From contig CAJQUW010012957.1 in NCBI GenBank assembly GCA_907163375.1, positions 196,501 to 260,500 of the forward strand: 64,000 nt of DNA, given 5' to 3'. The stretch comes from Prostheceraeus crozeri (taxonomy: Eukaryota > Platyhelminthes > Polycladida > Euryleptidae). The notes under the pieces are model-generated. The model searched no databases, had not been told where the DNA came from, and saw only the letters and a list, made by a program, of their open reading frames with translations. A program made the position numbers and the translations under genes. Positions 1 to 64,000 of this stretch are shown here, piece by piece (positions within the stretch are counted from its first letter, which is position 1; each line of letters opens with the position of its first letter).

Positions 1-598
1 TACGACCACATATTTTCGACATTTTGAAATTTCTCCTCTATAGATAAGAATTTTGAGCTTTAAGCTGATTTGCAACTTCTGTAGTTTGCCAGTTCAGGAA
101 ATAGGTGGAGTAATTATGTTAATTGATACTCAGATACTTTTTAGCTCGTGTTCAATACATACTACTTATAAATGCAAAATTAGAAAAGGATTATTTGAAT
201 TCTAAAATGCTATTTATAGCAGCAAAAACCGCTTAAAATGTTAAGTCGACAGCATCACCAGACACAGCATGTTTTAAATAGACTCCACTGTAATTTTCAT
301 GAAATTCTGCGGACTATTTTAGATGCATACAACTATAAAATTTTAGGAAATTACTGCTTGAATTTTAAAATGCTATTTAGAATTACAAGATCAACTTGAA
401 ATGAAAAACTGACACCATCGGATACAGCATACCGAAAACAGATATACTTCATTTAGTTATGCCATATCAGTTAAGGTAAAACCTGTTTCGGCCAGCTGTC
501 CAATAGCCGCTATTGTCCTCTGTCACTTAGTATTGATTTTGATATCGGTCTTCGACAGTCTGTATTCTTACTTGCTTCTGTGTTTCATCTGTTGCGCC

Positions 599-870
599 CA
601 CAGAATTAAATTCTTTAAGCTTATCACTTTGCTAGAAGTGAAGACTGATTCAAAACGATGGCACATGGAGGAACTTGCTAAGTGGGTAAAAAGAAATTTT
701 TAATACCTTACAGAGATAGGAAAAATAGTCGTGCGCCGCTTGCGGATTGCTGTGAATTCCTTCAGAATGATCTGATAGCCACATTTCCTTCAGATTCGCA
801 AACGTTTTCTCGATAATGTTGGTTCCGCCTATCATTACTAAAAAAATAGAAGGCACACGAAATAACGTTC
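599..870 (+). mobile_element. hAT-like MITE, CACAGAATTAGA family, copy A (3' truncated)
   Basis: Starts with CACAGAATTAAA and follows the family through the TTGCTAGAAGTG and AGTGGGTAAAAAG segments to about 870, where similarity is lost. The distal end and terminal inverted repeat are missing. It is more diverged than the other copies and has an internal deletion where they carry GAAGAATTCAGATC. No target duplication is visible. See the 5925-6446 copy for the family description. Confidence 0.75.
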
Positions 871-933
871 AATTAAAGTTATTAATTGATTAAATTAAAT
901 TAATTAAAGTAATTAAAGTCAATTAAAGGATTG

Positions 934-1240
934 GAGTTATATTAGTGAAATATTATTGAGTCAAAATATTGAGCTGACAAGAATTGACTTTTTCCGAGTG
1001 AGAGTTGGAGGCATTTTGGAACCACTGGTTGTTTCTGTATCACTCCGCTCTCAATTGCCTGCCATTCCAGCTTCGCGCCAGATATTTGATATTTAAATTG
1101 ACTTGAGAGAAATTAAGTGCATACTGGAAATTTGTAGATAATAAACGGTTTTTAATATGAATTGAATAACACGACCGCAAAAGAAGCAAAAAAGGAGCAT
1201 TTTGAGATAATGTATTGAACTTTAAAGCCACTTTTAAACG
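934..1240 (+). repeat. dispersed repeat R3, copy 1
   Basis: About 300 bp highly similar to 4832-5125, in the same orientation. Both start at AGGATTGGAGTTATATTAG and run to GAACTTTAAAGCCACTTTT. This copy has an extra stretch near 1100-1125. No protein similarity or terminal repeat was recognised, and neither strand has a convincing frame. Preceded at about 870-930 by a TTAAT-rich simple sequence. Confidence 0.8.
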
Positions 1241-1288
1241 TTTTCAAGACGTTTCATTACATAGCAATGACATTTTTGAATTGAACTG

Positions 1289-3041
1289 GGGCCTGTTTCA
1301 TAAAATTAAGCAGTCTGATATGTATCAGTCACATTTTCAGCAGTGAAATATAAAGCATTGCTTTAAATTGCGTTTCATAAAAATTAATATTCCGACTGAA
1401 GATTATGCAGTCTAAATTAATCAGTGATACATATAGCGTTTCATAAAGATTTCGCACTGATGAAAACACTGATATATATCAGTGTGATTGAGTGATTAAA
1501 ACAATTGTGGATTATTCTTCGCAAATAAAATAATGCTATACAACCAATGATTTTTGACAGTAATTGAAATGATAATTAGAAGTCAATCTAAGGCAAATGG
1601 TTTTTTTGTTTTAATGCACTCGTGTAGATTGTTGACTGATTTAAATTTTCGCCACACATGTGCAAAACACGTGAAATAGCTTAATGTCTTCTTTCTAAAA
1701 AGAGCTATCCAAAAAAAATTGCCTATGGCAAATCTTGTCCTTGCGAAGAAGGCAGCTTTGTTTGGATCATTTGATGATGCATCACCAAAGAATCCAAACG
1801 TGAAACGTGGTGTGAAATTTGTAATCAGTTAAAAGCCATGGAGATCGATGTCATTCCATCCGGCAAGGACTGGACGTATGTGAGAGATACAACCTGGAGG
1901 AACATGGTTGACAACCTAAAAAAAAGATGGAGAGAAAGAAGAAGACGGGCACAGGGAAGGTGGAGCTGATGGATTTTGAGAAGGTTGTTCTCTGTAAGCC
2001 ATACATTTGCTATGAGACAAAATACTTGTTCCTGGATAGATTTAGAACACAATTATAAATCTACAAAGATATAATGAGAAAGCTTGTTACGAATAATAAG
2101 TTTAATCATGATTATGTTTGAACTTGTCCGTCACAATAAGGCATCAACAGTATTACAGAAGCATTAAAAATGACTGTGGCTAATACACCGGCTGAACTGA
2201 AAATAATAATTACCCCACTAATGTGCAAAAGATAGAAATTACCTATACAGTAAATACGTTTTCTGTTCTTGTTGAATTGAGTTATTTTGAGTGGTCTGTA
2301 GGTATAGGAAAAAAAATTTTGCTACCTTTGTGTTTGGAAGTTTGAAATTTCAGCTGTGTAGGCTACTATTCTTAGCTTAAAAAACCTCTGTAGGACAGAG
2401 CGGTGCATGGAATATTTGAGAATCTTTTTTTCTAGCTGTCATCGATGTAGGTAAAAGTCAATATCTCAACGTCTTTTAATATTTAAATGATTTCATGACA
2501 TGACTTTGAATGACGAATTTCTTCCGTACCTCATTACACGAAAGAAATCGAAGCCCTCAAATCAACCCTTTATAATTTTGCTGTTAACGACGTTTCATCG
2601 TCACAGCATTGCCACTTTTCAAAAGAAGAATTTTTCAATAAACAGTATCCAAATTTGTCATTCTGACAAATAGTTTGCTACTGACAGTAGAATTGAAAAT
2701 CAAAATCTGTTTTTCCATTTTCAAGTTATATTTGCAATCATTTCTCCGATATTTTAAGTTTCTATGACTTTCTCGATGATCATTCACATATTTATCAACC
2801 TCAAGAGGTTGATAGAAATTTTCACATTTCTACCAGTGAATTTCCATATTTTCAATTTCGAGCGCTACTGATACTTCTTTGTGAAACGCAATTCCATTGC
2901 AGACTGCTTAAAATACTGATTTTAAGCAGTGTGGGACTGATATAAATCACTGCTTTATATTTATTTTATGAAACGCAAAAAATTTTCCACACTGATAAAA
3001 ACACTGATATAAAGCACTGATTTATTTTGTGAAACAGGCCC
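1289..3041. mobile_element. PIF/Harbinger-like DNA transposon
   Basis: Bounded by inverted termini GGGCCTGTTTCATAAAAT (left) and, read from the other strand, GGGCCTGTTTCACAAAAT (right). The flanking trinucleotide CTG is duplicated at 1286-1288 and 3042-3044. The GGGCCTGTTTCA terminus and 3-bp duplication are typical of PIF/Harbinger. Both subterminal regions are full of short CACTGATAT and ATCAGTG repeats, so the ends can fold. The interior keeps a relic of the Myb/SANT-like second protein (see 1785-2055), and no transposase frame survives. Confidence 0.8.
1785..2055 (+). pseudogene. Harbinger Myb/SANT-like protein remnant
   Basis: The + strand reads KRETWCEICNQLKAM, then WRNMVDNLKKRWRERRR, which resembles the Myb/SANT-like helix-turn-helix of Harbinger second proteins (Trp-spaced helices, NLKKRW-type recognition helix). 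A frame change follows, after which KKTGTGKVELMDFEKVVL resembles the TGGGxxxxL linker usual in these proteins. The family protein binds DNA and assists the transposase. This relic has at least one frameshift and no clear start. Its position inside the GGGCCTGTTTCA-bounded element supports the call. Confidence 0.6.
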
Positions 3042-3044
3042 CTG

Positions 3045-3679
3045 ATCAATAGAATTTAATAATGTACTCGTATTTGGATTCATTAATGCTGTATGAATGA
3101 AATATTTTTCCCTCTATCTTCGCACTGACAAAGAAAACAGATAAAATTAAGCAATTTTAATTGAGGCTGTACGGTAGAGAATCAATATGACCACATTACG
3201 CTGCACCAGTGCAACTCGGACATCCATCTTAATGAGGATCACGAAGGTCAATTGCAAATATTTATCATAGACTAAATTCTATAAATAGTTTTATGACAAT
3301 AGCTTCAATTTTATGACGGTATTATATATTAGTAGGTTTAAGATTGACGTAATCAGCATTTACTTAGTACATTGTCGCATTCAAACTTCAGTTTGTCAGT
3401 TCGTCAGTCAAAGAAGTGTCATCTCTCTATCACGAGACAAATGAGTGTCCATGTGATTCGCTTCTTCTCGCGTCGATACAGAGTGTCCTACGGAAATTTA
3501 ACACGTTGCATGTCATGTTTGCAACAGTGATTTTCTCATCAATCTAATATGTCAGTCTTTCACTTTTTGTCTAAATAAAAATAATCAAACGACAGATACT
3601 GACATATTCAGTCGACGATCCTTCCCAGATGATGACAGGATTGCCATTATTTAAACGCAAGTGGTTCCCAGCTAACGAT
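3045..3679. other. unannotated spacer
   Basis: AT-rich single-copy sequence between the Harbinger element and the first CATAGAGTA MITE. I see no gene, RNA or repeat structure in it. Confidence 0.5.
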
Positions 3680-3687
3680 ATCTGCAC

Positions 3688-4335
3688 CATAGAGTAGGGA
3701 TATATATATATATAGGTAGAGTGTCGACTCAAAAAGTATCTATATACAGTGAACATTTTTATATGAAAAATGGACCACGCAGATTACGTACCCGTGGTCC
3801 AAAAAATTATTTGAGCAGTTCTAAAAAAAGTCAAAATTTTGCCAACTCATATACTACCGAGGTGACTCCTCTATGTAAGTAGTATGCAACAAGTTGGATA
3901 TCAAAAGGGATGAATATTTGCTAATAAGCATCCTAACTAAGTGGAAACTGATTATCAAGGGAATTTCATGATCCGTATTATAAAGGAAGTCTTGATGAAA
4001 AAGTCGACATCTTATTGTGCTTTCCTGGCTAAAATTTCATATTTCTAATTCATGAAAGCAATAGCAGGTCATCGAGTTGACAATTTAACAAATATTCCCT
4101 CTCCAAGGCTGTCATGACAAGGACGATATGTAAAATAATGCCATTTCCTTCTGCTTTGCTATCATGATCAGTCAATTCCGTTGTAATTTCTTCAAAACTG
4201 CATAAACGTGCATATCTCACATTTGGAAACAATACCAACTATATCCACCTCGAGCTCATTTAATAAAATCGAAAGTGCATTCACATTGGGGATTAAATAA
4301 ATGCGAAGTTACCACTCTACCTAACATACTCTATG
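3688..4335. mobile_element. CATAGAGTA-family MITE, copy 1
   Basis: 648 bp bounded by CATAGAGTA and TACTCTATG. It is flanked by ATCTGCAC (3680-3687) and ATCTGCAT (4336-4343), an 8-bp duplication with one change. It shares the AGAGTGTCGACTCAAAAA block near its left end and a CATATCTCACATTT block near its right end with copies at 47193-48008 and 62619-63461. There is a TATATATA run near 3710. The 8-bp duplication points to a hAT-like element. No transposase sequence is present. Confidence 0.8.
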
Positions 4336-4831
4336 ATCTGCATCGTCAGCACCAAAGCGAGTTCCGTTTGTAGGATGAACAAATTTCAAAGATATCTCGT
4401 CTGCATGTATCGGCCTATGTTATCTGAATGGCCAGTTTTTTTACCAAATTTTATATTTTCTCTTAACATTTCGAAAGAAGTGTTAAAGGTAGAGAAAATT
4501 TGAAATGGTAGCTATTTATATTCCATGTAAACGTGAGAATTTGACCTACATGCATGGCTGCCTGCAGTATTTTGCAAGCTTGTGTCTTATACACGTATAT
4601 AGCATGCCATAGTCACTGACAGAATTGGATCGGTCTAATGATGTCTAATTTATTATATTAACAGCTTGATTCCATTCTATTTTGAGGTCTTGATGTAGCT
4701 GAACTGAGCTAACGTTATATTCGGTTGTGAAACTCTGCAATGCATCAATGATTTCAAAAATTGCTTGATTCAACGTAAAGACCATACCCTAGGAAGAAAT
4801 GATGAAAACTGCTTATTACGATGATTGATTC

Positions 4832-5125
4832 CAGGATTGGAGTTATATTAGCGCAATTATTGAGTCAAAATATTGAGCTGACAAGAATTGACTTTTTCCG
4901 AGTGAGAGTTGGAGGCATTTTTGAACCACTGATCCTTTCTGTTTCACTCCGATGTCAATTGCCTGCCATTCCAGCTTCGCGCCAGATATTTCATATTTAC
5001 AGAAATTTCTAGATAAGAAACGGTTTTTAATATGAATTAAATAACGACCGCAAAAGAGGCAAAAAGGAGCATTTTGAGATAATGTATTGAACTTTAAAGC
5101 CACTTTTGAACCGCTTTTAAACATG
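4832..5125 (+). repeat. dispersed repeat R3, copy 2
   Basis: Second copy of the repeat at 934-1240, same orientation. A 93-codon open frame on the - strand exists here but is broken in the other copy, which argues against coding. Function unknown. Confidence 0.8.
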
Positions 5126-5744
5126 GCTCAATGAACGTCTTCTGTGCATATTACTTCGTGTTTTCTTTGTAAAATCAAGCACATTCCTTTAAATTCGTTG
5201 GGATGTCGTTAAAATACACCATGCATGCTGTTAAGCCTCTGTGTTGGTGACAATTATACAGACTTGTTGACAAGCGTGACGGATGCAATATTCACAGGGG
5301 TAGCAAGTTCTGCTACAAGGCTATTGTCTCTCCATGGTTGGCTGGCACAGAGGTATATTGTTGATATTACACTCATGCCTTTTTTCACACATAGAGCCTG
5401 CTTCTAAGATACTGATCCATTTGATAGTTGCGTTTTAGCAGTTAAAGCATATCCATGGTCTCGGAGACCCCATTTGAAGTTTCAAGTAGTTTTAGACTTT
5501 TTCTTTGAACCAGTTTCACGTGCAACTCGTTATAGGTTGTTTAACTTTAGAATCAGTTTTAAAAAATATCTCTTCATTTCTTGCAGAATTGTATATATTA
5601 TGTTTCAAAACTTCTACTTTTATCTCACAAATGGATGTGGAAAGCTTAAGTTCCACATTTCTGGATGATCGGTAGGTGATCTGTGACTGTCAAACATGGC
5701 AGTCGATGAGACGAATTCGGAGAGAGAAGAATGCACAGACAAGT
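5126..5744. other. unannotated spacer
   Basis: No gene or repeat recognised. Short open frames here have no family resemblance. Confidence 0.4.
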
Positions 5745-5924
5745 AACAGATTTTACAGATTTTACAGATTGTAAAATAGAAACTTACAGTTGTGAAATTT
5801 TCGATTTCATGTCTTCTTGCAATTGTAACTGTAAAACTGCGAAACTGTATTCTGTAAAACTGTAACTCTGTGACTGTAAAACTGTAAATTACAGTTACTG
5901 TAGTTTGATAAAATCGGCCCCAGG
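5745..5924. repeat. CTGTAA-rich inverted-repeat element, right half
   Basis: Contains many TTACAG and CTGTAAAACTG motifs and ends with TTTGATAAAATCGGCCCC, the inverse of the GGGCCGATTT terminus at 6509. About 120 bp (near 5760-5880) is repeated directly at 6540-6660. A hAT-like MITE is inserted in its GCCCCAGG end. Confidence 0.55.
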
Positions 5925-6446
5925 CACAGAATTAGATTGTTTAACCGCATCACTTTGCTAGAAGTGCAAACTGATTCAAAACAATGGCACATGAAGGAAC
6001 TTATTAAGTGGGCAAAAAGAATTTCTTAATACCTTGCAGAGATAGGAAAAATAGTCGTGCGTCGCTTGCGGATTGCTGTGAATTCCTTCAAAATGCTCCG
6101 ATCGCCACGATTCCTTCAGATTCGAAGAATTCAGATCATTGCGCTAAAGTTTTCTCAATAATGTTGGGCAGTCTGATCATTATTAAAAAAGTTAGCAGGC
6201 GCACGAAAAAACGTACAGAAACTTCTCTGTAGAACTTGACATCGACTGTGTCTCTTTGCTGTGTGATCCGGTTGATAACTGTCACTTAAACTTCAGACAA
6301 TTTTGCGTGTTTAATGTTGAACTGGCTGCTCATTGTTCGATTGCTATGGTATTATGTCAGCAGATTGTGCCATTTCATAGGCATTACATATTCCAATGTT
6401 TCCTTTCTAGTCAAACAGAAGAAGAGACGACCGGTCTAATTCTGTG
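5925..6446 (+). mobile_element. hAT-like MITE, CACAGAATTAGA family, copy B
   Basis: 522 bp with terminal inverted repeats CACAGAATTAGA and TCTAATTCTGTG and a perfect 8-bp target duplication GCCCCAGG on both sides (5917-5924 and 6447-6454). Terminal A2 and G5 and the 8-bp duplication agree with the hAT superfamily. This is the cleanest copy and defines the family. It contains a 74-codon open frame (6008-6232, starts MGKKNFLIPC) that recurs at the same length in four other copies. I see no transposase motif, so this is a non-autonomous element. Confidence 0.88.
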
Positions 6447-6508
6447 GCCCCAGGACTATAGAATTTTGATTAACAAATTTTTTCAACCGGAACTCCGGTG
6501 CGTCGTCA

Positions 6509-7116
6509 GGGCCGATTTCATGAAGGTTACAGTTTTACAGACTGTAAAATAGAAACTTACAGTTGTGAAATTTTCCATTTCATGTCTTCTTGCAATTGTA
6601 ACTGTACATTAAACTGTGAAACTGTATTCTGTAAAACTGTGATCTGTAGCACTGTGAATTTTCGTTCATGATCCTGTGAGATATCAGTTTCATGAGTTAC
6701 AATCAACTGTGAATACAGTCTATAAAAGCTATCGTGCTGTTAAGCTCTGTAAAACTGTGAAAATCAATTCTTATGGTTTTGACCCAGTGTTGGATTTGCT
6801 TGGGATGAATCGAATAGAATGGACGGAGAGAGTTTTTAAACATCGTATTAATTTTGATTCAACAGAGTCAAAAACAAAATCTTCAAATTTTTGCTTAACA
6901 TGATGACAAAATGTCAATGGCACAATGCGAGTATGTGAACTACGTTCATTCAATCATACGACAACAGAACAGTAAACAACAGACACGCAACAAGCTAACA
7001 CACGAACAAATATGAAAGTTTTCAGACACTTGCACAATAGTGGGTCATTCACACATATGATCAGTTTTACAGTTTACAGCTTACAGCTAGAGTGATTGTA
7101 ATTCATGAAATCGACC
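6509..7116. mobile_element. CTGTAA-rich MITE with GGGCCGATTTCATGAA ends
   Basis: The left end GGGCCGATTTCATGAA is matched by TTCATGAAATCGACC at the right. Subterminal stretches are dense in TTACAG/CTGTAA. The terminus resembles PIF/Harbinger-type GGGCC ends, but no clean target duplication was found. A second end-like TCATGAAATCGC lies at 7173-7185. No coding content recognised. Confidence 0.5.
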
Positions 7117-7186
7117 TTTGCAATTCCCTGTAACTGTTAAATTGTAGATTACAGTCTCCTGTAATCTCATGAAATCGCTACACTTC

Positions 7187-8037
7187 ACACTATCGTCTCT
7201 CATGCAAAAATTCGATTTGCATAAATTTTGGCTTGTGGATAGAAAAATGCTTAAGTGCGTCTACCTGAAGTGTGGTGACAATTGATGAAGTTTTTTCAGA
7301 AAATTAGAAAACATTGTCTGATATTCTGGCTGGTGATTGTCTGATTGTCTGCTCTGAGCCGGCATTTTGTCTGCCCATTGTCTGATCATAATGGCTAATA
7401 TTTTCACTAGTATTTGGCTGCTTACAGATTACAGCTAAGTGTTTAAAAACATGCTAAGTGCTTGCATGAGGTAACTTCATCACGCAGTCAACCATAGGAT
7501 TGGAGTGAAATGTCATTGGTGAGAAAAGTCTTATTTTGTTCTGTATTTAATTTCAGGAAAAAAATGAGCTTCTAATTCGGTATCTGTATGGCTAAGGTCC
7601 TTGCAATGGCATCTTATGGATCCGCTCTTCGTCTTCTAGTGGAGGCAGCGAAGGTCATCCACTGCCCAAACCATAGAAAGGACATTGTGATGCTTCAGCA
7701 ATTCAATTTTCATCCAATGTCTTCATTCAGATCGTGTCATATACATTGAGCTGAAAGGGATAGGCTGTGATAAGGTGTTGGCAATAAACTTTCATTTGAT
7801 AAATGATTCCAAGTGTTTTACTTTATCACAACATCTGGAAGTATTTTATCATTCAATTTGTTATCTGATAAAACAAGTAAACGAAAAATCAAAGTGAACG
7901 AAAGATATAACTTTGTATTTTTTGGAATTCGATACAAAACGTTATCATTTGGTTCATTTCGTTTTCAGTTGTCATTTATAAGCTGTTTGGAGCTCTACAT
8001 TTAATACGCTAGACCCAGCTCAACCATCATAATGATC
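7187..8037. other. unannotated spacer
   Basis: No recognisable gene. A 54-codon open frame starting near 7590 (MAKVLAMASYG) has no family resemblance that I know. Confidence 0.35.
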
Positions 8038-8189
8038 GCAGATTGTCAGCTTGTATGGGCATTGAATAGAAATGTCTTCAGACTTAAACAATTTCAGCTG
8101 CCAAGTATTTTTGTGCTTAAATTGATCAAGTGGGAGTATACATGTACATGTGTCTTTCTATTCAATGCCCAGACAAGCTGACAATCTGC
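8038..8189. repeat. 152-bp fold-back MITE
   Basis: Two arms of about 35 bp with one mismatch, starting GCAGATTGTCAGCTTGT and closing with ACAAGCTGACAATCTGC. The arms also share the inner GGGCATTGAATAGAAA segment. The loop is about 80 bp. No target duplication was resolved. It would fold into a long hairpin. Confidence 0.75.
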
Positions 8190-8539
8190 AAAAAAAACTT
8201 TGGAGTTGCCTAATGCTTCGAAGACCATTAATAGAGTAACTGAAATATTCATGCAATGTTTATAAGCTTACAAACCATCAAATTTCAAAATATTTGGAAC
8301 TAGGTTGTGGACAGTTTATGTAAAAAGGCAAATGGGCGATTTTTTTAATGAAGTCTGCTGCTTATGAATCAAATGTATATAACAGGAAGCCTCTACGAAT
8401 ATGAGAGGTTCAACTTGATATTTAGTGCTTCTCAATATTGCAACGATACGCACATTGTCCCGTTTCCATTTGAAAACCCAGCTCTCGACATCTCGGTGAC
8501 TTACAGTCTGAGGTCAAATTGATGACCTGCATTCTGAAA

Positions 8540-8818
8540 GGATAACCGTGTTGGCCACAATTTCCACATCCAAAGTCTTCGGACCAATTTTCTTCGATTC
8601 AGTTAATTTCGTTCGCTATCTGGAAATGCTTAAAAATGAATTCCATACAACACTGAACAAAAATAAGAAGAAGACCAAGGTCATTGTGCATGACGGGGCT
8701 CTCACACAACCCTCTATCTCTGGATTTATCGCCGTGTGACTCCTTCCTCTAGGAATTTATCAAATCCAAGGTCTATGAGAGGCTGTTTAAAGGCATCGCA
8801 GCTCTGAAGCAACGAAGC
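8540..8818 (+). pseudogene. Tc1/mariner-superfamily DDE transposase remnant
   Basis: A frame reading STSKVFGPIFFDSVNF, then RYLEMLKNEF, resembles the block between the first and second catalytic Asp of IS630/Tc1/mariner transposases (IGPxFFxxxxxxERYLxML). VIVHDGALTQPS sits where the second Asp motif (QDGAPxH) is expected. A shift of frame then gives LDLSPCDSFL and KSKVYERLFKGI, matching the third-Asp block (PDLSPCDFFL, then LKxxVY). It is frameshifted, lacks the N-terminus and is cut off on the right by the purine tract at about 8819. Confidence 0.7.
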
Positions 8819-10985
8819 AGAGGGGGATCAGCGGAAAGAGAGAGGGGGGGTGGGAGGGGGAGGAGAGGATGGGGGGGAGGAGAGTGTGGAAATGGAGGGA
8901 AGGGAGGGGCGGGGGGCGTGGAGCGGGAGTGAAGGGGGGGAGGGGAGGAGACGGATAGGGAGGGGGAGAGAAGGGGGAGGAGAAGGGGAGGGTGCAGGGA
9001 AGATGAAGGGAGAGGAGGGGAAGGGAGGGGGAAAGGCTAGCGGGGGGGGGAGGAGGGAGGTGGGAGCGGAGGGGGGAGGGTGGGGGGAAGGAGGAGGAGG
9101 GGGAGGGAGGGAGGGTGGGAGGGAGGTGAGGGGGGGATGGGAGAGGGAGGGGAGGAATTGGGAGGCGGGAGGGGGAGGAGGGTGAAGGGGAGAGAGGGCG
9201 GAGGGAAGTATGTTGAGGAGGGTGGGGGAGGGGGAGGAGGGGGAAGAGGAGTTTTGAGGCGAGGAGAGGGGGGGGAGTGGAGGGAGGATGGGAGGGAAGA
9301 GGTTGCGGGAGGAGGAAGGAGGCGGGGGGATGGAGGGATGAGCCGGAGAGAGGGAAGGAGGGGAATAGGTCGCGGAGGAGGGGGGGAAGGAGAGGAGGGG
9401 GGCGGCGGAGGGAGACGGGAGGAGAGGCGGGGGGAGGAGAGGGGGGGGAGGGAGTGAAGAGGAGGGAGGGGAGAGAGGGGAGGGGTGGGGATGGGTGAGG
9501 GGAGGGGAAGGTGAGGAACGGGGGAAAGGCTTGGATGCGAGTGGGGAGAAGGAGGAAGGGGAGGGGGAGAGGGAGGTTGAAGGGGGGAGGAGGAGAGGGG
9601 GTAGGGGGAGGGGAAGGTGGGGCCGGGGGAAGGGGGGGGGAGGGGGAGGAGGAGGAAAGGGAGAGGGAGGGGGGGAGAGGAGGGGGGAACGACGACGGTG
9701 GGAGGGGATGGGAGGGAAAGGGGCGGGGAGGAGGGAGGAGGACGAGGACGGAGGAGGGGGGGGAGTGGGGGCGGGAGGGAGAGTGTGAGAAGGTGAGAGG
9801 GAAGAACGGAGGGGGGGGGTGGGGATACGGGGGAGGAGCAGGGTGGGGGTAGGGGAGGGAGGAGGAGAGGGCAGCGGGGAGGGAGGAGTGCTAGGTGAAT
9901 GAATAAGTGGGGAGGAAAGGGGGGAGGAGAGGAGTAGGGAGGAGGAGGGAAGAGAGAGGTAGGGAGAGGAGAGAGGAGGGGGAAGGAGGGGTGGGAGGGG
10001 GGGGAGGGAGGAGGAGGGAGGGGGGAGGGGAGTATGGCGAGGGGAGGGGGAGGTGGAGCGGAGGGGAGGGGGAGGAGTAGGGGGACGAGGAGATGTGGAG
10101 GAAGGGGGGGAATGGGGGGGAGGGGGATGGGCGAGAGAGGGGGAGGGAGAGGGGGGAGTAAGTGAGAGAAAGAGGGAGGGGGAGGGGGGAGGGGTGGGGA
10201 GGGAGCGGGAGGGAGGGGCGGTGGGAGGGAGGGAGGGGGAGTGAGGGGCGGGGGGGGACGAGGGGGTGGAGGCGGGGGTGGGGTGGGAGGAGAGGCGAGG
10301 AGAGGAGGAGGGGAGGGAGAGGAGGAGGGGGAAGGGGGGTGCTAGGAGGGGAGGGGGGAGAGGAAGGCGGGGAAGGAGGGGTGAGGGAGGGAGAGGAGGG
10401 AGGGAAGGGGGGGGAGAGGGGGGGGAGGGGGGGAGGGGAAGAAGGGGGGAGGAAGGGGGGGGGAGGGGAGGGAGGTGAGGGGTGGTGAGGGAGAGAAGGA
10501 GGGGGGAGGAGTGGGCGGGCAGGGGGGGAGGTAGAGGGGTGGAGGGGTTAGGGAGGGGGGAGGGAGGAGGAGGAGGGAGGGGAGGAGGGAGGTATAGTGA
10601 GGGAGCGAGGGGGATGGAGATGGGGGAGGGAGGAGGAAAGAGGGGAAGGTGAGACAGTAGGGGGGGAGAAGGAGAAGGAGGGAGGGAGGGAGGGGGGAGG
10701 TGGAGAGGGGTGGGGGCGTGGGGACGGCAGGAGAGGTGGATAGGAGGGAAGAGAAGGAGGGGAGGAGAGGAGGCAGGGAGGGGAGTGCGATGAGAAGTGA
10801 GGAGGGGAAGGAAGGTGAGGGAGGGGGGGAGGGGAAGGGTATGGGGAGAGGGGGGGGAGGGTCGGGAGGGGAGAGGAGGGCGGGCGTGCGGCGGAGGGGA
10901 GAGGGGGAGGGGGGAGGATGGCTAGAGTGCGGGTGGAGTGGGAGGGAGAAGCGGGTGGGAGGCGGGCGGGGGGCTGTTGAGGGAG
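8819..10985 (+). repeat. 2.15-kb G-rich homopurine tract (GGA/GGGA)
   Basis: Nearly every base is G or A on this strand, in irregular GGA, GGGA and GGGGA units with runs of up to about nine Gs and only scattered C or T. There is no fixed period. Long open frames on both strands (Gly/Arg/Glu-rich on +, Pro/Ser-rich on -) are products of composition, not genes. The tract has high potential for G-quadruplex and triplex structures. It begins abruptly after a transposase relic and ends abruptly at the pyrimidine tract. Confidence 0.95.
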
Positions 10986-11137
10986 CTTCTATTTTCTTCT
11001 GTCTTCTTCTGTTCCTTTTTCTTCTTTTTTCTTTTCTTTGTCTTTCTTTCTTCATCTTTGTCTCTTTCCTTTCTTCTTTTTTTTCTTCCCTTCTTTCCTC
11101 TATTTCTCCTTCTTTCTTTTGTCTCGTTTTTTTCTAT
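10986..11137 (+). repeat. pyrimidine tract (CTT/TTTC)
   Basis: About 150 bases of nearly pure C/T (CTTCTTTT-like units) directly abutting the purine tract, so purine/pyrimidine strand bias reverses at about 10986. The composition differs from the simple complement of the neighbour: TTC-rich rather than CCT-rich. Non-coding. Confidence 0.9.
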
Positions 11138-11841
11138 GAGTGCTCTTTACTTGGTGACATCAGAAATGTCATCAAACGCTTTCAACGATTATTGTCGTAG
11201 TCTTCACGTCGTCATTGAAGAAGGTGGACGATGTGAATACTGAATCTTTAAATCTTAAATCAAATTACTCCTTCCGAAGTTACTCTGAGTTTTCTATTGA
11301 CAATCATGAAAATTTAAAATGTGAAACTTTGAAAATAATTGTCAAAAAAATTATCAATTGAAAGTTTCGAAACTATTAAACAAAATCATAGATATGGGGC
11401 AACAACGATAAGATATAGTATGATTTCCAAAATGCTATATTCTCATGATCACATCACTGGCAGCAGTGACTTCATATTTCCATTTTCCCATGAATAAGAC
11501 GGGAATGAAAATTCAACCTTTGGCTGTATCACCCTGTATATAAAAGAATGACAATAGCTCATAGTATGCGCTGCAAGGCAATGAAAATAACACTCACTGT
11601 GTGTTCATTGTGCATCTGCTATACTGCTATACGGTTCCTATCATAGCAGGCACGCGTGAATGAGGGAACTCTCTGTCTCCGTCAATATACTAATTATAAT
11701 CTATGCTTTCATGCCGCAATTTTCTTTGGCATGTTTGTAGGGAAGCTTCTTGATTATAAATAGCACACTGATTTATTACGCAATCAGCTAGCAGCGAAAC
11801 GAATAATCGTCAGCCTCGGTGTCATACATTGACTATGATCG
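11138..11841. other. unannotated spacer
   Basis: AT-rich sequence with no recognised gene or repeat. Confidence 0.4.
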
Positions 11842-11849
11842 GTGGCCAC

Positions 11850-12372
11850 CACAGAATTAGACAGGTCGTCCCTTCTTCCATTTGACTAGAAGGGAAACAT
11901 TGGAACATGTAACGTTATTGAAATGGCACAATCTCCTGACATAATACTATAGCAATCGAACAATGGGCAGTCAGTTCAACATTAAACACGCCAAATTGTG
12001 CAAAGTTTCAATGACTGTTTAACAACCGGATCACAAAGCAAAGAGACACATTCGATGTCAAGTTCTACAGAGAAGTTTGTGAACGTTTTTTCGTGCGCCT
12101 GCTAACTTTTTTTAAAATGATCGGAGGGCCCAACATTATCGAGAAAACTTTTCCGCAATGATCTGAATTCTTCGAATCTGGAGGAATCGTGGCGATCGGA
12201 GCATTTTGAAGGAATTCACAGCAATCCGCAAGCGACGCACGAGTATTTATCTTATCTCTGCAAGGTATTAAAAATGTCTTTTTGCCCACTTATTAAGTTT
12301 CTACATGTGTCATCTGTTTGAATCAGTTTGCACTTCTAGCAAAGTGATGCGCTTAAACAATCTAATTCAGTG
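11850..12372 (-). mobile_element. hAT-like MITE, CACAGAATTAGA family, copy C
   Basis: Full-length 523-bp copy in reverse orientation, from CACAGAATTAGA to TCTAATTCAGTG. The right end has the variant CAGTG, which the facing copy at 12569 shares. The 74-codon frame is intact on the - strand (12065-12289). The flanks differ, so no target duplication is visible, consistent with later rearrangement with the neighbouring copy. Confidence 0.85.
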
Positions 12373-12566
12373 GGCTGCTCATTGTTCGATTGCTATGGTA
12401 GTATGTCAGCAGATTGTGCCATTTAATTAGCGTTACATGTTCCAATGCTTCCATTCTATTCTAGCAGAGGAAGAGACGACCTAATGATTCAATGCCTCCG
12501 GTTTTCACGAGGTCGAGATGATATTTCAATGCGTCTTGCTCTTGACACCACCATGAATATGACTTG
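12373..12566 (+). repeat. duplicated MITE end plus flank
   Basis: Begins inside the family (GGCTGCTCATTGTTCGATTG), runs through the GAAGAGACGACC end region and on into flank reading ATGATTCAATGCCT to ATGAATATGACTTGCC. The same arrangement recurs at about 12985-13158 after copy D, so this is a segmental duplication of the right end of copy D with its flank. Confidence 0.75.
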
Positions 12567-12568
12567 CC

Positions 12569-13072
12569 CACTGAATTAGATTGTTTAAGCGCATCACTTT
12601 GCTAGAAGTGCAAACTGATTCAAACAGATGGCACATGCAGGAACTTAATAAGTGGGCAAAAAGAAATTCTTAATACCTTGCAGAGATAGGAAAAATAGTC
12701 GTGCGTCGCTTGCGGATTGCTGTGAATTCCTTCAAAATGCTCCGATCGCCACCATTTCTTCAGATTCGAAGAATTCAGATCATTGCACAAAAGTTTTCTC
12801 GATAATGTTGGGCCCTTCGATCATTTTAAAAAAAGTTAGCAGGCGCATGAAAAAACATTCACAAACTTCTCTGTAGAACTTGACATCGACTGCGTCTCTT
12901 TGCTGTGTGATCCGGTTGATAACAGTCACTGAAACTTCGCACAATTTGGCGTGTTCAATGTTCTGGCTGCAATCTGACTGCTGATTGTTCGATTGCTATG
13001 GCATTATGTCAGCAGATCGTTTACATGTTCCAATGCTTCCATTCTATTCTAGCAGAGGAAGAGACGACCTAA
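12569..13072 (+). mobile_element. hAT-like MITE, CACAGAATTAGA family, copy D
   Basis: Starts CACTGAATTAGA, the same variant as the right end of copy C, and carries the 74-codon frame at 12652-12876. Its right end stops at GACGACCTAATG without the normal TCTAATTCTGTG terminus. With copy C it forms a head-to-head inverted pair of about 500-bp arms around a 196-bp spacer. Confidence 0.8.
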
Positions 13073-13159
13073 TGATTCAATGCCTGCGGCTTTCACGAGG
13101 TTGAAATGATATTTCAATGCGTCTTGCTCTTGGCACCACCATGAATATGACTTGCCTTT

Positions 13160-16100
13160 TGCAGAAGAGACGACCAGTCCAGAGTCATGGAAATTGATAG
13201 CAATAAAACATCCAGAATGGAACATCTAGCAATATAAAAGTGGCATAAAATCGCACGCATTTGCACTGAGATACACTTACGGCTGTATTATTGGTTTAGG
13301 ATCAGGCACATGTGCAGGTTTAGGCTTTTCATTGGTGGTTCATGCTCCGACTTAGCCTTCCCGGATGTGCTGCGACCTTCAGTCAGTTTCCATTCTAATC
13401 AGCTTCAGATAAACAATCTATTTCTATACACAGAGGGGTTGTCATGCATGAATTGAATCTTCTATGTACACCATGCAGTTAGGAAATAATAAATCTCTAA
13501 CAACTGCTAGTGATTTGTTGGACATTAACAACTCACTATCGAACACTGCATCTGTGCGGTCGCCCCTGTAGATTCCATCATCTCTATCGTAATTTTTAGA
13601 TCAGAAAACAATAATAGATTTTTTGCAACAAGATGCCTACAATCTCCCATGTCATCGCTGACCGTAATGACAATCTACATTCTTCAGGACGAACTCAAAA
13701 TAAATTAATTGTTGGATGTCCTATGTAGACTTTTACGTAAAAAACAAGCTCATACGAATTAAGGATTACAGAGGACTTTTTTGGAAACTGACTATCAATG
13801 AAGTCAATTTGATACTACTCAATTTGATACGAGATTCTCGTATGTTTACAGAGATCTGGTATGTTTTTCATACCACATCTCACTTACTTTCGCATGTGAT
13901 TGGTATGCAGCGATACAAACTATTCTATCTGTGATTGGCTGTTTTACACTGAAATACGAGTTGTTGGTATGTTTTATATACGAGACCCGATGCAAATTTA
14001 TCCTTATTCGTATGCCTCTGGTATGTATTTGGTAAGTAGAGTCACATAGCAAAAACATATGTATTACATACTACTGTCAAATAACTTTTTTCAGTAATAT
14101 CAGTCGCGAATATTTTTTGTTTGATAGAGTGATATTTAACTAGCTTAGATTCATTGTAAATTCAATGCTCCACGAGATTGTCGTCGTTGCTACTTATCTA
14201 GCAACGTTAGCAAGACGTTCAGTTAGCTCTACTTTATGAGCCAAGATGATAATCAGCGATTCATTTAAACTATATCGTTCGTGCAATCATGTTGACTTAT
14301 ATATATCAAACATAACTACTTTTGCGTTCATGAATTACAATGTGTTTTTATTTCGGATTGACCATATGCTTTATTTCAAAATTACATAATGAATAATTGC
14401 TGATGGTTGAATACTTATTGATTATTCATGAAATTCCTTAGACTTGCGTGTATTAAAATTCAATTCCGTATTGAAAGTATGACTCTTGAATGTCACTATC
14501 TCACTACTTAGAAAAAAAATAGTAACATTATTGTCATCTTTATTGACAAAAGGCCTTAAATCAACATACTTTGGACATGATTTATGCTTTCTTTTAACAT
14601 TGTGCTGGTATGGCTTTAGTATGTAAAGCATACCACACTTGAAACAACATACGAAGTGCATACAAATGTATACCAAGAGAATACAGAAATAATACCAAAA
14701 AAATATTTTGGTATGCATCCTTCGTGTGATTGGTATTGAACGATTTACAGTGTACTTATAGAAATCACACAAAAGCTGTGTGCACTAGAAGACCCGTGAA
14801 AAGCACCAGATTTTGTACTTCAGCTCATTTTAACTTTGTACCAAAAGTCCGATTAATTTCATCTCTGAGATGCAGATGATTCAGGATTGGAGGAACATTT
14901 CGTCTCCAACAACCATGAACCAATTAGCTCAACACGACGGAGAATCTAGTCAGCGTAACAAATTAGTCAGTTATCAAAGAAGTATACAAATTTCATTGGT
15001 TTTAAGCGATGATCCAAATTTGACACGCTGACTAGTTTCCTTCTGGTTGAGAATTCGTCTTTTATAATAGAAAAAATTGCTCCCTTAGCATCTGCAGGCC
15101 TACCTCAAAGACAATCAATCCTCAAAACGCACAGGAGTTAAGTGCAAGACGCCCAAAAGTCATTTGAGGGACCTCATTGAAAGAAGTCTGAGGAGCTATA
15201 TCAAAAGACCGGATGGTATGCTGATGCATAAAGCAATCCTTTCTCATTTATGTGATATCCTGTCTGAGTTTCACCTTGAATCATGGCCTACTTTTAGCAA
15301 GAGTTCCTGTTTTAAGATATTTGGCACGTGATTCACTGTTTTAGTAAACCACGTGTAGTGAGACAAAGATTTCTGACGAAAAAACAGTCTGAAGTCTTGT
15401 AGCCTTTGTAGATACAGGTTTTACAGCCCGCAAATCGACCATTTACAATTTTGCTTTAAACAAGTGCTTTGAAATACATAAGACTTGGCCGAAAGATTGA
15501 CCGAGTCCAAAGCTCTGATCGGAGCAACTTGTAACACATAGAGTGTAGCACGTACTATCGATTAACGCTTGTTCCAGTCGATGAAAAGAAAATATGAAAA
15601 CAGAAATGAGGAGATTTCCTATATAGATATGCAAAAATGGCAAAAAATTGCAATGACTGTAGCACCAAGTAAGTTTTTAAATGATTGTTTGAGGCATGAT
15701 AACAAAGAAAGAGTTCATTTTGGATCCCTTTTCCAAAATCACTATGAAGCACAATACCTGAAAGCATCAGGAATTACAGAGCGATTCGAAGCAATGTCAC
15801 CACAATCAACAAATTTCTATAGAGGAAGGCCAACTTTATCTGTGCATAAAATTACAATGCGGTCGGAAGCAGGAAAAGCCGGAACACTGGAAGCTGAAAT
15901 GCCGACACATATATTATAGCAATGGCAACAGCAGTTGGGAACACACTCGGGAATTGAGACTTTGTGGCCTATATTCAAACCTCGATCTGCGTCCCATTGG
16001 ATTTCCCTTGTGTTTTCCTTTTATCCTGTATGACAAGAAGAGGAACCAGGTAGAACTCAGCAGATGCGCACATTCGTAGTAGCCATGAAAGTCTCACTTT

Positions 16101-16440
16101 TGGCCTCGTTCATCCTGCAGAAATCGTTCCGGTAACCGAACGCGTGCTCTTAATCCCCTACCTGTTCATAAAACGGACTGCTGAAACAAGCCTGAAAGGC
16201 AGCTGGTAGGAAAATTACAAGTTTCATAGTTTGAATAAAAGATTTTTGTCAAGTTTTTTTCATGTAATTAGAGGTTTTGTGCAGTGTATTTGCACTACAA
16301 ATACATTTTTATCGCAACTTTGTCGATGATTTTGTCAAGCGGTATCTAAAAGGTTCCGGTGTTGATGCTTCTTAAATAATTTCAGCACGTTTTTCTAGTG
16401 ACTTTGGAAGCTGAATGTTGAATGAAATAACACTCAGATT
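13160..16440. other. mostly unannotated AT-rich region
   Basis: Two things stand out. Between about 13840 and 14740, GGTATG and CATACC motifs recur near both ends (GTGATTGGTATG at 13898, GTGATTGGTATT at 14727), suggesting an unclassified element. A 116-codon + strand open frame at 15569-15919 (MQKWQKIAMTVAPSKFLND in part) has no family that I recognise and no good splice or start context, so I do not call it a gene. The rest shows no gene or repeat. Confidence 0.35.
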
Positions 16441-16472
16441 GGCAATAACCCATAAAAGCCCAAACTTAACTG

Positions 16473-16608
16473 AACGAGCAAAAAACACTGAAAACTTGCA
16501 TAAATGCTTCTTGTGTGATATAAAAGACTATGATATATCAAACGAGCAAAAAACACTGAAAACTTGCATAAATGCTTCTTGTGTGATATAAAAGACTATG
16601 ATATATCA
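16473..16608. repeat. perfect 68-bp tandem duplication
   Basis: Two identical 68-bp units, 16473-16540 and 16541-16608, each starting AACGAGCAAAAAACACTG. They are followed by an imperfect duplicate of about 60 bp starting AGAATCCGTTAAT (about 16615 and 16676). Confidence 0.95.
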
Positions 16609-16759
16609 AAATTTTAGAATCCGTTAATCTTTCGTAACTCTTATCGACAACATGTTCGAGTTTTTCGAACTATTTTAGAATCCGTTAATTTTCGTATCTT
16701 CTCGACACATGTTTGTTTTTTCGAACATATGGGTCTTACAAGCTATCAAAAATGCTAAA

Positions 16760-18020
16760 TATTCCAAGTTACTTTTACTTTCAAGTATAACCAGCATTAT
16801 ATGTTTGAATGTCATACACGAGTGTGATATTCTGCAAAAACACTTTGTGAAGTCCTTGATTGCATTTACCGCACTTGTGAGTCGGTTTTTTTTGACAACT
16901 GCATCGATCCTTCAAGATTTTCAGCAAGGATTGTTCAATACATCAAAGCGAATGTCAGTAGAACACTGTGAACGGTGGCTGGAATTTCGGAACTGAAGAT
17001 GCTTCATTTGTAAAGGGTCCTCCAAGACATACCTGGCGAAAGTCAAGTTGCTGGCATGTTCCAACCACCAACTTCACATGAATTCGCCACGCAGCAACGC
17101 GCATACATTCGACATGGGTATAAAAACAAACCACCATTCTTCCCTTTGATGCTCGGACATATTCCACTAAGAGCGGCTCGAAAAGATCGACCCTCCCATT
17201 CTAGAGTTTGTATCCGAATCATTTGAGGGCATCAACTGAATTATGAACTTTGAATCCGTGAGTACCGCCGGCTTTTGATTGTGGGGGACACTCCCTGGTG
17301 ATTTGAGGCAACGTAGATCGTATGTCACCGTCATTCCAAATACGGCATATAAAACGACGTCTCCATCTCCGTCTCCTCTTCATTCCAAGTATATCAGATT
17401 TATATGTTTGAATGTCATTCACGAGTGGTGATATTCTGCATAACACTTTTGGTGCAGTCCTTGATTGCCATTTTACCGCACTTGTGAGTCGTGTTTTTTT
17501 GACAAGCTTTGCATGACCCATCGAGAGATTTTCTGCAGGAGTGTCCAACCAATACCATCAAAGCGATAGTCAGGGTTAGAACACGTGAACGGTGTGGCTG
17601 GAAATTTCGGAACTGGAATATGCTTGCATAGGTAAAAGGGTCCTCCCGACATACGGCGCAAAGTCAAGTTGCTGCATGGTTCCACCAACTTACACAGTGA
17701 ATTCGTCCAGGCGAGCAACGGACGCATACATGTCAGGGGACATGGGTTAAAAAAACAAACCACCATTTCTTCCCTTGATGCTCGGACGATAGTCACTAAG
17801 GAAGCGGTCGAAAAGATCGACCCTCCCATTTAGGTTGTATCCGTGAATCATTTGAGGGCAAGTCCAACTTGAATGTATGAACTTTGGAATCCGTGATGGG
17901 AGTACCGCGCTTTTTTGATTGTTGGGGACAATCCCTGGTGAATTTGAGGCAACGTAGCTCGCGGTATGTCGTATTCCATACGGCTATACGACTCGTCCAC
18001 CATTTCCGTCTCTCTTCATG
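16760..18020. repeat. noisy ~620-bp tandem duplication
   Basis: Unit 1 (16760-17382) and unit 2 (17383 to about 18020) share blocks such as ATATGTTTGAATGTCAT, AAAGTCAAGTTGCTG, AAAAGATCGACCCTCCCAT and AATCATTTGAGGGCA in the same order. Differences are dominated by single-base insertions and deletions, often in short homopolymers, and no frame is shared. This pattern is expected if one copy is a poorly corrected duplicate of the other. Confidence 0.9.
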
Positions 18021-19237
18021 TCCATAAATGGGTTTTTGGGCTAAGCTTTTCTAAACAATAGTGAGTGGTTACATCTTCTCTGTATTCCAATATAAGCGCT
18101 GGATATTAGGACGAGTGACGTATCCAGAAAAGGAGAAAGATTCCGGAAAATCTGTTCATATTTCATCAATTTGTAAAAGATGACCGGTGAAATTTCTTGA
18201 GTCGATGACGGTTGCTTTCTGGAAACTATCACTGTTCATTTCCTGCAGTGTATAACATTGAGAAGAAGCTCAAAAGGATTCTTCTTTAGGCAAGAGTGGG
18301 ATGGCTATCAAAATTGCAGTCAGGGAGGATATTCTTGTGGATTTGTTGACGAAATGTTCCCTCCGACTTTTTTTCCTCCCCCAAGAAGAGGAAGCATCCT
18401 GACTCTTTAGATTTATGCGAGGGTCGATTCTCTTTGTAATTCATTGTTCTTGTTCCTCTTGTTCTTGCAGATATGATCGGTGTAATCTACCTCACTCGTT
18501 TCCGGAACGTCCATGAGGAATTATGTTACAGGTCTTCTGTTTCTTCATTCAATTCTGACACATTACCGGTATTATCAGGCGGAATTATAACGATGTTGGT
18601 CTACATCGAACAGAATCAACATTTTCGATCATTTCCCACAGCTTCATTCTATAGTGTATAACGTTGTCCGTTTCTGTAGCGTGACATTGATCAGCTGAAA
18701 GGCAAAAAATAATTATTTTTTAAGATAATTGTTTCAAAGTTTCACTAGGAAATTACGGGATAATAGTTCTAGTTTCTAAACTGTAACTACTGTGGGATAT
18801 TTTCTTAGATTTATGATTTCAGAAATGTCTAAGTCCCATTGTTCGAAAAAACGAACATTGCAAAACACGTAAATGTACATATACGTATACACAAAACATT
18901 ATCAACTCTTTCGTGCAAAAGATTAACAATAATAATCTTTTTAGTCTACTGTTGCTATTACTATGATTCATTGCTACCTCTAACTCTAATTACCGACATA
19001 AGCTTAGATTGTTTGAAGCAAAGGTGACTTACTGAAAAGTTCGTGACTGTCGACAACTCTTGCAGCAGCTGTAATTGTAAGAAGGCGTAGACGAGACAAA
19101 TGACTGCTGCTACGCGTTAGCACTGTTTATCAACTGCCTTGAACGGAGAGTCGAAATGAATCAATCAATGACGTAGTTGAATGCGGTTGATGAAACCCAT
19201 CTGTTCGAAAAACGAACTATGGGCCTTTATGGGATAA

Positions 19238-20759
19238 GTAGATGGAACTACTAAAAGCATAAATCAGATTTCACTAATGCAATAAATTTCATTACTACCT
19301 TCATTCTTACAATATATCACAGGGATTCCTTTTCTCTTTGTCTTTTTTTGATGAGTTGGTCTAGCAGCGAAATTCATTTGGTAGCTGACGGTTTATGTAG
19401 TCGATGTCTCAGAATTTCTTGGTTTGAGTTGCAAGTTGTCGTCCAAGCCAATGAATCGAAACTTCGTTAGTAGAAAAAAAACTTTTACAAAATAATTTAA
19501 CATGGCAACATTGTGATGAAATTAACGTAAAATAGGAATTTTGGGCTACAGAATTGAATCTTTATGTCAGTACAAAATAAAAGGAATGTACTTCTTTTAC
19601 TTGATTCTACACATTTATTGAAACGTGGGCTTGGGTTTTGACACATGTTTTGGGCCAAAACGTGTATTGGGTGTACCAATGACATCCTTTCAACATCTGC
19701 TGACTCATTCTAATCGTCCGCAGGAAGCTACTGCATCGAGGATTGACTGATACTCAAAAGAGACTGATGTTAGAAGCTACGTACATTAGACGACATGCGG
19801 GCTTGTCAATGTCTAAATATAGACACTGTCATGTAATGAGTTCATCCATTAATGTTTCTCCTTTAGCTGTACTCAAAGATTGTTTAAATATATTTAATCA
19901 CTCTCTGATTTACTTGTTCCAGTCTGCTCGTCACTCGTCAGAGATTTTTAATTTATCAAGAAGGGTGAATTATAGTGTTGTTCAAGCAATTTTATATAGC
20001 CAGCCAAATTCGTCTTTGTTCGTCCAATGATTCCTTATTTGACTGACTACAATTCTAATTACAGTACAAAAATGAACTTCATTTGCGGTAATATAAATTT
20101 CAGTATATAATTTCAGTAGCTCAACGTGAATCAGGCACTTCAGGCTCCACCACTACCACGTACGCCAGCATGCTCTGCTTTCGGCAACACGACTCGACAT
20201 GCGCGCTGATTCGTCCTTGATAAGTTTAGCGAATTTCAAGGTCATCAACTGCAAACTGTTGTCTAGAATTAGCTCTTCAGCCAATTATTCATTGAAGATG
20301 AACTGCATTGTTAGCGTATAGCCAGAAATCGGCAAATATCATCAAAACTTAATAGAATTATAATCAATGACTGATCCGCAATTCATATTTCAACTGGTTG
20401 ATGAAACGAATAAAATGGAAATCTACTGTAGATCATCCTAGATGCATACATTGAACTGAACATGCATTATAAAGCTGTATCAATTCGAAATATGCGAACG
20501 CACATGTTGGCTAGGAATTGATGTGAAAAGACGCGATGATTGAATTCTTTTTGACCACAGACATGCATGAAATCAAGGCAAAGAAATTCCTTACGTTCCT
20601 TTATTTCGGATTCAGAATTGATGTCTAGATTGAGTCTGGAGATGACGGCTTTTACCGCCATGAATAGCAAAATTCTGAATTTCACAATATTATTGCAACA
20701 AGGGCCCAAAATAAAAAAAGTTAAGAAAGTACGTCGTATGCAAACTGAACTATGTCAGC
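19238..20759. other. unannotated region
   Basis: No gene or repeat identified. A 95-codon frame at 19743-20030 resembles nothing I know. A frame at 20567-20803 may be decayed sequence upstream of the Penelope endonuclease. Confidence 0.35.
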
Positions 20760-21777
20760 GATCGCTGCAATCGCAAATTGAAAGAACTGGCCAAACAATG
20801 TAACTTACCTATTCAAATAGGTAATAAGCTAGGTCCTTCTATTTCCCAAGTCACCAACACTGAAGCACAAAACAGAAAACACGAAGAATGTACCATCGGC
20901 GCAAAGCTACCTAACAAGCATTCTTGCTTCGAACGGCTTTTAGTCTATACATTTACCTGCTTATTGTGTGGCGGTTTCTACATCGGTCAAACTAACCACC
21001 CGTTCATTAATAGGTATAAAGACCACCAGCGCGATATCAGTGGTAAGAACAAGACCAATGATCTGTATACCCACACAATTAGATTGTTTAACCGCATCAT
21101 TTTGCTATAAGTGCAAACTGATTCAAAACAAGGGCACATGCAGGAACTTATTAAGTGGTAAAAAAGAAATTTTTAATGCCTTGCAGAGATAGGAAAAATA
21201 GTTGTACGTCGCTTGCGGATTACTGCGAATTCTTTCAGAATGATCCGATAGTCACACTTCCTTCAGATTCGAAGAATTCAGATCATTGTGCAGAAGTTTT
21301 CTCGATCATGTTGAGTCCTCCGATCATTATTAAAAAAGTTAGCAGGCGCACGAAAAAACGTTCACAAACTTCTCTGTAGAACTTGACATCGTCTGTGTCT
21401 CTTTGCTGTGTGATCCGGTTGATAACAGACACTGAAGCTTCGCACAGTTTGGCGTATTTAATGCTGAACTGGCTGCTTTTTGTTCGATCGCTATGGTATT
21501 ATGTCAGCAGATTGTGCCATTTTATTAACGTTGCATGTTGCAATGTTTCCTTTCTAGTCAAACAGAAGAAGAGACGACCTGTCTAATTCTGTGGTATGAG
21601 TACCTCTGGAAATTCTGCGCGCACGAACATGTTCGGTCAATAAATGACCTGACCATAGATATCTTGGACAAAAGTGACAATGCCGTTGACTGCCGAATTA
21701 GTGAAACTCGTCAAATTGACATATTAATGCCCGCTATGAGCCGCAAGTACGTACTACCAAACTTCTATCGGTATTAA
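20760..21777 (+). pseudogene. Penelope-like element, GIY-YIG endonuclease, split by a MITE
   Basis: C-terminal part of a Penelope-like retroelement. The first block (to 21071) has a Cys-bearing linker and then VYTFTCLLCGGFYIGQT, with CX2C just before YIG, and NRYKDHQRDI with the conserved Arg and His. After the MITE at 21072-21593 it resumes with EYLWKFCAHEH, SINDLTIDIL and ETRQIDIL to a stop at 21777, the usual end of these proteins. The endonuclease nicks target DNA for template-primed integration. A frame change occurs near 20790. The reverse transcriptase upstream is absent or unrecognisable. Confidence 0.75.
21072..21593 (+). mobile_element. hAT-like MITE, CACAGAATTAGA family, copy E
   Basis: 522 bp from CACACAATTAGA to TCTAATTCTGTG with the 74-codon frame at 21155-21379. 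It is inserted in the Penelope endonuclease reading frame. Left flank TGTATACC is the same 8-mer as the perfect duplication around copy G, but the right flank here is GTATGAGT, so the duplication has decayed or been rearranged. Confidence 0.85.
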
Positions 21778-22971
21778 CACATCTCGGTCTCATTGCTATA
21801 TAATGCGTTGTATTGATGACTGCATGGTCCCACCTTTTGATGTGTCTGTGACACGATGCGCAGTTTTTACCCACTCAATTTTATTGTACATAACTTTACG
21901 AAGGCAAATAAAGAGGAGTGACCCGCTTGCTTTTAGCACAATGCCAAGGAAATTCAAGAAAGAATTATCCCAAGTCTGATGTATGGAAATTTGTATATTA
22001 AACTCAAAGATTTCAAGTAATTCCAGCGAGGAGTAGCGTGAAATTGTGTGAAAATCTTTGGCTTGCATTATCTCGTGTGTTTTTGGTAGAATATATCCAC
22101 AAAATGATAACGGAATAGAACAATGTCGCTATCGAATGTCATGAATATTTTTAGAACAGTCTGTGTCTCACGCAACATTATGAAAACTTATACAGCACGC
22201 ATAATGTCACTTCTGCAATTCGATATTGCATTTGATCGTGCGGTACTGTTCAGCATATTATAAGTCGTCCTCGCTAGAGTTGAATTTCATTGTCTTCTGT
22301 GCAATACGCAGTAAATACCGCAGCTGAAGCATAAGAGTAAGTCCTTCAAGGCTAGAGCGATCAAATGTCTGGTGTATCATGTTTCACAACCTACCGAGAT
22401 GATAGGTAGCTGCATAGTGCATTTCTAGCTAATTGTACTTCACATGCCGTAAAACCTGTAGAATGCGACGAGTTTCTATTTTCAGTTCATCCGTTTAGGT
22501 CGCATTCCATTGGTAGTTATTTACTGTGTTAAGAATGTTAACGAGTTGTATCAATATTTGTTTATATTCAGTGTTTTAAACAAATATTTTACAAAATACA
22601 TTATTTGATTTTATAAAATTTTGTATTTTATATTTCCACTTCATTAATCTCACACAACTAAATCACAATTTCATTCTCCATTGGGTCAATTCCAGAAACC
22701 CTAAGTCAGATCGTTTGATTTTGAACAGGACCATTGCAAAAATGAACGAACTGTCTATGTTATTTGAATCACGAGACGCGAAGCATCGAGTGCTGTAAGT
22801 AATCACGCCAAGCTATGCGGTAATAAAGTATACCAGATTATTACATAGTTGTAGAATCGTATCTAAGAATCCCTTCTATATCCGGTAAAATTTGTTCCCA
22901 GGGAAAATTTTGATAGAGAGGATTTATAGCGATATCTGTGACCAAATAATCGGCATCCTTTTATAACTGAT
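21778..22971. other. unannotated region
   Basis: No gene or repeat recognised. It includes AT-rich stretches around 22560-22640. Confidence 0.35.
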
Positions 22972-23097
22972 GAGGAATTGCTATGCATTCTCTGACATAG
23001 CTTGTGAAATTATTTGATACATCCCTCGGGCTACAGCCCTCGGGATTCATCAAATAATTTCCCTCTCTATATCCCAGAGAATCGCATAGCCATCCTC
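22972..23097. repeat. fold-back repeat with CCCTCGGGC apex
   Basis: Imperfect inverted arms of about 60 bp. The outer parts contain GCTATGCATTCTCTG and CAGAGAATCGCATAGC. The inner parts are GAAATTATTTGAT and ATCAAATAATTTC, closing on CCCTCGGGCT ... AGCCCTCGGG. No coding content. Confidence 0.8.
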
Positions 23098-23126
23098 TAT
23101 CCATTACTTATTTCCTGCATGATGTA

Positions 23127-25283
23127 CAAGGTGTTTCAAAAGTAGGCTAACAGTAGAAATTGGCCTTGAAAAGCTATGTCTTAATGCTATAGATTAATAA
23201 GCTATGTCATAATAATCTTTTCACGATGCCACAGATCGCTAATATGCCTGTATTTCGTAATGGTCTAAATTCAATACTCCTTTGACATCGCGTATAATCC
23301 ATTATTAAAATATCTCGATGATCTCCGTGTTTTCATTCTACATATTTCACTACAACCCAATTTGAATCTATACCGATCATGAGAAGTCGAAATAACTATC
23401 CAACATCTATCAAAAAAAAATTTATTATGACACCATGTAAACAAAAAGTAGTTGTTTCAGTTTAAAGCGGAAGAAGGACAGAACAGCTGACATTCGCATG
23501 TCCTCCGCGCCCCTACATCCTGGTGGCATACGAAGACGCAGTCGTCAACACAAAAGAGGCGAAGGAGGAAGAACAGCTGACATCCAAATGTCCCTTACAC
23601 CTTTGTTAATTCCAGCCATCCTCCATAGACCCATCTCGGGGGGGAGAACTTCTGACATTGCCTAGAGGAGGCTGAAATTAATAAAGGATTAACATTAAAA
23701 CAACTACCATTTTTGTTTGCTTGGTTTCCTAACAAAAAAAATGAACAAATGAATAACCAAGCTATTCAACATATCAAAAAATTAATCAACTAAAGTTGCA
23801 AAAATTCACGAACGCAAATGCTCAAAAAGTCCACCATGGACATCGGCACATTCTTGGTATCTTTCGGCCACACTGTGGCACACAGTTCCTGCATAAGTTC
23901 CTGTCATCACTGATCTCTTGACAGCTCTGTGATTAGAGAGCGGAGTTTGAGAAAAGTGTGTGAGTTTTCGTCCTACACTTTCTCCTTTACAACGCCCCAA
24001 AAGAAAAAGTCCATCGAGATTAGATCGGGAGAGCTGAGGAGCCAAAGGATGCTACCTACATCTCCGACCACTTTCCTGGAAAAGTGTCATTCAGATAGCT
24101 TCCTACACTCACTGCAAAATGCGCTGGTGCACCATCCTGCTGATAGTACAGCTCATTGAGTTGTTCAATGACTCGCATCTCAGAATCGCAAAGGATTTGG
24201 AGCATTTGAAGGTACACATCAACCGTCTCAGTTCTTTTCAAAAAATACTTGCCCAATCACACACCGTTGCTTGACATACCGGCCCAAGACGTTTAAGCCC
24301 GGCTTGGTTCAAGCTCATTTGTTTGATACCATGAGCGGATTTTCAGGAACCAGTAGACACATTAGGTCTATTTACGTGACCTGATAGTTTGAAACTGGCT
24401 TCGTCAGAACCAAACTATCATTGTCAAGCAAATCTGGGTTCTCCCAATTTTCCGACAATACAAACTATGAACACAGCAAACTGCAAGCGTCGTTCAGCAT
24501 CATCCCGGTAAAGGGTGCTGCAACAGTCTGGGTCGGTAGAGGTATTTTTATATATTTTTCAACTCAACTTTCCTCCTATCAGTCTCCAAGTAGAAGCTAT
24601 AGGAGAAATGTCCAACTTCCAATGAGGCTCTTCTTGTTGACTTCTTCTGACTTTGAACAAAATGTTTGGGCCTCTAGCTCCTCGTTTGCTGTTTATTGAA
24701 ACTGATGCCGATGGTGCGTCCTGGAGCTATCGGTGCATGTGCAATCTCTACCGAACCGTCTATTACAAATTTATCTCGAATAGCGATAAATAGCAAATCT
24801 TGAATGAGGATTGCTGTGAAAAGGCATCTCTCCATTCCATATTCCATTCGCACCCTTTTCAGCATTCTTGTTTTTAAAAAAAGGATATCAAAATCCATTG
24901 TCTCTGATCAATTAGAATGACCTGATGACATGACAGAAGCAGCAAATTTCAAAAAGCTTGCAAAAGCTTGATTAATTCACTTCAAGTCAAACTAACAGTG
25001 TTTGATTCAAATCAAATTAATTGAACATATCCATGTACGTAATGTCAGATTGGTGCTATATCTTGTCCATGATAGATTTCAAAATTCCTTTGCCAATGGA
25101 ATGCTACTGCATAGACCAACTAAATGATAGTACAATTACGTTCGAAGTCTATGGCTCTAATTTTTGGACTGATCATGGATATCCATACGACTGAATATCA
25201 GGTGTAAAATCGCCAATAGAATGGTCAATCAATAGATATTTCCTAGGCCAAAAATCAACGTTACGCCCACCTTTTGAAACACC
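23127..25283 (-). mobile_element. mariner-like transposon (degenerate)
   Basis: About 2.15 kb with related inverted ends: GGTGTTTCAAAAG at 23130 and CTTTTGAAACACC at 25271-25283. Similarity extends about 40 bp inward (AATTGGCC and GGCCAAAAATC). A broken transposase lies inside on the - strand. A TA precedes the left end (23125-23126), but the right duplication was not resolved. Confidence 0.7.
23800..24420 (-). pseudogene. mariner-like DDE transposase, broken
   Basis: On the - strand, KLSGHVNRPN (24370-24400 region) resembles the first-Asp neighbourhood FKLSGHVNRHN. YYQQDGAPAHFAVSV and YLNDTFPGKW (24056-24256) give the second Asp and following segment. After a frameshift, SSPDLISMDFFFWGVVKEKV gives the third Asp, about 40 residues downstream, in the manner of mariner/maT-like enzymes with long D-to-D spacing. 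Several stops and frameshifts make it inactive. Confidence 0.8.
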
Positions 25284-25285
25284 AA

Positions 25286-27440
25286 TCAACTTTGTAATAG
25301 AGTTTTCCCGACCCATTATAATGTAGAAATATGCAGATCAAATGTAGAAATAGTGCAAATTAATATCACCTTTTGCCAAATGAAAATATTATTTTCAGAT
25401 CAAATGTAGATAAACATGAATGCAGTTATGAAATGTGGAAGCATAGAAATGCATGTGCATCAAATGTAGAAATAGCAGATCAAATGTCATCTGCTCATCA
25501 ATAAATTGTACAGATTAATCATCAATCACTATAGAAGTTTCATTTAGGACGATGATCACAGATTCGAGTGTCATTCAAGGTACCTTTTATAATTATTTAT
25601 CCGTCATACCATTTTATATGGCTTCTCTAATGTAGCCCATGCATCGTGCTAACCAAATCGAGAATTGAAATTTGATGCAATTTGATGCAAACATTATTTA
25701 AGCTGAAATATGCATCAACTCCTCTGTTGCCATTTATGGGCAATGGACCATGACATTAGAGGGTTGTGGAAGTAGGAGTCCAAACCACGGGAAATCAAGT
25801 CTTCGATGTCATTCAGTGGACGGCAGTGGAGATTATCGAAGACACGAAGACCTCACATTGAAGCAAATAAAGTCTGAGCTATGATTGCGCGAACCCCATC
25901 AATCTCACATCTCCATTTTCTGATTATGCAGTATTCTTGTGACAGGTGTGGCTATTTGGGCCGTGTGGTAACTCGCCGGATTTGATTTTCACGCTTTTGA
26001 CTGATGTGATGATCTGTAATGGGGCTGAAAATCGTCTTGAAAGCGGAAAACACAATTAATGCCGGAAAACCTATAGAATCTTTGGCCAGGGGGATCTAGA
26101 TATCTATAATTGTACAATTATAGATATCTAGACCTCCTTGCTTTGGCATTAGTGCGAAGAACTGCAATGATATCGACCACCACAGCAATACAAGCACTTT
26201 ACCATAGAAATGTTATTAGACTGAAATAGAAGTGTCAAGGAGTCCTAGATTGCAACGATGCGCTATGCTAGGGAATTGCTCACATTACACTGATGGTAAT
26301 ATCTAAATGGTCAAGGAAATTGAAGAAATATAGGAATAGTATCCACTTTTAGAGGACAGAAATGCATAGATTCCGAGGACACGCTAGACCCAACGAAGAT
26401 GAAATCTGTGGCGATGTCTGCAAGCAATGATTCCTTAGCGACAATCTATGTTTTTAACATGGATATCTGAGAAGCTTTGCTCAAAAATTCTGATTATTGC
26501 ATAATTTCTATAGAGATTTGACATAGAGTGGTTTTTCCGGACAATAATGTAATTCAGCGGACAATAATGCCAACTACGGCATTAGTGTCGCTGATGTAGA
26601 AATCGGCATGATTTTCATCTTCATTGGGTTAGAATAAACCTTAGTATTCCGGACAAAATTCGCGGTACTCTGAAAATTGGCTTGCATGTTTAGATCGTGC
26701 TTATTCACATAACAAAACACATCGTAAATCCGTCCGTCGCGTGCTATTTGAGTAACAGGAGACGAAAGTTCACATGTTGCATGAGATTTTCTGAAGTCTA
26801 TTTTTATCTTATCTGATTCCATATTGCTGAAAGAGTGACGTGTGCGTGAATAAGCTGACGCTCTCAACCAAGAGTGTTGGCAATCATTGGAAACTTGATA
26901 TGTGCAATGCCCATGACCGTACTTAATTTGTGAAGTGTTTGATATATACAGCATGTGCCATTTAATCTAGCATCAGGATTGGTTTGTTCATCATCAGGAT
27001 TAGTTGCAGAAATTGAAGCAACCGCCAGTCAGCTCGTTATAAAGAAAGGTATTGGTCAATCCTTTTCAAAACTGCATCAGAGTCGCTTAACCACAGTCGT
27101 TTCATAATCTTTTGCTTAACACAGGATAAAATTGGTGATGATATAGTCACAATCAGTATTCAACTATCCTTTAGTCGCGAGTAAATCCGCCAAAAATGTG
27201 CATTTTCGAGATTTTCCTTTCCTCTAATTTTTAAATTTTCCTCTAATTTTCCTCTAATTTGCCTCTAATTTTTAAATTATGTCATTATTCTCTAACTGTC
27301 AATTTTCGTTCGAAAGACGTATCATCGTCCCAATCCCCTATTAGAAAGATGTTTATAAAAGTCGAAATTTCCCATTTTTTGACGTTCCACAGCATTCGGA
27401 CCTAAACTTACACAATTTTTAAACATGAGTAAATGTCATT
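25286..27440. other. unannotated region with one perfect palindrome
   Basis: Contains repeated ATCAAATGTAGAAA motifs near 25330-25480 and the palindrome at 26095. A stretch near 25960 (CGNSPDL in one frame) recalls transposase third-Asp motifs, but nothing around it supports the call. No gene identified. Confidence 0.35.
26095..26132. repeat. 38-bp perfect palindrome
   Basis: Perfect self-complementary sequence without a loop. Each half reads TCTAGATATCTATAATTGT from the outside to the centre. Flanks are weakly inverted as well (TTTGGCC left, GCTTTGGC right on the other strand). Confidence 0.95.
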
Positions 27441-27455
27441 CCAAGTATTTAACAG

Positions 27456-27860
27456 ATGCTTCAAGAAAATTATCAAAGAAATTTTGTAAGCAGACAAAGG
27501 CATTTATCTAAGAAGATTGGCAAGCTGCAGTGTAATGAATTATTATCAAATTTTTTGTCAACTGGTGATCGAGCTCGTCTGCTTTCGCTTTCATCGTCAC
27601 AAGGTTCGGACTGGTTATCGGCCACTCCTACCCAGGTCTTGGTCAACGACTTGAACCAAATGAGGCTCAAATATTGGTGAATTACGTCTGGAACTTTCAA
27701 TCAGTGAGGAAGACATGACATGTCCAATGCGCACAGAAAAATAATGGACAGTTTTGGTCACCACTGATTAACTTGCAAACGCGGACCAAACATTGTTCGA
27801 CGTCACAACGAGATCCGGACTATCATTATTTGTCTCCGTGCATGCATTGTAGATATCCTT
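27456..27860 (+). pseudogene. RLE-type retroelement protein, finger region (part 1)
   Basis: In shifting frames the + strand reads DRARLLSLSSSQGSDWLSATP, then CPMRTEK, MDSFGHH, LTCKRGPNIV and RRHNEIRTII. This is the order of a family seen in invertebrate retroelement proteins: an RLxSxSGxxAGxWLxAxP block, a C-x2-C/H/C finger (the second Cys is Arg here), then RHNxIR. Finger followed by nuclease is the layout at the C-terminus of R2-like non-LTR elements with restriction-like endonucleases. It has stops at TEK and HH and a frameshift. It continues at 31055 after an insertion of about 3.2 kb. Confidence 0.5.
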
Positions 27861-27968
27861 TCACTTTATTTGACCTGTAAAGCAGATTATTGCCCGCGCG
27901 GGAGATGATATTTACTACAATGCACGGTGAGGAGCGTAATGTATGCCAATTATGGGGGCTCTTGTCCT

Positions 27969-28508
27969 CACAGAATTAGACAGGTCGTCTCTTCTTCTGT
28001 TTGACTAGAAGGGAAGCATTGGAACATGTAACGTAAATGAAATGGCACAATCTGCTGACATAATACCATAGCAATGGAACAATGAGCAGCCAGTTCAACA
28101 TGAAACACGCCGAATTGTGCAAAGTTTCAGTGACTGTTGTCAACCGGATCACACAGCAAAGAGACGCAGAACATGTCAAGGTTCTACAGAGAATTTGTGA
28201 ACCGTTTTTTCATGCGCCTGCTAACTTTTTTAGTAATGAACGGGAGGGCCCAACATTAATCGAGAAACTTTTGCGCATGATCTTGAATTCTTCGAATCTT
28301 GAAGGTAATCGTTGGCGATCGCGAGCATTTTGAAGGGAATTCCAGAGCAATCCCGCAAGCGATTGCACGACTATTTTTTCCTAACTCTGCAAGGTATTAA
28401 ACAATTTCTCTTTTTGCCCACTTTATTACAGTTCCTGCATTGCCATCTGTTTGAAATCAGTTTGCACTTCTAGCAAAGTGATTACGATTAAAACAATCTA
28501 ATTCTGTG
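27969..28508 (-). mobile_element. hAT-like MITE, CACAGAATTAGA family, copy F
   Basis: 540 bp from CACAGAATTAGA to TCTAATTCTGTG, flanked by CTTGTCCT and CTTGTACC, an imperfect 8-bp duplication. Compared with other copies it has many single-base insertions in its right half (for example GGGAATTCCAGAGCAATCCC), which destroy the 74-codon frame. Confidence 0.85.
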
Positions 28509-28687
28509 CTTGTACCTGCTTTAGGTATATCGTCGACCCTATTTCGTCGCTGTTTATTTTTTTGTTTATTTGTATTTACTGTATTGTGGTTGATTGGGTT
28601 TATTTTTTCTGTTTTTCTTATTTATTTTTGCATTTGTGTTTTTGATTTTTTTATCGGTGTTATCTTTTTGGTTATTTTTTGAGGTTT

Positions 28688-30620
28688 TTGTCCGTGCTCA
28701 AAACCTCACATGTGTCTTAACAGTGCGATCCGACTGTATTAAAAACCTCACTTGTTGCCTTTTGGACAAAAAATTTTTTTTTGATAAATCAAAATGAAAG
28801 AGACACGATGCCATCGTCATGCAACATATTTTTTGCCGAAGTCGACTGGGAAGCGTGTTTTTTTGCAATTCAAAAATATAACATGGACAATCAAAACCTC
28901 ACATGTGCACTTAATGTCAAAACCTCACATGTGCACTTAATGTCAAAACATCACATGTGCACTTAATGTCAAAACCTCACATGTGCACTTAATGTCAAAA
29001 CCTCACATGTGCACTTAATGTCAAAACATCACATGTGCACTTAATGTCAAAACATCACATGTGCACTTAATGTCAAAACATCACATGTGCACTTAATGTC
29101 AAAACATCACATGTGCAGTTAATGTCAAAGCCTCACATGTGCAATCTAATGTCAAAACCTCACATGTGCAGTTCAATGTGTAAACGTCACATGTGCAGTT
29201 CAGCGTGTAAACGTCACATGTGTCGCTCATAAGTGTACTGAATATGGCCTTGGAATGAAACAAAAAAATAAAATCTAATTGAACTGTATTGTGTATTTGT
29301 ATTCGAATATGCAATGTTGAAATTATACGTTTTTATTCATTTCTAGCAGAATATAAAACATTCGGATGCAGATAATATAGCGCGACTTTAACCTTCGACC
29401 TTTTTCCTTCTGTTCTTATGGAGTCAAGTATTCGGTAGCAATCATTTTGTCGTAACGCCATGATGAGTAATAAAAACTAATTAATATCCTTCGATTTTAT
29501 TGTCAGGAATTATAGACTGCGTACATCACAAATCGATCAATAAGTTCACAATTCAGCCAACACAGGCATGGAATAGAAAGCTGCTGTATCTAAATTCAGG
29601 TCAGTGATGCTTTGATGGATATTCGAAGCACACAGCCGTCAGTGATTTGTGTTTGTGAGTCTGTGAATACGTGTCTTTTACAAAACGTCTTGGATTTATT
29701 CAAAAGCATTGCTGATTCAGTCTGTAAATGGATATACAATAGAGGATACAAATGGTCGGATACAAAAAGTACAAGCACCTACAAGAACTAAAGAAATTTC
29801 GTTGCCTCTTGATTGTATTTGTTTTTATGACCAGCTTGCCGCACTAAACTTCATTGCATGGTTGCAGGCCTATTTGGTAAGAGAGAGGCTTCATCTGTGT
29901 ATGATGGAAGGCCATGATTCATGGAGTTTACTACTCTAGCTCCTACTCTTCATTCTTTGTGTAATTTTGGCATGGAAAATATATTGTTTCTTCTTGTTCT
30001 ATTTATGATCATTTTTCTATCATATCCTAAGTTTTTAATTTTAGTCAAATTAAGCTAATTTGCTAACAATGTTAATCTTCTAGCGCTTTCTGTTATTATT
30101 TTCATCAAATAAAACGTTGCTATGATTGTCAGTTCAATTCTTCTGAAATTAGGTTGTAAGTAAGCCAGCGTTGTAACTAAGTTTTTGTAATATTGTTAAG
30201 AGTTAATTTTAGCAAATAGACAGTAATTGTTAGGTGAAATCAGAAAATTGACTTAGATTGGAACTTGCAAAATTGATGTACAAATAAATCCAAAATCATG
30301 AATCCTAAAATGGCAAACACCTCGTATGTAATGGACAAGCAGAACCTCACATGTGACAAATGGTAAAAAACCTCACATGTGCATAAATTTGACAATGATT
30401 ACGGTATAGCTTCTATAGTTAACATGGGTATCATTTTGAAAATCATATAATTAGTTTGAAACGGATGAGAGTAAATATTCACCATGTAAAGTCCTGTTTC
30501 GATTCAACAAGTACTCAACAAAATGAACAGTTTTTTTCGTCTACTGAAAAGTTGATAAAATGCACATGTGAGGTTTTGACAAATGCACTTTAAGACACAT
30601 GTGAGGTTTTGCACGGACAA
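28688..30620. mobile_element. 1.93-kb inverted-repeat element with CACATGTG arrays
   Basis: Left end TTGTCCGTGCTCAAAACCTC and right end, on the other strand, TTGTCCGTGCAAAACCTC. The matching ends continue through CACATGTGTCTTAA. The same CCTCACATGTG motif recurs inward from both ends: 13 tandem units on the left (28892-29222), further copies at 30342-30380, and inverted copies at 30562-30606. The middle is AT-rich without a gene. No target duplication was found. Ends plus many subterminal motif copies suggest a non-autonomous transposon, but the class is unknown. Confidence 0.6.
28892..29225. repeat. 26-bp minisatellite, about 13 units
   Basis: The unit starts CAAAACCTCACATGTG and ends CACTTAATGT. 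The first nine units keep a strict 26-bp period. Later units drift (AAAGCCTC, CAATCTAATG, TAAACGTC). Every unit keeps the palindrome CACATGTG intact even where the surrounding bases change. Confidence 0.95.
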
Positions 30621-30760
30621 CGACGATATACAAGATCTGTAAATAGATATTTTCACGATTGGTCAGGCTAAATTTCTATTCAAATACTCTTGATAATCAT
30701 AGACATGTCAATCACAATCTGTCCTTGATCATCATAGCACGTCGGCAAATGAAATTCTCT

Positions 30761-30898
30761 ACGCAACTCGTGCATGAGATTGCTTCATCATAGCATTCCA
30801 ACTCGTTAGATTTAAATGGTCCTCACCCCACGGGTTCCGGCATTTAAGATATCTAACTCGTGGAGTGCTATAAAGAAGCAATGATGCATTAGTTGCGT
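30761..30898. repeat. fold-back repeat, ~58-bp arms
   Basis: Arms begin ACGCAACT ... GCAT and share GATTGCTTC, ATAGCA and GTTAGAT segments in inverse order, closing around CCTCACCCCACGGG. Some mismatches and small indels. Non-coding. Confidence 0.75.
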
Positions 30899-30920
30899 AA
30901 ATAACTATTGCGCGTCATTT

Positions 30921-31041
30921 AGCTATGGTATAATATGGAAAAAGAAAGCAGCAATGCATCTCGTAGTGATGATATCTGTATCTATGCTTGTGAAAGACAT
31001 TTTTGAAATCTCAATCAGCGTATATCTCCATGTGTATTCAT
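30921..31041 (+). repeat. dispersed repeat R4, copy 1
   Basis: About 120 bp shared with 49924-50045, same orientation, from AGCTATGGTATAATATGG to ACATGTGTATTCAT-like sequence. The conserved core is AAATCTCAATCAGCGTATAT. No function recognised. Confidence 0.8.
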
Positions 31042-31054
31042 GTGCAATATACTG

Positions 31055-31445
31055 CCTTTGCTGTCAAGCATCTTTGAATTCCCATATAGAGCCAGGTGCT
31101 GGATTGGACAACTCCCGCAAGCTCTCCCGTCATGCAGAAATGTTGGTGCCATCTTGGTCTATCGGACAGGCTGCTGCAGTTGACATCACCATTGTGCACC
31201 CACTGAAGCCCTCTATCATTGATGAAGCGAGTACGAATGATGATGTCTTTCTCGAGGCGGCCTCGAAGAGAAAGCTTATTATAAATGGACCGAAATGCAG
31301 CGTAGCGGGCTGGCACTGCATTTCGATGGCAGTAACAGTCTATGGTTAATGGGGAGAGGAGGCCTGAGCAGCCTGAACAAGTGTGTGTTGAGAACCATAA
31401 TGGCTATTACCGCATGAACCGCGCGCTTCGCTGCTCGCTCGCAGC
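31055..31445 (+). pseudogene. RLE-type retroelement protein, nuclease region (part 2)
   Basis: The open frame ending at 31349 reads EPGAGLDNSRKLSRHAEMLVP, then AAAVDITIVHPL, RKLIINGPKCSVAGW and ISMAVTVYG. Invertebrate relatives have RPADVLVPNW, then AxFDLTVTSPL, RKHxANDPKCxELGW and PLAVETYGxWG. The PAD...D pattern fits a PD-(D/E)XK nuclease, but the expected PAD is HAE here, so the active site is probably lost. After a stop, WGEEA continues the family sequence. It follows the finger region at 27456-27860, from which it is separated by nested insertions. Confidence 0.55.
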
Positions 31446-33829
31446 GCGCGCGCTACGCGGAGAGAGCTTCGCGGCTGGCGTTTGCATTAGAAAAGACAAA
31501 TACTCCATCTCTCCTCTCACGCTGTACGGAGGCAGTTTAGTTCTTGTTTTTTATAACTTCTTTGTATAGTTTTGTAGGGTGGATGTACATCATGCTTGAT
31601 GTCACAACAATTGTAAAATGCCACTATGTACGTAATCTACCTTTTGTAATCTTATAATAAAGTTGACTGATATCTATGCTATAATTTATGCTAAATTTGA
31701 TAAATCAAATACCTGTTACAAGGCTGAGATTCTTTGTTTTGTACCCGGAGAATGGCTTACTATAGGTTTCCTGTAAACTCAATGTCATAAGACCGACGCC
31801 TGGCACATGGTGAAGCTTGACTAAGAGGCGAAGTTTGATGAAACTTTATATAGAATACCTTACAGCGTTCTGATGGATACTTTCTTCTATCAAAAGGACA
31901 AGGATACTGATTTAAGCAATTATTTCTTATTTTCTTATTATTCTTATTTAAACAATTATTTCAAATAAGCTGATAGTGATGCGCATTCACCACAAATGTC
32001 AAAAGACCGAAGAAATGCCTCTCAGATGGGACTCACTGCAATAATGCGACACAACCAACAAAAGCAAACTTCAGAACAGAGTTGCACCAATCACATTCTA
32101 TCGGAGAAACCAACCAAATGCCAAATTGAGTCATCAGGCATGCGTTGAGGGTTAAGAAACATCACCAATGGTCATAGGACCGAGACCTTCTCAATTAATT
32201 AAATTGATATAACAATTATATTATTTGTAATAGTTGAAGCAGAATGAAGAAATATCGCTTGATAAATGTAGGTCTATAAGCCAACGCATCCTAATTTCGA
32301 CGCCCTCTTTCTTTCCGTGCATGTGAGTGCTCGAGAGATGTATATCTTTTCTTACATGCTCGGGAATTGTATATCCTACCAGCCGCACATCGTTTGCATG
32401 GCAATTTGATTTATCGTTTATTTAAATTCATTGATGTTATTTATTTATAGTAATTACAGTAAATCGAATGGGATCATAGCACGAGAAACATGAGTATTTT
32501 AGACTCATGTTATGTGACGCCGCATACTGCGCATGCATGGACTAGCTTCCAAGGGAAACGTGATGATCTTCTACCTTTCGAATCAAGGTTTCAACAGACC
32601 ATCAGCTGTTTAACGCCATACAGATTAAAGGTATCATTCTATAGGCTACATGCAAATAGGAATCTGATGGTTCTGAGAATCTCAGAGCGCAAGAACTGCC
32701 TATGTGGTACTGGCGGGAGGAGGAGGAGGAGGAGTCTAGAGAAGAGCCCGAATCCTACCCGCCATGGATGAAGGGGGTTGAGGTTAGTTTGACACTTGCA
32801 CAGAGATAGATTCATTTGCGTCTGGGTAAGTCTAGAGCGGATGTAGTCCTATCCCAGCCAGTGTATGCAAAGGTAGTAAACGATTGAGATTGACATAGAT
32901 ATTCGTCACTCTTTTGGCTTGCGTGATTGGCCAAATACGCGCATAGCAGAAACAGCTCTTAACAGAAACCCACGAACTTCAACGGTCACAGACGTCAAGT
33001 GAAAAACCTTAAACTCAATTTTTCTTAGTGATAGACTCGTCAAATGGCAATGTTACTCACACCGTTCGACTCTTCACGCTCTAAATTTACTGACTGTGTG
33101 CGTTTCATGCGGTGTCGATGTTTTAGTTCGTCAGAATTGAAGCTTGAATTAGCGTTGGGTTCAATGGAATATTGATCTTCTTGCCACTTGAGACTAGTTC
33201 TGACTGTGACCATCAACATTGAAGACAGGCATCTGTATACCGAAACACGCAGACACAATTGATCTCTGTGGATATTTGTCTGTCTGGATATCAATCAATA
33301 TCTCCAGGTTCGGGTCTAGAAATAGTCTGCTTCATACCGTGTTGCAGTTAGACAATGGTATGAAAGGAGCTGCGCTCTGAATAGAAACAACAGTCAGTCA
33401 TGCATGTAGCAGATAAAGCATTGAAAATTGCACAATGCATTCCTCTCACTGTGCAGTTGCATTGAATCACGTTTATTTGATTTTCGTATGCTCAAAACAG
33501 TACATTGGACCATTGATTCACGTCCGTCATTGAGTGGTGTGTTATTCGCAAAGGAAATATTAATACTGGCATAGGCGTGTGAATGTTCATGGACTAATGT
33601 GTTTATAGTTTGGTAAATTGACATTAATTCAAACACTGCAGAATGAAAACCGAGTACTGAGCGAAAGGTGAGCGCTTAATTTGTCTCATGAGTAGATGAT
33701 TATAATCTTTGATTGAATTTGCGCGTCAGAATGCTTTCAATATGGATTTTAAATAAGCGAATTTTTTAAACATGCATAATACTTGCATAATACTATTCTA
33801 TTATAAATGGCTACTGGGATGACTTTCAT
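31446..33829. other. unannotated region
   Basis: The first 60 bases include a GC-rich CGCGCGCGC patch. No gene, RNA or repeat recognised. A frame at 32490-32771 ends in an arginine-rich GGAGGA run and lacks support. Confidence 0.35.
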
Positions 33830-34290
33830 CATCGTATGAGAATAACAAAAAACAGTGTATATTCTATTAGTTTGAATGGCTGTAACCTCATTTACATCGG
33901 TGAATCGGGCAGAAGTTTGACAGAACGCATGAAAGAGCATCGCTATGATATTGCCCATCAGAATACCGACAAAGTTGTCTCATTTCATTGCACATGGGAA
34001 CACAAACATGATGAATCTGAAATGAAAATATCTATGCTAAATGAACTAAACAATAACGAGAAACAAAGGAAAACAGAAGAACTCAGGTTCATAGGTCAAC
34101 TGATGACAGATTGGCCTCATGGAATAAGCATGTAACATCTCCCATTGTTGAGCCCAAATCTCCTATCACTACGTCTCAATTCTGAGTGATTTTGTGTGTG
34201 ATTTTTCCAACTAAATTCCTGACGAAGATTGTGACTAGTAGGCCATCTCACTGTCCTCCAATCGAAACCGGTTGAAGTTTTTATAATTGT
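33830..34290 (+). pseudogene. Penelope-like element, GIY-YIG endonuclease and 3' tail
   Basis: The frame to 34135 reads SVYSISLNGCNLIYIGESGR, then LTERMKEHRYDI and KTEELRFIGQL. These give the GIY-equivalent VYSI, YIG, catalytic Arg, His and Glu in the order of Penelope endonucleases. The tail has CCTGACGAAGATTGTGACTA and CGAAACCGGTTGAAG, a common style of Penelope 3' end. The reverse transcriptase is missing upstream (5' truncation). It lacks the Cys-rich linker of the copies at 20760 and 43860, so it belongs to a different lineage. Confidence 0.75.
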
Positions 34291-35598
34291 ATTGATTTGT
34301 TAAGACGTTGTTTATTTTCATAAAAACTTATAAATAATCAGAGTCAAACTTTCTCTTGAAATGCATTGAATTTTGACTGTGAAGTCTGCTTCTTTAGAAG
34401 GCTGGAATTTTGAGACTTTTTGCAAGCATTTTGTGTATTGACTTCTACCGAAGCGCATCCACTTTCAATAAGAGTGCTCAGTGTTCCGGAGACTGTAGAA
34501 GGGTGTGTTAATACTCATCTTACCCCCAGGGACATGATGGGTGGTCCATTTGACAGCTTTTACAAATTCTTATTTTACCTTCTTACATCGACATCAAAAA
34601 ATTGGGAAAGTTGATTTGTATTAAGACAATGATGTTCAAGTGTAGCACATTGATGTAACTAGTTCTGTGAGTGTCCTTCAGCCTTCTTAGCAAACACATG
34701 AGAAAATATTGTGTTTTTATAATTCAACGGCATTCAGTACAGCATCAGTTGTAATAAGAGCGATTTTTACGATGTTTGCTGTCACCATATAACCTCAGAT
34801 GGTTAATTTTAATGAAATTGATTTATTCCATACTGCAGAACCTTTACATTCGTCAATTTGTCAAGTTTGCCTACACCTATCGGAAGTAGGCCTACACAGA
34901 GCCATAATTGCCGCATTAAAAACCCTCAAAGCACCTGTCGAGATCTCAAACTCATCAATTACTGTTATGAAAACTTAACCAACTGTCTTTTTTTAATGAT
35001 GAACTTTAAATATAATGATAGCTTCCATCTTGAGCACTGATATATTCCGAGATGTTCAAATAAGTCGACCAGTCATGCGCTATCATGTGCGAAAGCAAAT
35101 AATTCGCATTCTGCGATCTTCCAACACAATGGACCCACACGAACATGATGCACGCAATGAGTAAATGAATAATAAATGCCCTTGGTATAATTATACAACT
35201 ACGAGTACATTGAATGCTCTGATTTCACTCTGGCCTATATATGTTGGACCACACAACAGCATGACATAATGCACCTTGCACATGCGCGTTCATACATGCA
35301 CCTTGCATATGCACATGCGTGCAGTAGATGTGTTGTAATTCAAGTCGAAAAGAATAGAAGGGTTTTCTGTGTTGAACAATTTAAACACATGTATTCCTTG
35401 ATAGCATTTTGCCTTACAATGACTCACTCGTCAGTACAGCTCGAAATGGGAAAAATCAGATTAAGATATCTAGAATGACAGATGAAGCTGACCAACTGCA
35501 TAACAGGCTGTATAATGAAGATTACAGAATGCTAATCCACCTGGGCAAACAATGGAAACAGCTTCCTCAGTCATCTACATTGTAGATACTATCCGAAC
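34291..35598. other. unannotated region
   Basis: No gene or repeat recognised. Short direct repeats of CATGCACCTTGCA-type sequence lie at 35268-35310. Confidence 0.35.
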
Positions 35599-35760
35599 TG
35601 AATATCGAAAGAGAATGACAGCTATTAAGTCAATACAAGACAACAACACCCTTGATTCCCCGACCGCACTCGCCTGACCCAGGAATCGAACCGGAGTCCG
35701 CGGTGGAGACGAACTCACACCTTCTTCACTAGGCCACGCTGACTGTTCAAAAGGAATGCG
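35599..35760 (-). repeat. tRNA-derived SINE, copy 1
   Basis: Reverse-strand SINE head with A box TGGCCTAGTGAAG and B box GGTTCGATTCC, followed by a shared tail (GGGTGTTG ... TATTGACTTAATAGCTGTCA). It pairs head to head with the + copy at 35792. Confidence 0.85.
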
Positions 35761-35791
35761 AGTGAAGGCAGAAGTCATCGCTCTCAGAAGT

Positions 35792-35957
35792 CGCATTCCT
35801 TTTGAACCGTCAACGTGGCCTAGTGAAGAAGGTGTGAGTTCGTCTCCACCGCGGACTCCGGTTCGATTCCTAGGTCAGGCGAGTGCGGTCGGGGAATCAA
35901 GGGTGTTGGTGTGTTGTATTGACTTAATAGCTGTCATTCTCTTTAGATATTCAATGA
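35792..35957 (+). repeat. tRNA-derived SINE, copy 2
   Basis: The head starts GCATTCCTTTTGAAC. The A box TGGCCTAGTGAAG is at 35816 and a perfect B box GGTTCGATTCC is at 35860-35870, the internal RNA polymerase III promoter layout. The tail GGGTGTTGG ... TTGACTTAATAGC ends near AGATATTCAAT. No anticodon-bearing functional tRNA fold is claimed. Confidence 0.88.
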
Positions 35958-37436
35958 ACTACGACAGACCTTTGTTGTCAGACTATCCGAACTGCTCTGA
36001 GGAGGCCTTCGTAGTTTTGTTACAAATATAAAGGCAAGCATGCGTGAAACTTGTTTCCGGTGTCTCAAAAGGCACGCTTATTCGCTCAATCCCTCAAACA
36101 CAACTAAAAATATAATTGGAAAAGAAAACGATTGCTACTTTGTCAAAAGTGTCTTACCACAAACTCATTTTATTGCTGCAAAAATCAGACGATCACTTTG
36201 GGCTAAGGTCATCAAATAGAGAGAAATTGTGATCAGCTCAGACTGTGCATGCTGGCTGGCACCGGATATGACGCAAGAAACACCCAGTGCCAGTCACTGC
36301 TTCTACAGCGCACAACGAAGGTTAGTAGTTTGAATCGGTCAGTCGTTATGTGAATGGGCAGAAACTTTTGCTACACCCTGTACTTGACAATGCAACTTCA
36401 ATGTATGTGAGAACAGCAACCTCTCTCTTGCAAGAGTCATCAGAGAATCGACAAGAGAATTTATTGACTCTCCCTCAGTCGCGAGGTTTGCGATGAAATG
36501 AACGTCTACAGTGGCATAAGTCATACTGTATAGCGTGTGCAAAAATTATCCTGACACATTTCCTATAATTTCGGAATGCAACAAAAGTTGACGACTGTCG
36601 TTTTGGATAAATCTTCTTTAGAAATGATGTAGCACTTTGATTTTATTATCTGAATGATTTTCGGATCCTGCAGAATAATTTCTGTAATTAGAAATTGATA
36701 TCATATCATTTTTAGTGCTGATAACAATCACTCAAGTGATCCATGTAATTTGATTGAATTTCGAAAGCCACTCGAAAATCATGTATTCTGAGCCAGTCTA
36801 TCAAGAGTCTCATTCATTGTGAGCTTTGTGTGATCACAAAAAGATAAGCAAATCGGATATGATAATGATCGAAATAGAACAATGAAAAGAGGAATTTTCT
36901 CAGTCCACTGTCAACTTGTTTTCATTCAACAATGACTGCAAAATTGTATTTTATTGTGAGATCTTGCGAGACACCTGCATGTATTTGCATGTATACGTAG
37001 ATAATACGTAAATTAGGCTAAATATTCAGCACTTTTAACGCGACTTCGAAGCTGTCAACAGCCTTCATCTGTGCTTACGAAAGGCGGTGATGTTGAAGAA
37101 GTTCATCTGCTTTTGAAAAGGAATGCAAATTGTTTCTCTAAATATAAAATCGACAAGTATTGTTGCTATCTATATTACTGCATAATTTGTTTGAATTATG
37201 AGTCAATAGACCGAATGTAGTCCATCTCTTTTATCTTCACTGCTATCACATGTATGTGCGGAATGTTTATCAGAGGTCATGATCTTGGTATCACTATATC
37301 GATGGTTTAAACGTCATTTAACTCATATAGATGTGACCAGTGCTACATTTGCATCGCTATTCGCCGCGTAGAGATAACTTTCACGTATGATTAAAATTAA
37401 GTGTTTGATTGCAATTTAATTCTTTCACGTGTTTTA
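35958..37436. other. region upstream of the formin start
   Basis: No gene seen. The formin promoter or a 5'UTR intron would lie here. I see no reliable TATA or initiator element. Confidence 0.35.
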
Positions 37437-37497
37437 GCGTAACAGTCGATTCTACGACTGAAGACAAAGTTTCATCAGCAGGTGAAAAACGACGAAA

Positions 37498-37716
37498 ATG
37501 GGCAACAAGGCCAGCAAACGAGGAGCAGCGTCCCAGGCGAGCAGGACTTTGCCAAGTAAAAAGGAGAGGGGCCAAAGCATGCCTCGACCAGAAGAAGAGA
37601 AGGATTTTCAGAACCAATGGACTGAATTCATTGAATCCATGGACATTGGACCTGATCGTGTGAGAGGAATGGATTCTTGGGATGATGACAAGAAATGGGA
37701 AATGATGTGCGATTGG
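37498..37716 (+). CDS. FMNL: FMNL/Frl-type formin, coding exon 1 (N-terminus)
   Basis: First coding exon of a diaphanous-related formin, a family that nucleates and elongates actin filaments under Rho-family GTPase control. The ATG at 37498 has A at -3 and G at +4. The protein starts MGNKAS, with Gly2 and Ser6 as in N-myristoylation signals, and vertebrate FMNL proteins also start MGN and can be myristoylated. A basic, low-complexity stretch follows (about residues 3-30). Near residues 60-73 comes DDDKKWEMMCDW, the counterpart of the family KKWELICDQ-type motif that opens the GTPase-binding domain. Translation stays open past 37716, but GTAAGT at 37717 is a strong donor exactly where family similarity stops, so the exon ends in phase 0 after Trp73. 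A possible 5'UTR acceptor lies near 37437 (pyrimidine-rich, then TTTTAG). Assignment rests on the three exons together. Confidence 0.85.
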
Positions 37717-38922
37717 GTAAGTAGACAGTACAATGATATCCAGTTTCTCTTCCTTCGTAGTCTGAAAGATAGTAGTGAAGGAACATCAAATCAATGCCAT
37801 GAAGGGAATGCCCAAATTTCCGAGGGGTTTTTGTGTTATTTAGCAGTAAAGATTTTACAAATTGTGTGGGAGTTATGTCTCCTGAGTTAAGTGCCGGAAG
37901 GAAAAATCCACCCACGGGATCAGAGAGCTAACTTTTCCAAAGCAATTTCCTATAAAGGAGAAATCATAAAAGTCTATAAACAAAATGTGATTAGTCAGAG
38001 ACTGCCAAGATATCCATATAGTCCCTTAATTTTCACATTCATAGATTTCGCGATGCAACCATCAATTTCAGAATTAACAATAGACATCTGTAAATCATCA
38101 AATGAAAAGCTACATTGTTCACACTATCTATGGTACTATTTGCTAATAAGCGGTCAACAATGATGAAAAAAGCGGTCATGAAATGGCTAAGGTAATTATA
38201 ATAACAATAATGATAAGGCTACAGTAATCATGTTTGCACAAAGCAATGTTAAATGTTACACCAACAAGATTTCAGGTTTCTACTTTATTTACATTTATAA
38301 TAGTATTGTTAAAAACACCGGAGAAATGCACTGATATATGGGACGATTCTCTTAATAATAAAGTAGTGTTCACTTCAAGGCGATCTTTACGAAGTTCCTG
38401 CACTCTTATTTTTCCACTCCCAACAGGTATCACTTTTTGAGAGACCATGCTTCGTATTCATGAACATCGAACTCAGGCGTCATTTCATCATTCAGATTTT
38501 TGTCGAATTCAGGTGACATTTCATGAATGTATCGAATGCCAGACTCTAATGTAATCCAATCCAGCATTTCTGAATTCACGCCCGATAATTCACCTCCTGG
38601 TACATTTTGCAAATTCAATGACTTCCTCACTTATTCCATCCATGCTTCGTTCAGCGATGATTTGAAATGCCGTTAAGAACTGTTTGATGCTGCTACCCAT
38701 AGAAATTAACAATGCCATAGAAAGTCTACTATTATCTACTTATTATACAATCGTAGCTACATGTCTTAAACTGGCCCGTAAATTTTGAAGCATGACAAAA
38801 GATCCCAACATCTACTGTTGATTTTTGCTTTCCGTTGTTGAATTGGGTAGATCTACTATTGACTTGAGATCACCGCTATTGAATTGCGTGTTTCTACTAA
38901 TGACTTGGAAAAGGTGTATAAT

Positions 38923-38950
38923 ATAGAAATCTGCAGCTTCAGATTTCTAT
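38923..38950. repeat. perfect 11-bp hairpin
   Basis: ATAGAAATCTG and CAGATTTCTAT arms around a 6-nt CAGCTT loop. The same AAATCT...CAGCTTCAGATTT theme forms the apex of the hairpin at 39165. Confidence 0.9.
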
Positions 38951-39164
38951 TTTTGCATGATATACTCGTTAAATGTTTAAATAGAATGACAAATATCACA
39001 AACTCAATCAAGTGCTTCATTTTAGAATTCAGTGCAGTGTTACAACATAATCAAATCATTGATGAGCAATGCATGGAAAGCACTTGCAGGATGCTAGTTA
39101 AAGATGTCTATGAACAATGTCACTTTGATCTCTTTTTCAGAGAGATCTAACTTGATTACATAAT

Positions 39165-39267
39165 GAATGAAGTTTTCTATGTCAGTCAATAAAACCTTAT
39201 AAATCTTCAGCTGCTTCGCAGCTTCAGATTTGTAACGTTTTATTGACTTCCATAGACAACTTCATTC
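39165..39267. repeat. 103-bp fold-back repeat
   Basis: Arms start GAATGAAGTTTTCTATG and end CATAGACAACTTCATTC, continue through CAGTCAATAAAAC and GTTTTATTGACT, and close on CAGCTGCTTCGCAGCT. Small bulges only. Within formin intron 1. Confidence 0.88.
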
Positions 39268-40688
39268 TTATTTTAAAACAAATCATATCAATGAATCAAG
39301 ACATAGCTTTACAGAGATATTTAGCCAAGATTTCCATGAAATGAATGTTTTTGGCATAGAAGTATTTGCTCATTGGCGATATTTAGTTGAAGGTGATGTT
39401 AAATATCTAATGTTAAACGATTTAAATTCATTTTTTATCAATACCAAAATGTTTTTATTTGGGCGAGCGCTTTCGAGTATTTCCACTCATTTACAGGCAT
39501 CATTCTAATAACAGAAATAACAGAAGCCCTTTTCATCAAACAATACATCACACAGAATAAAAGCCTACTGAACAACCACAGCACATCAGAAGAATTGTTC
39601 TGTTTTAATTGGATTGATTTGATTTTAACTCGCGCCACCTGAAATTTGTATTTATGCTTGCTTTTACCGTTGAATGATGCCTGTAGATGAGTGGAAATAC
39701 TCAAAAGCGCTCGCCAATAAAGTGCAAAATGTTTTTATTTACAGAGATAGCATGATGTACATATACACTATAAAAGTGTATAAAAAAGTTATAAAAAACA
39801 AGAAACTAAACGCCTCCGTGCAGTGTGTGAGGAGAGCTCGAGCATTGGCATTGGCTAATTAAATTCATTCAATCTAAAATCTATGTCAACAAATAAAACA
39901 TAGAAAAGTGTAAATTTTAAATTACATTGACTAGATACAGAAATATTCAACAATAGAATTCTATAAATCCAAATGAAAAGCTACATTCTCTCTCAAGAAA
40001 ATAGCTATTCTTTGATAATTATATTCATTCCGATGCAGCTATGTGTTAGAATTCCGGGTTGACTTCATGCTTTTTGGCTATCATGTTCTTGCTGTCTTCC
40101 AATTTCTTATTTTTTTATAAAAGAATACAGTAGTGATGTGCTATGTCAGATTCTCTTGTGCAAACAGATAGAAATAGGTTTTGATAGTACGTTTCAGACT
40201 TCATAACAGCATTTGAATGGAATAAACACACTAAAAGATAAATAATTGCTCAATTGAGTCTGGCTATTCATCAGACCACCATCTGAAGTTTCGCTACATG
40301 CTTATGCATCGTCCGAGCAATCATTCTCTATTTTGCTCCATCGTTTCGGCTATTATGAAGTCACATGCACATGATAATATCAAGCTGATGAGTATCAGAC
40401 TGTTTGTCAATAAACTCTGTGCGGTAAATAACCCACAGTATATTATCATGCTCTGATGTTTACCGATGATGGTAGGTTGTGCAACTGCAATGCGTCGATG
40501 AAATTCATCACAAATTCATATTCACTCAGTATGTAAAAAACTGATTTATGTCATTTGACAGATATATGGATATTCATACCAGTCGATCCTAGCAATTTCA
40601 ACGCATGAATTAAGTAGACTGTATTTTCACGATTTATTGTCATACCGTTTCAAAGACCGCGGTATACATCCATATACTATGTCAGGAG

Positions 40689-41847
40689 CAGAGATGTAAC
40701 CGGTCCGGAATATTCCAGACCGGACCAGACGGACCGGCACCGTATACCGGCGTCCGGCTGTGGACCGACGACCGGCATTGGACCGGCGACCGGATCTTTC
40801 GATGAATATATAGAGTTGAACATTGTTGCCTATAACTTGATGCCGCTAAGATTACAAGCGAATAGGCCTATCGTGAGGTCAGTTATGGAGGCTGTAGGCC
40901 GAAACCTGATGTGCGAGCCTACTAGGCTATCGGCTCATTAGAGTAGACTAAGCATAAGATTGATGTGTAGCTGTAGGTAGGCATTAATATAATGTACAGG
41001 CCTACGATGCACTATATTTAGGCCTTTATATATAGGCCCATCTTGTACCAGATAGGTCCTTTATAGTAGGCTAGACTGCCTGTTATATGCTTAACAGGCA
41101 CTAGCTACATGTTAGAATGTTTACAATTCCTAGCCTAGGCTAGGAACACTTAATTTGATTTTGTCTAGAGCTAGGTTTATGCAGCATCATCTATTGAACG
41201 TACCTTTGTAACCTTTTACGACAACAAGCAAGAGAATTAGAAGGACACGACGGTGGCGGTACTCTGCATGATTTTGCTTTACATAGACGTATGGCAAAAT
41301 GTAGTCTAAGCTTAGTTATCAGATTAAAATCCTTCAGTTCCCCATACGCTACACCTAATGGAAAGAGACATAGGTGATTACACTTTTATATGTTAATTTT
41401 TCACAACAATTTAAAGTTCTAGAATTTCATTGGCGGTGCAATGGGAAAAAAATAAGCTGGAAGGGCCTAACAAAGTCAAAAGATGCCTAGCACCGAGAAA
41501 CAGCCACTGTCACCTGAGAAGATCGCGCGCCTTGCTGGTGAAAGCACGTGATCAAGTCATCAAGCATCGAACGGGAAAGTGCGTACCGGATAGGTATCAG
41601 AATTGCCTGCACAGAAGTCTTCACGCCTAGAGGAGAGCGCATACCGTATGTAAATGTGCCTCGAAAACGGCTGCTAAAATTAACAATTTACTGATTGACA
41701 TGATGCATTCAACATGAAGGACACTTCCTGACATCATACCGGATGAAATTATGCCGATGTGACCGTCTCTGCCGGTATTGGCCGGTCTGATTTTTCAGAC
41801 CGGATCGGCGACCTGCGCCGGTCTACCGGCGACCGGTTACATCTCTG
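40689..41847. mobile_element. hAT-type non-autonomous element (CAGAGATGTAACCGGTC)
   Basis: 1,159 bp with ends CAGAGATGTAACCGGTC and, inverted, GACCGGTTACATCTCTG, flanked by a perfect 8-bp duplication GTCAGGAG (40681-40688 and 41848-41855). CAGAG ends with A2 and G5 are classic hAT. Subterminal CCGGTC/GACCGG repeats form palindromes such as GGTCTGATTTTTCAGACC. No transposase frame was found. Inserted in formin intron 1. Confidence 0.9.
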
Positions 41848-41855
41848 GTCAGGAG

Positions 41856-43859
41856 TGTTCATTATACTCCTGTCCGTTTCTTGCTTATAGATATTGACGA
41901 TGGATTCCACTGCATATGAAGCCGGTCGGCAATAAATCGTGTAAAGTTGCGTGGTCTAGAGCTGTTGACATTGTATTTAACCATAAAGATTGGTTTTGTT
42001 TGCAATTTAATAGCGTGTTTTCATTTATGAATTCCCTGTTACAGTCTCACCATTCCATTTCTGCCGCTCATCAGCACATGTTTTGATAAAAAGATTGTAA
42101 TTGGAAATATTCACAGAATTCATACCGCAGCTCACTGAGCGTCAGATCGCATTTTTCAGGTTGTCACTAAATGTCAAAGTTGTTGACCGTCAATTTCGTG
42201 ATCTTTGATAGTGAAAACTAATTGAATGACTAATTGCAGAAATATCACGTCCAACTCACTATTCAAGAAGAAGATTCACAATGCTTGAATGAAACTAAGC
42301 GTTCTATTTAGACGCTTCCAGCAAACCATGCTTCGATTCCGAGGCATCATTATGAAAGGCGCAGAAAATGGTTGCGTATATCATCATTGCAACTTCAAGA
42401 ATGCATCAATATTGTTAATGATTAAGCTTTCACATTCCGGGTGTTCCAAAAGTGCAAAACTTTAAAGAATTCTCATTTGCTTCAATTTATTCATATATAC
42501 ATGCGGTCTCTTAAAGTGCACCTCAGATCGGGGAATTTAAGACACCACCGTCTGATATCTTCATTGCACCTCGTTTTGTCTCCATTTGCGTAGTAATTTT
42601 CTGAATCTTCACTAGGCAAGTCATTTTCAGCAGCACTGCGCACCTGCAAGATATCTCATGGTTGTCATAGGGACCCTTTCAGCGTTCCCCAACTCACGAT
42701 TGATTCAGCGGTTCAGCGGTTATGACAGACTGCAACATTAGTAGTTGCTCCGCGATCGGATATAAGGCCTAGTTTAGAAGATGAAAAGGAAGATCCTAAC
42801 GGTCGGTCCAAAAAATCAGAAATTTGTGCTCCTATCACGTAGTTTTACTAAGATTCAAATCAATATATTAATTTTTATAACTTGGTTTGTATTAATATGC
42901 AGCATTAATAGAAGACCCAAGTTTTGTATCACTTACCCAAGGTCGACCCAAAACCCAAGGTCCAACCTTGCTTGGAGCTCATTCCACTAATTTCTGTACA
43001 AAATATGATACCATAGCATTACTGGTACATAACGTAAAGACAATAATAATAGCCTTAGATTATGAATTGACAGGTTAATTAGGTAACATAGCATATTATT
43101 GCTCAGTCATCAGGGATCCAGTTTTTAAATAGCCGGAGAGCCAAGAAAGAGCTCACAGAAGTTTTGGTGGACAGCATATTTTCCTCGAAATATGAAAGTC
43201 ACAAATGACGGGTTTTTGGCGTGCAACCACAATAAATGACAAGCAGCGGAGATAGTGCGCCTAATTATTTTCTGTCGACGTAAACTGTTGCATTTGCAGT
43301 CGCATTGCATGAAAGTGCATTTGCCAGAATCTTTGAAAGGATTAGGCATTTCTATCTTTCACTGGGCTGCTTGTAAACCAGTAATCTCACCCAATTGTGT
43401 GTACGGCGAGTTGACTAAAAACAATTTGTCCTAGCATTAATACAGTTGATATACATACCACTATTTCATTAATAATCAACACTTATGCTATCATGACTGG
43501 CAATTGCTTGCCACCTAACTTTATAGAATCATGATAACTTTTGACAGATGAATTATCATATTCTGACCTTTTACGGTACGTTTGAAGAGTTTGTCATTCT
43601 ACTGACATTTCATGACCAATCTGTTTACCAAAAGCAAGGATGAATGAATGAATGATGAAAGCAGTTAAGCAAAAGAAAAAGCAGTCTCTCCCTTCAATTA
43701 CGACTTTTTATTGTAAAGTTAAAACTGAAATGCGAAAATCAAAATCACCCGACGCGTGTCGTCCGAAGACTGTTTCAAGGGGGGGGGGAGAGGGTCCATC
43801 AAATAGATCAGCGGAATAGTATTGGCAACTCATCAAATCTGTTTATGACGTCGATTAAG
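41856..43859. other. formin intron 1, unannotated part
   Basis: No exon or repeat recognised. A short poly-G run lies near 43783. Confidence 0.4.
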
Positions 43860-44560
43860 TTTTCATCGCTATGAAGCGGGCTTGAACCATTCTGGTAGTA
43901 ATCGCATTGAATTGTTGAATAAGAGTCTCACAGCTAAAACCACTCATTTCCATCTCTCTATTGGCATGAAATTTTAGATGATGTTCACTCAAAGCACTCT
44001 TGGAATCTCTGATACGATTACTACGTTCATGTGCTTGATATCGAAGTTTAAAGGTCGACAGCTTTGTCCCATATAAAGGTCATGACACAATAAACACTTG
44101 AAACAATGCACTAAATGTTTGATTTTACAGTTGCATTTAGGGTTGATAGCGTTGCACACATTGCAATTATATTTTTCATTGTTTTTACTTTTATTAATCG
44201 AAATTACTTTTCTTGCTGGTTTACTAGAAAAAGTCACTGGAATGTTGCATTTATTTTTCAACTTATTTAATTTTCTTAAATGGCCATCACTGATAAAATC
44301 GAGTGATGCGTGTATGTTTTGGCATACGGTTTTTTATTATGTCTATCTTTATTAAAATCAGCATTCTTAGGATTAAACTTAAATACCTTTTTATTAATAT
44401 ATATTTTACTATTTTTCAGAAAATTATTCTTTATTGTGTTCGGAATTGCTTTCAGATGAACCTGCTGTATCGATAAAAAACGAACGCACTGAATGAGTAG
44501 TAACTTTATTTTCATAACCATCACGTCAATTGCCATTTTTGCGCCATTAACGGTAAACAA
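43860..44560 (-). pseudogene. Penelope-like element, C-terminal part, 5' truncated
   Basis: On the - strand, a basic linker (about 44290-44420) is followed by a Cys-rich stretch CNVCNAINPKCNCKIKHLVH, then CFKCLLCHDLYMGQS, which fits the Cys-rich linker plus YIG motif (here YMG) of Penelope endonucleases. Downstream in another frame, DSKSALSEHHLKFHAN continues the family. Frameshifts and the YMG change suggest it is dead. It lies antisense to the formin in intron 1. Confidence 0.7.
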
Positions 44561-45292
44561 CTTGATTTTTCGTTGAGCAAGATGTTTTGTAATGCTATTG
44601 TCCCCGTAATTCAGTGCCGCATTCTATCTTTTGTAAGCCCATTTGCGTCACTTTTTTATGTGATTTATGATGGGAGCTTCATAAGAGATGCGCTTATTAG
44701 AGATTATTCTCTGCTGTTGTTTAGCATTGTGGTGTTGAATGTGGATCACAGTGGCTATAATTAGAGAGTGGGTGGATATTAGAGAGGACCCGCCCTCTTT
44801 CTAATAAACACCCCTCCCTAAGTCCTGTGAGCCCCATTAAAGCATCACGATGGTAAAAGCGGCGGAGAAGCCCGATCTCTAATAAAGGCATCTCCTATAG
44901 GATGCAGACCTACAAGCAAAACTGCCCTGAAAACCATTTGTAACTAAGAGAAAACTCTAATTTTTGAAATAGTTGTATAAATTTCTATTTCCAATTTAAA
45001 TTGAAAAAGAAATATTTCAAAATTGATTTTAAACTTCTAATCATGGGTTTGTAAGTATCGCATTATAAAATTATCTGTAAACCGATGATTGGTAAGTATT
45101 TAGATACAAAATTGAGTGTCACATTTTGCCATTTCATCAAGGTGACAAGCCAGTCATGTCAAACAGCGTCCGTAAAATATCATAGTAGCACAGCTGTTGA
45201 TGATAATTCAAAACGCTTAAACAAGCATCGACCTGCGGGAATCATTGTCTCCGCGTGTGCCATAAAAATTGCTTGCATTCATTTCAGAGACC
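44561..45292. other. formin intron 1, unannotated part
   Basis: Contains a small imperfect inverted repeat near 44765-44810 (GGGTGGATATTAGAGAGG and CCTCTTTCTAATAAACACCC). Nothing else recognised. Confidence 0.4.
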
Positions 45293-45300
45293 TGTATACC

Positions 45301-45832
45301 CAAAGAATTAGATAGGTCATCTCTTCTTCCGTTTGACTAGAAGGGAAACATTGGAACATGTAACGTTAATAAAATGGCACAATCTGCTGACTAAATACCA
45401 TAGAAATCGAACAATGAGCAGCCAGTTCAACATTAAACACGCCAAATTGTGCAAAGTTTCAGTGACTGTTATCAACCGGATCACACAGCAAAGAGACACA
45501 GACGATGTCAAGTTCTACAGAGAAGTTTGTGAACGTTTTTTCATGCGCCTGCTAACTTTTTTTAAAATGACTGGAGGGCCCAACATTATTGAGAAAACTT
45601 TTGGGCAGTGATCTGAATTCTTCAAATCTGAAGGAATCGTGGCGATCGGAGCATTTTGAAGGAATTCAGAGCAATCCGCAAGCGACGCACGACCATTTTT
45701 CCTATCTCTGTAAGGGATCAAAAATTTCTTTTTGCCCACTTATTAAGTTCCTGCATGTGCCATCTGTTTGAATCAGTTTGCACTTCTAATAAAGTGACAC
45801 GAGTAAACAATCTAATTCTGTGTGTATACCAG
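45301..45832 (-). mobile_element. hAT-like MITE, CACAGAATTAGA family, copy G
   Basis: 532 bp from CAAAGAATTAGA to TCTAATTCTGTG with a perfect 8-bp duplication TGTATACC (45293-45300 and 45833-45840). The 74-codon frame is intact on the - strand (45515-45739), and a 93-codon frame is open on the opposite strand, so open frames here reflect youth rather than selection. Confidence 0.88.
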
Positions 45833-46336
45833 TCTTCATCCAGCAAGAAGACGCACTTTCTGCCGATACCAAATGTCTGACTGTATCACAACAGTGATTG
45901 TTGCACATGCTTAAAACACTACGGTGATTGTTGTACACGCTTGTATAATAGCGATCAGCAGCGATTGCCGATAATATCGAATGTCACCGGATAAATGTCA
46001 TTCACATGACTATCTACGAAATCTTCACAAAATTCTGCATGTTGTACGAGACAATGACACGCACCATCGTCAATTTGAAACGTATGAGTGGTCATGGAAT
46101 AATGACATTTATAACGCAGCTAATTCATCTCTTTGAAACATTTACTTTTGAATTGAGAATTCCTGTTATCGATTAAATCATGTCTCATTGTAGAAAATAA
46201 TGTCCAGAAATTGTACTCCTCTATAAATAGAATGTTAATAAAATGTTATCAGCATGCACAGTAGCTTGGCTAATGAACTTAGTGCTGCAACTGACTTAAA
46301 AGCTGTATTTTCTTTCTCACAATTCTCTGCCACGAG

Positions 46337-48598
46337 CAGAGCTGGAACCAAGCCATTTATTCGGGACGGATTGTTCTCAGTCTGGGCCCGGGTCCAAAAT
46401 ATTAGGCCCGGCCCGGATGAATTTAGTATTTGGAACCGGGTTAATTTTCATCGTTTTGCGCACTGTGAATGAGTAAATTCAATCAAAGGCCTGCATTATG
46501 CTACTTGTCGTTGCTGCTTGCTGTGAAATCGTTATCGTTGAAATGAAAATAAGTTTTTGCATTTCGAAATTCCTGTCGAGAAATTGATTCTCTTACTGCG
46601 TCGACTCCAAAGTCAAGTTAGAGTTGGAGACGCCTCGGTAATTCGCAATGTCCACATCAATAAAGAACACTAAGAAATGAACGTTTTTAAGATTGTACAG
46701 CATTATGTAGGCCTAAACATTCTCTTGTCCCGGGTAGTCATTGGTTTCTGCCACTAAGAGACCGATGAGACCATCAGCATGCGTATCGAGCAGAAATCAA
46801 ATACGTTACTTAGTTGAGTGTAATCGCCTTAAGAATCACTCTAAAAATCTAATTGTTGATAACATGATCGCATGCTGTAGAGCCTACAATGCACCATTTG
46901 CAAGTAAACTGACAACTGTTGAACGGAAAGGTCAATTTTTAGACATTTAATGTACATTAAATTTTCATTTGTTTTAAATGCTGTACATGTATACCGCGCT
47001 TGTCTGTCACAAATAAATTGGATGTGCAGATAGCTGCCATTGTTGCAAAGCTTCACTCGAAATCTTCTGAAACAACTCGAGAAGTTTGAGACCTCGAAGA
47101 ACTCGGTCATACTTGAGATCCTTGAGTATAACAATCCACTTTATAGGAATTTAAAGTCTAATGCGGAAACACCAGAACGCATCAGGAGTAGACATAGAGT
47201 AGAGATTGGTAGAGTGTCGACTCAAAAAGTATCTGTATATAGCGAAAATTTTTATATCAAACGATTCAGATTTTTGCGGTGGTCTAAAAAATTATTTGAG
47301 CAGTTTTAAAAAAGTCAAAATTTTGCTAATACTACCGAGATGACTCTCCCATGTAAGTAGTATGAAACAACTTGGATATCAAAAGTAATGACTATTTGCT
47401 AATAAGCATCCTAACAAAATCGGAAATCAAGCTAATTATCAAGGGAATTTCATGAATTGTATTATAATGAAAGTCTTCATGAAAAAGCAGCGATATTATT
47501 CTGCTTTCCTAGCTGAAATTTCAAGTTTTTAATTCAATTTTCACCGGCATGATTTTATGATTCACTAAATTCATGTTTCATTTCTAGAATCTGAATAGTG
47601 ATGTTGACCCATTTACATCTTTCAAAGTTAATTGAAGTCATTGTCTTTGATTATTTGATTTTACTTTGCCAGTGGTAGGTTGCCTGTGAAATGATCACGC
47701 TTAAGAAGATTCTCTTGAGGTTGAGCATGAAAGTAATAGGAACCCATCGAATTGATAATTCAACAAACATTAAACCTCCAAGGCTGTCATGAGAATCTGT
47801 AGAATACTATAATTCCTTCTGCATTGCAATCATGATCACTCAATTCCGTCGTAATTTCTTCAAAACTTCAAAAATTTGCATATCTCACATTTCGTAACAA
47901 TTACCACCTGTGTCCCCCTCGAGTTCACTTAAGAAAATCGAAAGTGTATACACATTGAGGATTTAATAAATGCGGAGTTACCACCCTACCTAATATATTT
48001 ACTCTATGGGAACAGATGTCATCCTATTATCTGCTCTTACGAATTCTCGTGCAATATTTTGCCCGCACTTAGTCCTCATTCGTCGCTAATCATCTACTAC
48101 ATCATCTCATGACGCCATTTTGCCATCAATGAAACGAGTTTCGTTGCCCATTAGTAATACTCGCCGCCGGAAGAAGACATTGATTCTCACAACCGCAAAG
48201 ATATTCAATCAACTTTTTGACTTTGACTTTTTTTCTTCTCAAATACATGTAAACCTGACATCGTATCTGCGCCGAACTGCACGATCATCATTTCTTTGAA
48301 TAAACAATTATTATTATAATTGTAAGTTGTATTTAGGTTTATAAAAACAGGGAAAACGAAAGCACCGAAGACATGCAGTCTACTTGAAAAAGTGAAGTCA
48401 TTCTGCCGGTAAATATTTCATTATATTGCTCAAGAACCATGTTGATAGGCCATTATATGAAACTGATTCAGGGAATTTCAATGATCAAATGAGGAAGATG
48501 TTTCTGATTTACAATAAACATTGGTCCGGGTACTAGATATTTCAGGCACGGCTGGTTAAAGATGTTTTATGGCCCGAGCCGGCCCTCTTCCAGCTTTA
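46337..48598. mobile_element. hAT-like element with nested MITE
   Basis: The left end CAGAGCTGGAAC and, from the other strand, the right end TAAAGCTGGAAGAGG share AAATAT and GGCCC-type subterminal blocks. Flanks GCCACGAG (46329-46336) and GCCACAAG (48599-48606) form an 8-bp duplication with one change. Terminal A2 and G5 fit hAT. No transposase was recognised in the 1.4 kb outside the nested CATAGAGTA MITE (47193-48008). Within formin intron 1. Confidence 0.7.
47193..48008. mobile_element. CATAGAGTA-family MITE, copy 2
   Basis: 816 bp from CATAGAGTAG to TACTCTATG. Flanks GGAGTAGA and GGAACAGA agree at 6 of 8 bases. It is longer than copy 1 and similar to copy 3, with TTTTACCGGCATGATTTTATG-like sequence in the middle. 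It is nested inside the hAT-like element at 46337-48598, so it inserted later. Confidence 0.8.
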
Positions 48599-49129
48599 GC
48601 CACAAGTAGTGGATGTACACTTTAATATCAAACCATCATGGATGGAATTATTTTGTCTGTTTGAAGTCAGTTTCCAAAATCGAAGACTATGTGGTCATAA
48701 TTATCGATAGCTACAATAGCAATGCTGCAAAAATGACGTGCTCCATCAGGGCTTATCAAAAATTAATTGCAGTCAATTCGTCGAAATTAATTAATTGCTG
48801 CAATCAAAAAGTTGCAATTGCTGGCAATGCCTACACCATTCACAATAGAAGGAAAATCCCAACTTCAGTGACTTTATCAGATTCTTAGCTTGCCAAACAT
48901 ATATTACACACAACTGACCGCTTTCAGTTGGGAACTGCATGTATTTGCATACTGCATTCTACATGTCGATATTAAAGTACTTTTATGATAACTTCTAAAA
49001 CACTAGTCTGTATTCTGCTACAGGCACGTATGATGATTATCGCTGTAGTATTGATTGTCATTATGGTGCATGAGCTTAGATCTGCTGTAAAATGCATCAA
49101 TATTCTCGTCCAATTATGCAGTTAGGGGT

Positions 49130-49445
49130 CGCCAATAACCGCGTTTTTCTAATGCAGGCTGTTTCAAGGAGTAAACATAATAACTATCACTGCTCGGCAC
49201 GATGTCTGCGAAAGTTTTGAAATTCCTTTCCCATCATCACGTAAGAACTTTGTAGAAATGATGAGATAAGATCTACAGCGCCATCACTATCCTAGAAGTT
49301 TCAAAATTACGGAATATAATAGATTCATAAGATTAAAATCAGGTGAATAAGGTGGCTGCTTTACCTAAGCTTTTCCTTTATCACTCATTCATTTGCTGAC
49401 AATTTGCGCCGCATGTGGCCTGGTATTGTCGTGTAAAGCATGTAG
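49130..49445 (-). pseudogene. mariner transposase remnant
   Basis: The - strand (about 49440 to 49320) reads LHDNTRPHAAQIVSK, then after stops VKQPPYSPDFNLMN. These correspond to the mariner second-Asp motif (LHDNARPHxA) and third-Asp motif (HPPYSPDLxxxD), where the final Asp is Asn here. Downstream sequence is degenerate. Two stops lie between the motifs. A very old copy in formin intron 1. Confidence 0.75.
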
Positions 49446-49923
49446 GTCCGGTGAGGACAAATTATTGCAATTAACTCATTGTTCCCATCAAATAAATGCA
49501 ATTAATTTTTGATTAACCCTGTGTTTTATTGTTTACTGCATATGTCCCTATAACAGACGGGCAGTCGTTCAGATGTAGAAAGATTGAAAGCTATCACCCG
49601 GAAATTGTTAAAATCGGATGATCACAATTACGTAACTGGAGCAAATTTCTCGAAAAGATTGCTTTTTCTTGCAGTTTTCTACAAGCGCTACGGCAATCAT
49701 CTTTTAATCTGCATAGATCATATACTGCGTCACAAAAAATTCTTAACACTTGGAATTACAGGAACCATTATTTTCATTAATACAGTAGCATCAAAATTGC
49801 AACTTTAAATGAAGAAAATTTATTTCACTCATAAGTAGCAACCTGCATGATCGCCCTTGGCATAGAAATTGGTTTGAGAGTAAGATGGACTTAGAAATTT
49901 TACAACTGCCATTGTGGTAATTC

Positions 49924-50045
49924 AGCTATGGTGCAATATGGAAAAAGAAAGGCAACAATGTATCCCGTAATGATGATTTCTCTATGTATACATGTGAAAA
50001 ACATTTTTGAAATCTCAATCAGCGTATATCTACATGTGTATTCAT
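49924..50045 (+). repeat. dispersed repeat R4, copy 2
   Basis: About 120 bp similar to 30921-31041, same orientation. No function recognised. Confidence 0.8.
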
Positions 50046-50634
50046 AGCATTGCTGGCCGCTCTTTTCCAACATTGCTGCCTCATAGCATATTGCGGTTCA
50101 GATGTCTAAACTGCAATATTATATTGCAGCCCTCAAAAATCCATGTTAATGTTATATTGTAGTGAATGCTATGCGGCATTATTTCATTTAGGCCTGCCCA
50201 GAGCCGGCAACAATCGTCGTTGTTGCCAGCTTCTGAATTAAATACCAATATCTATGTATGTAGCCGGAAAATTCCACAGACTTCTACATGTACATGAATC
50301 ATAGCACGCATTCACTACAATAGTAATCATACCTAGCTTTTTCAAGCATCAATGGTCCTTACAGCCATAGAAGTAGATAATAGTGCACTAGAATGGAAGT
50401 TTGATATCTTGCTTATGTACAATGATGGCACATGGAAAAATCTATGGTTTGTAGATTAGATTCGATCTAAAACATTGCATCATAGTCAAACTATTTGCCA
50501 AGTTGGTTGTGGAAGTTGTTGACATCAAATTGCAGGATTTTCATGAAGAGAATTTTAAGTGAGATGGTGGCATTGTATCATGTGAAATAGCCTACTATTC
50601 CATGGATTAATATGCTGTGTCTATTTGTAGCAGT

Positions 50635-50821
50635 CATTACTTGAATGTAGTTGGAAAGAGCCAATATAGAATGATGGTGGTTTTATTTTCTTTTTCTTAT
50701 TTCTTAAAAGGAAATATTATTAAGAAAATTCTATTCTTATAAAGAATAGAATTATTTTCTTTAAAGAAAATAAAACCACCATCATTCTATATTGGCTCTT
50801 TCCAACTACATTCAAATAATG
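50635..50821. repeat. near-perfect 59-bp hairpin
   Basis: Left arm 50635-50693 and right arm 50763-50821 are inverted copies with one mismatch (CATTAC/TTGAATG against CATTCAAATAATG). The 69-nt loop itself folds (ATTCTATTCTT with AAGAATAGAAT). The near identity of the arms indicates a recent or maintained structure. In formin intron 1. Confidence 0.95.
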
Positions 50822-51761
50822 AAAAATAGCCAAGACAATATATGAAAAACTGTACCAGTCATTGACAACTATTTTCCAATTTTTCAACACTGGAATACGA
50901 ATTGAAATTTGGTTCACAGGGTCATAATCGAAAGTGGTCGGTGTACTGGTTGTAAGAACATTTCAAGAATTCAAAGATAAAAATTCCAAGTATTGGACAA
51001 TTTCTCCTTCTAAAGATCAAGAAACCTAACGCTCTTCCGGAAGAAACACATCGAAAACTTCTTTAACAACAGTCATTTATCAGATAAAGGAAATATCGTT
51101 GGAACTTTTCAATTAATCACTAAATGATTTATATGACATAGTGTGATGATATTTTGGAGGCTCATATTCGAAAGCACGCAAAAGTTTTGAAAATTGTTCA
51201 AATATAATGAACAGGGGAATGCTTCAAAGCAAAATGAATACTCTAAGATTTCTTGGCCTCTGATTTCAAGCTGGAGTAATGCAGGTTCTGAAAATCGACA
51301 TTACAAATTGCACAGGTGTCTGATTATACTCTTGATTGATTATAAGAGCGATATTTCAAAATGATGACCATACAGAACGCTTTAAAGGATTTCCTTCTTT
51401 GTCTTCCTGTCGCTTCAATATTTTGTAAATTCACTATTGCTTTTGTGTACAATATCTTTGGACCAGGGACAACAATCCAGAATACACATTGACTTGATAA
51501 TTAAAAAACCCAACCAGAAAACAAGAAAGGCAGTCCGTAAAATTTGCTTTTTGCCCCAACTAAGTTCCCTCGGAGTGTGCCATAATTTTCCTGCAATTTC
51601 CATTCTAGGACTTTCTATGGCATTGTTAATTTCTATGCTTACAGCTTACTCATTGATGCTTTCAAAATCTAGAAATCTGATATATTTATTAGTAATGATA
51701 AGTGTTAACTTTTTTCTATCACACAGTATAGGTAAAGGTTATATCAACAAGGTCTCAACAA

Positions 51762-51824
51762 GGGCAATTGCATGTAAACATCCCGAGGGCGAAGCCCGAG
51801 GCATGTTTACATCAACAATTGCCC
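51762..51824. repeat. fold-back repeat with CCCGAGGGC apex
   Basis: Arms GGGCAATTG and CAATTGCCC, inner CATGTAAACAT and ATGTTTACAT, apex CCCGAGGGCGAAGCCCGAGG. It shares its apex theme with the fold-back at 22972-23097. Confidence 0.85.
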
Positions 51825-51904
51825 GATAGTTGGGACTGCTATGAACTAGATTAACCGTTTTAAACCATGTCTGTTTGACATTGATTAACCAAGATATTCT
51901 TGAT

Positions 51905-52066
51905 TTATAGAAATCTGAGTAAACAGATCTCGGGAATGATAGAAATCTGAGAAAACAGATCTCGGGGAATGATAGAAATCTGAGTAAACAGATTCCGGGG
52001 AATGATAGAAATCTGAGTAAACAGATCGCGGGTAATGATAGAAATCTGAGTAAACAGATCCTCTCA
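51905..52066. repeat. 33-bp minisatellite of hairpin-forming units
   Basis: Five units of 32-33 bp, each containing GAAATCTGAGTAAACAGATC. ATCTG and CAGAT within each unit are self-complementary around AGTAAA. The units vary mainly in the CTCGGGGAATGAT linker. Confidence 0.93.
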
Positions 52067-52907
52067 GGCGTTTACGTTCCATATCGCTATGACATAGATA
52101 GGAAAATCATCAGTAGCAAACATAATTTCTGGATATTTGTAGCAATAGCGAAGGTACCTGCAAATATTTCCGATATTTACAAAATGTATCAAGATTATGG
52201 TAAATAATTTCCCCTGGCGGATGCATTCATCAAAGATAACTGAAATGTTCAAGAGATAAGTTTGCGATGTGGACAAAGATTATGTGAAGGATGAAAATCG
52301 ACACTTACAAGTCGATGGGAGAGTCAAATACCGACTATACATCTCCTACGGCCAAAGGGAATGACATTGTCACAATCTGATATTGAGTAGCCACAAAAGA
52401 TCCCATGAGCTCTCGATAGATTTGTTTCCAAGGCGTCTTTTACTCAGCCATGAGATTTGCGAAAAAAGGAAGCAAAATGGAATCAAATTTTCAAGAAATC
52501 AAATGGAAGCAACTGCGTCTGTTGAAATGACCGAGAAATTGCAGCAGCACATCAACAAATGCGTCTGATGTGAGGAGTTCCCAGACACAGCGTTTGTGTA
52601 TAAGCAACATTTGAAGTGATCAAACATTGAATCGATATTGCTAGTTGCTTAACGAAAATATGAATAATATGGAGGAAAATATGTTGATGATGTACTCATC
52701 TTGACGCATGCAAAGAAGTGGCAGACAATACATTTTACACATTTCTATACATTTACCAACCCTATGTGAACATCTGTATACATCTTTGTAACTCGCATTC
52801 CCTTTCAATTTTTGTAAGTTGCACATAGAATAATAAATCATGCATTTTGAGTACTAAGACTATACTTCTTGACCGGGTCAGTTGGCGAAATATCGACCAA
52901 TAACTTA
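52067..52907. other. formin intron 1, unannotated part
   Basis: No exon or repeat recognised. Confidence 0.4.
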
Positions 52908-52909
52908 TA

Positions 52910-54251
52910 CTGCCTGACATAAAAAATGCTCCACTCAAATATATGAACTTTATTCCACTCACACTCATGAATTATAAGATAGCATTTTATATAAAACATT
53001 ATATTTGAATAAATGGGAGACTTTAATACCGAGTAGGCCTATGTCCTCCCCGCACTGAAATGCAGCTTTGAAGTCTCATCGGCATCGAGTCGCAAAGATG
53101 ATCAAGCCGTTCCTGATCCAGCAATGACCATTGATCGATGAGTCTCTCTGAAAGAGCTGTCAGTGTTGATGGCGGATGATCACATGCATCTCTCACTTTC
53201 CGACCAAGTTCATCCCAAGCATGTTCGATCGGAGACAGGTCGGGGGAGCGTGAAGGCCAAAGGAGGATGCGAATTCCAGATCTAACTATCGCTGTTGTTA
53301 CACAATGAGCTCTGTGTGGTCGAGCGTTGTCATCCTGGAATATGAGGTTAAGTTCATTTACCGTTGGGATGACGATTGGAGATATGATATTCGATAAGTA
53401 TCGCTCTCCGTTCAAGTTCCCATTCACAATGACTGCGACAGTTCGACCTCCGTACCAGATACCGGCCCAGATCACGCTACCACCACCATAGCGGTCATGC
53501 TCAGATATGCAGCAGGGTGAATACCTCTCTCCAACCATTCGATGCACTCTAATGCGACCATCGTGAAAATCCAAAGTGAAACGGGATTCATCCGTCCACA
53601 TCACTTGACGCCATTCCTCTGTGCTCCACGACAGATGCTGCTCACACCATTCCACACGCTTTCGCTTGTGTTCGAGACCTGCGGAGAAAAAAATAAAAAA
53701 ATTGGCAGTGAAAAAATGTCATTGTGTGAAATTCTCGCATTACTTACTTGGAGGAATTCTTACAGCAGGTTGGTTTGACCTCAGGCCCGCTTCTGCTAGA
53801 CGGCGATATGCTGTTCGTATACTGCATGCAATTCCTGCTGCAGCTTTCCTGCTGATGGCCAGTCGAGGAACACTCTTAAAGCGATTGCGCTTTGCTGAGA
53901 TAACCAACTTCTTATCGGTAGCATTGTTTGTCAATCTCGGTCTCCCTGATCCTTTCCTTCTTTTAACATTTCCATTATTGTTCTATCGACTCCACCACCT
54001 GCTGACAGTGGAGTGTGACACACCCAACTTCCGTCCAACAAACCTACAACTCTTTCCACATCGTAGCATTCCAACAGCCATTCCTTTTACAAACTCGACA
54101 TTTTTGCTTTAAAATTTAGTCAGAAAGAATTGCTTGATAGTGATAAAAGGTCGAATTTGAAATGCATCAAATATGCCAAAGATATCGACAATGGACAGCT
54201 TCTTTATATTAGCATGACAAATTTGATGCATAGACATCCTGGTCAGTGCAG
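52910..54251 (-). mobile_element. Tc1-type transposon
   Basis: About 1.34 kb. Candidate ends are TA-CTGCCTGAC at 52908 and, on the other strand, TA-CTGCACTGACC at 54253. Weaker similarity continues inward (ATGC, CAAAT). TA flanks match Tc1 target use. It contains the transposase described next and lies antisense to the formin in intron 1. The exact boundaries are less certain than the coding content. Confidence 0.6.
53023..54108 (-). pseudogene. Tc1 transposase with 69-nt intron and one stop
   Basis: Cut-and-paste transposase, DD34E type. Exon 1 (about 54108-53748) has a helix-turn-helix region (GRKLGVSHSTVSRWWS, then a GRPR hook). Exon 2 (53678-53023) has the catalytic domain: WTDESRF, QDDNARPH with the second Asp, and SPDLSPIEHAWDE with the Glu 34 residues later, ending ISVRGGHRPTRY. 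Between them 53747-53679 begins GTAAGT and ends in a T-rich tract plus CTCCGCAG, and splicing restores phase. The only defects seen are a TAG after WWSR and no in-frame Met before GMAVGM. This is a recent, probably dead copy. Confidence 0.88.
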
Positions 54252-54253
54252 TA

Positions 54254-55529
54254 TGAAATAAAAGTCGTCCACTTCCATTGAGATTTTCTATATCAAGGGG
54301 ATCGTTTTTGATGTCATAGAGTATATTTTCTCAGCAGCTTCGGCTTATTTTTATTTTCATTTCTTTATATAAAACTGGTTTGTTGATGTTATCTCATGTA
54401 ATCGCTGCATCTTCCTTACAAACGGATGGAGATTCCATTTCAATAGAAGCCTTCAAATATAATACTACTGCAGAAATGTATAAATCCGTTTCAATAACTT
54501 TGTGGAGGAAGAACTCGGTGTAAGCATGGATGGTTCTTATCAGTTTAGCTTCCGTCTTGGCTATTTACGCACGCTGCACAGATAAGATTACACGTGCTTA
54601 TTACCCAGAATCTTGACAGCCGATATGCGTCCGGATTTTCGACATGAAGAATTCGACTTCTCTGATAGCTTTGATAGCTGCGATTAATGACGAAAGTTTC
54701 CTTGTAGCTTCAACCCTCTCCCCACTGAGGGGCGTTTTTCGCACCCCTGACGAATTTTCTGAGTATCTTTTAAACCAAGAAAGCTATGGCCATCAGATTT
54801 CTAGTACTAGCCCGGGAGCTAGCGTGAAGTTGTGCAGGGAACGAGATAGTACATAAAACTTTCACATAAGCATAGTACACCTCTAACCTACTGCAAAACT
54901 TCGCGTCTGCCGGATCAGATCATTTGCTTTTCAGAAATAGAGAGGATAACACAATCCTATGTATTTCCAATGGTAAAATTGTGACATTTAAGGTGTTGAC
55001 TCCATTTTTTCGAATTTTTTCTCATAAAAGTTACACAAATTGGTATTTTGTTGAACTGGTTATTACAGAAATCATCCACAGATCATGATCTTTCAAATGA
55101 GTTATCATTCAGTGACAGAAGATGAAGTAAAGTGTACAAACAGACACTTTTCGTTAAAGTATATCAACAATTTTCCTGAAATTTCTATGTTAAAATTTGC
55201 AGTTACACCAACGAAATATGGAAAAACCTTTTCACATGAAATATTTGCATCTAAGCGTTTTTCAAAAAATGAATTTTGGTGCGATTTGAGTTGGACTAAA
55301 AGTTTGAATTATTTGACCTTTGACCTCATCTAAAACAGTGATATAATTTCATGACTATCAATAATCATTACATTAACCACCTTGACCAAATCTTTTGCTG
55401 TCATTTTCCCTTTCAAATACTGATCTAATGGAATTTTTTTAAAAAATTGGCGTTTTTTCACCTCTGACCGAGGATGATCCTAAAAGTAAAAATAATGCTG
55501 CTTTTTGAATCCTCTTTCATTGCCCTGTA
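54254..55529. other. formin intron 1, unannotated part
   Basis: No exon or repeat recognised. Confidence 0.4.
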
Positions 55530-56330
55530 GATTGATGTGTGGTTTGGCTATAATGGCATAATAGTTTGGGAGATCAGCAGGGGCCGTTCGGAAAAACACC
55601 CCAGTGGTGGGGCGAGGATAAGCCTTGGATTAGCGATTACTTACAAGGGCAATGTCATCATACCGAGATTTCTTGGATACTTCATTAGTTCACTCATCTT
55701 TTTGACCTCCGCAGTGCCTCAAGGTTTGCATTCACGGGAATTCCGCGCGCCTTTTCAATACAAATGCTATGATCTCACTGTTTGCTGACGATGTCGATCT
55801 TGCTGTTCCTTGTGCAGTGTAATTCCTCTCCTTCCAGTCATCTTGATATTCTCTCCAATCATTTTTGTCTGTTTCATGACATTTTCGTCCTTTTCCTTGA
55901 CATTGTCATATTCATGCGACAAATATTGTAAACGCATCAATTTCTCTTTTTGTCAATCATCCCACGTCTCATCATCATGCATAATTGTAGCATAATTTGT
56001 CACTTTTTACGTTCGCGTTCTCGATTTGAGAAATAAGCGTTTTGATATTTTGATATCCTATTCTCGTTGAATTCATCATACTCTCGTTGACACTCGTCGA
56101 TTTTTTACGGCTTCTGTTGAAAAAGATCTTCTATTACATGTGTGTCTGTAATTCATTTCTACTCTAAATGGTGATGAGAAAGAATTTATTCGTTTTTGAT
56201 GCTCTCAGAATGAACGACTGAACCAGGACAAGACACAATCCGTGCTTGCTTCCATGTCTGGGATAACAACCCAAATGCGCATAAAAGATTCCAACATCAA
56301 TCAACAATTCTTAGGGTCGTCTGCAGTTCC
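55530..56330 (+). pseudogene. non-LTR reverse transcriptase remnant
   Basis: SAVPQGLHSREF in one frame resembles the GVPQGSVLSPxLF motif. A shift of frame gives MISLFADDVDLAVP with the catalytic FADD box. Farther on, NERLNQDKTQSVLASMSG resembles the LNxxKT motif that follows the palm in Jockey/RTE-type elements. About 270 bp of unrelated sequence lies between the last two. Too decayed to assign a clade. It ends about 125 bp before formin exon 2. Confidence 0.55.
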
Positions 56331-56454
56331 GCATTTTCTAACTCCTAAATTTGATAAAATTCTACATAGATTGGCTAAGATAAACAAACTTATGTTGTAA
56401 GCAGTTTATTGATAACAAAATTTGATGTAAAATGTTTGATATTTCATATTGCAG

Positions 56455-56556
56455 AGAGAAAAACAAACAAAAAACACTCCTGCGTATTATATCAACTTTT
56501 TGAAATCAAGTAAACAACCTGGAAACCATGTCAAACGGAGCATGTCAGTGAGCAGG
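56455..56556 (+). CDS. FMNL: FMNL/Frl-type formin, coding exon 2
   Basis: A 102-nt exon of 34 codons, too short to stand out by length. It is preceded by a T-rich stretch ending TTTCATATTGCAG and followed by GTAAGT. Both ends are phase 0, which fits exon 1 and exon 3. The peptide begins REKQTKNTPAYYINFLKSS, and the family has ERFQVKNPP followed by a tyrosine-containing segment and QKLKSYLD at this place. The ending (about HVKRSMSVSR) fits the variable basic linker before the next conserved block. Found by searching intron sequence for a donor with an open phase-0 frame. Tandem AGs just after the chosen acceptor (56455-56458) could shift the start slightly, but only the chosen one keeps exon 1 in frame with a family-like sequence. 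Confidence 0.78.
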
Positions 56557-56756
56557 GTAAGTAACATTCAAATCAGAGTCACATGTTGAATGTTTTTTGC
56601 GGCTTTTGATGGCCATTAATGCTACAAACAACTTTGCATTAAGCAAATTCCTCAAATTTAATCAGATTTCATCAGTATATTATGACGGCTGATCGGCAAG
56701 ATCCCGGAGTTTGCTTGCTATGTTTTGTGTAAGAATCAGTGGATCTTGGTTTTGGC

Positions 56757-57464
56757 TTAGATATTCATTTTGCCATTGCATTCAAACATTTTCAGAATTT
56801 TCTCAATTTCATCATGAAATATATTCCAATTGCTGGCTACCGTATATGCTCTACTCAGCATGCCAATAACCAGACCCCGGTGCCACGCTCTTGGACAGTT
56901 TGCTTCAAAATTTGATAGCACATTTGCGAACGTTTCTTTTCTAAAGATGCTAGCTTCCAAATTATTCGTAATATTTATTTTAACATCCAAGAATGCTATA
57001 CTATTGCCTCCAATATCTACAGTAAATTTTAAATTTTTGTGTTGTCTATTTAAAAATTGGTGAAACCGTTTTACTTTCTTTATATCATCAAAAACGCAAA
57101 TGCAATCATCTACATATCTTGCGTAATAAAGTGGACTGCATTCTTCATTCATCCAATTTTGTTCCATATGTGACAAAAATAGATTTGCGAGTGTAGAAGC
57201 AAGGGGGGAACCCATACTTACACCATCTATCTGCTTAAACATTTGGTCATTAAATAAAAATTGACCACTCGTGGCAAACAGGCACAGTTTTTTAAATACA
57301 TCCCTGCCAAACAAAGGCTTATTAGTTGAATTCTTATCATAGACTAAATTAGCCGACAGCTCAATTGTTTCATTTACAGGTATGTTCGTGAACAGTGATT
57401 CAACATCATAACTAATTAAAATATGTTTGTCATGAAAAAGTTCTTCATTTTTATTAATTTGCAT
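56757..57464 (-). CDS. Penelope-like reverse transcriptase fragment, ORF intact
   Basis: A 235-codon open frame without stops. It has ISYDVESLFTNIPV with catalytic Asp20, DGVSMGSPLASTLANLF (residues 80-96), YARYVDDCICVF with the Asp119-Asp120 pair, and FLDVKI near residue 158. These are the palm motifs of Penelope-like reverse transcriptases. The thumb continues to about residue 230 and stops early (NGKMNI). The N-terminal fingers are missing because an inverted partial copy abuts at 57465, and the GIY-YIG domain is absent. It lies antisense in formin intron 2, so the fragment is not expected to work alone. Confidence 0.85.
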   Translation of the reverse strand: MQINKNEELFHDKHILISYDVESLFTNIPVNETIELSANLVYDKNSTNKPLFGRDVFKKLCLFATSGQFLFNDQMFKQIDGVSMGSPLASTLANLFLSHMEQNWMNEECSPLYYARYVDDCICVFDDIKKVKRFHQFLNRQHKNLKFTVDIGGNSIAFLDVKINITNNLEASIFRKETFANVLSNFEANCPRAWHRGLVIGMLSRAYTVASNWNIFHDEIEKILKMFECNGKMNI

Positions 57465-57466
57465 TT

Positions 57467-57855
57467 TTGATGATATAAAGAAAGTAGAACGGTTTCACCA
57501 ATTTTTAAATAGACAACACAAAAATTCAAAATTTACTGCAGATATTGGAGGCAATAGTATAGCATTCTTGGATGTTAAAATAAATATTACGAATAATTTG
57601 GAAACTAGCATCTTTAGAAAAGAAACGTTCACAAATGTGCTATCAAATTTTGAAGCAAACTGTCCAAGAGCGTGGCACCGGGGTCTGGTTATTGGCATGC
57701 TGAGTAGAGCATATACGGTAGCCAGCAATTGGAATATATTTCATGATGAAATTGAGAAAATTCTGAAAATGTTTGAATGCAATGGTCATACTAAGAACTT
57801 TGTTCTTAAAATTGTTTCGGATATTCATTTTGCATGCTTTGCCATCACTGTGTAA
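57467..57855 (+). pseudogene. inverted partial copy of the Penelope reverse transcriptase
   Basis: 57467-57784 is an inverted copy of 56773-57093, starting at FDDIKKVERFHQFLN and running through FLDVKI and AYTVASNWNIF. It then continues past the break of the other copy with GHTKNFVLKIVSDI. Only a handful of substitutions separate the arms. The palm motifs with the catalytic Asps are not included. Confidence 0.88.
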
Positions 57856-58591
57856 GATTGAAAATACGCTGCAAATCGCTGTATTAGTACGGCAGCCAGA
57901 GTAAACTTTTACAAGGAAGGAGGCCGAAAATGAGGCTTTCACGGAATGATGCGCGTCTGAGGACCTCAATAGATCAGGTATACCGTGCTACGACTCTTTT
58001 CAGACAGGATCAGAGAAAAACACTTGCAAATTCAATGAGAAACAAACTAGTTTTCGATAAAAATGAGGTTCTTTATGTTTTCTCTGAATAGGTGAAAAGA
58101 ACTACGTAAGTATCGAACATCAACATTAATTTCTATTTACTACATTGACATTTTTGCATAAAGGCAATAACAAAGGCATGTTTCGTGAAAGCTGCGATAA
58201 AAAGTAGAATTATTTTATCTATTACACACACGTCAAATACTACTAATGCATTTATGAGTAGTATAGATGATGATGTCTTCAAAATTCAAACAATTTTGAA
58301 TGAAGTCTCATGATGGATGTTATGTCATTTCAGATCAAATTAAAATAGCCGAATCAAACTAATAATAAAAAATCGTCATTTTTGAAAAATGAAAAATGCG
58401 AAATCAAAAAGCGCCAATCCAACGGCTTTGATAACAAATGATGTTCCTTTCGAAAATGTGCTTACCTTGAACTATATTTTACAGATGCTCTTTAAAAATG
58501 GTATTTGTTTGACTTCCCAGTGCAAAATCGAAAATAGCTTGACAGAATATTACAAATACGCAAAGTGCTAGAAACACCTTTTGTTACTCTG

Positions 58592-58907
58592 AAGGCTGGT
58601 TTCCATTGGGTCGCGCGTCGTACGTTGTAACACCGTCTTCCGCAATAGCGCGCTCTGATTGGTCAATGTTTCACGCAGCTGCACTTCAGCTCGTTAGATG
58701 ATCTCCAATCAATGTCTGCTGATTTTCACGTGCGTGTCACCCTTGCAACGTCGCATGAAATGCAGTGCATATTGTAACTTCGAATATTGCAGCGCCATGG
58801 ACGTCGAGCCATCTTGTCGCAAGAAAAATGGAAGATTGTGACGTCAAATTTCACGCGACTGCACAGACGTTGAAGCGACCTACAACAACCCATTGGAAAC
58901 CAGCCTT
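58592..58907. mobile_element. MITE with AAGGCTGGTTTCCA ends
   Basis: 316 bp bounded by AAGGCTGGTTTCCATTGGGT and, inverted, CCCATTGGAAACCAGCCTT. The interior is relatively GC-rich with CpG-rich GTCGCGCG-type sequence. ACTCT occurs one base outside each end, but the duplication is uncertain. No coding content. Formin intron 2. Confidence 0.65.
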
Positions 58908-58908
58908 G

Positions 58909-59477
58909 ACTCTTCGTTCTTTTACCAGATGCGCAGGCGGAGGTGATTACGCAAGTCCATACCTTGTCACAAATTCTCGTCGTCGAGCTGCGCATTTCAA
59001 GAGACCCTTCTTTGATGCAGATGAGCAGCTTAGTTGTGAAGTAGGCTTCCTGTGGAAGCAATTCCAATGCTTGCTAGTGTTGAAGCATTCAGACGGCCCT
59101 CAATAGGATTCCAATATGCTCTATGGACAGCTAATAATAAGAAATTTCTTTGTCTAATGTATTTCTATTACGGATTATATCGGACTTTAATATTAGCGTG
59201 TTTTTGTTATTCCATATTTACCTCTACGAGAGATACAGTTATTAGTTCTTGTTGGGCTAATATGAATTTTACATTATCTAATGCATTTCTATGTATTGTA
59301 GCTTCGACTGTTATTTATTTTCTTTCAGATGTAGTCGATTGCTTTGAGAAGTTAAATAGCGTTAGTTGATTTATGCACTCGTAAGCAGGGATAACTGTCT
59401 GCAACGAATTCATTCATAACGAAATGAAATCCGATTGCTGATATAGAAATTGAAATATGTTTTCACCAGTATCACTG
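58909..59477. other. formin intron 2, unannotated part
   Basis: No exon or repeat recognised. Confidence 0.4.
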
Positions 59478-59479
59478 TA

Positions 59480-60878
59480 CGGGGTGGCGCACAAAGATGC
59501 GCCCGCAATGAATAGCGTGATTCGCCAAGTCAAATGCAAAACACGCGTGCTGTCTGACATTGTGTGCCATGAGCGTATAGTCTGACTGAAATCTGTTCAT
59601 GACACTCTGCAATCGATTATGCTGTTACGAGTGATTTTGATTAATTTACATGTGGTGTGAAGAATGGCAGACACGGAACAAAGACGGTTTATCGACAGAA
59701 TAAGAGCAATAACATTCAAGCAAAGCAAAGATGAAGGGGCCCATTTTATAACAAGGCAATGGGTAGCTGAGAAAATTGGTCGCAGTGAAACATTTGTTAA
59801 AGAGAATTGGAATCGGGATCCATATGATTGTGAGATGAGAAAGGAGAACATTGGACGGTCTGGAGAGGTGCTGAACGAACATGAGAAGAGGATAATCAGT
59901 CTCAGCGCTGGAAGACAAAGAAAAAAGCACCAGACAGCTAACGAAACAAATAGCAACAGCTAGAGGTAACAGGCCTAGCCCATCTCGTCGAACAGTTAAA
60001 AGATATATGCAGTCACAAGAGATGAAGCCATTCCATGTCATAAAGAAACCTTTCAAAAGTCCACAACAGCGGGAGAATCGAGTTGGTTCTGCAATTTCTT
60101 GAGGCTTTGGACGATTGATGATTTTATCCATGTCCGTGTGCATCGATGAATTTTCATTTACGTTAGCAGGAAAACAAACCATCAAAATGATCGCGTCTGG
60201 GCCACATCCATCGATTTGATCGAAGACATGAACGATTTCGACAGGTTTCTGCACATCCAGAATGCATTGGACTTTTTGTATGTTTTTCTGCGAAGAAAAT
60301 GATGGCCGTTATCAAAGAACAAGGACAGTCGTGGACTGGAGAATACTTCCGAGAAACTATTCTTACCCAAAATGTATTCCCCTTTTTGAAAAACAGGAAA
60401 AATGTCATCGATCCTGATGAAGTAACATTCCTTCACGATAAAGCGCCTGTTTCAAAGCTCTTGCAACGCAACAGCTCTTGAGAGAGAACAATGTCGATTT
60501 CTTCTACAACAGCCAATGGCCAGGGAATTCACCAGATTTAAATCCCTGTGAGAATTTAGGCGCAATCATCAAGGACAAAGTTGAAGCTGTTCTTCATTCA
60601 TTCCCCAACAATCAACAGCATAGCTGACAACTTTACCGAAGTGTGCTTCATGATGTTCTATCAAATCTGAGAATGACTCAAATTTATTCCTTCGTTTGCT
60701 ACACTCTTTCCCTCAACGCTTGGCTGCGATCATAGCAGCACGTGGTGGTCATACCAACTATTGACTGTGTTTGGTCTTTTGTCTTGACATTTAATGTTAC
60801 ATTTCATAAAATAAATCATTTTAATAAATAATACTTTTACGACATATCGTTACGGGCGTATCTTTGTGCGCCACCCTG
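59480..60878 (+). mobile_element. Tc1/mariner-superfamily transposon, 1.4 kb
   Basis: TA target duplications at 59478-59479 and 60879-60880 enclose ends CGGGGTGGCGCACAAAGATG and, inverted, CAGGGTGGCGCACAAAGATA, with similarity continuing to about 33 bp. It carries a full but broken transposase in + orientation, the same strand as the formin, in intron 2. Confidence 0.9.
59664..60765 (+). pseudogene. DDE transposase of the 1.4-kb element, frameshifted
   Basis: The N-terminus is open from MADTEQRRFIDRIRAIT through FITRQWVAEKIGRSE to about residue 85. After a frameshift come SRRTVKRYMQ, CIDEFSFTLAG (first Asp) and, in another frame, QNDRVWATSIDL. The open block SWTGEYFRETILTQNVFPFL is followed by VTFLHDKAP (second Asp), a one-base loss, and QWPGNSPDLNPCENLGAI (Glu, about 37 residues after the Asp). 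The end is AAIIAARGGHTNY and a stop. At least three frameshifts and several stops. The protein would catalyse TA-targeted cut and paste if intact. Confidence 0.85.
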
Positions 60879-60880
60879 TA

Positions 60881-62489
60881 CAGGATTCATCTACAAAAAT
60901 TGTAAACATATTTGCACAACATATGCAAGAGGTGAGCGGGACTGGAGCACTGTAGGCATTAAAAACCTCGTTACGTTGAGAGAAGTCTGAAATACATTTC
61001 TGTAATACATTCCATATCAATTGTTTGAATAGACTATATTTACATCGAAGTCGCTTATCACATTTTGTCGCATCAGTTTTAAAGTTGGTTGTGAATCTGA
61101 CTTGAATGTAGACCGACTACAACAACGGACGGATGCATCGCGTTAATAGTGTTCAAAGTCGAGTTTCTCTCTGCAATGTCCCTAAATTCAACACTTTTGC
61201 GCACAGTGGAGAATCATTTTAAGTTCTTGTGAACAAAATAAACAAAGAAATTGGCAAGTGAAAGAATAATTATAAGAAACACAAAGCTGTGATGGAGAAC
61301 TCATGACAATCAGCAGCAAACTGAGAATTAAAGAGCATATAAGAAATCAAATAAACAAATTTTCTTGAAACCGGATGCACATATAGCGTAATCAGGAGAA
61401 CACAGACCTTTAGTAGAAGGCTTCTTCAAAGTAACAGAGAGATTGCCAGAGGAAAACGACACTTTGAATCAGGGATCATCAAAAATTAATTGAATTTCAA
61501 TTCATTGATTTGCTAAGAAATTCCAATTTCAATTAATTAACGGCTCAGTAATAGCAATTTCAATTAAATGATCAAAAGCAGCAATCTAATTGCAATAAAA
61601 TTATTTTGATTAAAAGATTGCTTTGAAGTGATCCTGAAAGCTGATACCATTAAAAAAGGCATTGCATTGTTTTGATACCACATCTCATGAAGGTCAAATG
61701 AACATGTCGTGAACTCCTTCATCTTCAAAATTCAAATTTGAATTCGAAAAACTCAGACTCGATTAGTAGAACACTATTGCACGGGTTGGAGCACTGCACA
61801 AGCTCATTTTCCATGTAGTACCAAGTCCTTTTTTGAAAATTTCATCGTTTTTTCGAGAAAATCGGTTTCTGCTGGCTTTGCTGGTTGTTCGTGTAGGGAA
61901 AATGCTGGAAATTGGTGCACAAACTCAGTTTTTAGTGCTTGTATCTAAATTTTCCATTGGAATACTGTATCACCAATATTTCCACCAATTTTTTGAATTT
62001 AAATTTGAATTTTGAAGCTGAAGGAGTTCAAATTTTGAAACGTTCTTGTCTGTACAAATTCTGCGTCATTAATAGTACGTGTACATGTGGTTTTCGATTC
62101 TGTACAAACTGTTTTCAAAAATTTGGTGTTGAAGTTGGTGCTAGCTAGCTTCAACGACATCAAATTATCAGTGGATCCTTTCTTTGTAGTTTCAATTGAG
62201 CTGTTGTATATTTGAAAAATGTTGGGATACAAACAGTGTTTATTACAAACAATGAAAGTAAAGGGTACCAAATACAAAGAAAAAATGGTTGAAAGAAGCA
62301 TTGAAACTCTTGGCTTGATTGTGATCATTGTCCCACTTGTTGCTCTATTTGTCACACGATGCTGGATAATCTATTATTGACATTACTACGCAGTCGAATG
62401 ACATGCTGATATGCTGTCTCGCTACAACATGAATACTGGTAGGATTCTGCCAATAATAATGGATAATAAGCTGTCGATATCACTTAGAG
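60881..62489. other. formin intron 2, unannotated part
   Basis: AT-rich, with AATTTCAATT-type runs near 61480-61570. No exon or transposon recognised. Confidence 0.4.
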
Positions 62490-63525
62490 ATGACTTCTGC
62501 CTTCACTCGCATTCCTTTTGAATCGTCAGCGTGGCCTAGTGAAGAAGGCACGAGCTCGTCTCCACCGCGGACTTCGGTTCGATTCCTGGGTCAGGCGAGT
62601 GAGGGGGCGGGAAACAAGCATAGAGTAGGGATAGGTAGAGTGTCGACTCAAAAAAGTAACAGTATACAGTGAAAATTTATGTATATGAAGAGATTCAGTT
62701 TTTTTGCATAGATTACGTGGGCCAAAAAAATATTTGATCATTTTTAAAAAAAGTCAAAATTTTGCCAATTTATATACTATCGAGATGAATCTCCTAAATA
62801 TTAAGTAGTATGAACGAAGTTGGATATCAAAGGGAATGAATATTTTCTAATAAGCATCTTAACAAAAGCGGAAATCAAGCTGATTATCAAGGGAATTTCA
62901 TGATCCGTATTATAATGGACGTCTTCATGAAAAAGTCACGATCTTATTCGTGCTATCTTGGCTGAAATTTCAAGTTTTTAATTCAATTTTTACCGGCATG
63001 ATTTTATGATTCACTGAATTCATGTTTCAATATTTCTTGAATCTGAATAGTGATGTGGACCCATTTACATCTTTCAAAGTTAAATGAGGTCATTGTCTTT
63101 GATGATGTGATTTTGCTCTGCCAATGGCAGGTTGCCTGTGATGTGATCGCGCTTAAGAAAATACTCTTGAGGTTGAGCATGGAGGTGATAGCAAACCATC
63201 GAATTGCTAATGTAACAAACATTAAATCTCCAAGGCTGTCATGAGAATCTGTAAAATAATATCATTTCCTTCTGCATTACTATCATGATCACTCAATTCC
63301 GTTGAAATTTCTTCAAAACTGCAGAAATCTGCATATCTCACATTTCGTAGCAATTAGCAATTATATCCCCTTCGAGTTCATTTAATAAAATCGAAAGTGT
63401 ATTCACATTGAGGATTTAATAAATGCGGAGTTACCATTCTACCTAATATACTTACTCTATGGAAAGAAGGGTGTTGGTGTCTTGTATTGACTTAATGGTT
63501 GTCAATCTCTTCAGATATTCAAATC
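62490..63525 (+). repeat. tRNA-derived SINE, copy 3, split by a MITE
   Basis: The head 62490-62618 has the A box TGGCCTAGTGAAG at 62532 and the B box GGTTCGATTCC at 62576-62586. The tail GGGTGTTGG ... TTGACTTAATGG resumes at 63466 and ends near 63525. The MITE at 62619-63461 interrupts it exactly where copies 1 and 2 are continuous. The tail ends about 25 bp before the formin exon 3 acceptor. Confidence 0.88.
62619..63461. mobile_element. CATAGAGTA-family MITE, copy 3
   Basis: 843 bp from CATAGAGTAGGG to TACTCTATG, flanked by GAAACAAG and GAAAGAAG (8-bp duplication, one change). It is inserted in SINE copy 3, so it is younger than that SINE. It shares AGAGTGTCGACTCAAAAA with the other copies. 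Confidence 0.88.
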
Positions 63526-63548
63526 TATTATTGTTTATCAACTTGCAG

Positions 63549-63727
63549 ACCAAGAGAGATGTAGGAGGACGAATTGACGTCGATGGGAAATCATCGACAC
63601 AGATTCTCAGTGACTTAGAAATCTCCTTAAGGACGAATTCAATCGAATGGGTCTACACCTTCCTTGAAAGTGAAGGATTGGATGCTCTAGTGAACTATCT
63701 CTCCATAATGGTCCGCGACCTTGTACG
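63549..63727 (+). CDS. FMNL: FMNL/Frl-type formin, coding exon 3 (GBD/FH3 start)
   Basis: A 179-nt exon. The acceptor is TTTATCAACTTGCAG, ending at 63548, and the donor CG|GTAAGA starts at 63728. It begins in phase 0 and ends after two bases of a codon, so the next exon lies beyond the window. The peptide contains [16 protein letters not shown], then [10 protein letters not shown] and [10 protein letters not shown]. These match the family block [15 protein letters not shown], IGWVxEFLN and GLDxLxxYL, which is the strongest evidence for the formin call. The block belongs to the N-terminal GTPase-binding/armadillo (DID/FH3) regulatory region that mediates autoinhibition. A SINE interrupted by a MITE ends only about 25 bp upstream of the acceptor. 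Alternative: another diaphanous-related formin, but the LEISLRTN block and MGN start favour FMNL/Frl. Confidence 0.9.
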
Positions 63728-64000
63728 GTAAGAAAAGAGCTTGCGATGATTCATAAATTTGAGTTAATGACGATTGCATGCCTCTGTTGCATATCTATTG
63801 CCACTGGGCGGGTTTTATTGATAGGAATCACATTTAATCCTCAGAGACCTGTGGGGTCCAGTAGACCCCTTTTACAAATGCTTTGTTTGTCTGCTTCAAT
63901 CGATATCAAATCATTAGAAAAATTGATTTTAAGTAAAACAATTATGTTTGCGTGCAGCAAGTTGATAGAACTAATCCTTCGAGTGTCTCTCAGCCGTCTC
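63728..64000. other. formin intron 3, start
   Basis: Begins with GTAAGA. No further exon is visible before the window ends. Confidence 0.6.

What the first reader, a model, noticed from the sequence alone, without database searches (positions are those of the whole stretch)
37498..63727. FMNL/Frl formin gene with the first three coding exons spread over 26 kb
Exon 1 (MGNKAS start, KKWEMMCDW), exon 2 (REKQTKNTPAYYINFLKS) and exon 3 ([17 protein letters not shown]) line up in order with the N-terminus of FMNL/Frl formins. Splice sites are canonical and phases are compatible (0/0, then 2). The middle exon is only 34 codons and would be missed by length-based gene finding. The N-myristoylation signal appears conserved while the linker after exon 2 is diverged.
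Basis: partly seen in the sequence, partly recalled or inferred. Interest (0 to 1): 0.8.

Follow-up and report, generated by a model that had tools for sequence, protein, structure and literature searches.

The report
Start of a flatworm FMNL formin
The three exons are real and encode the front end of an ordinary formin-like (FMNL) actin-assembly protein in what looks like a large flatworm genome; the rest of the gene very probably sits on another contig, and the genome holds a second, similar FMNL gene.

Summary
Exons 37498-37716, 56455-56556 and 63549-63727 (+) have canonical splice sites, introns of 18,738 and 6,992 bases, phases 0, 0 and 2, and an open joined frame. Among PDB sequences the joined peptide matches only FMNL1 (5.8e-21) and FMNL2 (1.1e-18) at E<=1. 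The window's contig ends 6.4 kb after the window. The rest of the gene very probably lies on contig C4867 (minus strand): exon 4 fits exon 3's phase, and the five-exon 411-residue peptide hits FMNL1/FMNL2 at 1.7e-50 against 8e-9 for the next formin. C4867 also carries FH2 exons, best match FMNL3. A second FMNL gene, seen from exon 1 to FH2, lies on C3985 with matching intron positions and phases; the pair shows strong purifying selection. Mitochondrial code and assembly size suggest a flatworm, probably Prostheceraeus crozieri (inference). One survey called FMNL lost from flatworms, but planarian and Macrostomum FMNL names are already in print. An ordinary gene, correctly read. The sister subtype MWHF could not be excluded.

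The parts
37498..37716 (+). FMNL-B coding exon 1: MGNKAS start, first part of the GTPase-binding domain; ends at phase 0
   Evidence: paralogous exon at C3985:136957-137169
37438..37497 (+). probable 5' UTR part of coding exon 1, following an acceptor-like TTTTAG at 37432-37437 (inferred)
   Evidence: a similar TTTCAG lies 41 bases before the ATG of the C3985 paralogue
37717..56454 (+). intron 1, 18,738 bases; holds a repeated DDE_3 (Tc1/mariner-type) element at about 52906-54330
56455..56556 (+). FMNL-B coding exon 2, 34 codons, phase 0/0
   Evidence: splice sites kept in copies on C11388 and C10410
56557..63548 (+). intron 2, 6,992 bases; holds a reverse transcriptase ORF (56760-57494, minus) and a dispersed repeat at about 58588-58907
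63549..63727 (+). FMNL-B coding exon 3 ([17 protein letters not shown]), later part of the GBD region and first armadillo repeat; donor at phase 2
63728..64000 (+). start of intron 3; continues to the contig end 6,388 bases past the window and probably a further 9.2 kb on C4867

Best explanation
The three exons are the 5' coding end of a functional FMNL-type diaphanous-related formin ('FMNL-B'), one of two FMNL genes in this genome. The gene continues on contig C4867 (reverse strand). Shown: splice-compatible exons; GBD, DID/FH3 and FH2 of FMNL type; low nonsynonymous change against the paralogue. Inferred from FMNL biology: the nascent protein loses its Met and is N-myristoylated at Gly2 (MGNKAS, the MGxxxS motif); the membrane-bound, autoinhibited formin is opened by a Rho-family GTPase, most likely Cdc42, binding the GBD-armadillo unit; and the FH1-FH2 part then elongates unbranched actin filaments at the membrane. 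The introns are long at least in part through transposon insertion in a repeat-rich genome.
For: PDB: of 2 hits at E<=1 both are FMNL. With exons 4-5 of C4867 added, FMNL1 and FMNL2 both score 1.7e-50; among the other 14 of 16 hits the best is INF2 at 8e-9. FH2 pieces of C4867: FMNL3 6.6e-43 against DAAM1 3.5e-16. Pfam Drf_GBD 1.5e-23 and Drf_FH3 5.1e-17 on the joined peptide. Exon 3 phase 2 meets the exon 4 phase. In the matches listed, exons 1 and 3 occur on C10751 and C3985 alone, and FMNL-type exons 4-5 on C4867 and C3985 alone, so C10751 pairs with C4867 by elimination. Same intron positions and phases in the C3985 paralogue at four junctions. pN 0.187 against pS 0.914 over 260 codons. 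FH2 lasso F and proline at -4, shared by FMNL and MWHF, seen in C3985 and C4867. The FMNL2 residues E111, D219 and H222 named as Cdc42 contacts align with the same residues here (numbering mapped by me from the motifs).
Against: The C10751-C4867 join is by phase (one in three by chance) and elimination; no convincing overlap was found between the last 6,388 bases of C10751 and the last 2,000 of C4867 (best 25 bases at 84%). R261 of FMNL2, which salt-bridges Cdc42 E95, aligns with Thr here and Ala in the paralogue. No C-terminal DAD/WH2 was established, though that search was weak. The second basic membrane patch is not next to DDIH as it is in FMNL2. No transcript evidence.
Confidence: 0.87

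Rival explanations
1. The gene and its C3985 paralogue belong to the sister subtype MWHF (multiple-wing-hairs-related formins), which shares the Drf layout and the FH2 lasso features with FMNL but lacks a C-terminal DAD/WH2.
For: MWHFs have been mistaken for FMNLs, and they share lasso F and P(-4). No DAD was found by a search with a recalled vertebrate C-terminus.
Against: Strong match to FMNL1/2 across GBD and DID and MGxxxS at the N-terminus of both paralogues. The DAD search had 1 candidate and no positive control, so its silence is weak. No MWHF sequence was available for comparison, so the PDB result cannot separate the two subtypes.
Confidence: 0.1
2. The window holds only a 5' fragment of a duplicated FMNL gene, a relic not joined to any FH2, and C4867 is a separate truncated gene.
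For: The contig ends without exon 4; partial copies of the exon 2 region exist, one of them frameshifted.
Against: Exons 1-3 are intact and conserved against C3985, and the two partial genes complement each other in domain coverage and splice phase.
Confidence: 0.03

Closest known systems
Human FMNL1 and FMNL2 N-terminal GBD-FH3 (PDB 4ydh, 4yc7)
   Same: Order and alignment of GBD and [35 protein letters not shown]111, D219, H222 kept; N-terminal MGxxxS as in FMNL2
   Different: Linker between exon 2 and exon 3 diverged, loop before DDIH different and longer, R261 replaced by Thr, 6-residue insertion in exon 5
FMNL-A on C3985 of the same genome
   Same: Intron positions and phases at the four junctions read; 83% identity in exon 5, 58-66% in exons 1-3
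   Different: Intron lengths (6,698 and 17,998); exon 1 to FH2 on one contig; Ala instead of Thr at the R261 position
MWHF formins
   Same: Drf layout, lasso F and P(-4)
   Different: Could not be compared directly; I had no MWHF sequence
Planarian fmnl3 (PMC4978528) and Macrostomum FMNL1 (PMC5946080)
   Same: Flatworm genes named FMNL in print (passages only)
   Different: Sequences not seen here

Membership tests
FMNL (formin-like, Drf-type) | Drf GTPase-binding domain at the N-terminus | tested here: met
   Pfam Drf_GBD 2.6e-14 on exons 1-3, 1.5e-23 on exons 1-5
FMNL (formin-like, Drf-type) | DID/FH3 domain of FMNL type | tested here: met
   Drf_FH3 5.1e-17; FMNL1/2 1.7e-50 against INF2 8e-9 and mDia1 2.4e-8; depends on the C10751-C4867 join
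FMNL (formin-like, Drf-type) | FH2 domain closest to FMNL, with Phe as second lasso aromatic and Pro at -4 | tested here: met
   FMNL3 6.6e-43; KLPSLNW...GTVF in C4867 and C3985, 2 of the 6 formin contigs whose lasso was read, of 9 contigs with FH2 matches; feature shared with MWHF; depends on the join
FMNL (formin-like, Drf-type) | N-terminal myristoylation motif MGxxxS | tested here: met
   MGNKAS here, MGNRSS in the paralogue; motif as described for FMNL2 in PMC4432619; myristoylation itself not tested
FMNL (formin-like, Drf-type) | C-terminal DAD/WH2 motifs (generally two) | tested here: inconclusive
   No match genome-wide with a recalled 58-residue vertebrate C-terminus; 3 kb beyond the loci of each last FH2 exon read by eye, with one faint candidate (SFDDILSVIS in L056, C3985) and none in L057
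FMNL (formin-like, Drf-type) | Proline-rich FH1 | not tested
   The exons between FH3 and FH2 of C4867 were not read
FMNL (formin-like, Drf-type) | Cdc42-contact residues E111, D219, H222, R261 (not strictly defining) | tested here: inconclusive
   3 of these 4 identical; R261 is Thr (B) or Ala (A); other contacts, such as E360, were not reached
MWHF | DID-DD residues shared with MWH but not with other Drfs | not testable with these tools
   I had no MWHF or MWH sequence; the paper's figure is not held
MWHF | No DAD/WH2 after FH2 | tested here: inconclusive

The most novel reading that the evidence does not exclude
A flatworm lineage kept and duplicated FMNL, and both copies lost the arginine (R261 in human FMNL2) that reads the specificity-giving Glu95 of Cdc42, so that the pair may answer to a different Rho-family GTPase or with changed affinity.
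Probability: 0.15. Interest if true: 0.45.

Novelty: new member of a known kind. Interest (0 to 1): 0.22.

Why it matters
It is a sound 5' gene model that length-based gene finders could miss, and it shows where the rest of the gene probably is. If the genome is a polyclad flatworm, it speaks against the published inference that FMNL was lost from Platyhelminthes as a phylum, which rested on Clonorchis and Echinococcus with a note on Schmidtea; other papers already name FMNL genes in planarian and Macrostomum. The biology expected is ordinary.

Tried and rejected
C12251 as the continuation of the window gene: rejected. Its GBD exon (profile 83-186) overlaps the region of exon 3 (78-133), its lasso has W, and searches with FMNL exons 1-3 and 4-5 list no match on it.

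Overlap of the ends of C10751 and C4867: nothing convincing in the last 6,388 and 2,000 bases.

Exon 2 as part of a high-copy transposon: rejected. The 431 bases around it match at 3 places only. The copies are partial, differently bounded duplications: C11388 is collinear with 48.6-56.7 kb of the window at 93-95% and with 56.7-59.5 kb at 77%; C10410 with 56.2-59.5 kb at 92-93%, less a gap. The C11388 exon is open with one residue changed; the C10410 exon has a 2-base deletion. They look too divergent for ordinary alleles if the genome is P. crozieri, reported heterozygosity 0.81-0.94%, but this was not settled.

C-terminal DAD: not established. Gene context: 104 of the 174 stop-to-stop ORFs of 70 or more residues were scanned against Pfam; 4 families, each in 1 ORF: RVT_1, DDE_3, HTH_Tnp_Tc3_2 and GIY-YIG. 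The ORF around exon 1 was among the 104 and by itself gave no match; that around exon 3 was not among them. ARAGORN and Rfam (gathering) gave nothing. No structure prediction was run, because the spliced protein cannot be read in one frame of the window or a locus.

First flatworm FMNL as a claim: dropped.
Full report
What was checked. The three exons were read directly and joined. Exon 1 37498-37716, exon 2 56455-56556 and exon 3 63549-63727, all on the plus strand, have GT/AG borders and phases 0, 0 and 2, and the joined frame is open over 500 coding bases. The introns are 18,738 and 6,992 bases.

Family. Against all PDB sequences the joined peptide has 2 matches at E<=1, FMNL1 (4ydh, 5.8e-21) and FMNL2 (4yc7, 1.1e-18). 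Pfam gives Drf_GBD at 2.6e-14; exon 1 alone gives 0.17 and exon 2 alone nothing.

The rest of the gene. The window is bases 196501-260500 of contig C10751, which is 266,888 bases long, so only 6,388 bases follow. Among the matches listed genome-wide, FMNL exons 1 and 3 fall at two places each, on C10751 and C3985, and exons 4-5 of FMNL type at two, on C4867 and C3985 (the next match, C382, is at 4.8e-5 and 31% identity). C3985 carries all of them in order, and FH2 exons as well, so C10751 and C4867 are left to form one gene. Exon 3 ends two bases into a codon, and exon 4 on C4867 (159798-159367, minus) begins with the one base needed; its acceptor is a tandem CAGCAG, and either AG keeps the frame. 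Exon 5 is at 158003-157703. The 411-residue joined peptide matches FMNL1 and FMNL2 at 1.7e-50; the other 14 of 16 sequences at E<=1 are INF2 (4, best 8e-9), mDia1 (9, best 2.4e-8) and one unrelated enzyme at 0.034. FH2 pieces of C4867, three of the five listed, match FMNL3 at 6.6e-43 and DAAM1 at 3.5e-16 (9 sequences at E<=0.01). Against the join: no convincing overlap between the contig ends in the stretches held, and a phase match is one in three by chance.

Two FMNL genes. The C3985 gene ('FMNL-A') has exons at 136957-137169, 143868-143960 and 161959-162140, exon 4 at about 187304-187732 and exon 5 within 195969-196277. The intron positions and phases agree with FMNL-B at the four junctions read. 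Amino acid identity A to B is 44 of 71, 18 of 31, 39 of 59 and 82 of 99 aligned residues in exons 1, 2, 3 and 5; over these 260 codons pS is 0.914 (saturated) and pN 0.187 (exon 4 was not in that count). Both copies have been kept under selection as proteins. Whether the duplication is particular to this lineage could not be dated without other flatworm sequences.

FMNL or MWHF. Pruyne 2016 (PMC5047451, passages) describes the sister subtype MWHF, which shares with FMNL a phenylalanine in the FH2 lasso and a proline four residues before the tryptophan, and lacks DAD/WH2 motifs; Pruyne 2017 (PMC5628938, passages) keeps the two as distinct subtypes. Both genes here show the lasso features; of 6 formin contigs whose lasso was read, out of 9 with FH2 matches, only these two do. 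A search for a C-terminal DAD with a recalled human-like peptide found nothing, and 3 kb beyond the locus of each last FH2 exon gave at most one faint candidate. This is inconclusive. I keep FMNL as the better reading for the strength of the FMNL1/2 match and the MGxxxS start of both copies, and give MWHF 0.1; no MWHF sequence was at hand, so this was not a direct test.

How it should work. FMNL2 is myristoylated at its MGxxxS start and binds active Cdc42 through GBD and armadillo repeats; contacts include E111, D219, H222, R261 and E360, and two basic patches help membrane binding (PMC4432619, passages). In FMNL-B the MGNKAS start is there; E111, D219 and H222 are identical in alignment; R261 is Thr (Ala in FMNL-A); E360 lies beyond the exons read. 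Basic stretches occur around the exon 2/3 border (KRSMSVSRTKR) and in exon 4 (RSSKRSSKRHSKEKEK), but the latter is not next to DDIH as its counterpart is in FMNL2. So a membrane-anchored, Rho-GTPase-opened actin elongator is the expected function; all of that mechanism is inferred from the family and none was tested.

Organism. COX1 of the genome (C6227), set against a COX1 from the PDB (5z62_A; mammalian by recall, the listing names no species), reads ATA mostly where Ile, Val or Leu stand (13 I, 8 V, 4 L, 3 M, 2 others of 30), AGA most often at Ser (7 of 15), TGA at Trp (7 of 9), and AAA once at Asn and once at Lys. Identity is highest under table 9, 311 of 490, against 304 and 301 under tables 4 and 5, a small margin. 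Table 9 is the echinoderm and flatworm code (established knowledge). The held assembly has 2,048,925,868 bases in 14,165 contigs; that of the polyclad P. crozieri 2,065,465,794 in 17,074 scaffolds, GC 37.64% (PMC9469890, first of four parts read); the window is 38.5% GC.

What is known. Pruyne 2016 lists FMNL among subtypes lost from Platyhelminthes, from Clonorchis and Echinococcus, with Schmidtea noted for DAAM. However, a planarian splicing study names fmnl3 among planarian-human orthologous groups (PMC4978528, passage), a Macrostomum study lists FMNL1 (PMC5946080, passage), and a later survey reports FMNL missing in five animal species without naming them in the passage read (PMC10598177). 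Searches made: (5,032 papers, 20 listed). So the gene adds to, and does not open, the correction of that inference.

Surroundings. Intron 1 holds a DDE_3 ORF inside an element with 35 other copies of about 1.3-1.4 kb listed at 93-96% identity (40 of 14,389 candidates scored), intron 2 a reverse transcriptase ORF on the minus strand about 200 bases after exon 2 and a dispersed repeat of about 320 bases (40 of 2,280 candidates scored). The DNA around exon 2 is present three times in the genome: the copy on C11388 is open with one residue changed, that on C10410 has a 2-base deletion.

Noticed in passing
window 48622-59483; C11388 (L050, L051) and C10410 (L052, L053): The exon 2 region of the gene has two partial copies elsewhere, mostly at 92-95% identity (77% over 56.7-59.5 kb in C11388); one keeps an open exon 2 with both splice sites, the other has a 2-base deletion. 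C11388 also carries a 2.1 kb insert at window position 56679 related to window 23125-25283.
   Followed up: partly
window 8831-10921: A 2.1 kb G/A-rich polypurine tract without a clear regular unit, giving long open frames on the minus strand without Pfam match for the longest.
   Followed up: no
window 52906-54330: Tc1/mariner-type (DDE_3) element in intron 1, with 35 other near-full-length copies listed at 93-96% identity; it is 95.6% identical in the C11388 copy while the neighbouring stretches are 91-94%.
   Followed up: partly
window 28891-29197: Tandem array of a 26-base unit, 11.7 copies, 94% matches.
   Followed up: no
window 51907-52060: Tandem array of a 33-base unit, 4.7 copies, in intron 1.
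   Followed up: no
C4867:159796-159801 (L012): Exon 4 has a tandem CAGCAG (NAGNAG) acceptor; both choices keep the frame and differ by one serine.
   Followed up: no
C7453:992186-994540 (L006, L004, L015): A formin whose FH3 and nearly whole FH2 lie in long open stretches close together, unlike the scattered exons of the other formins of this genome; possibly a retrocopy or an intron-poor gene.
   Followed up: no
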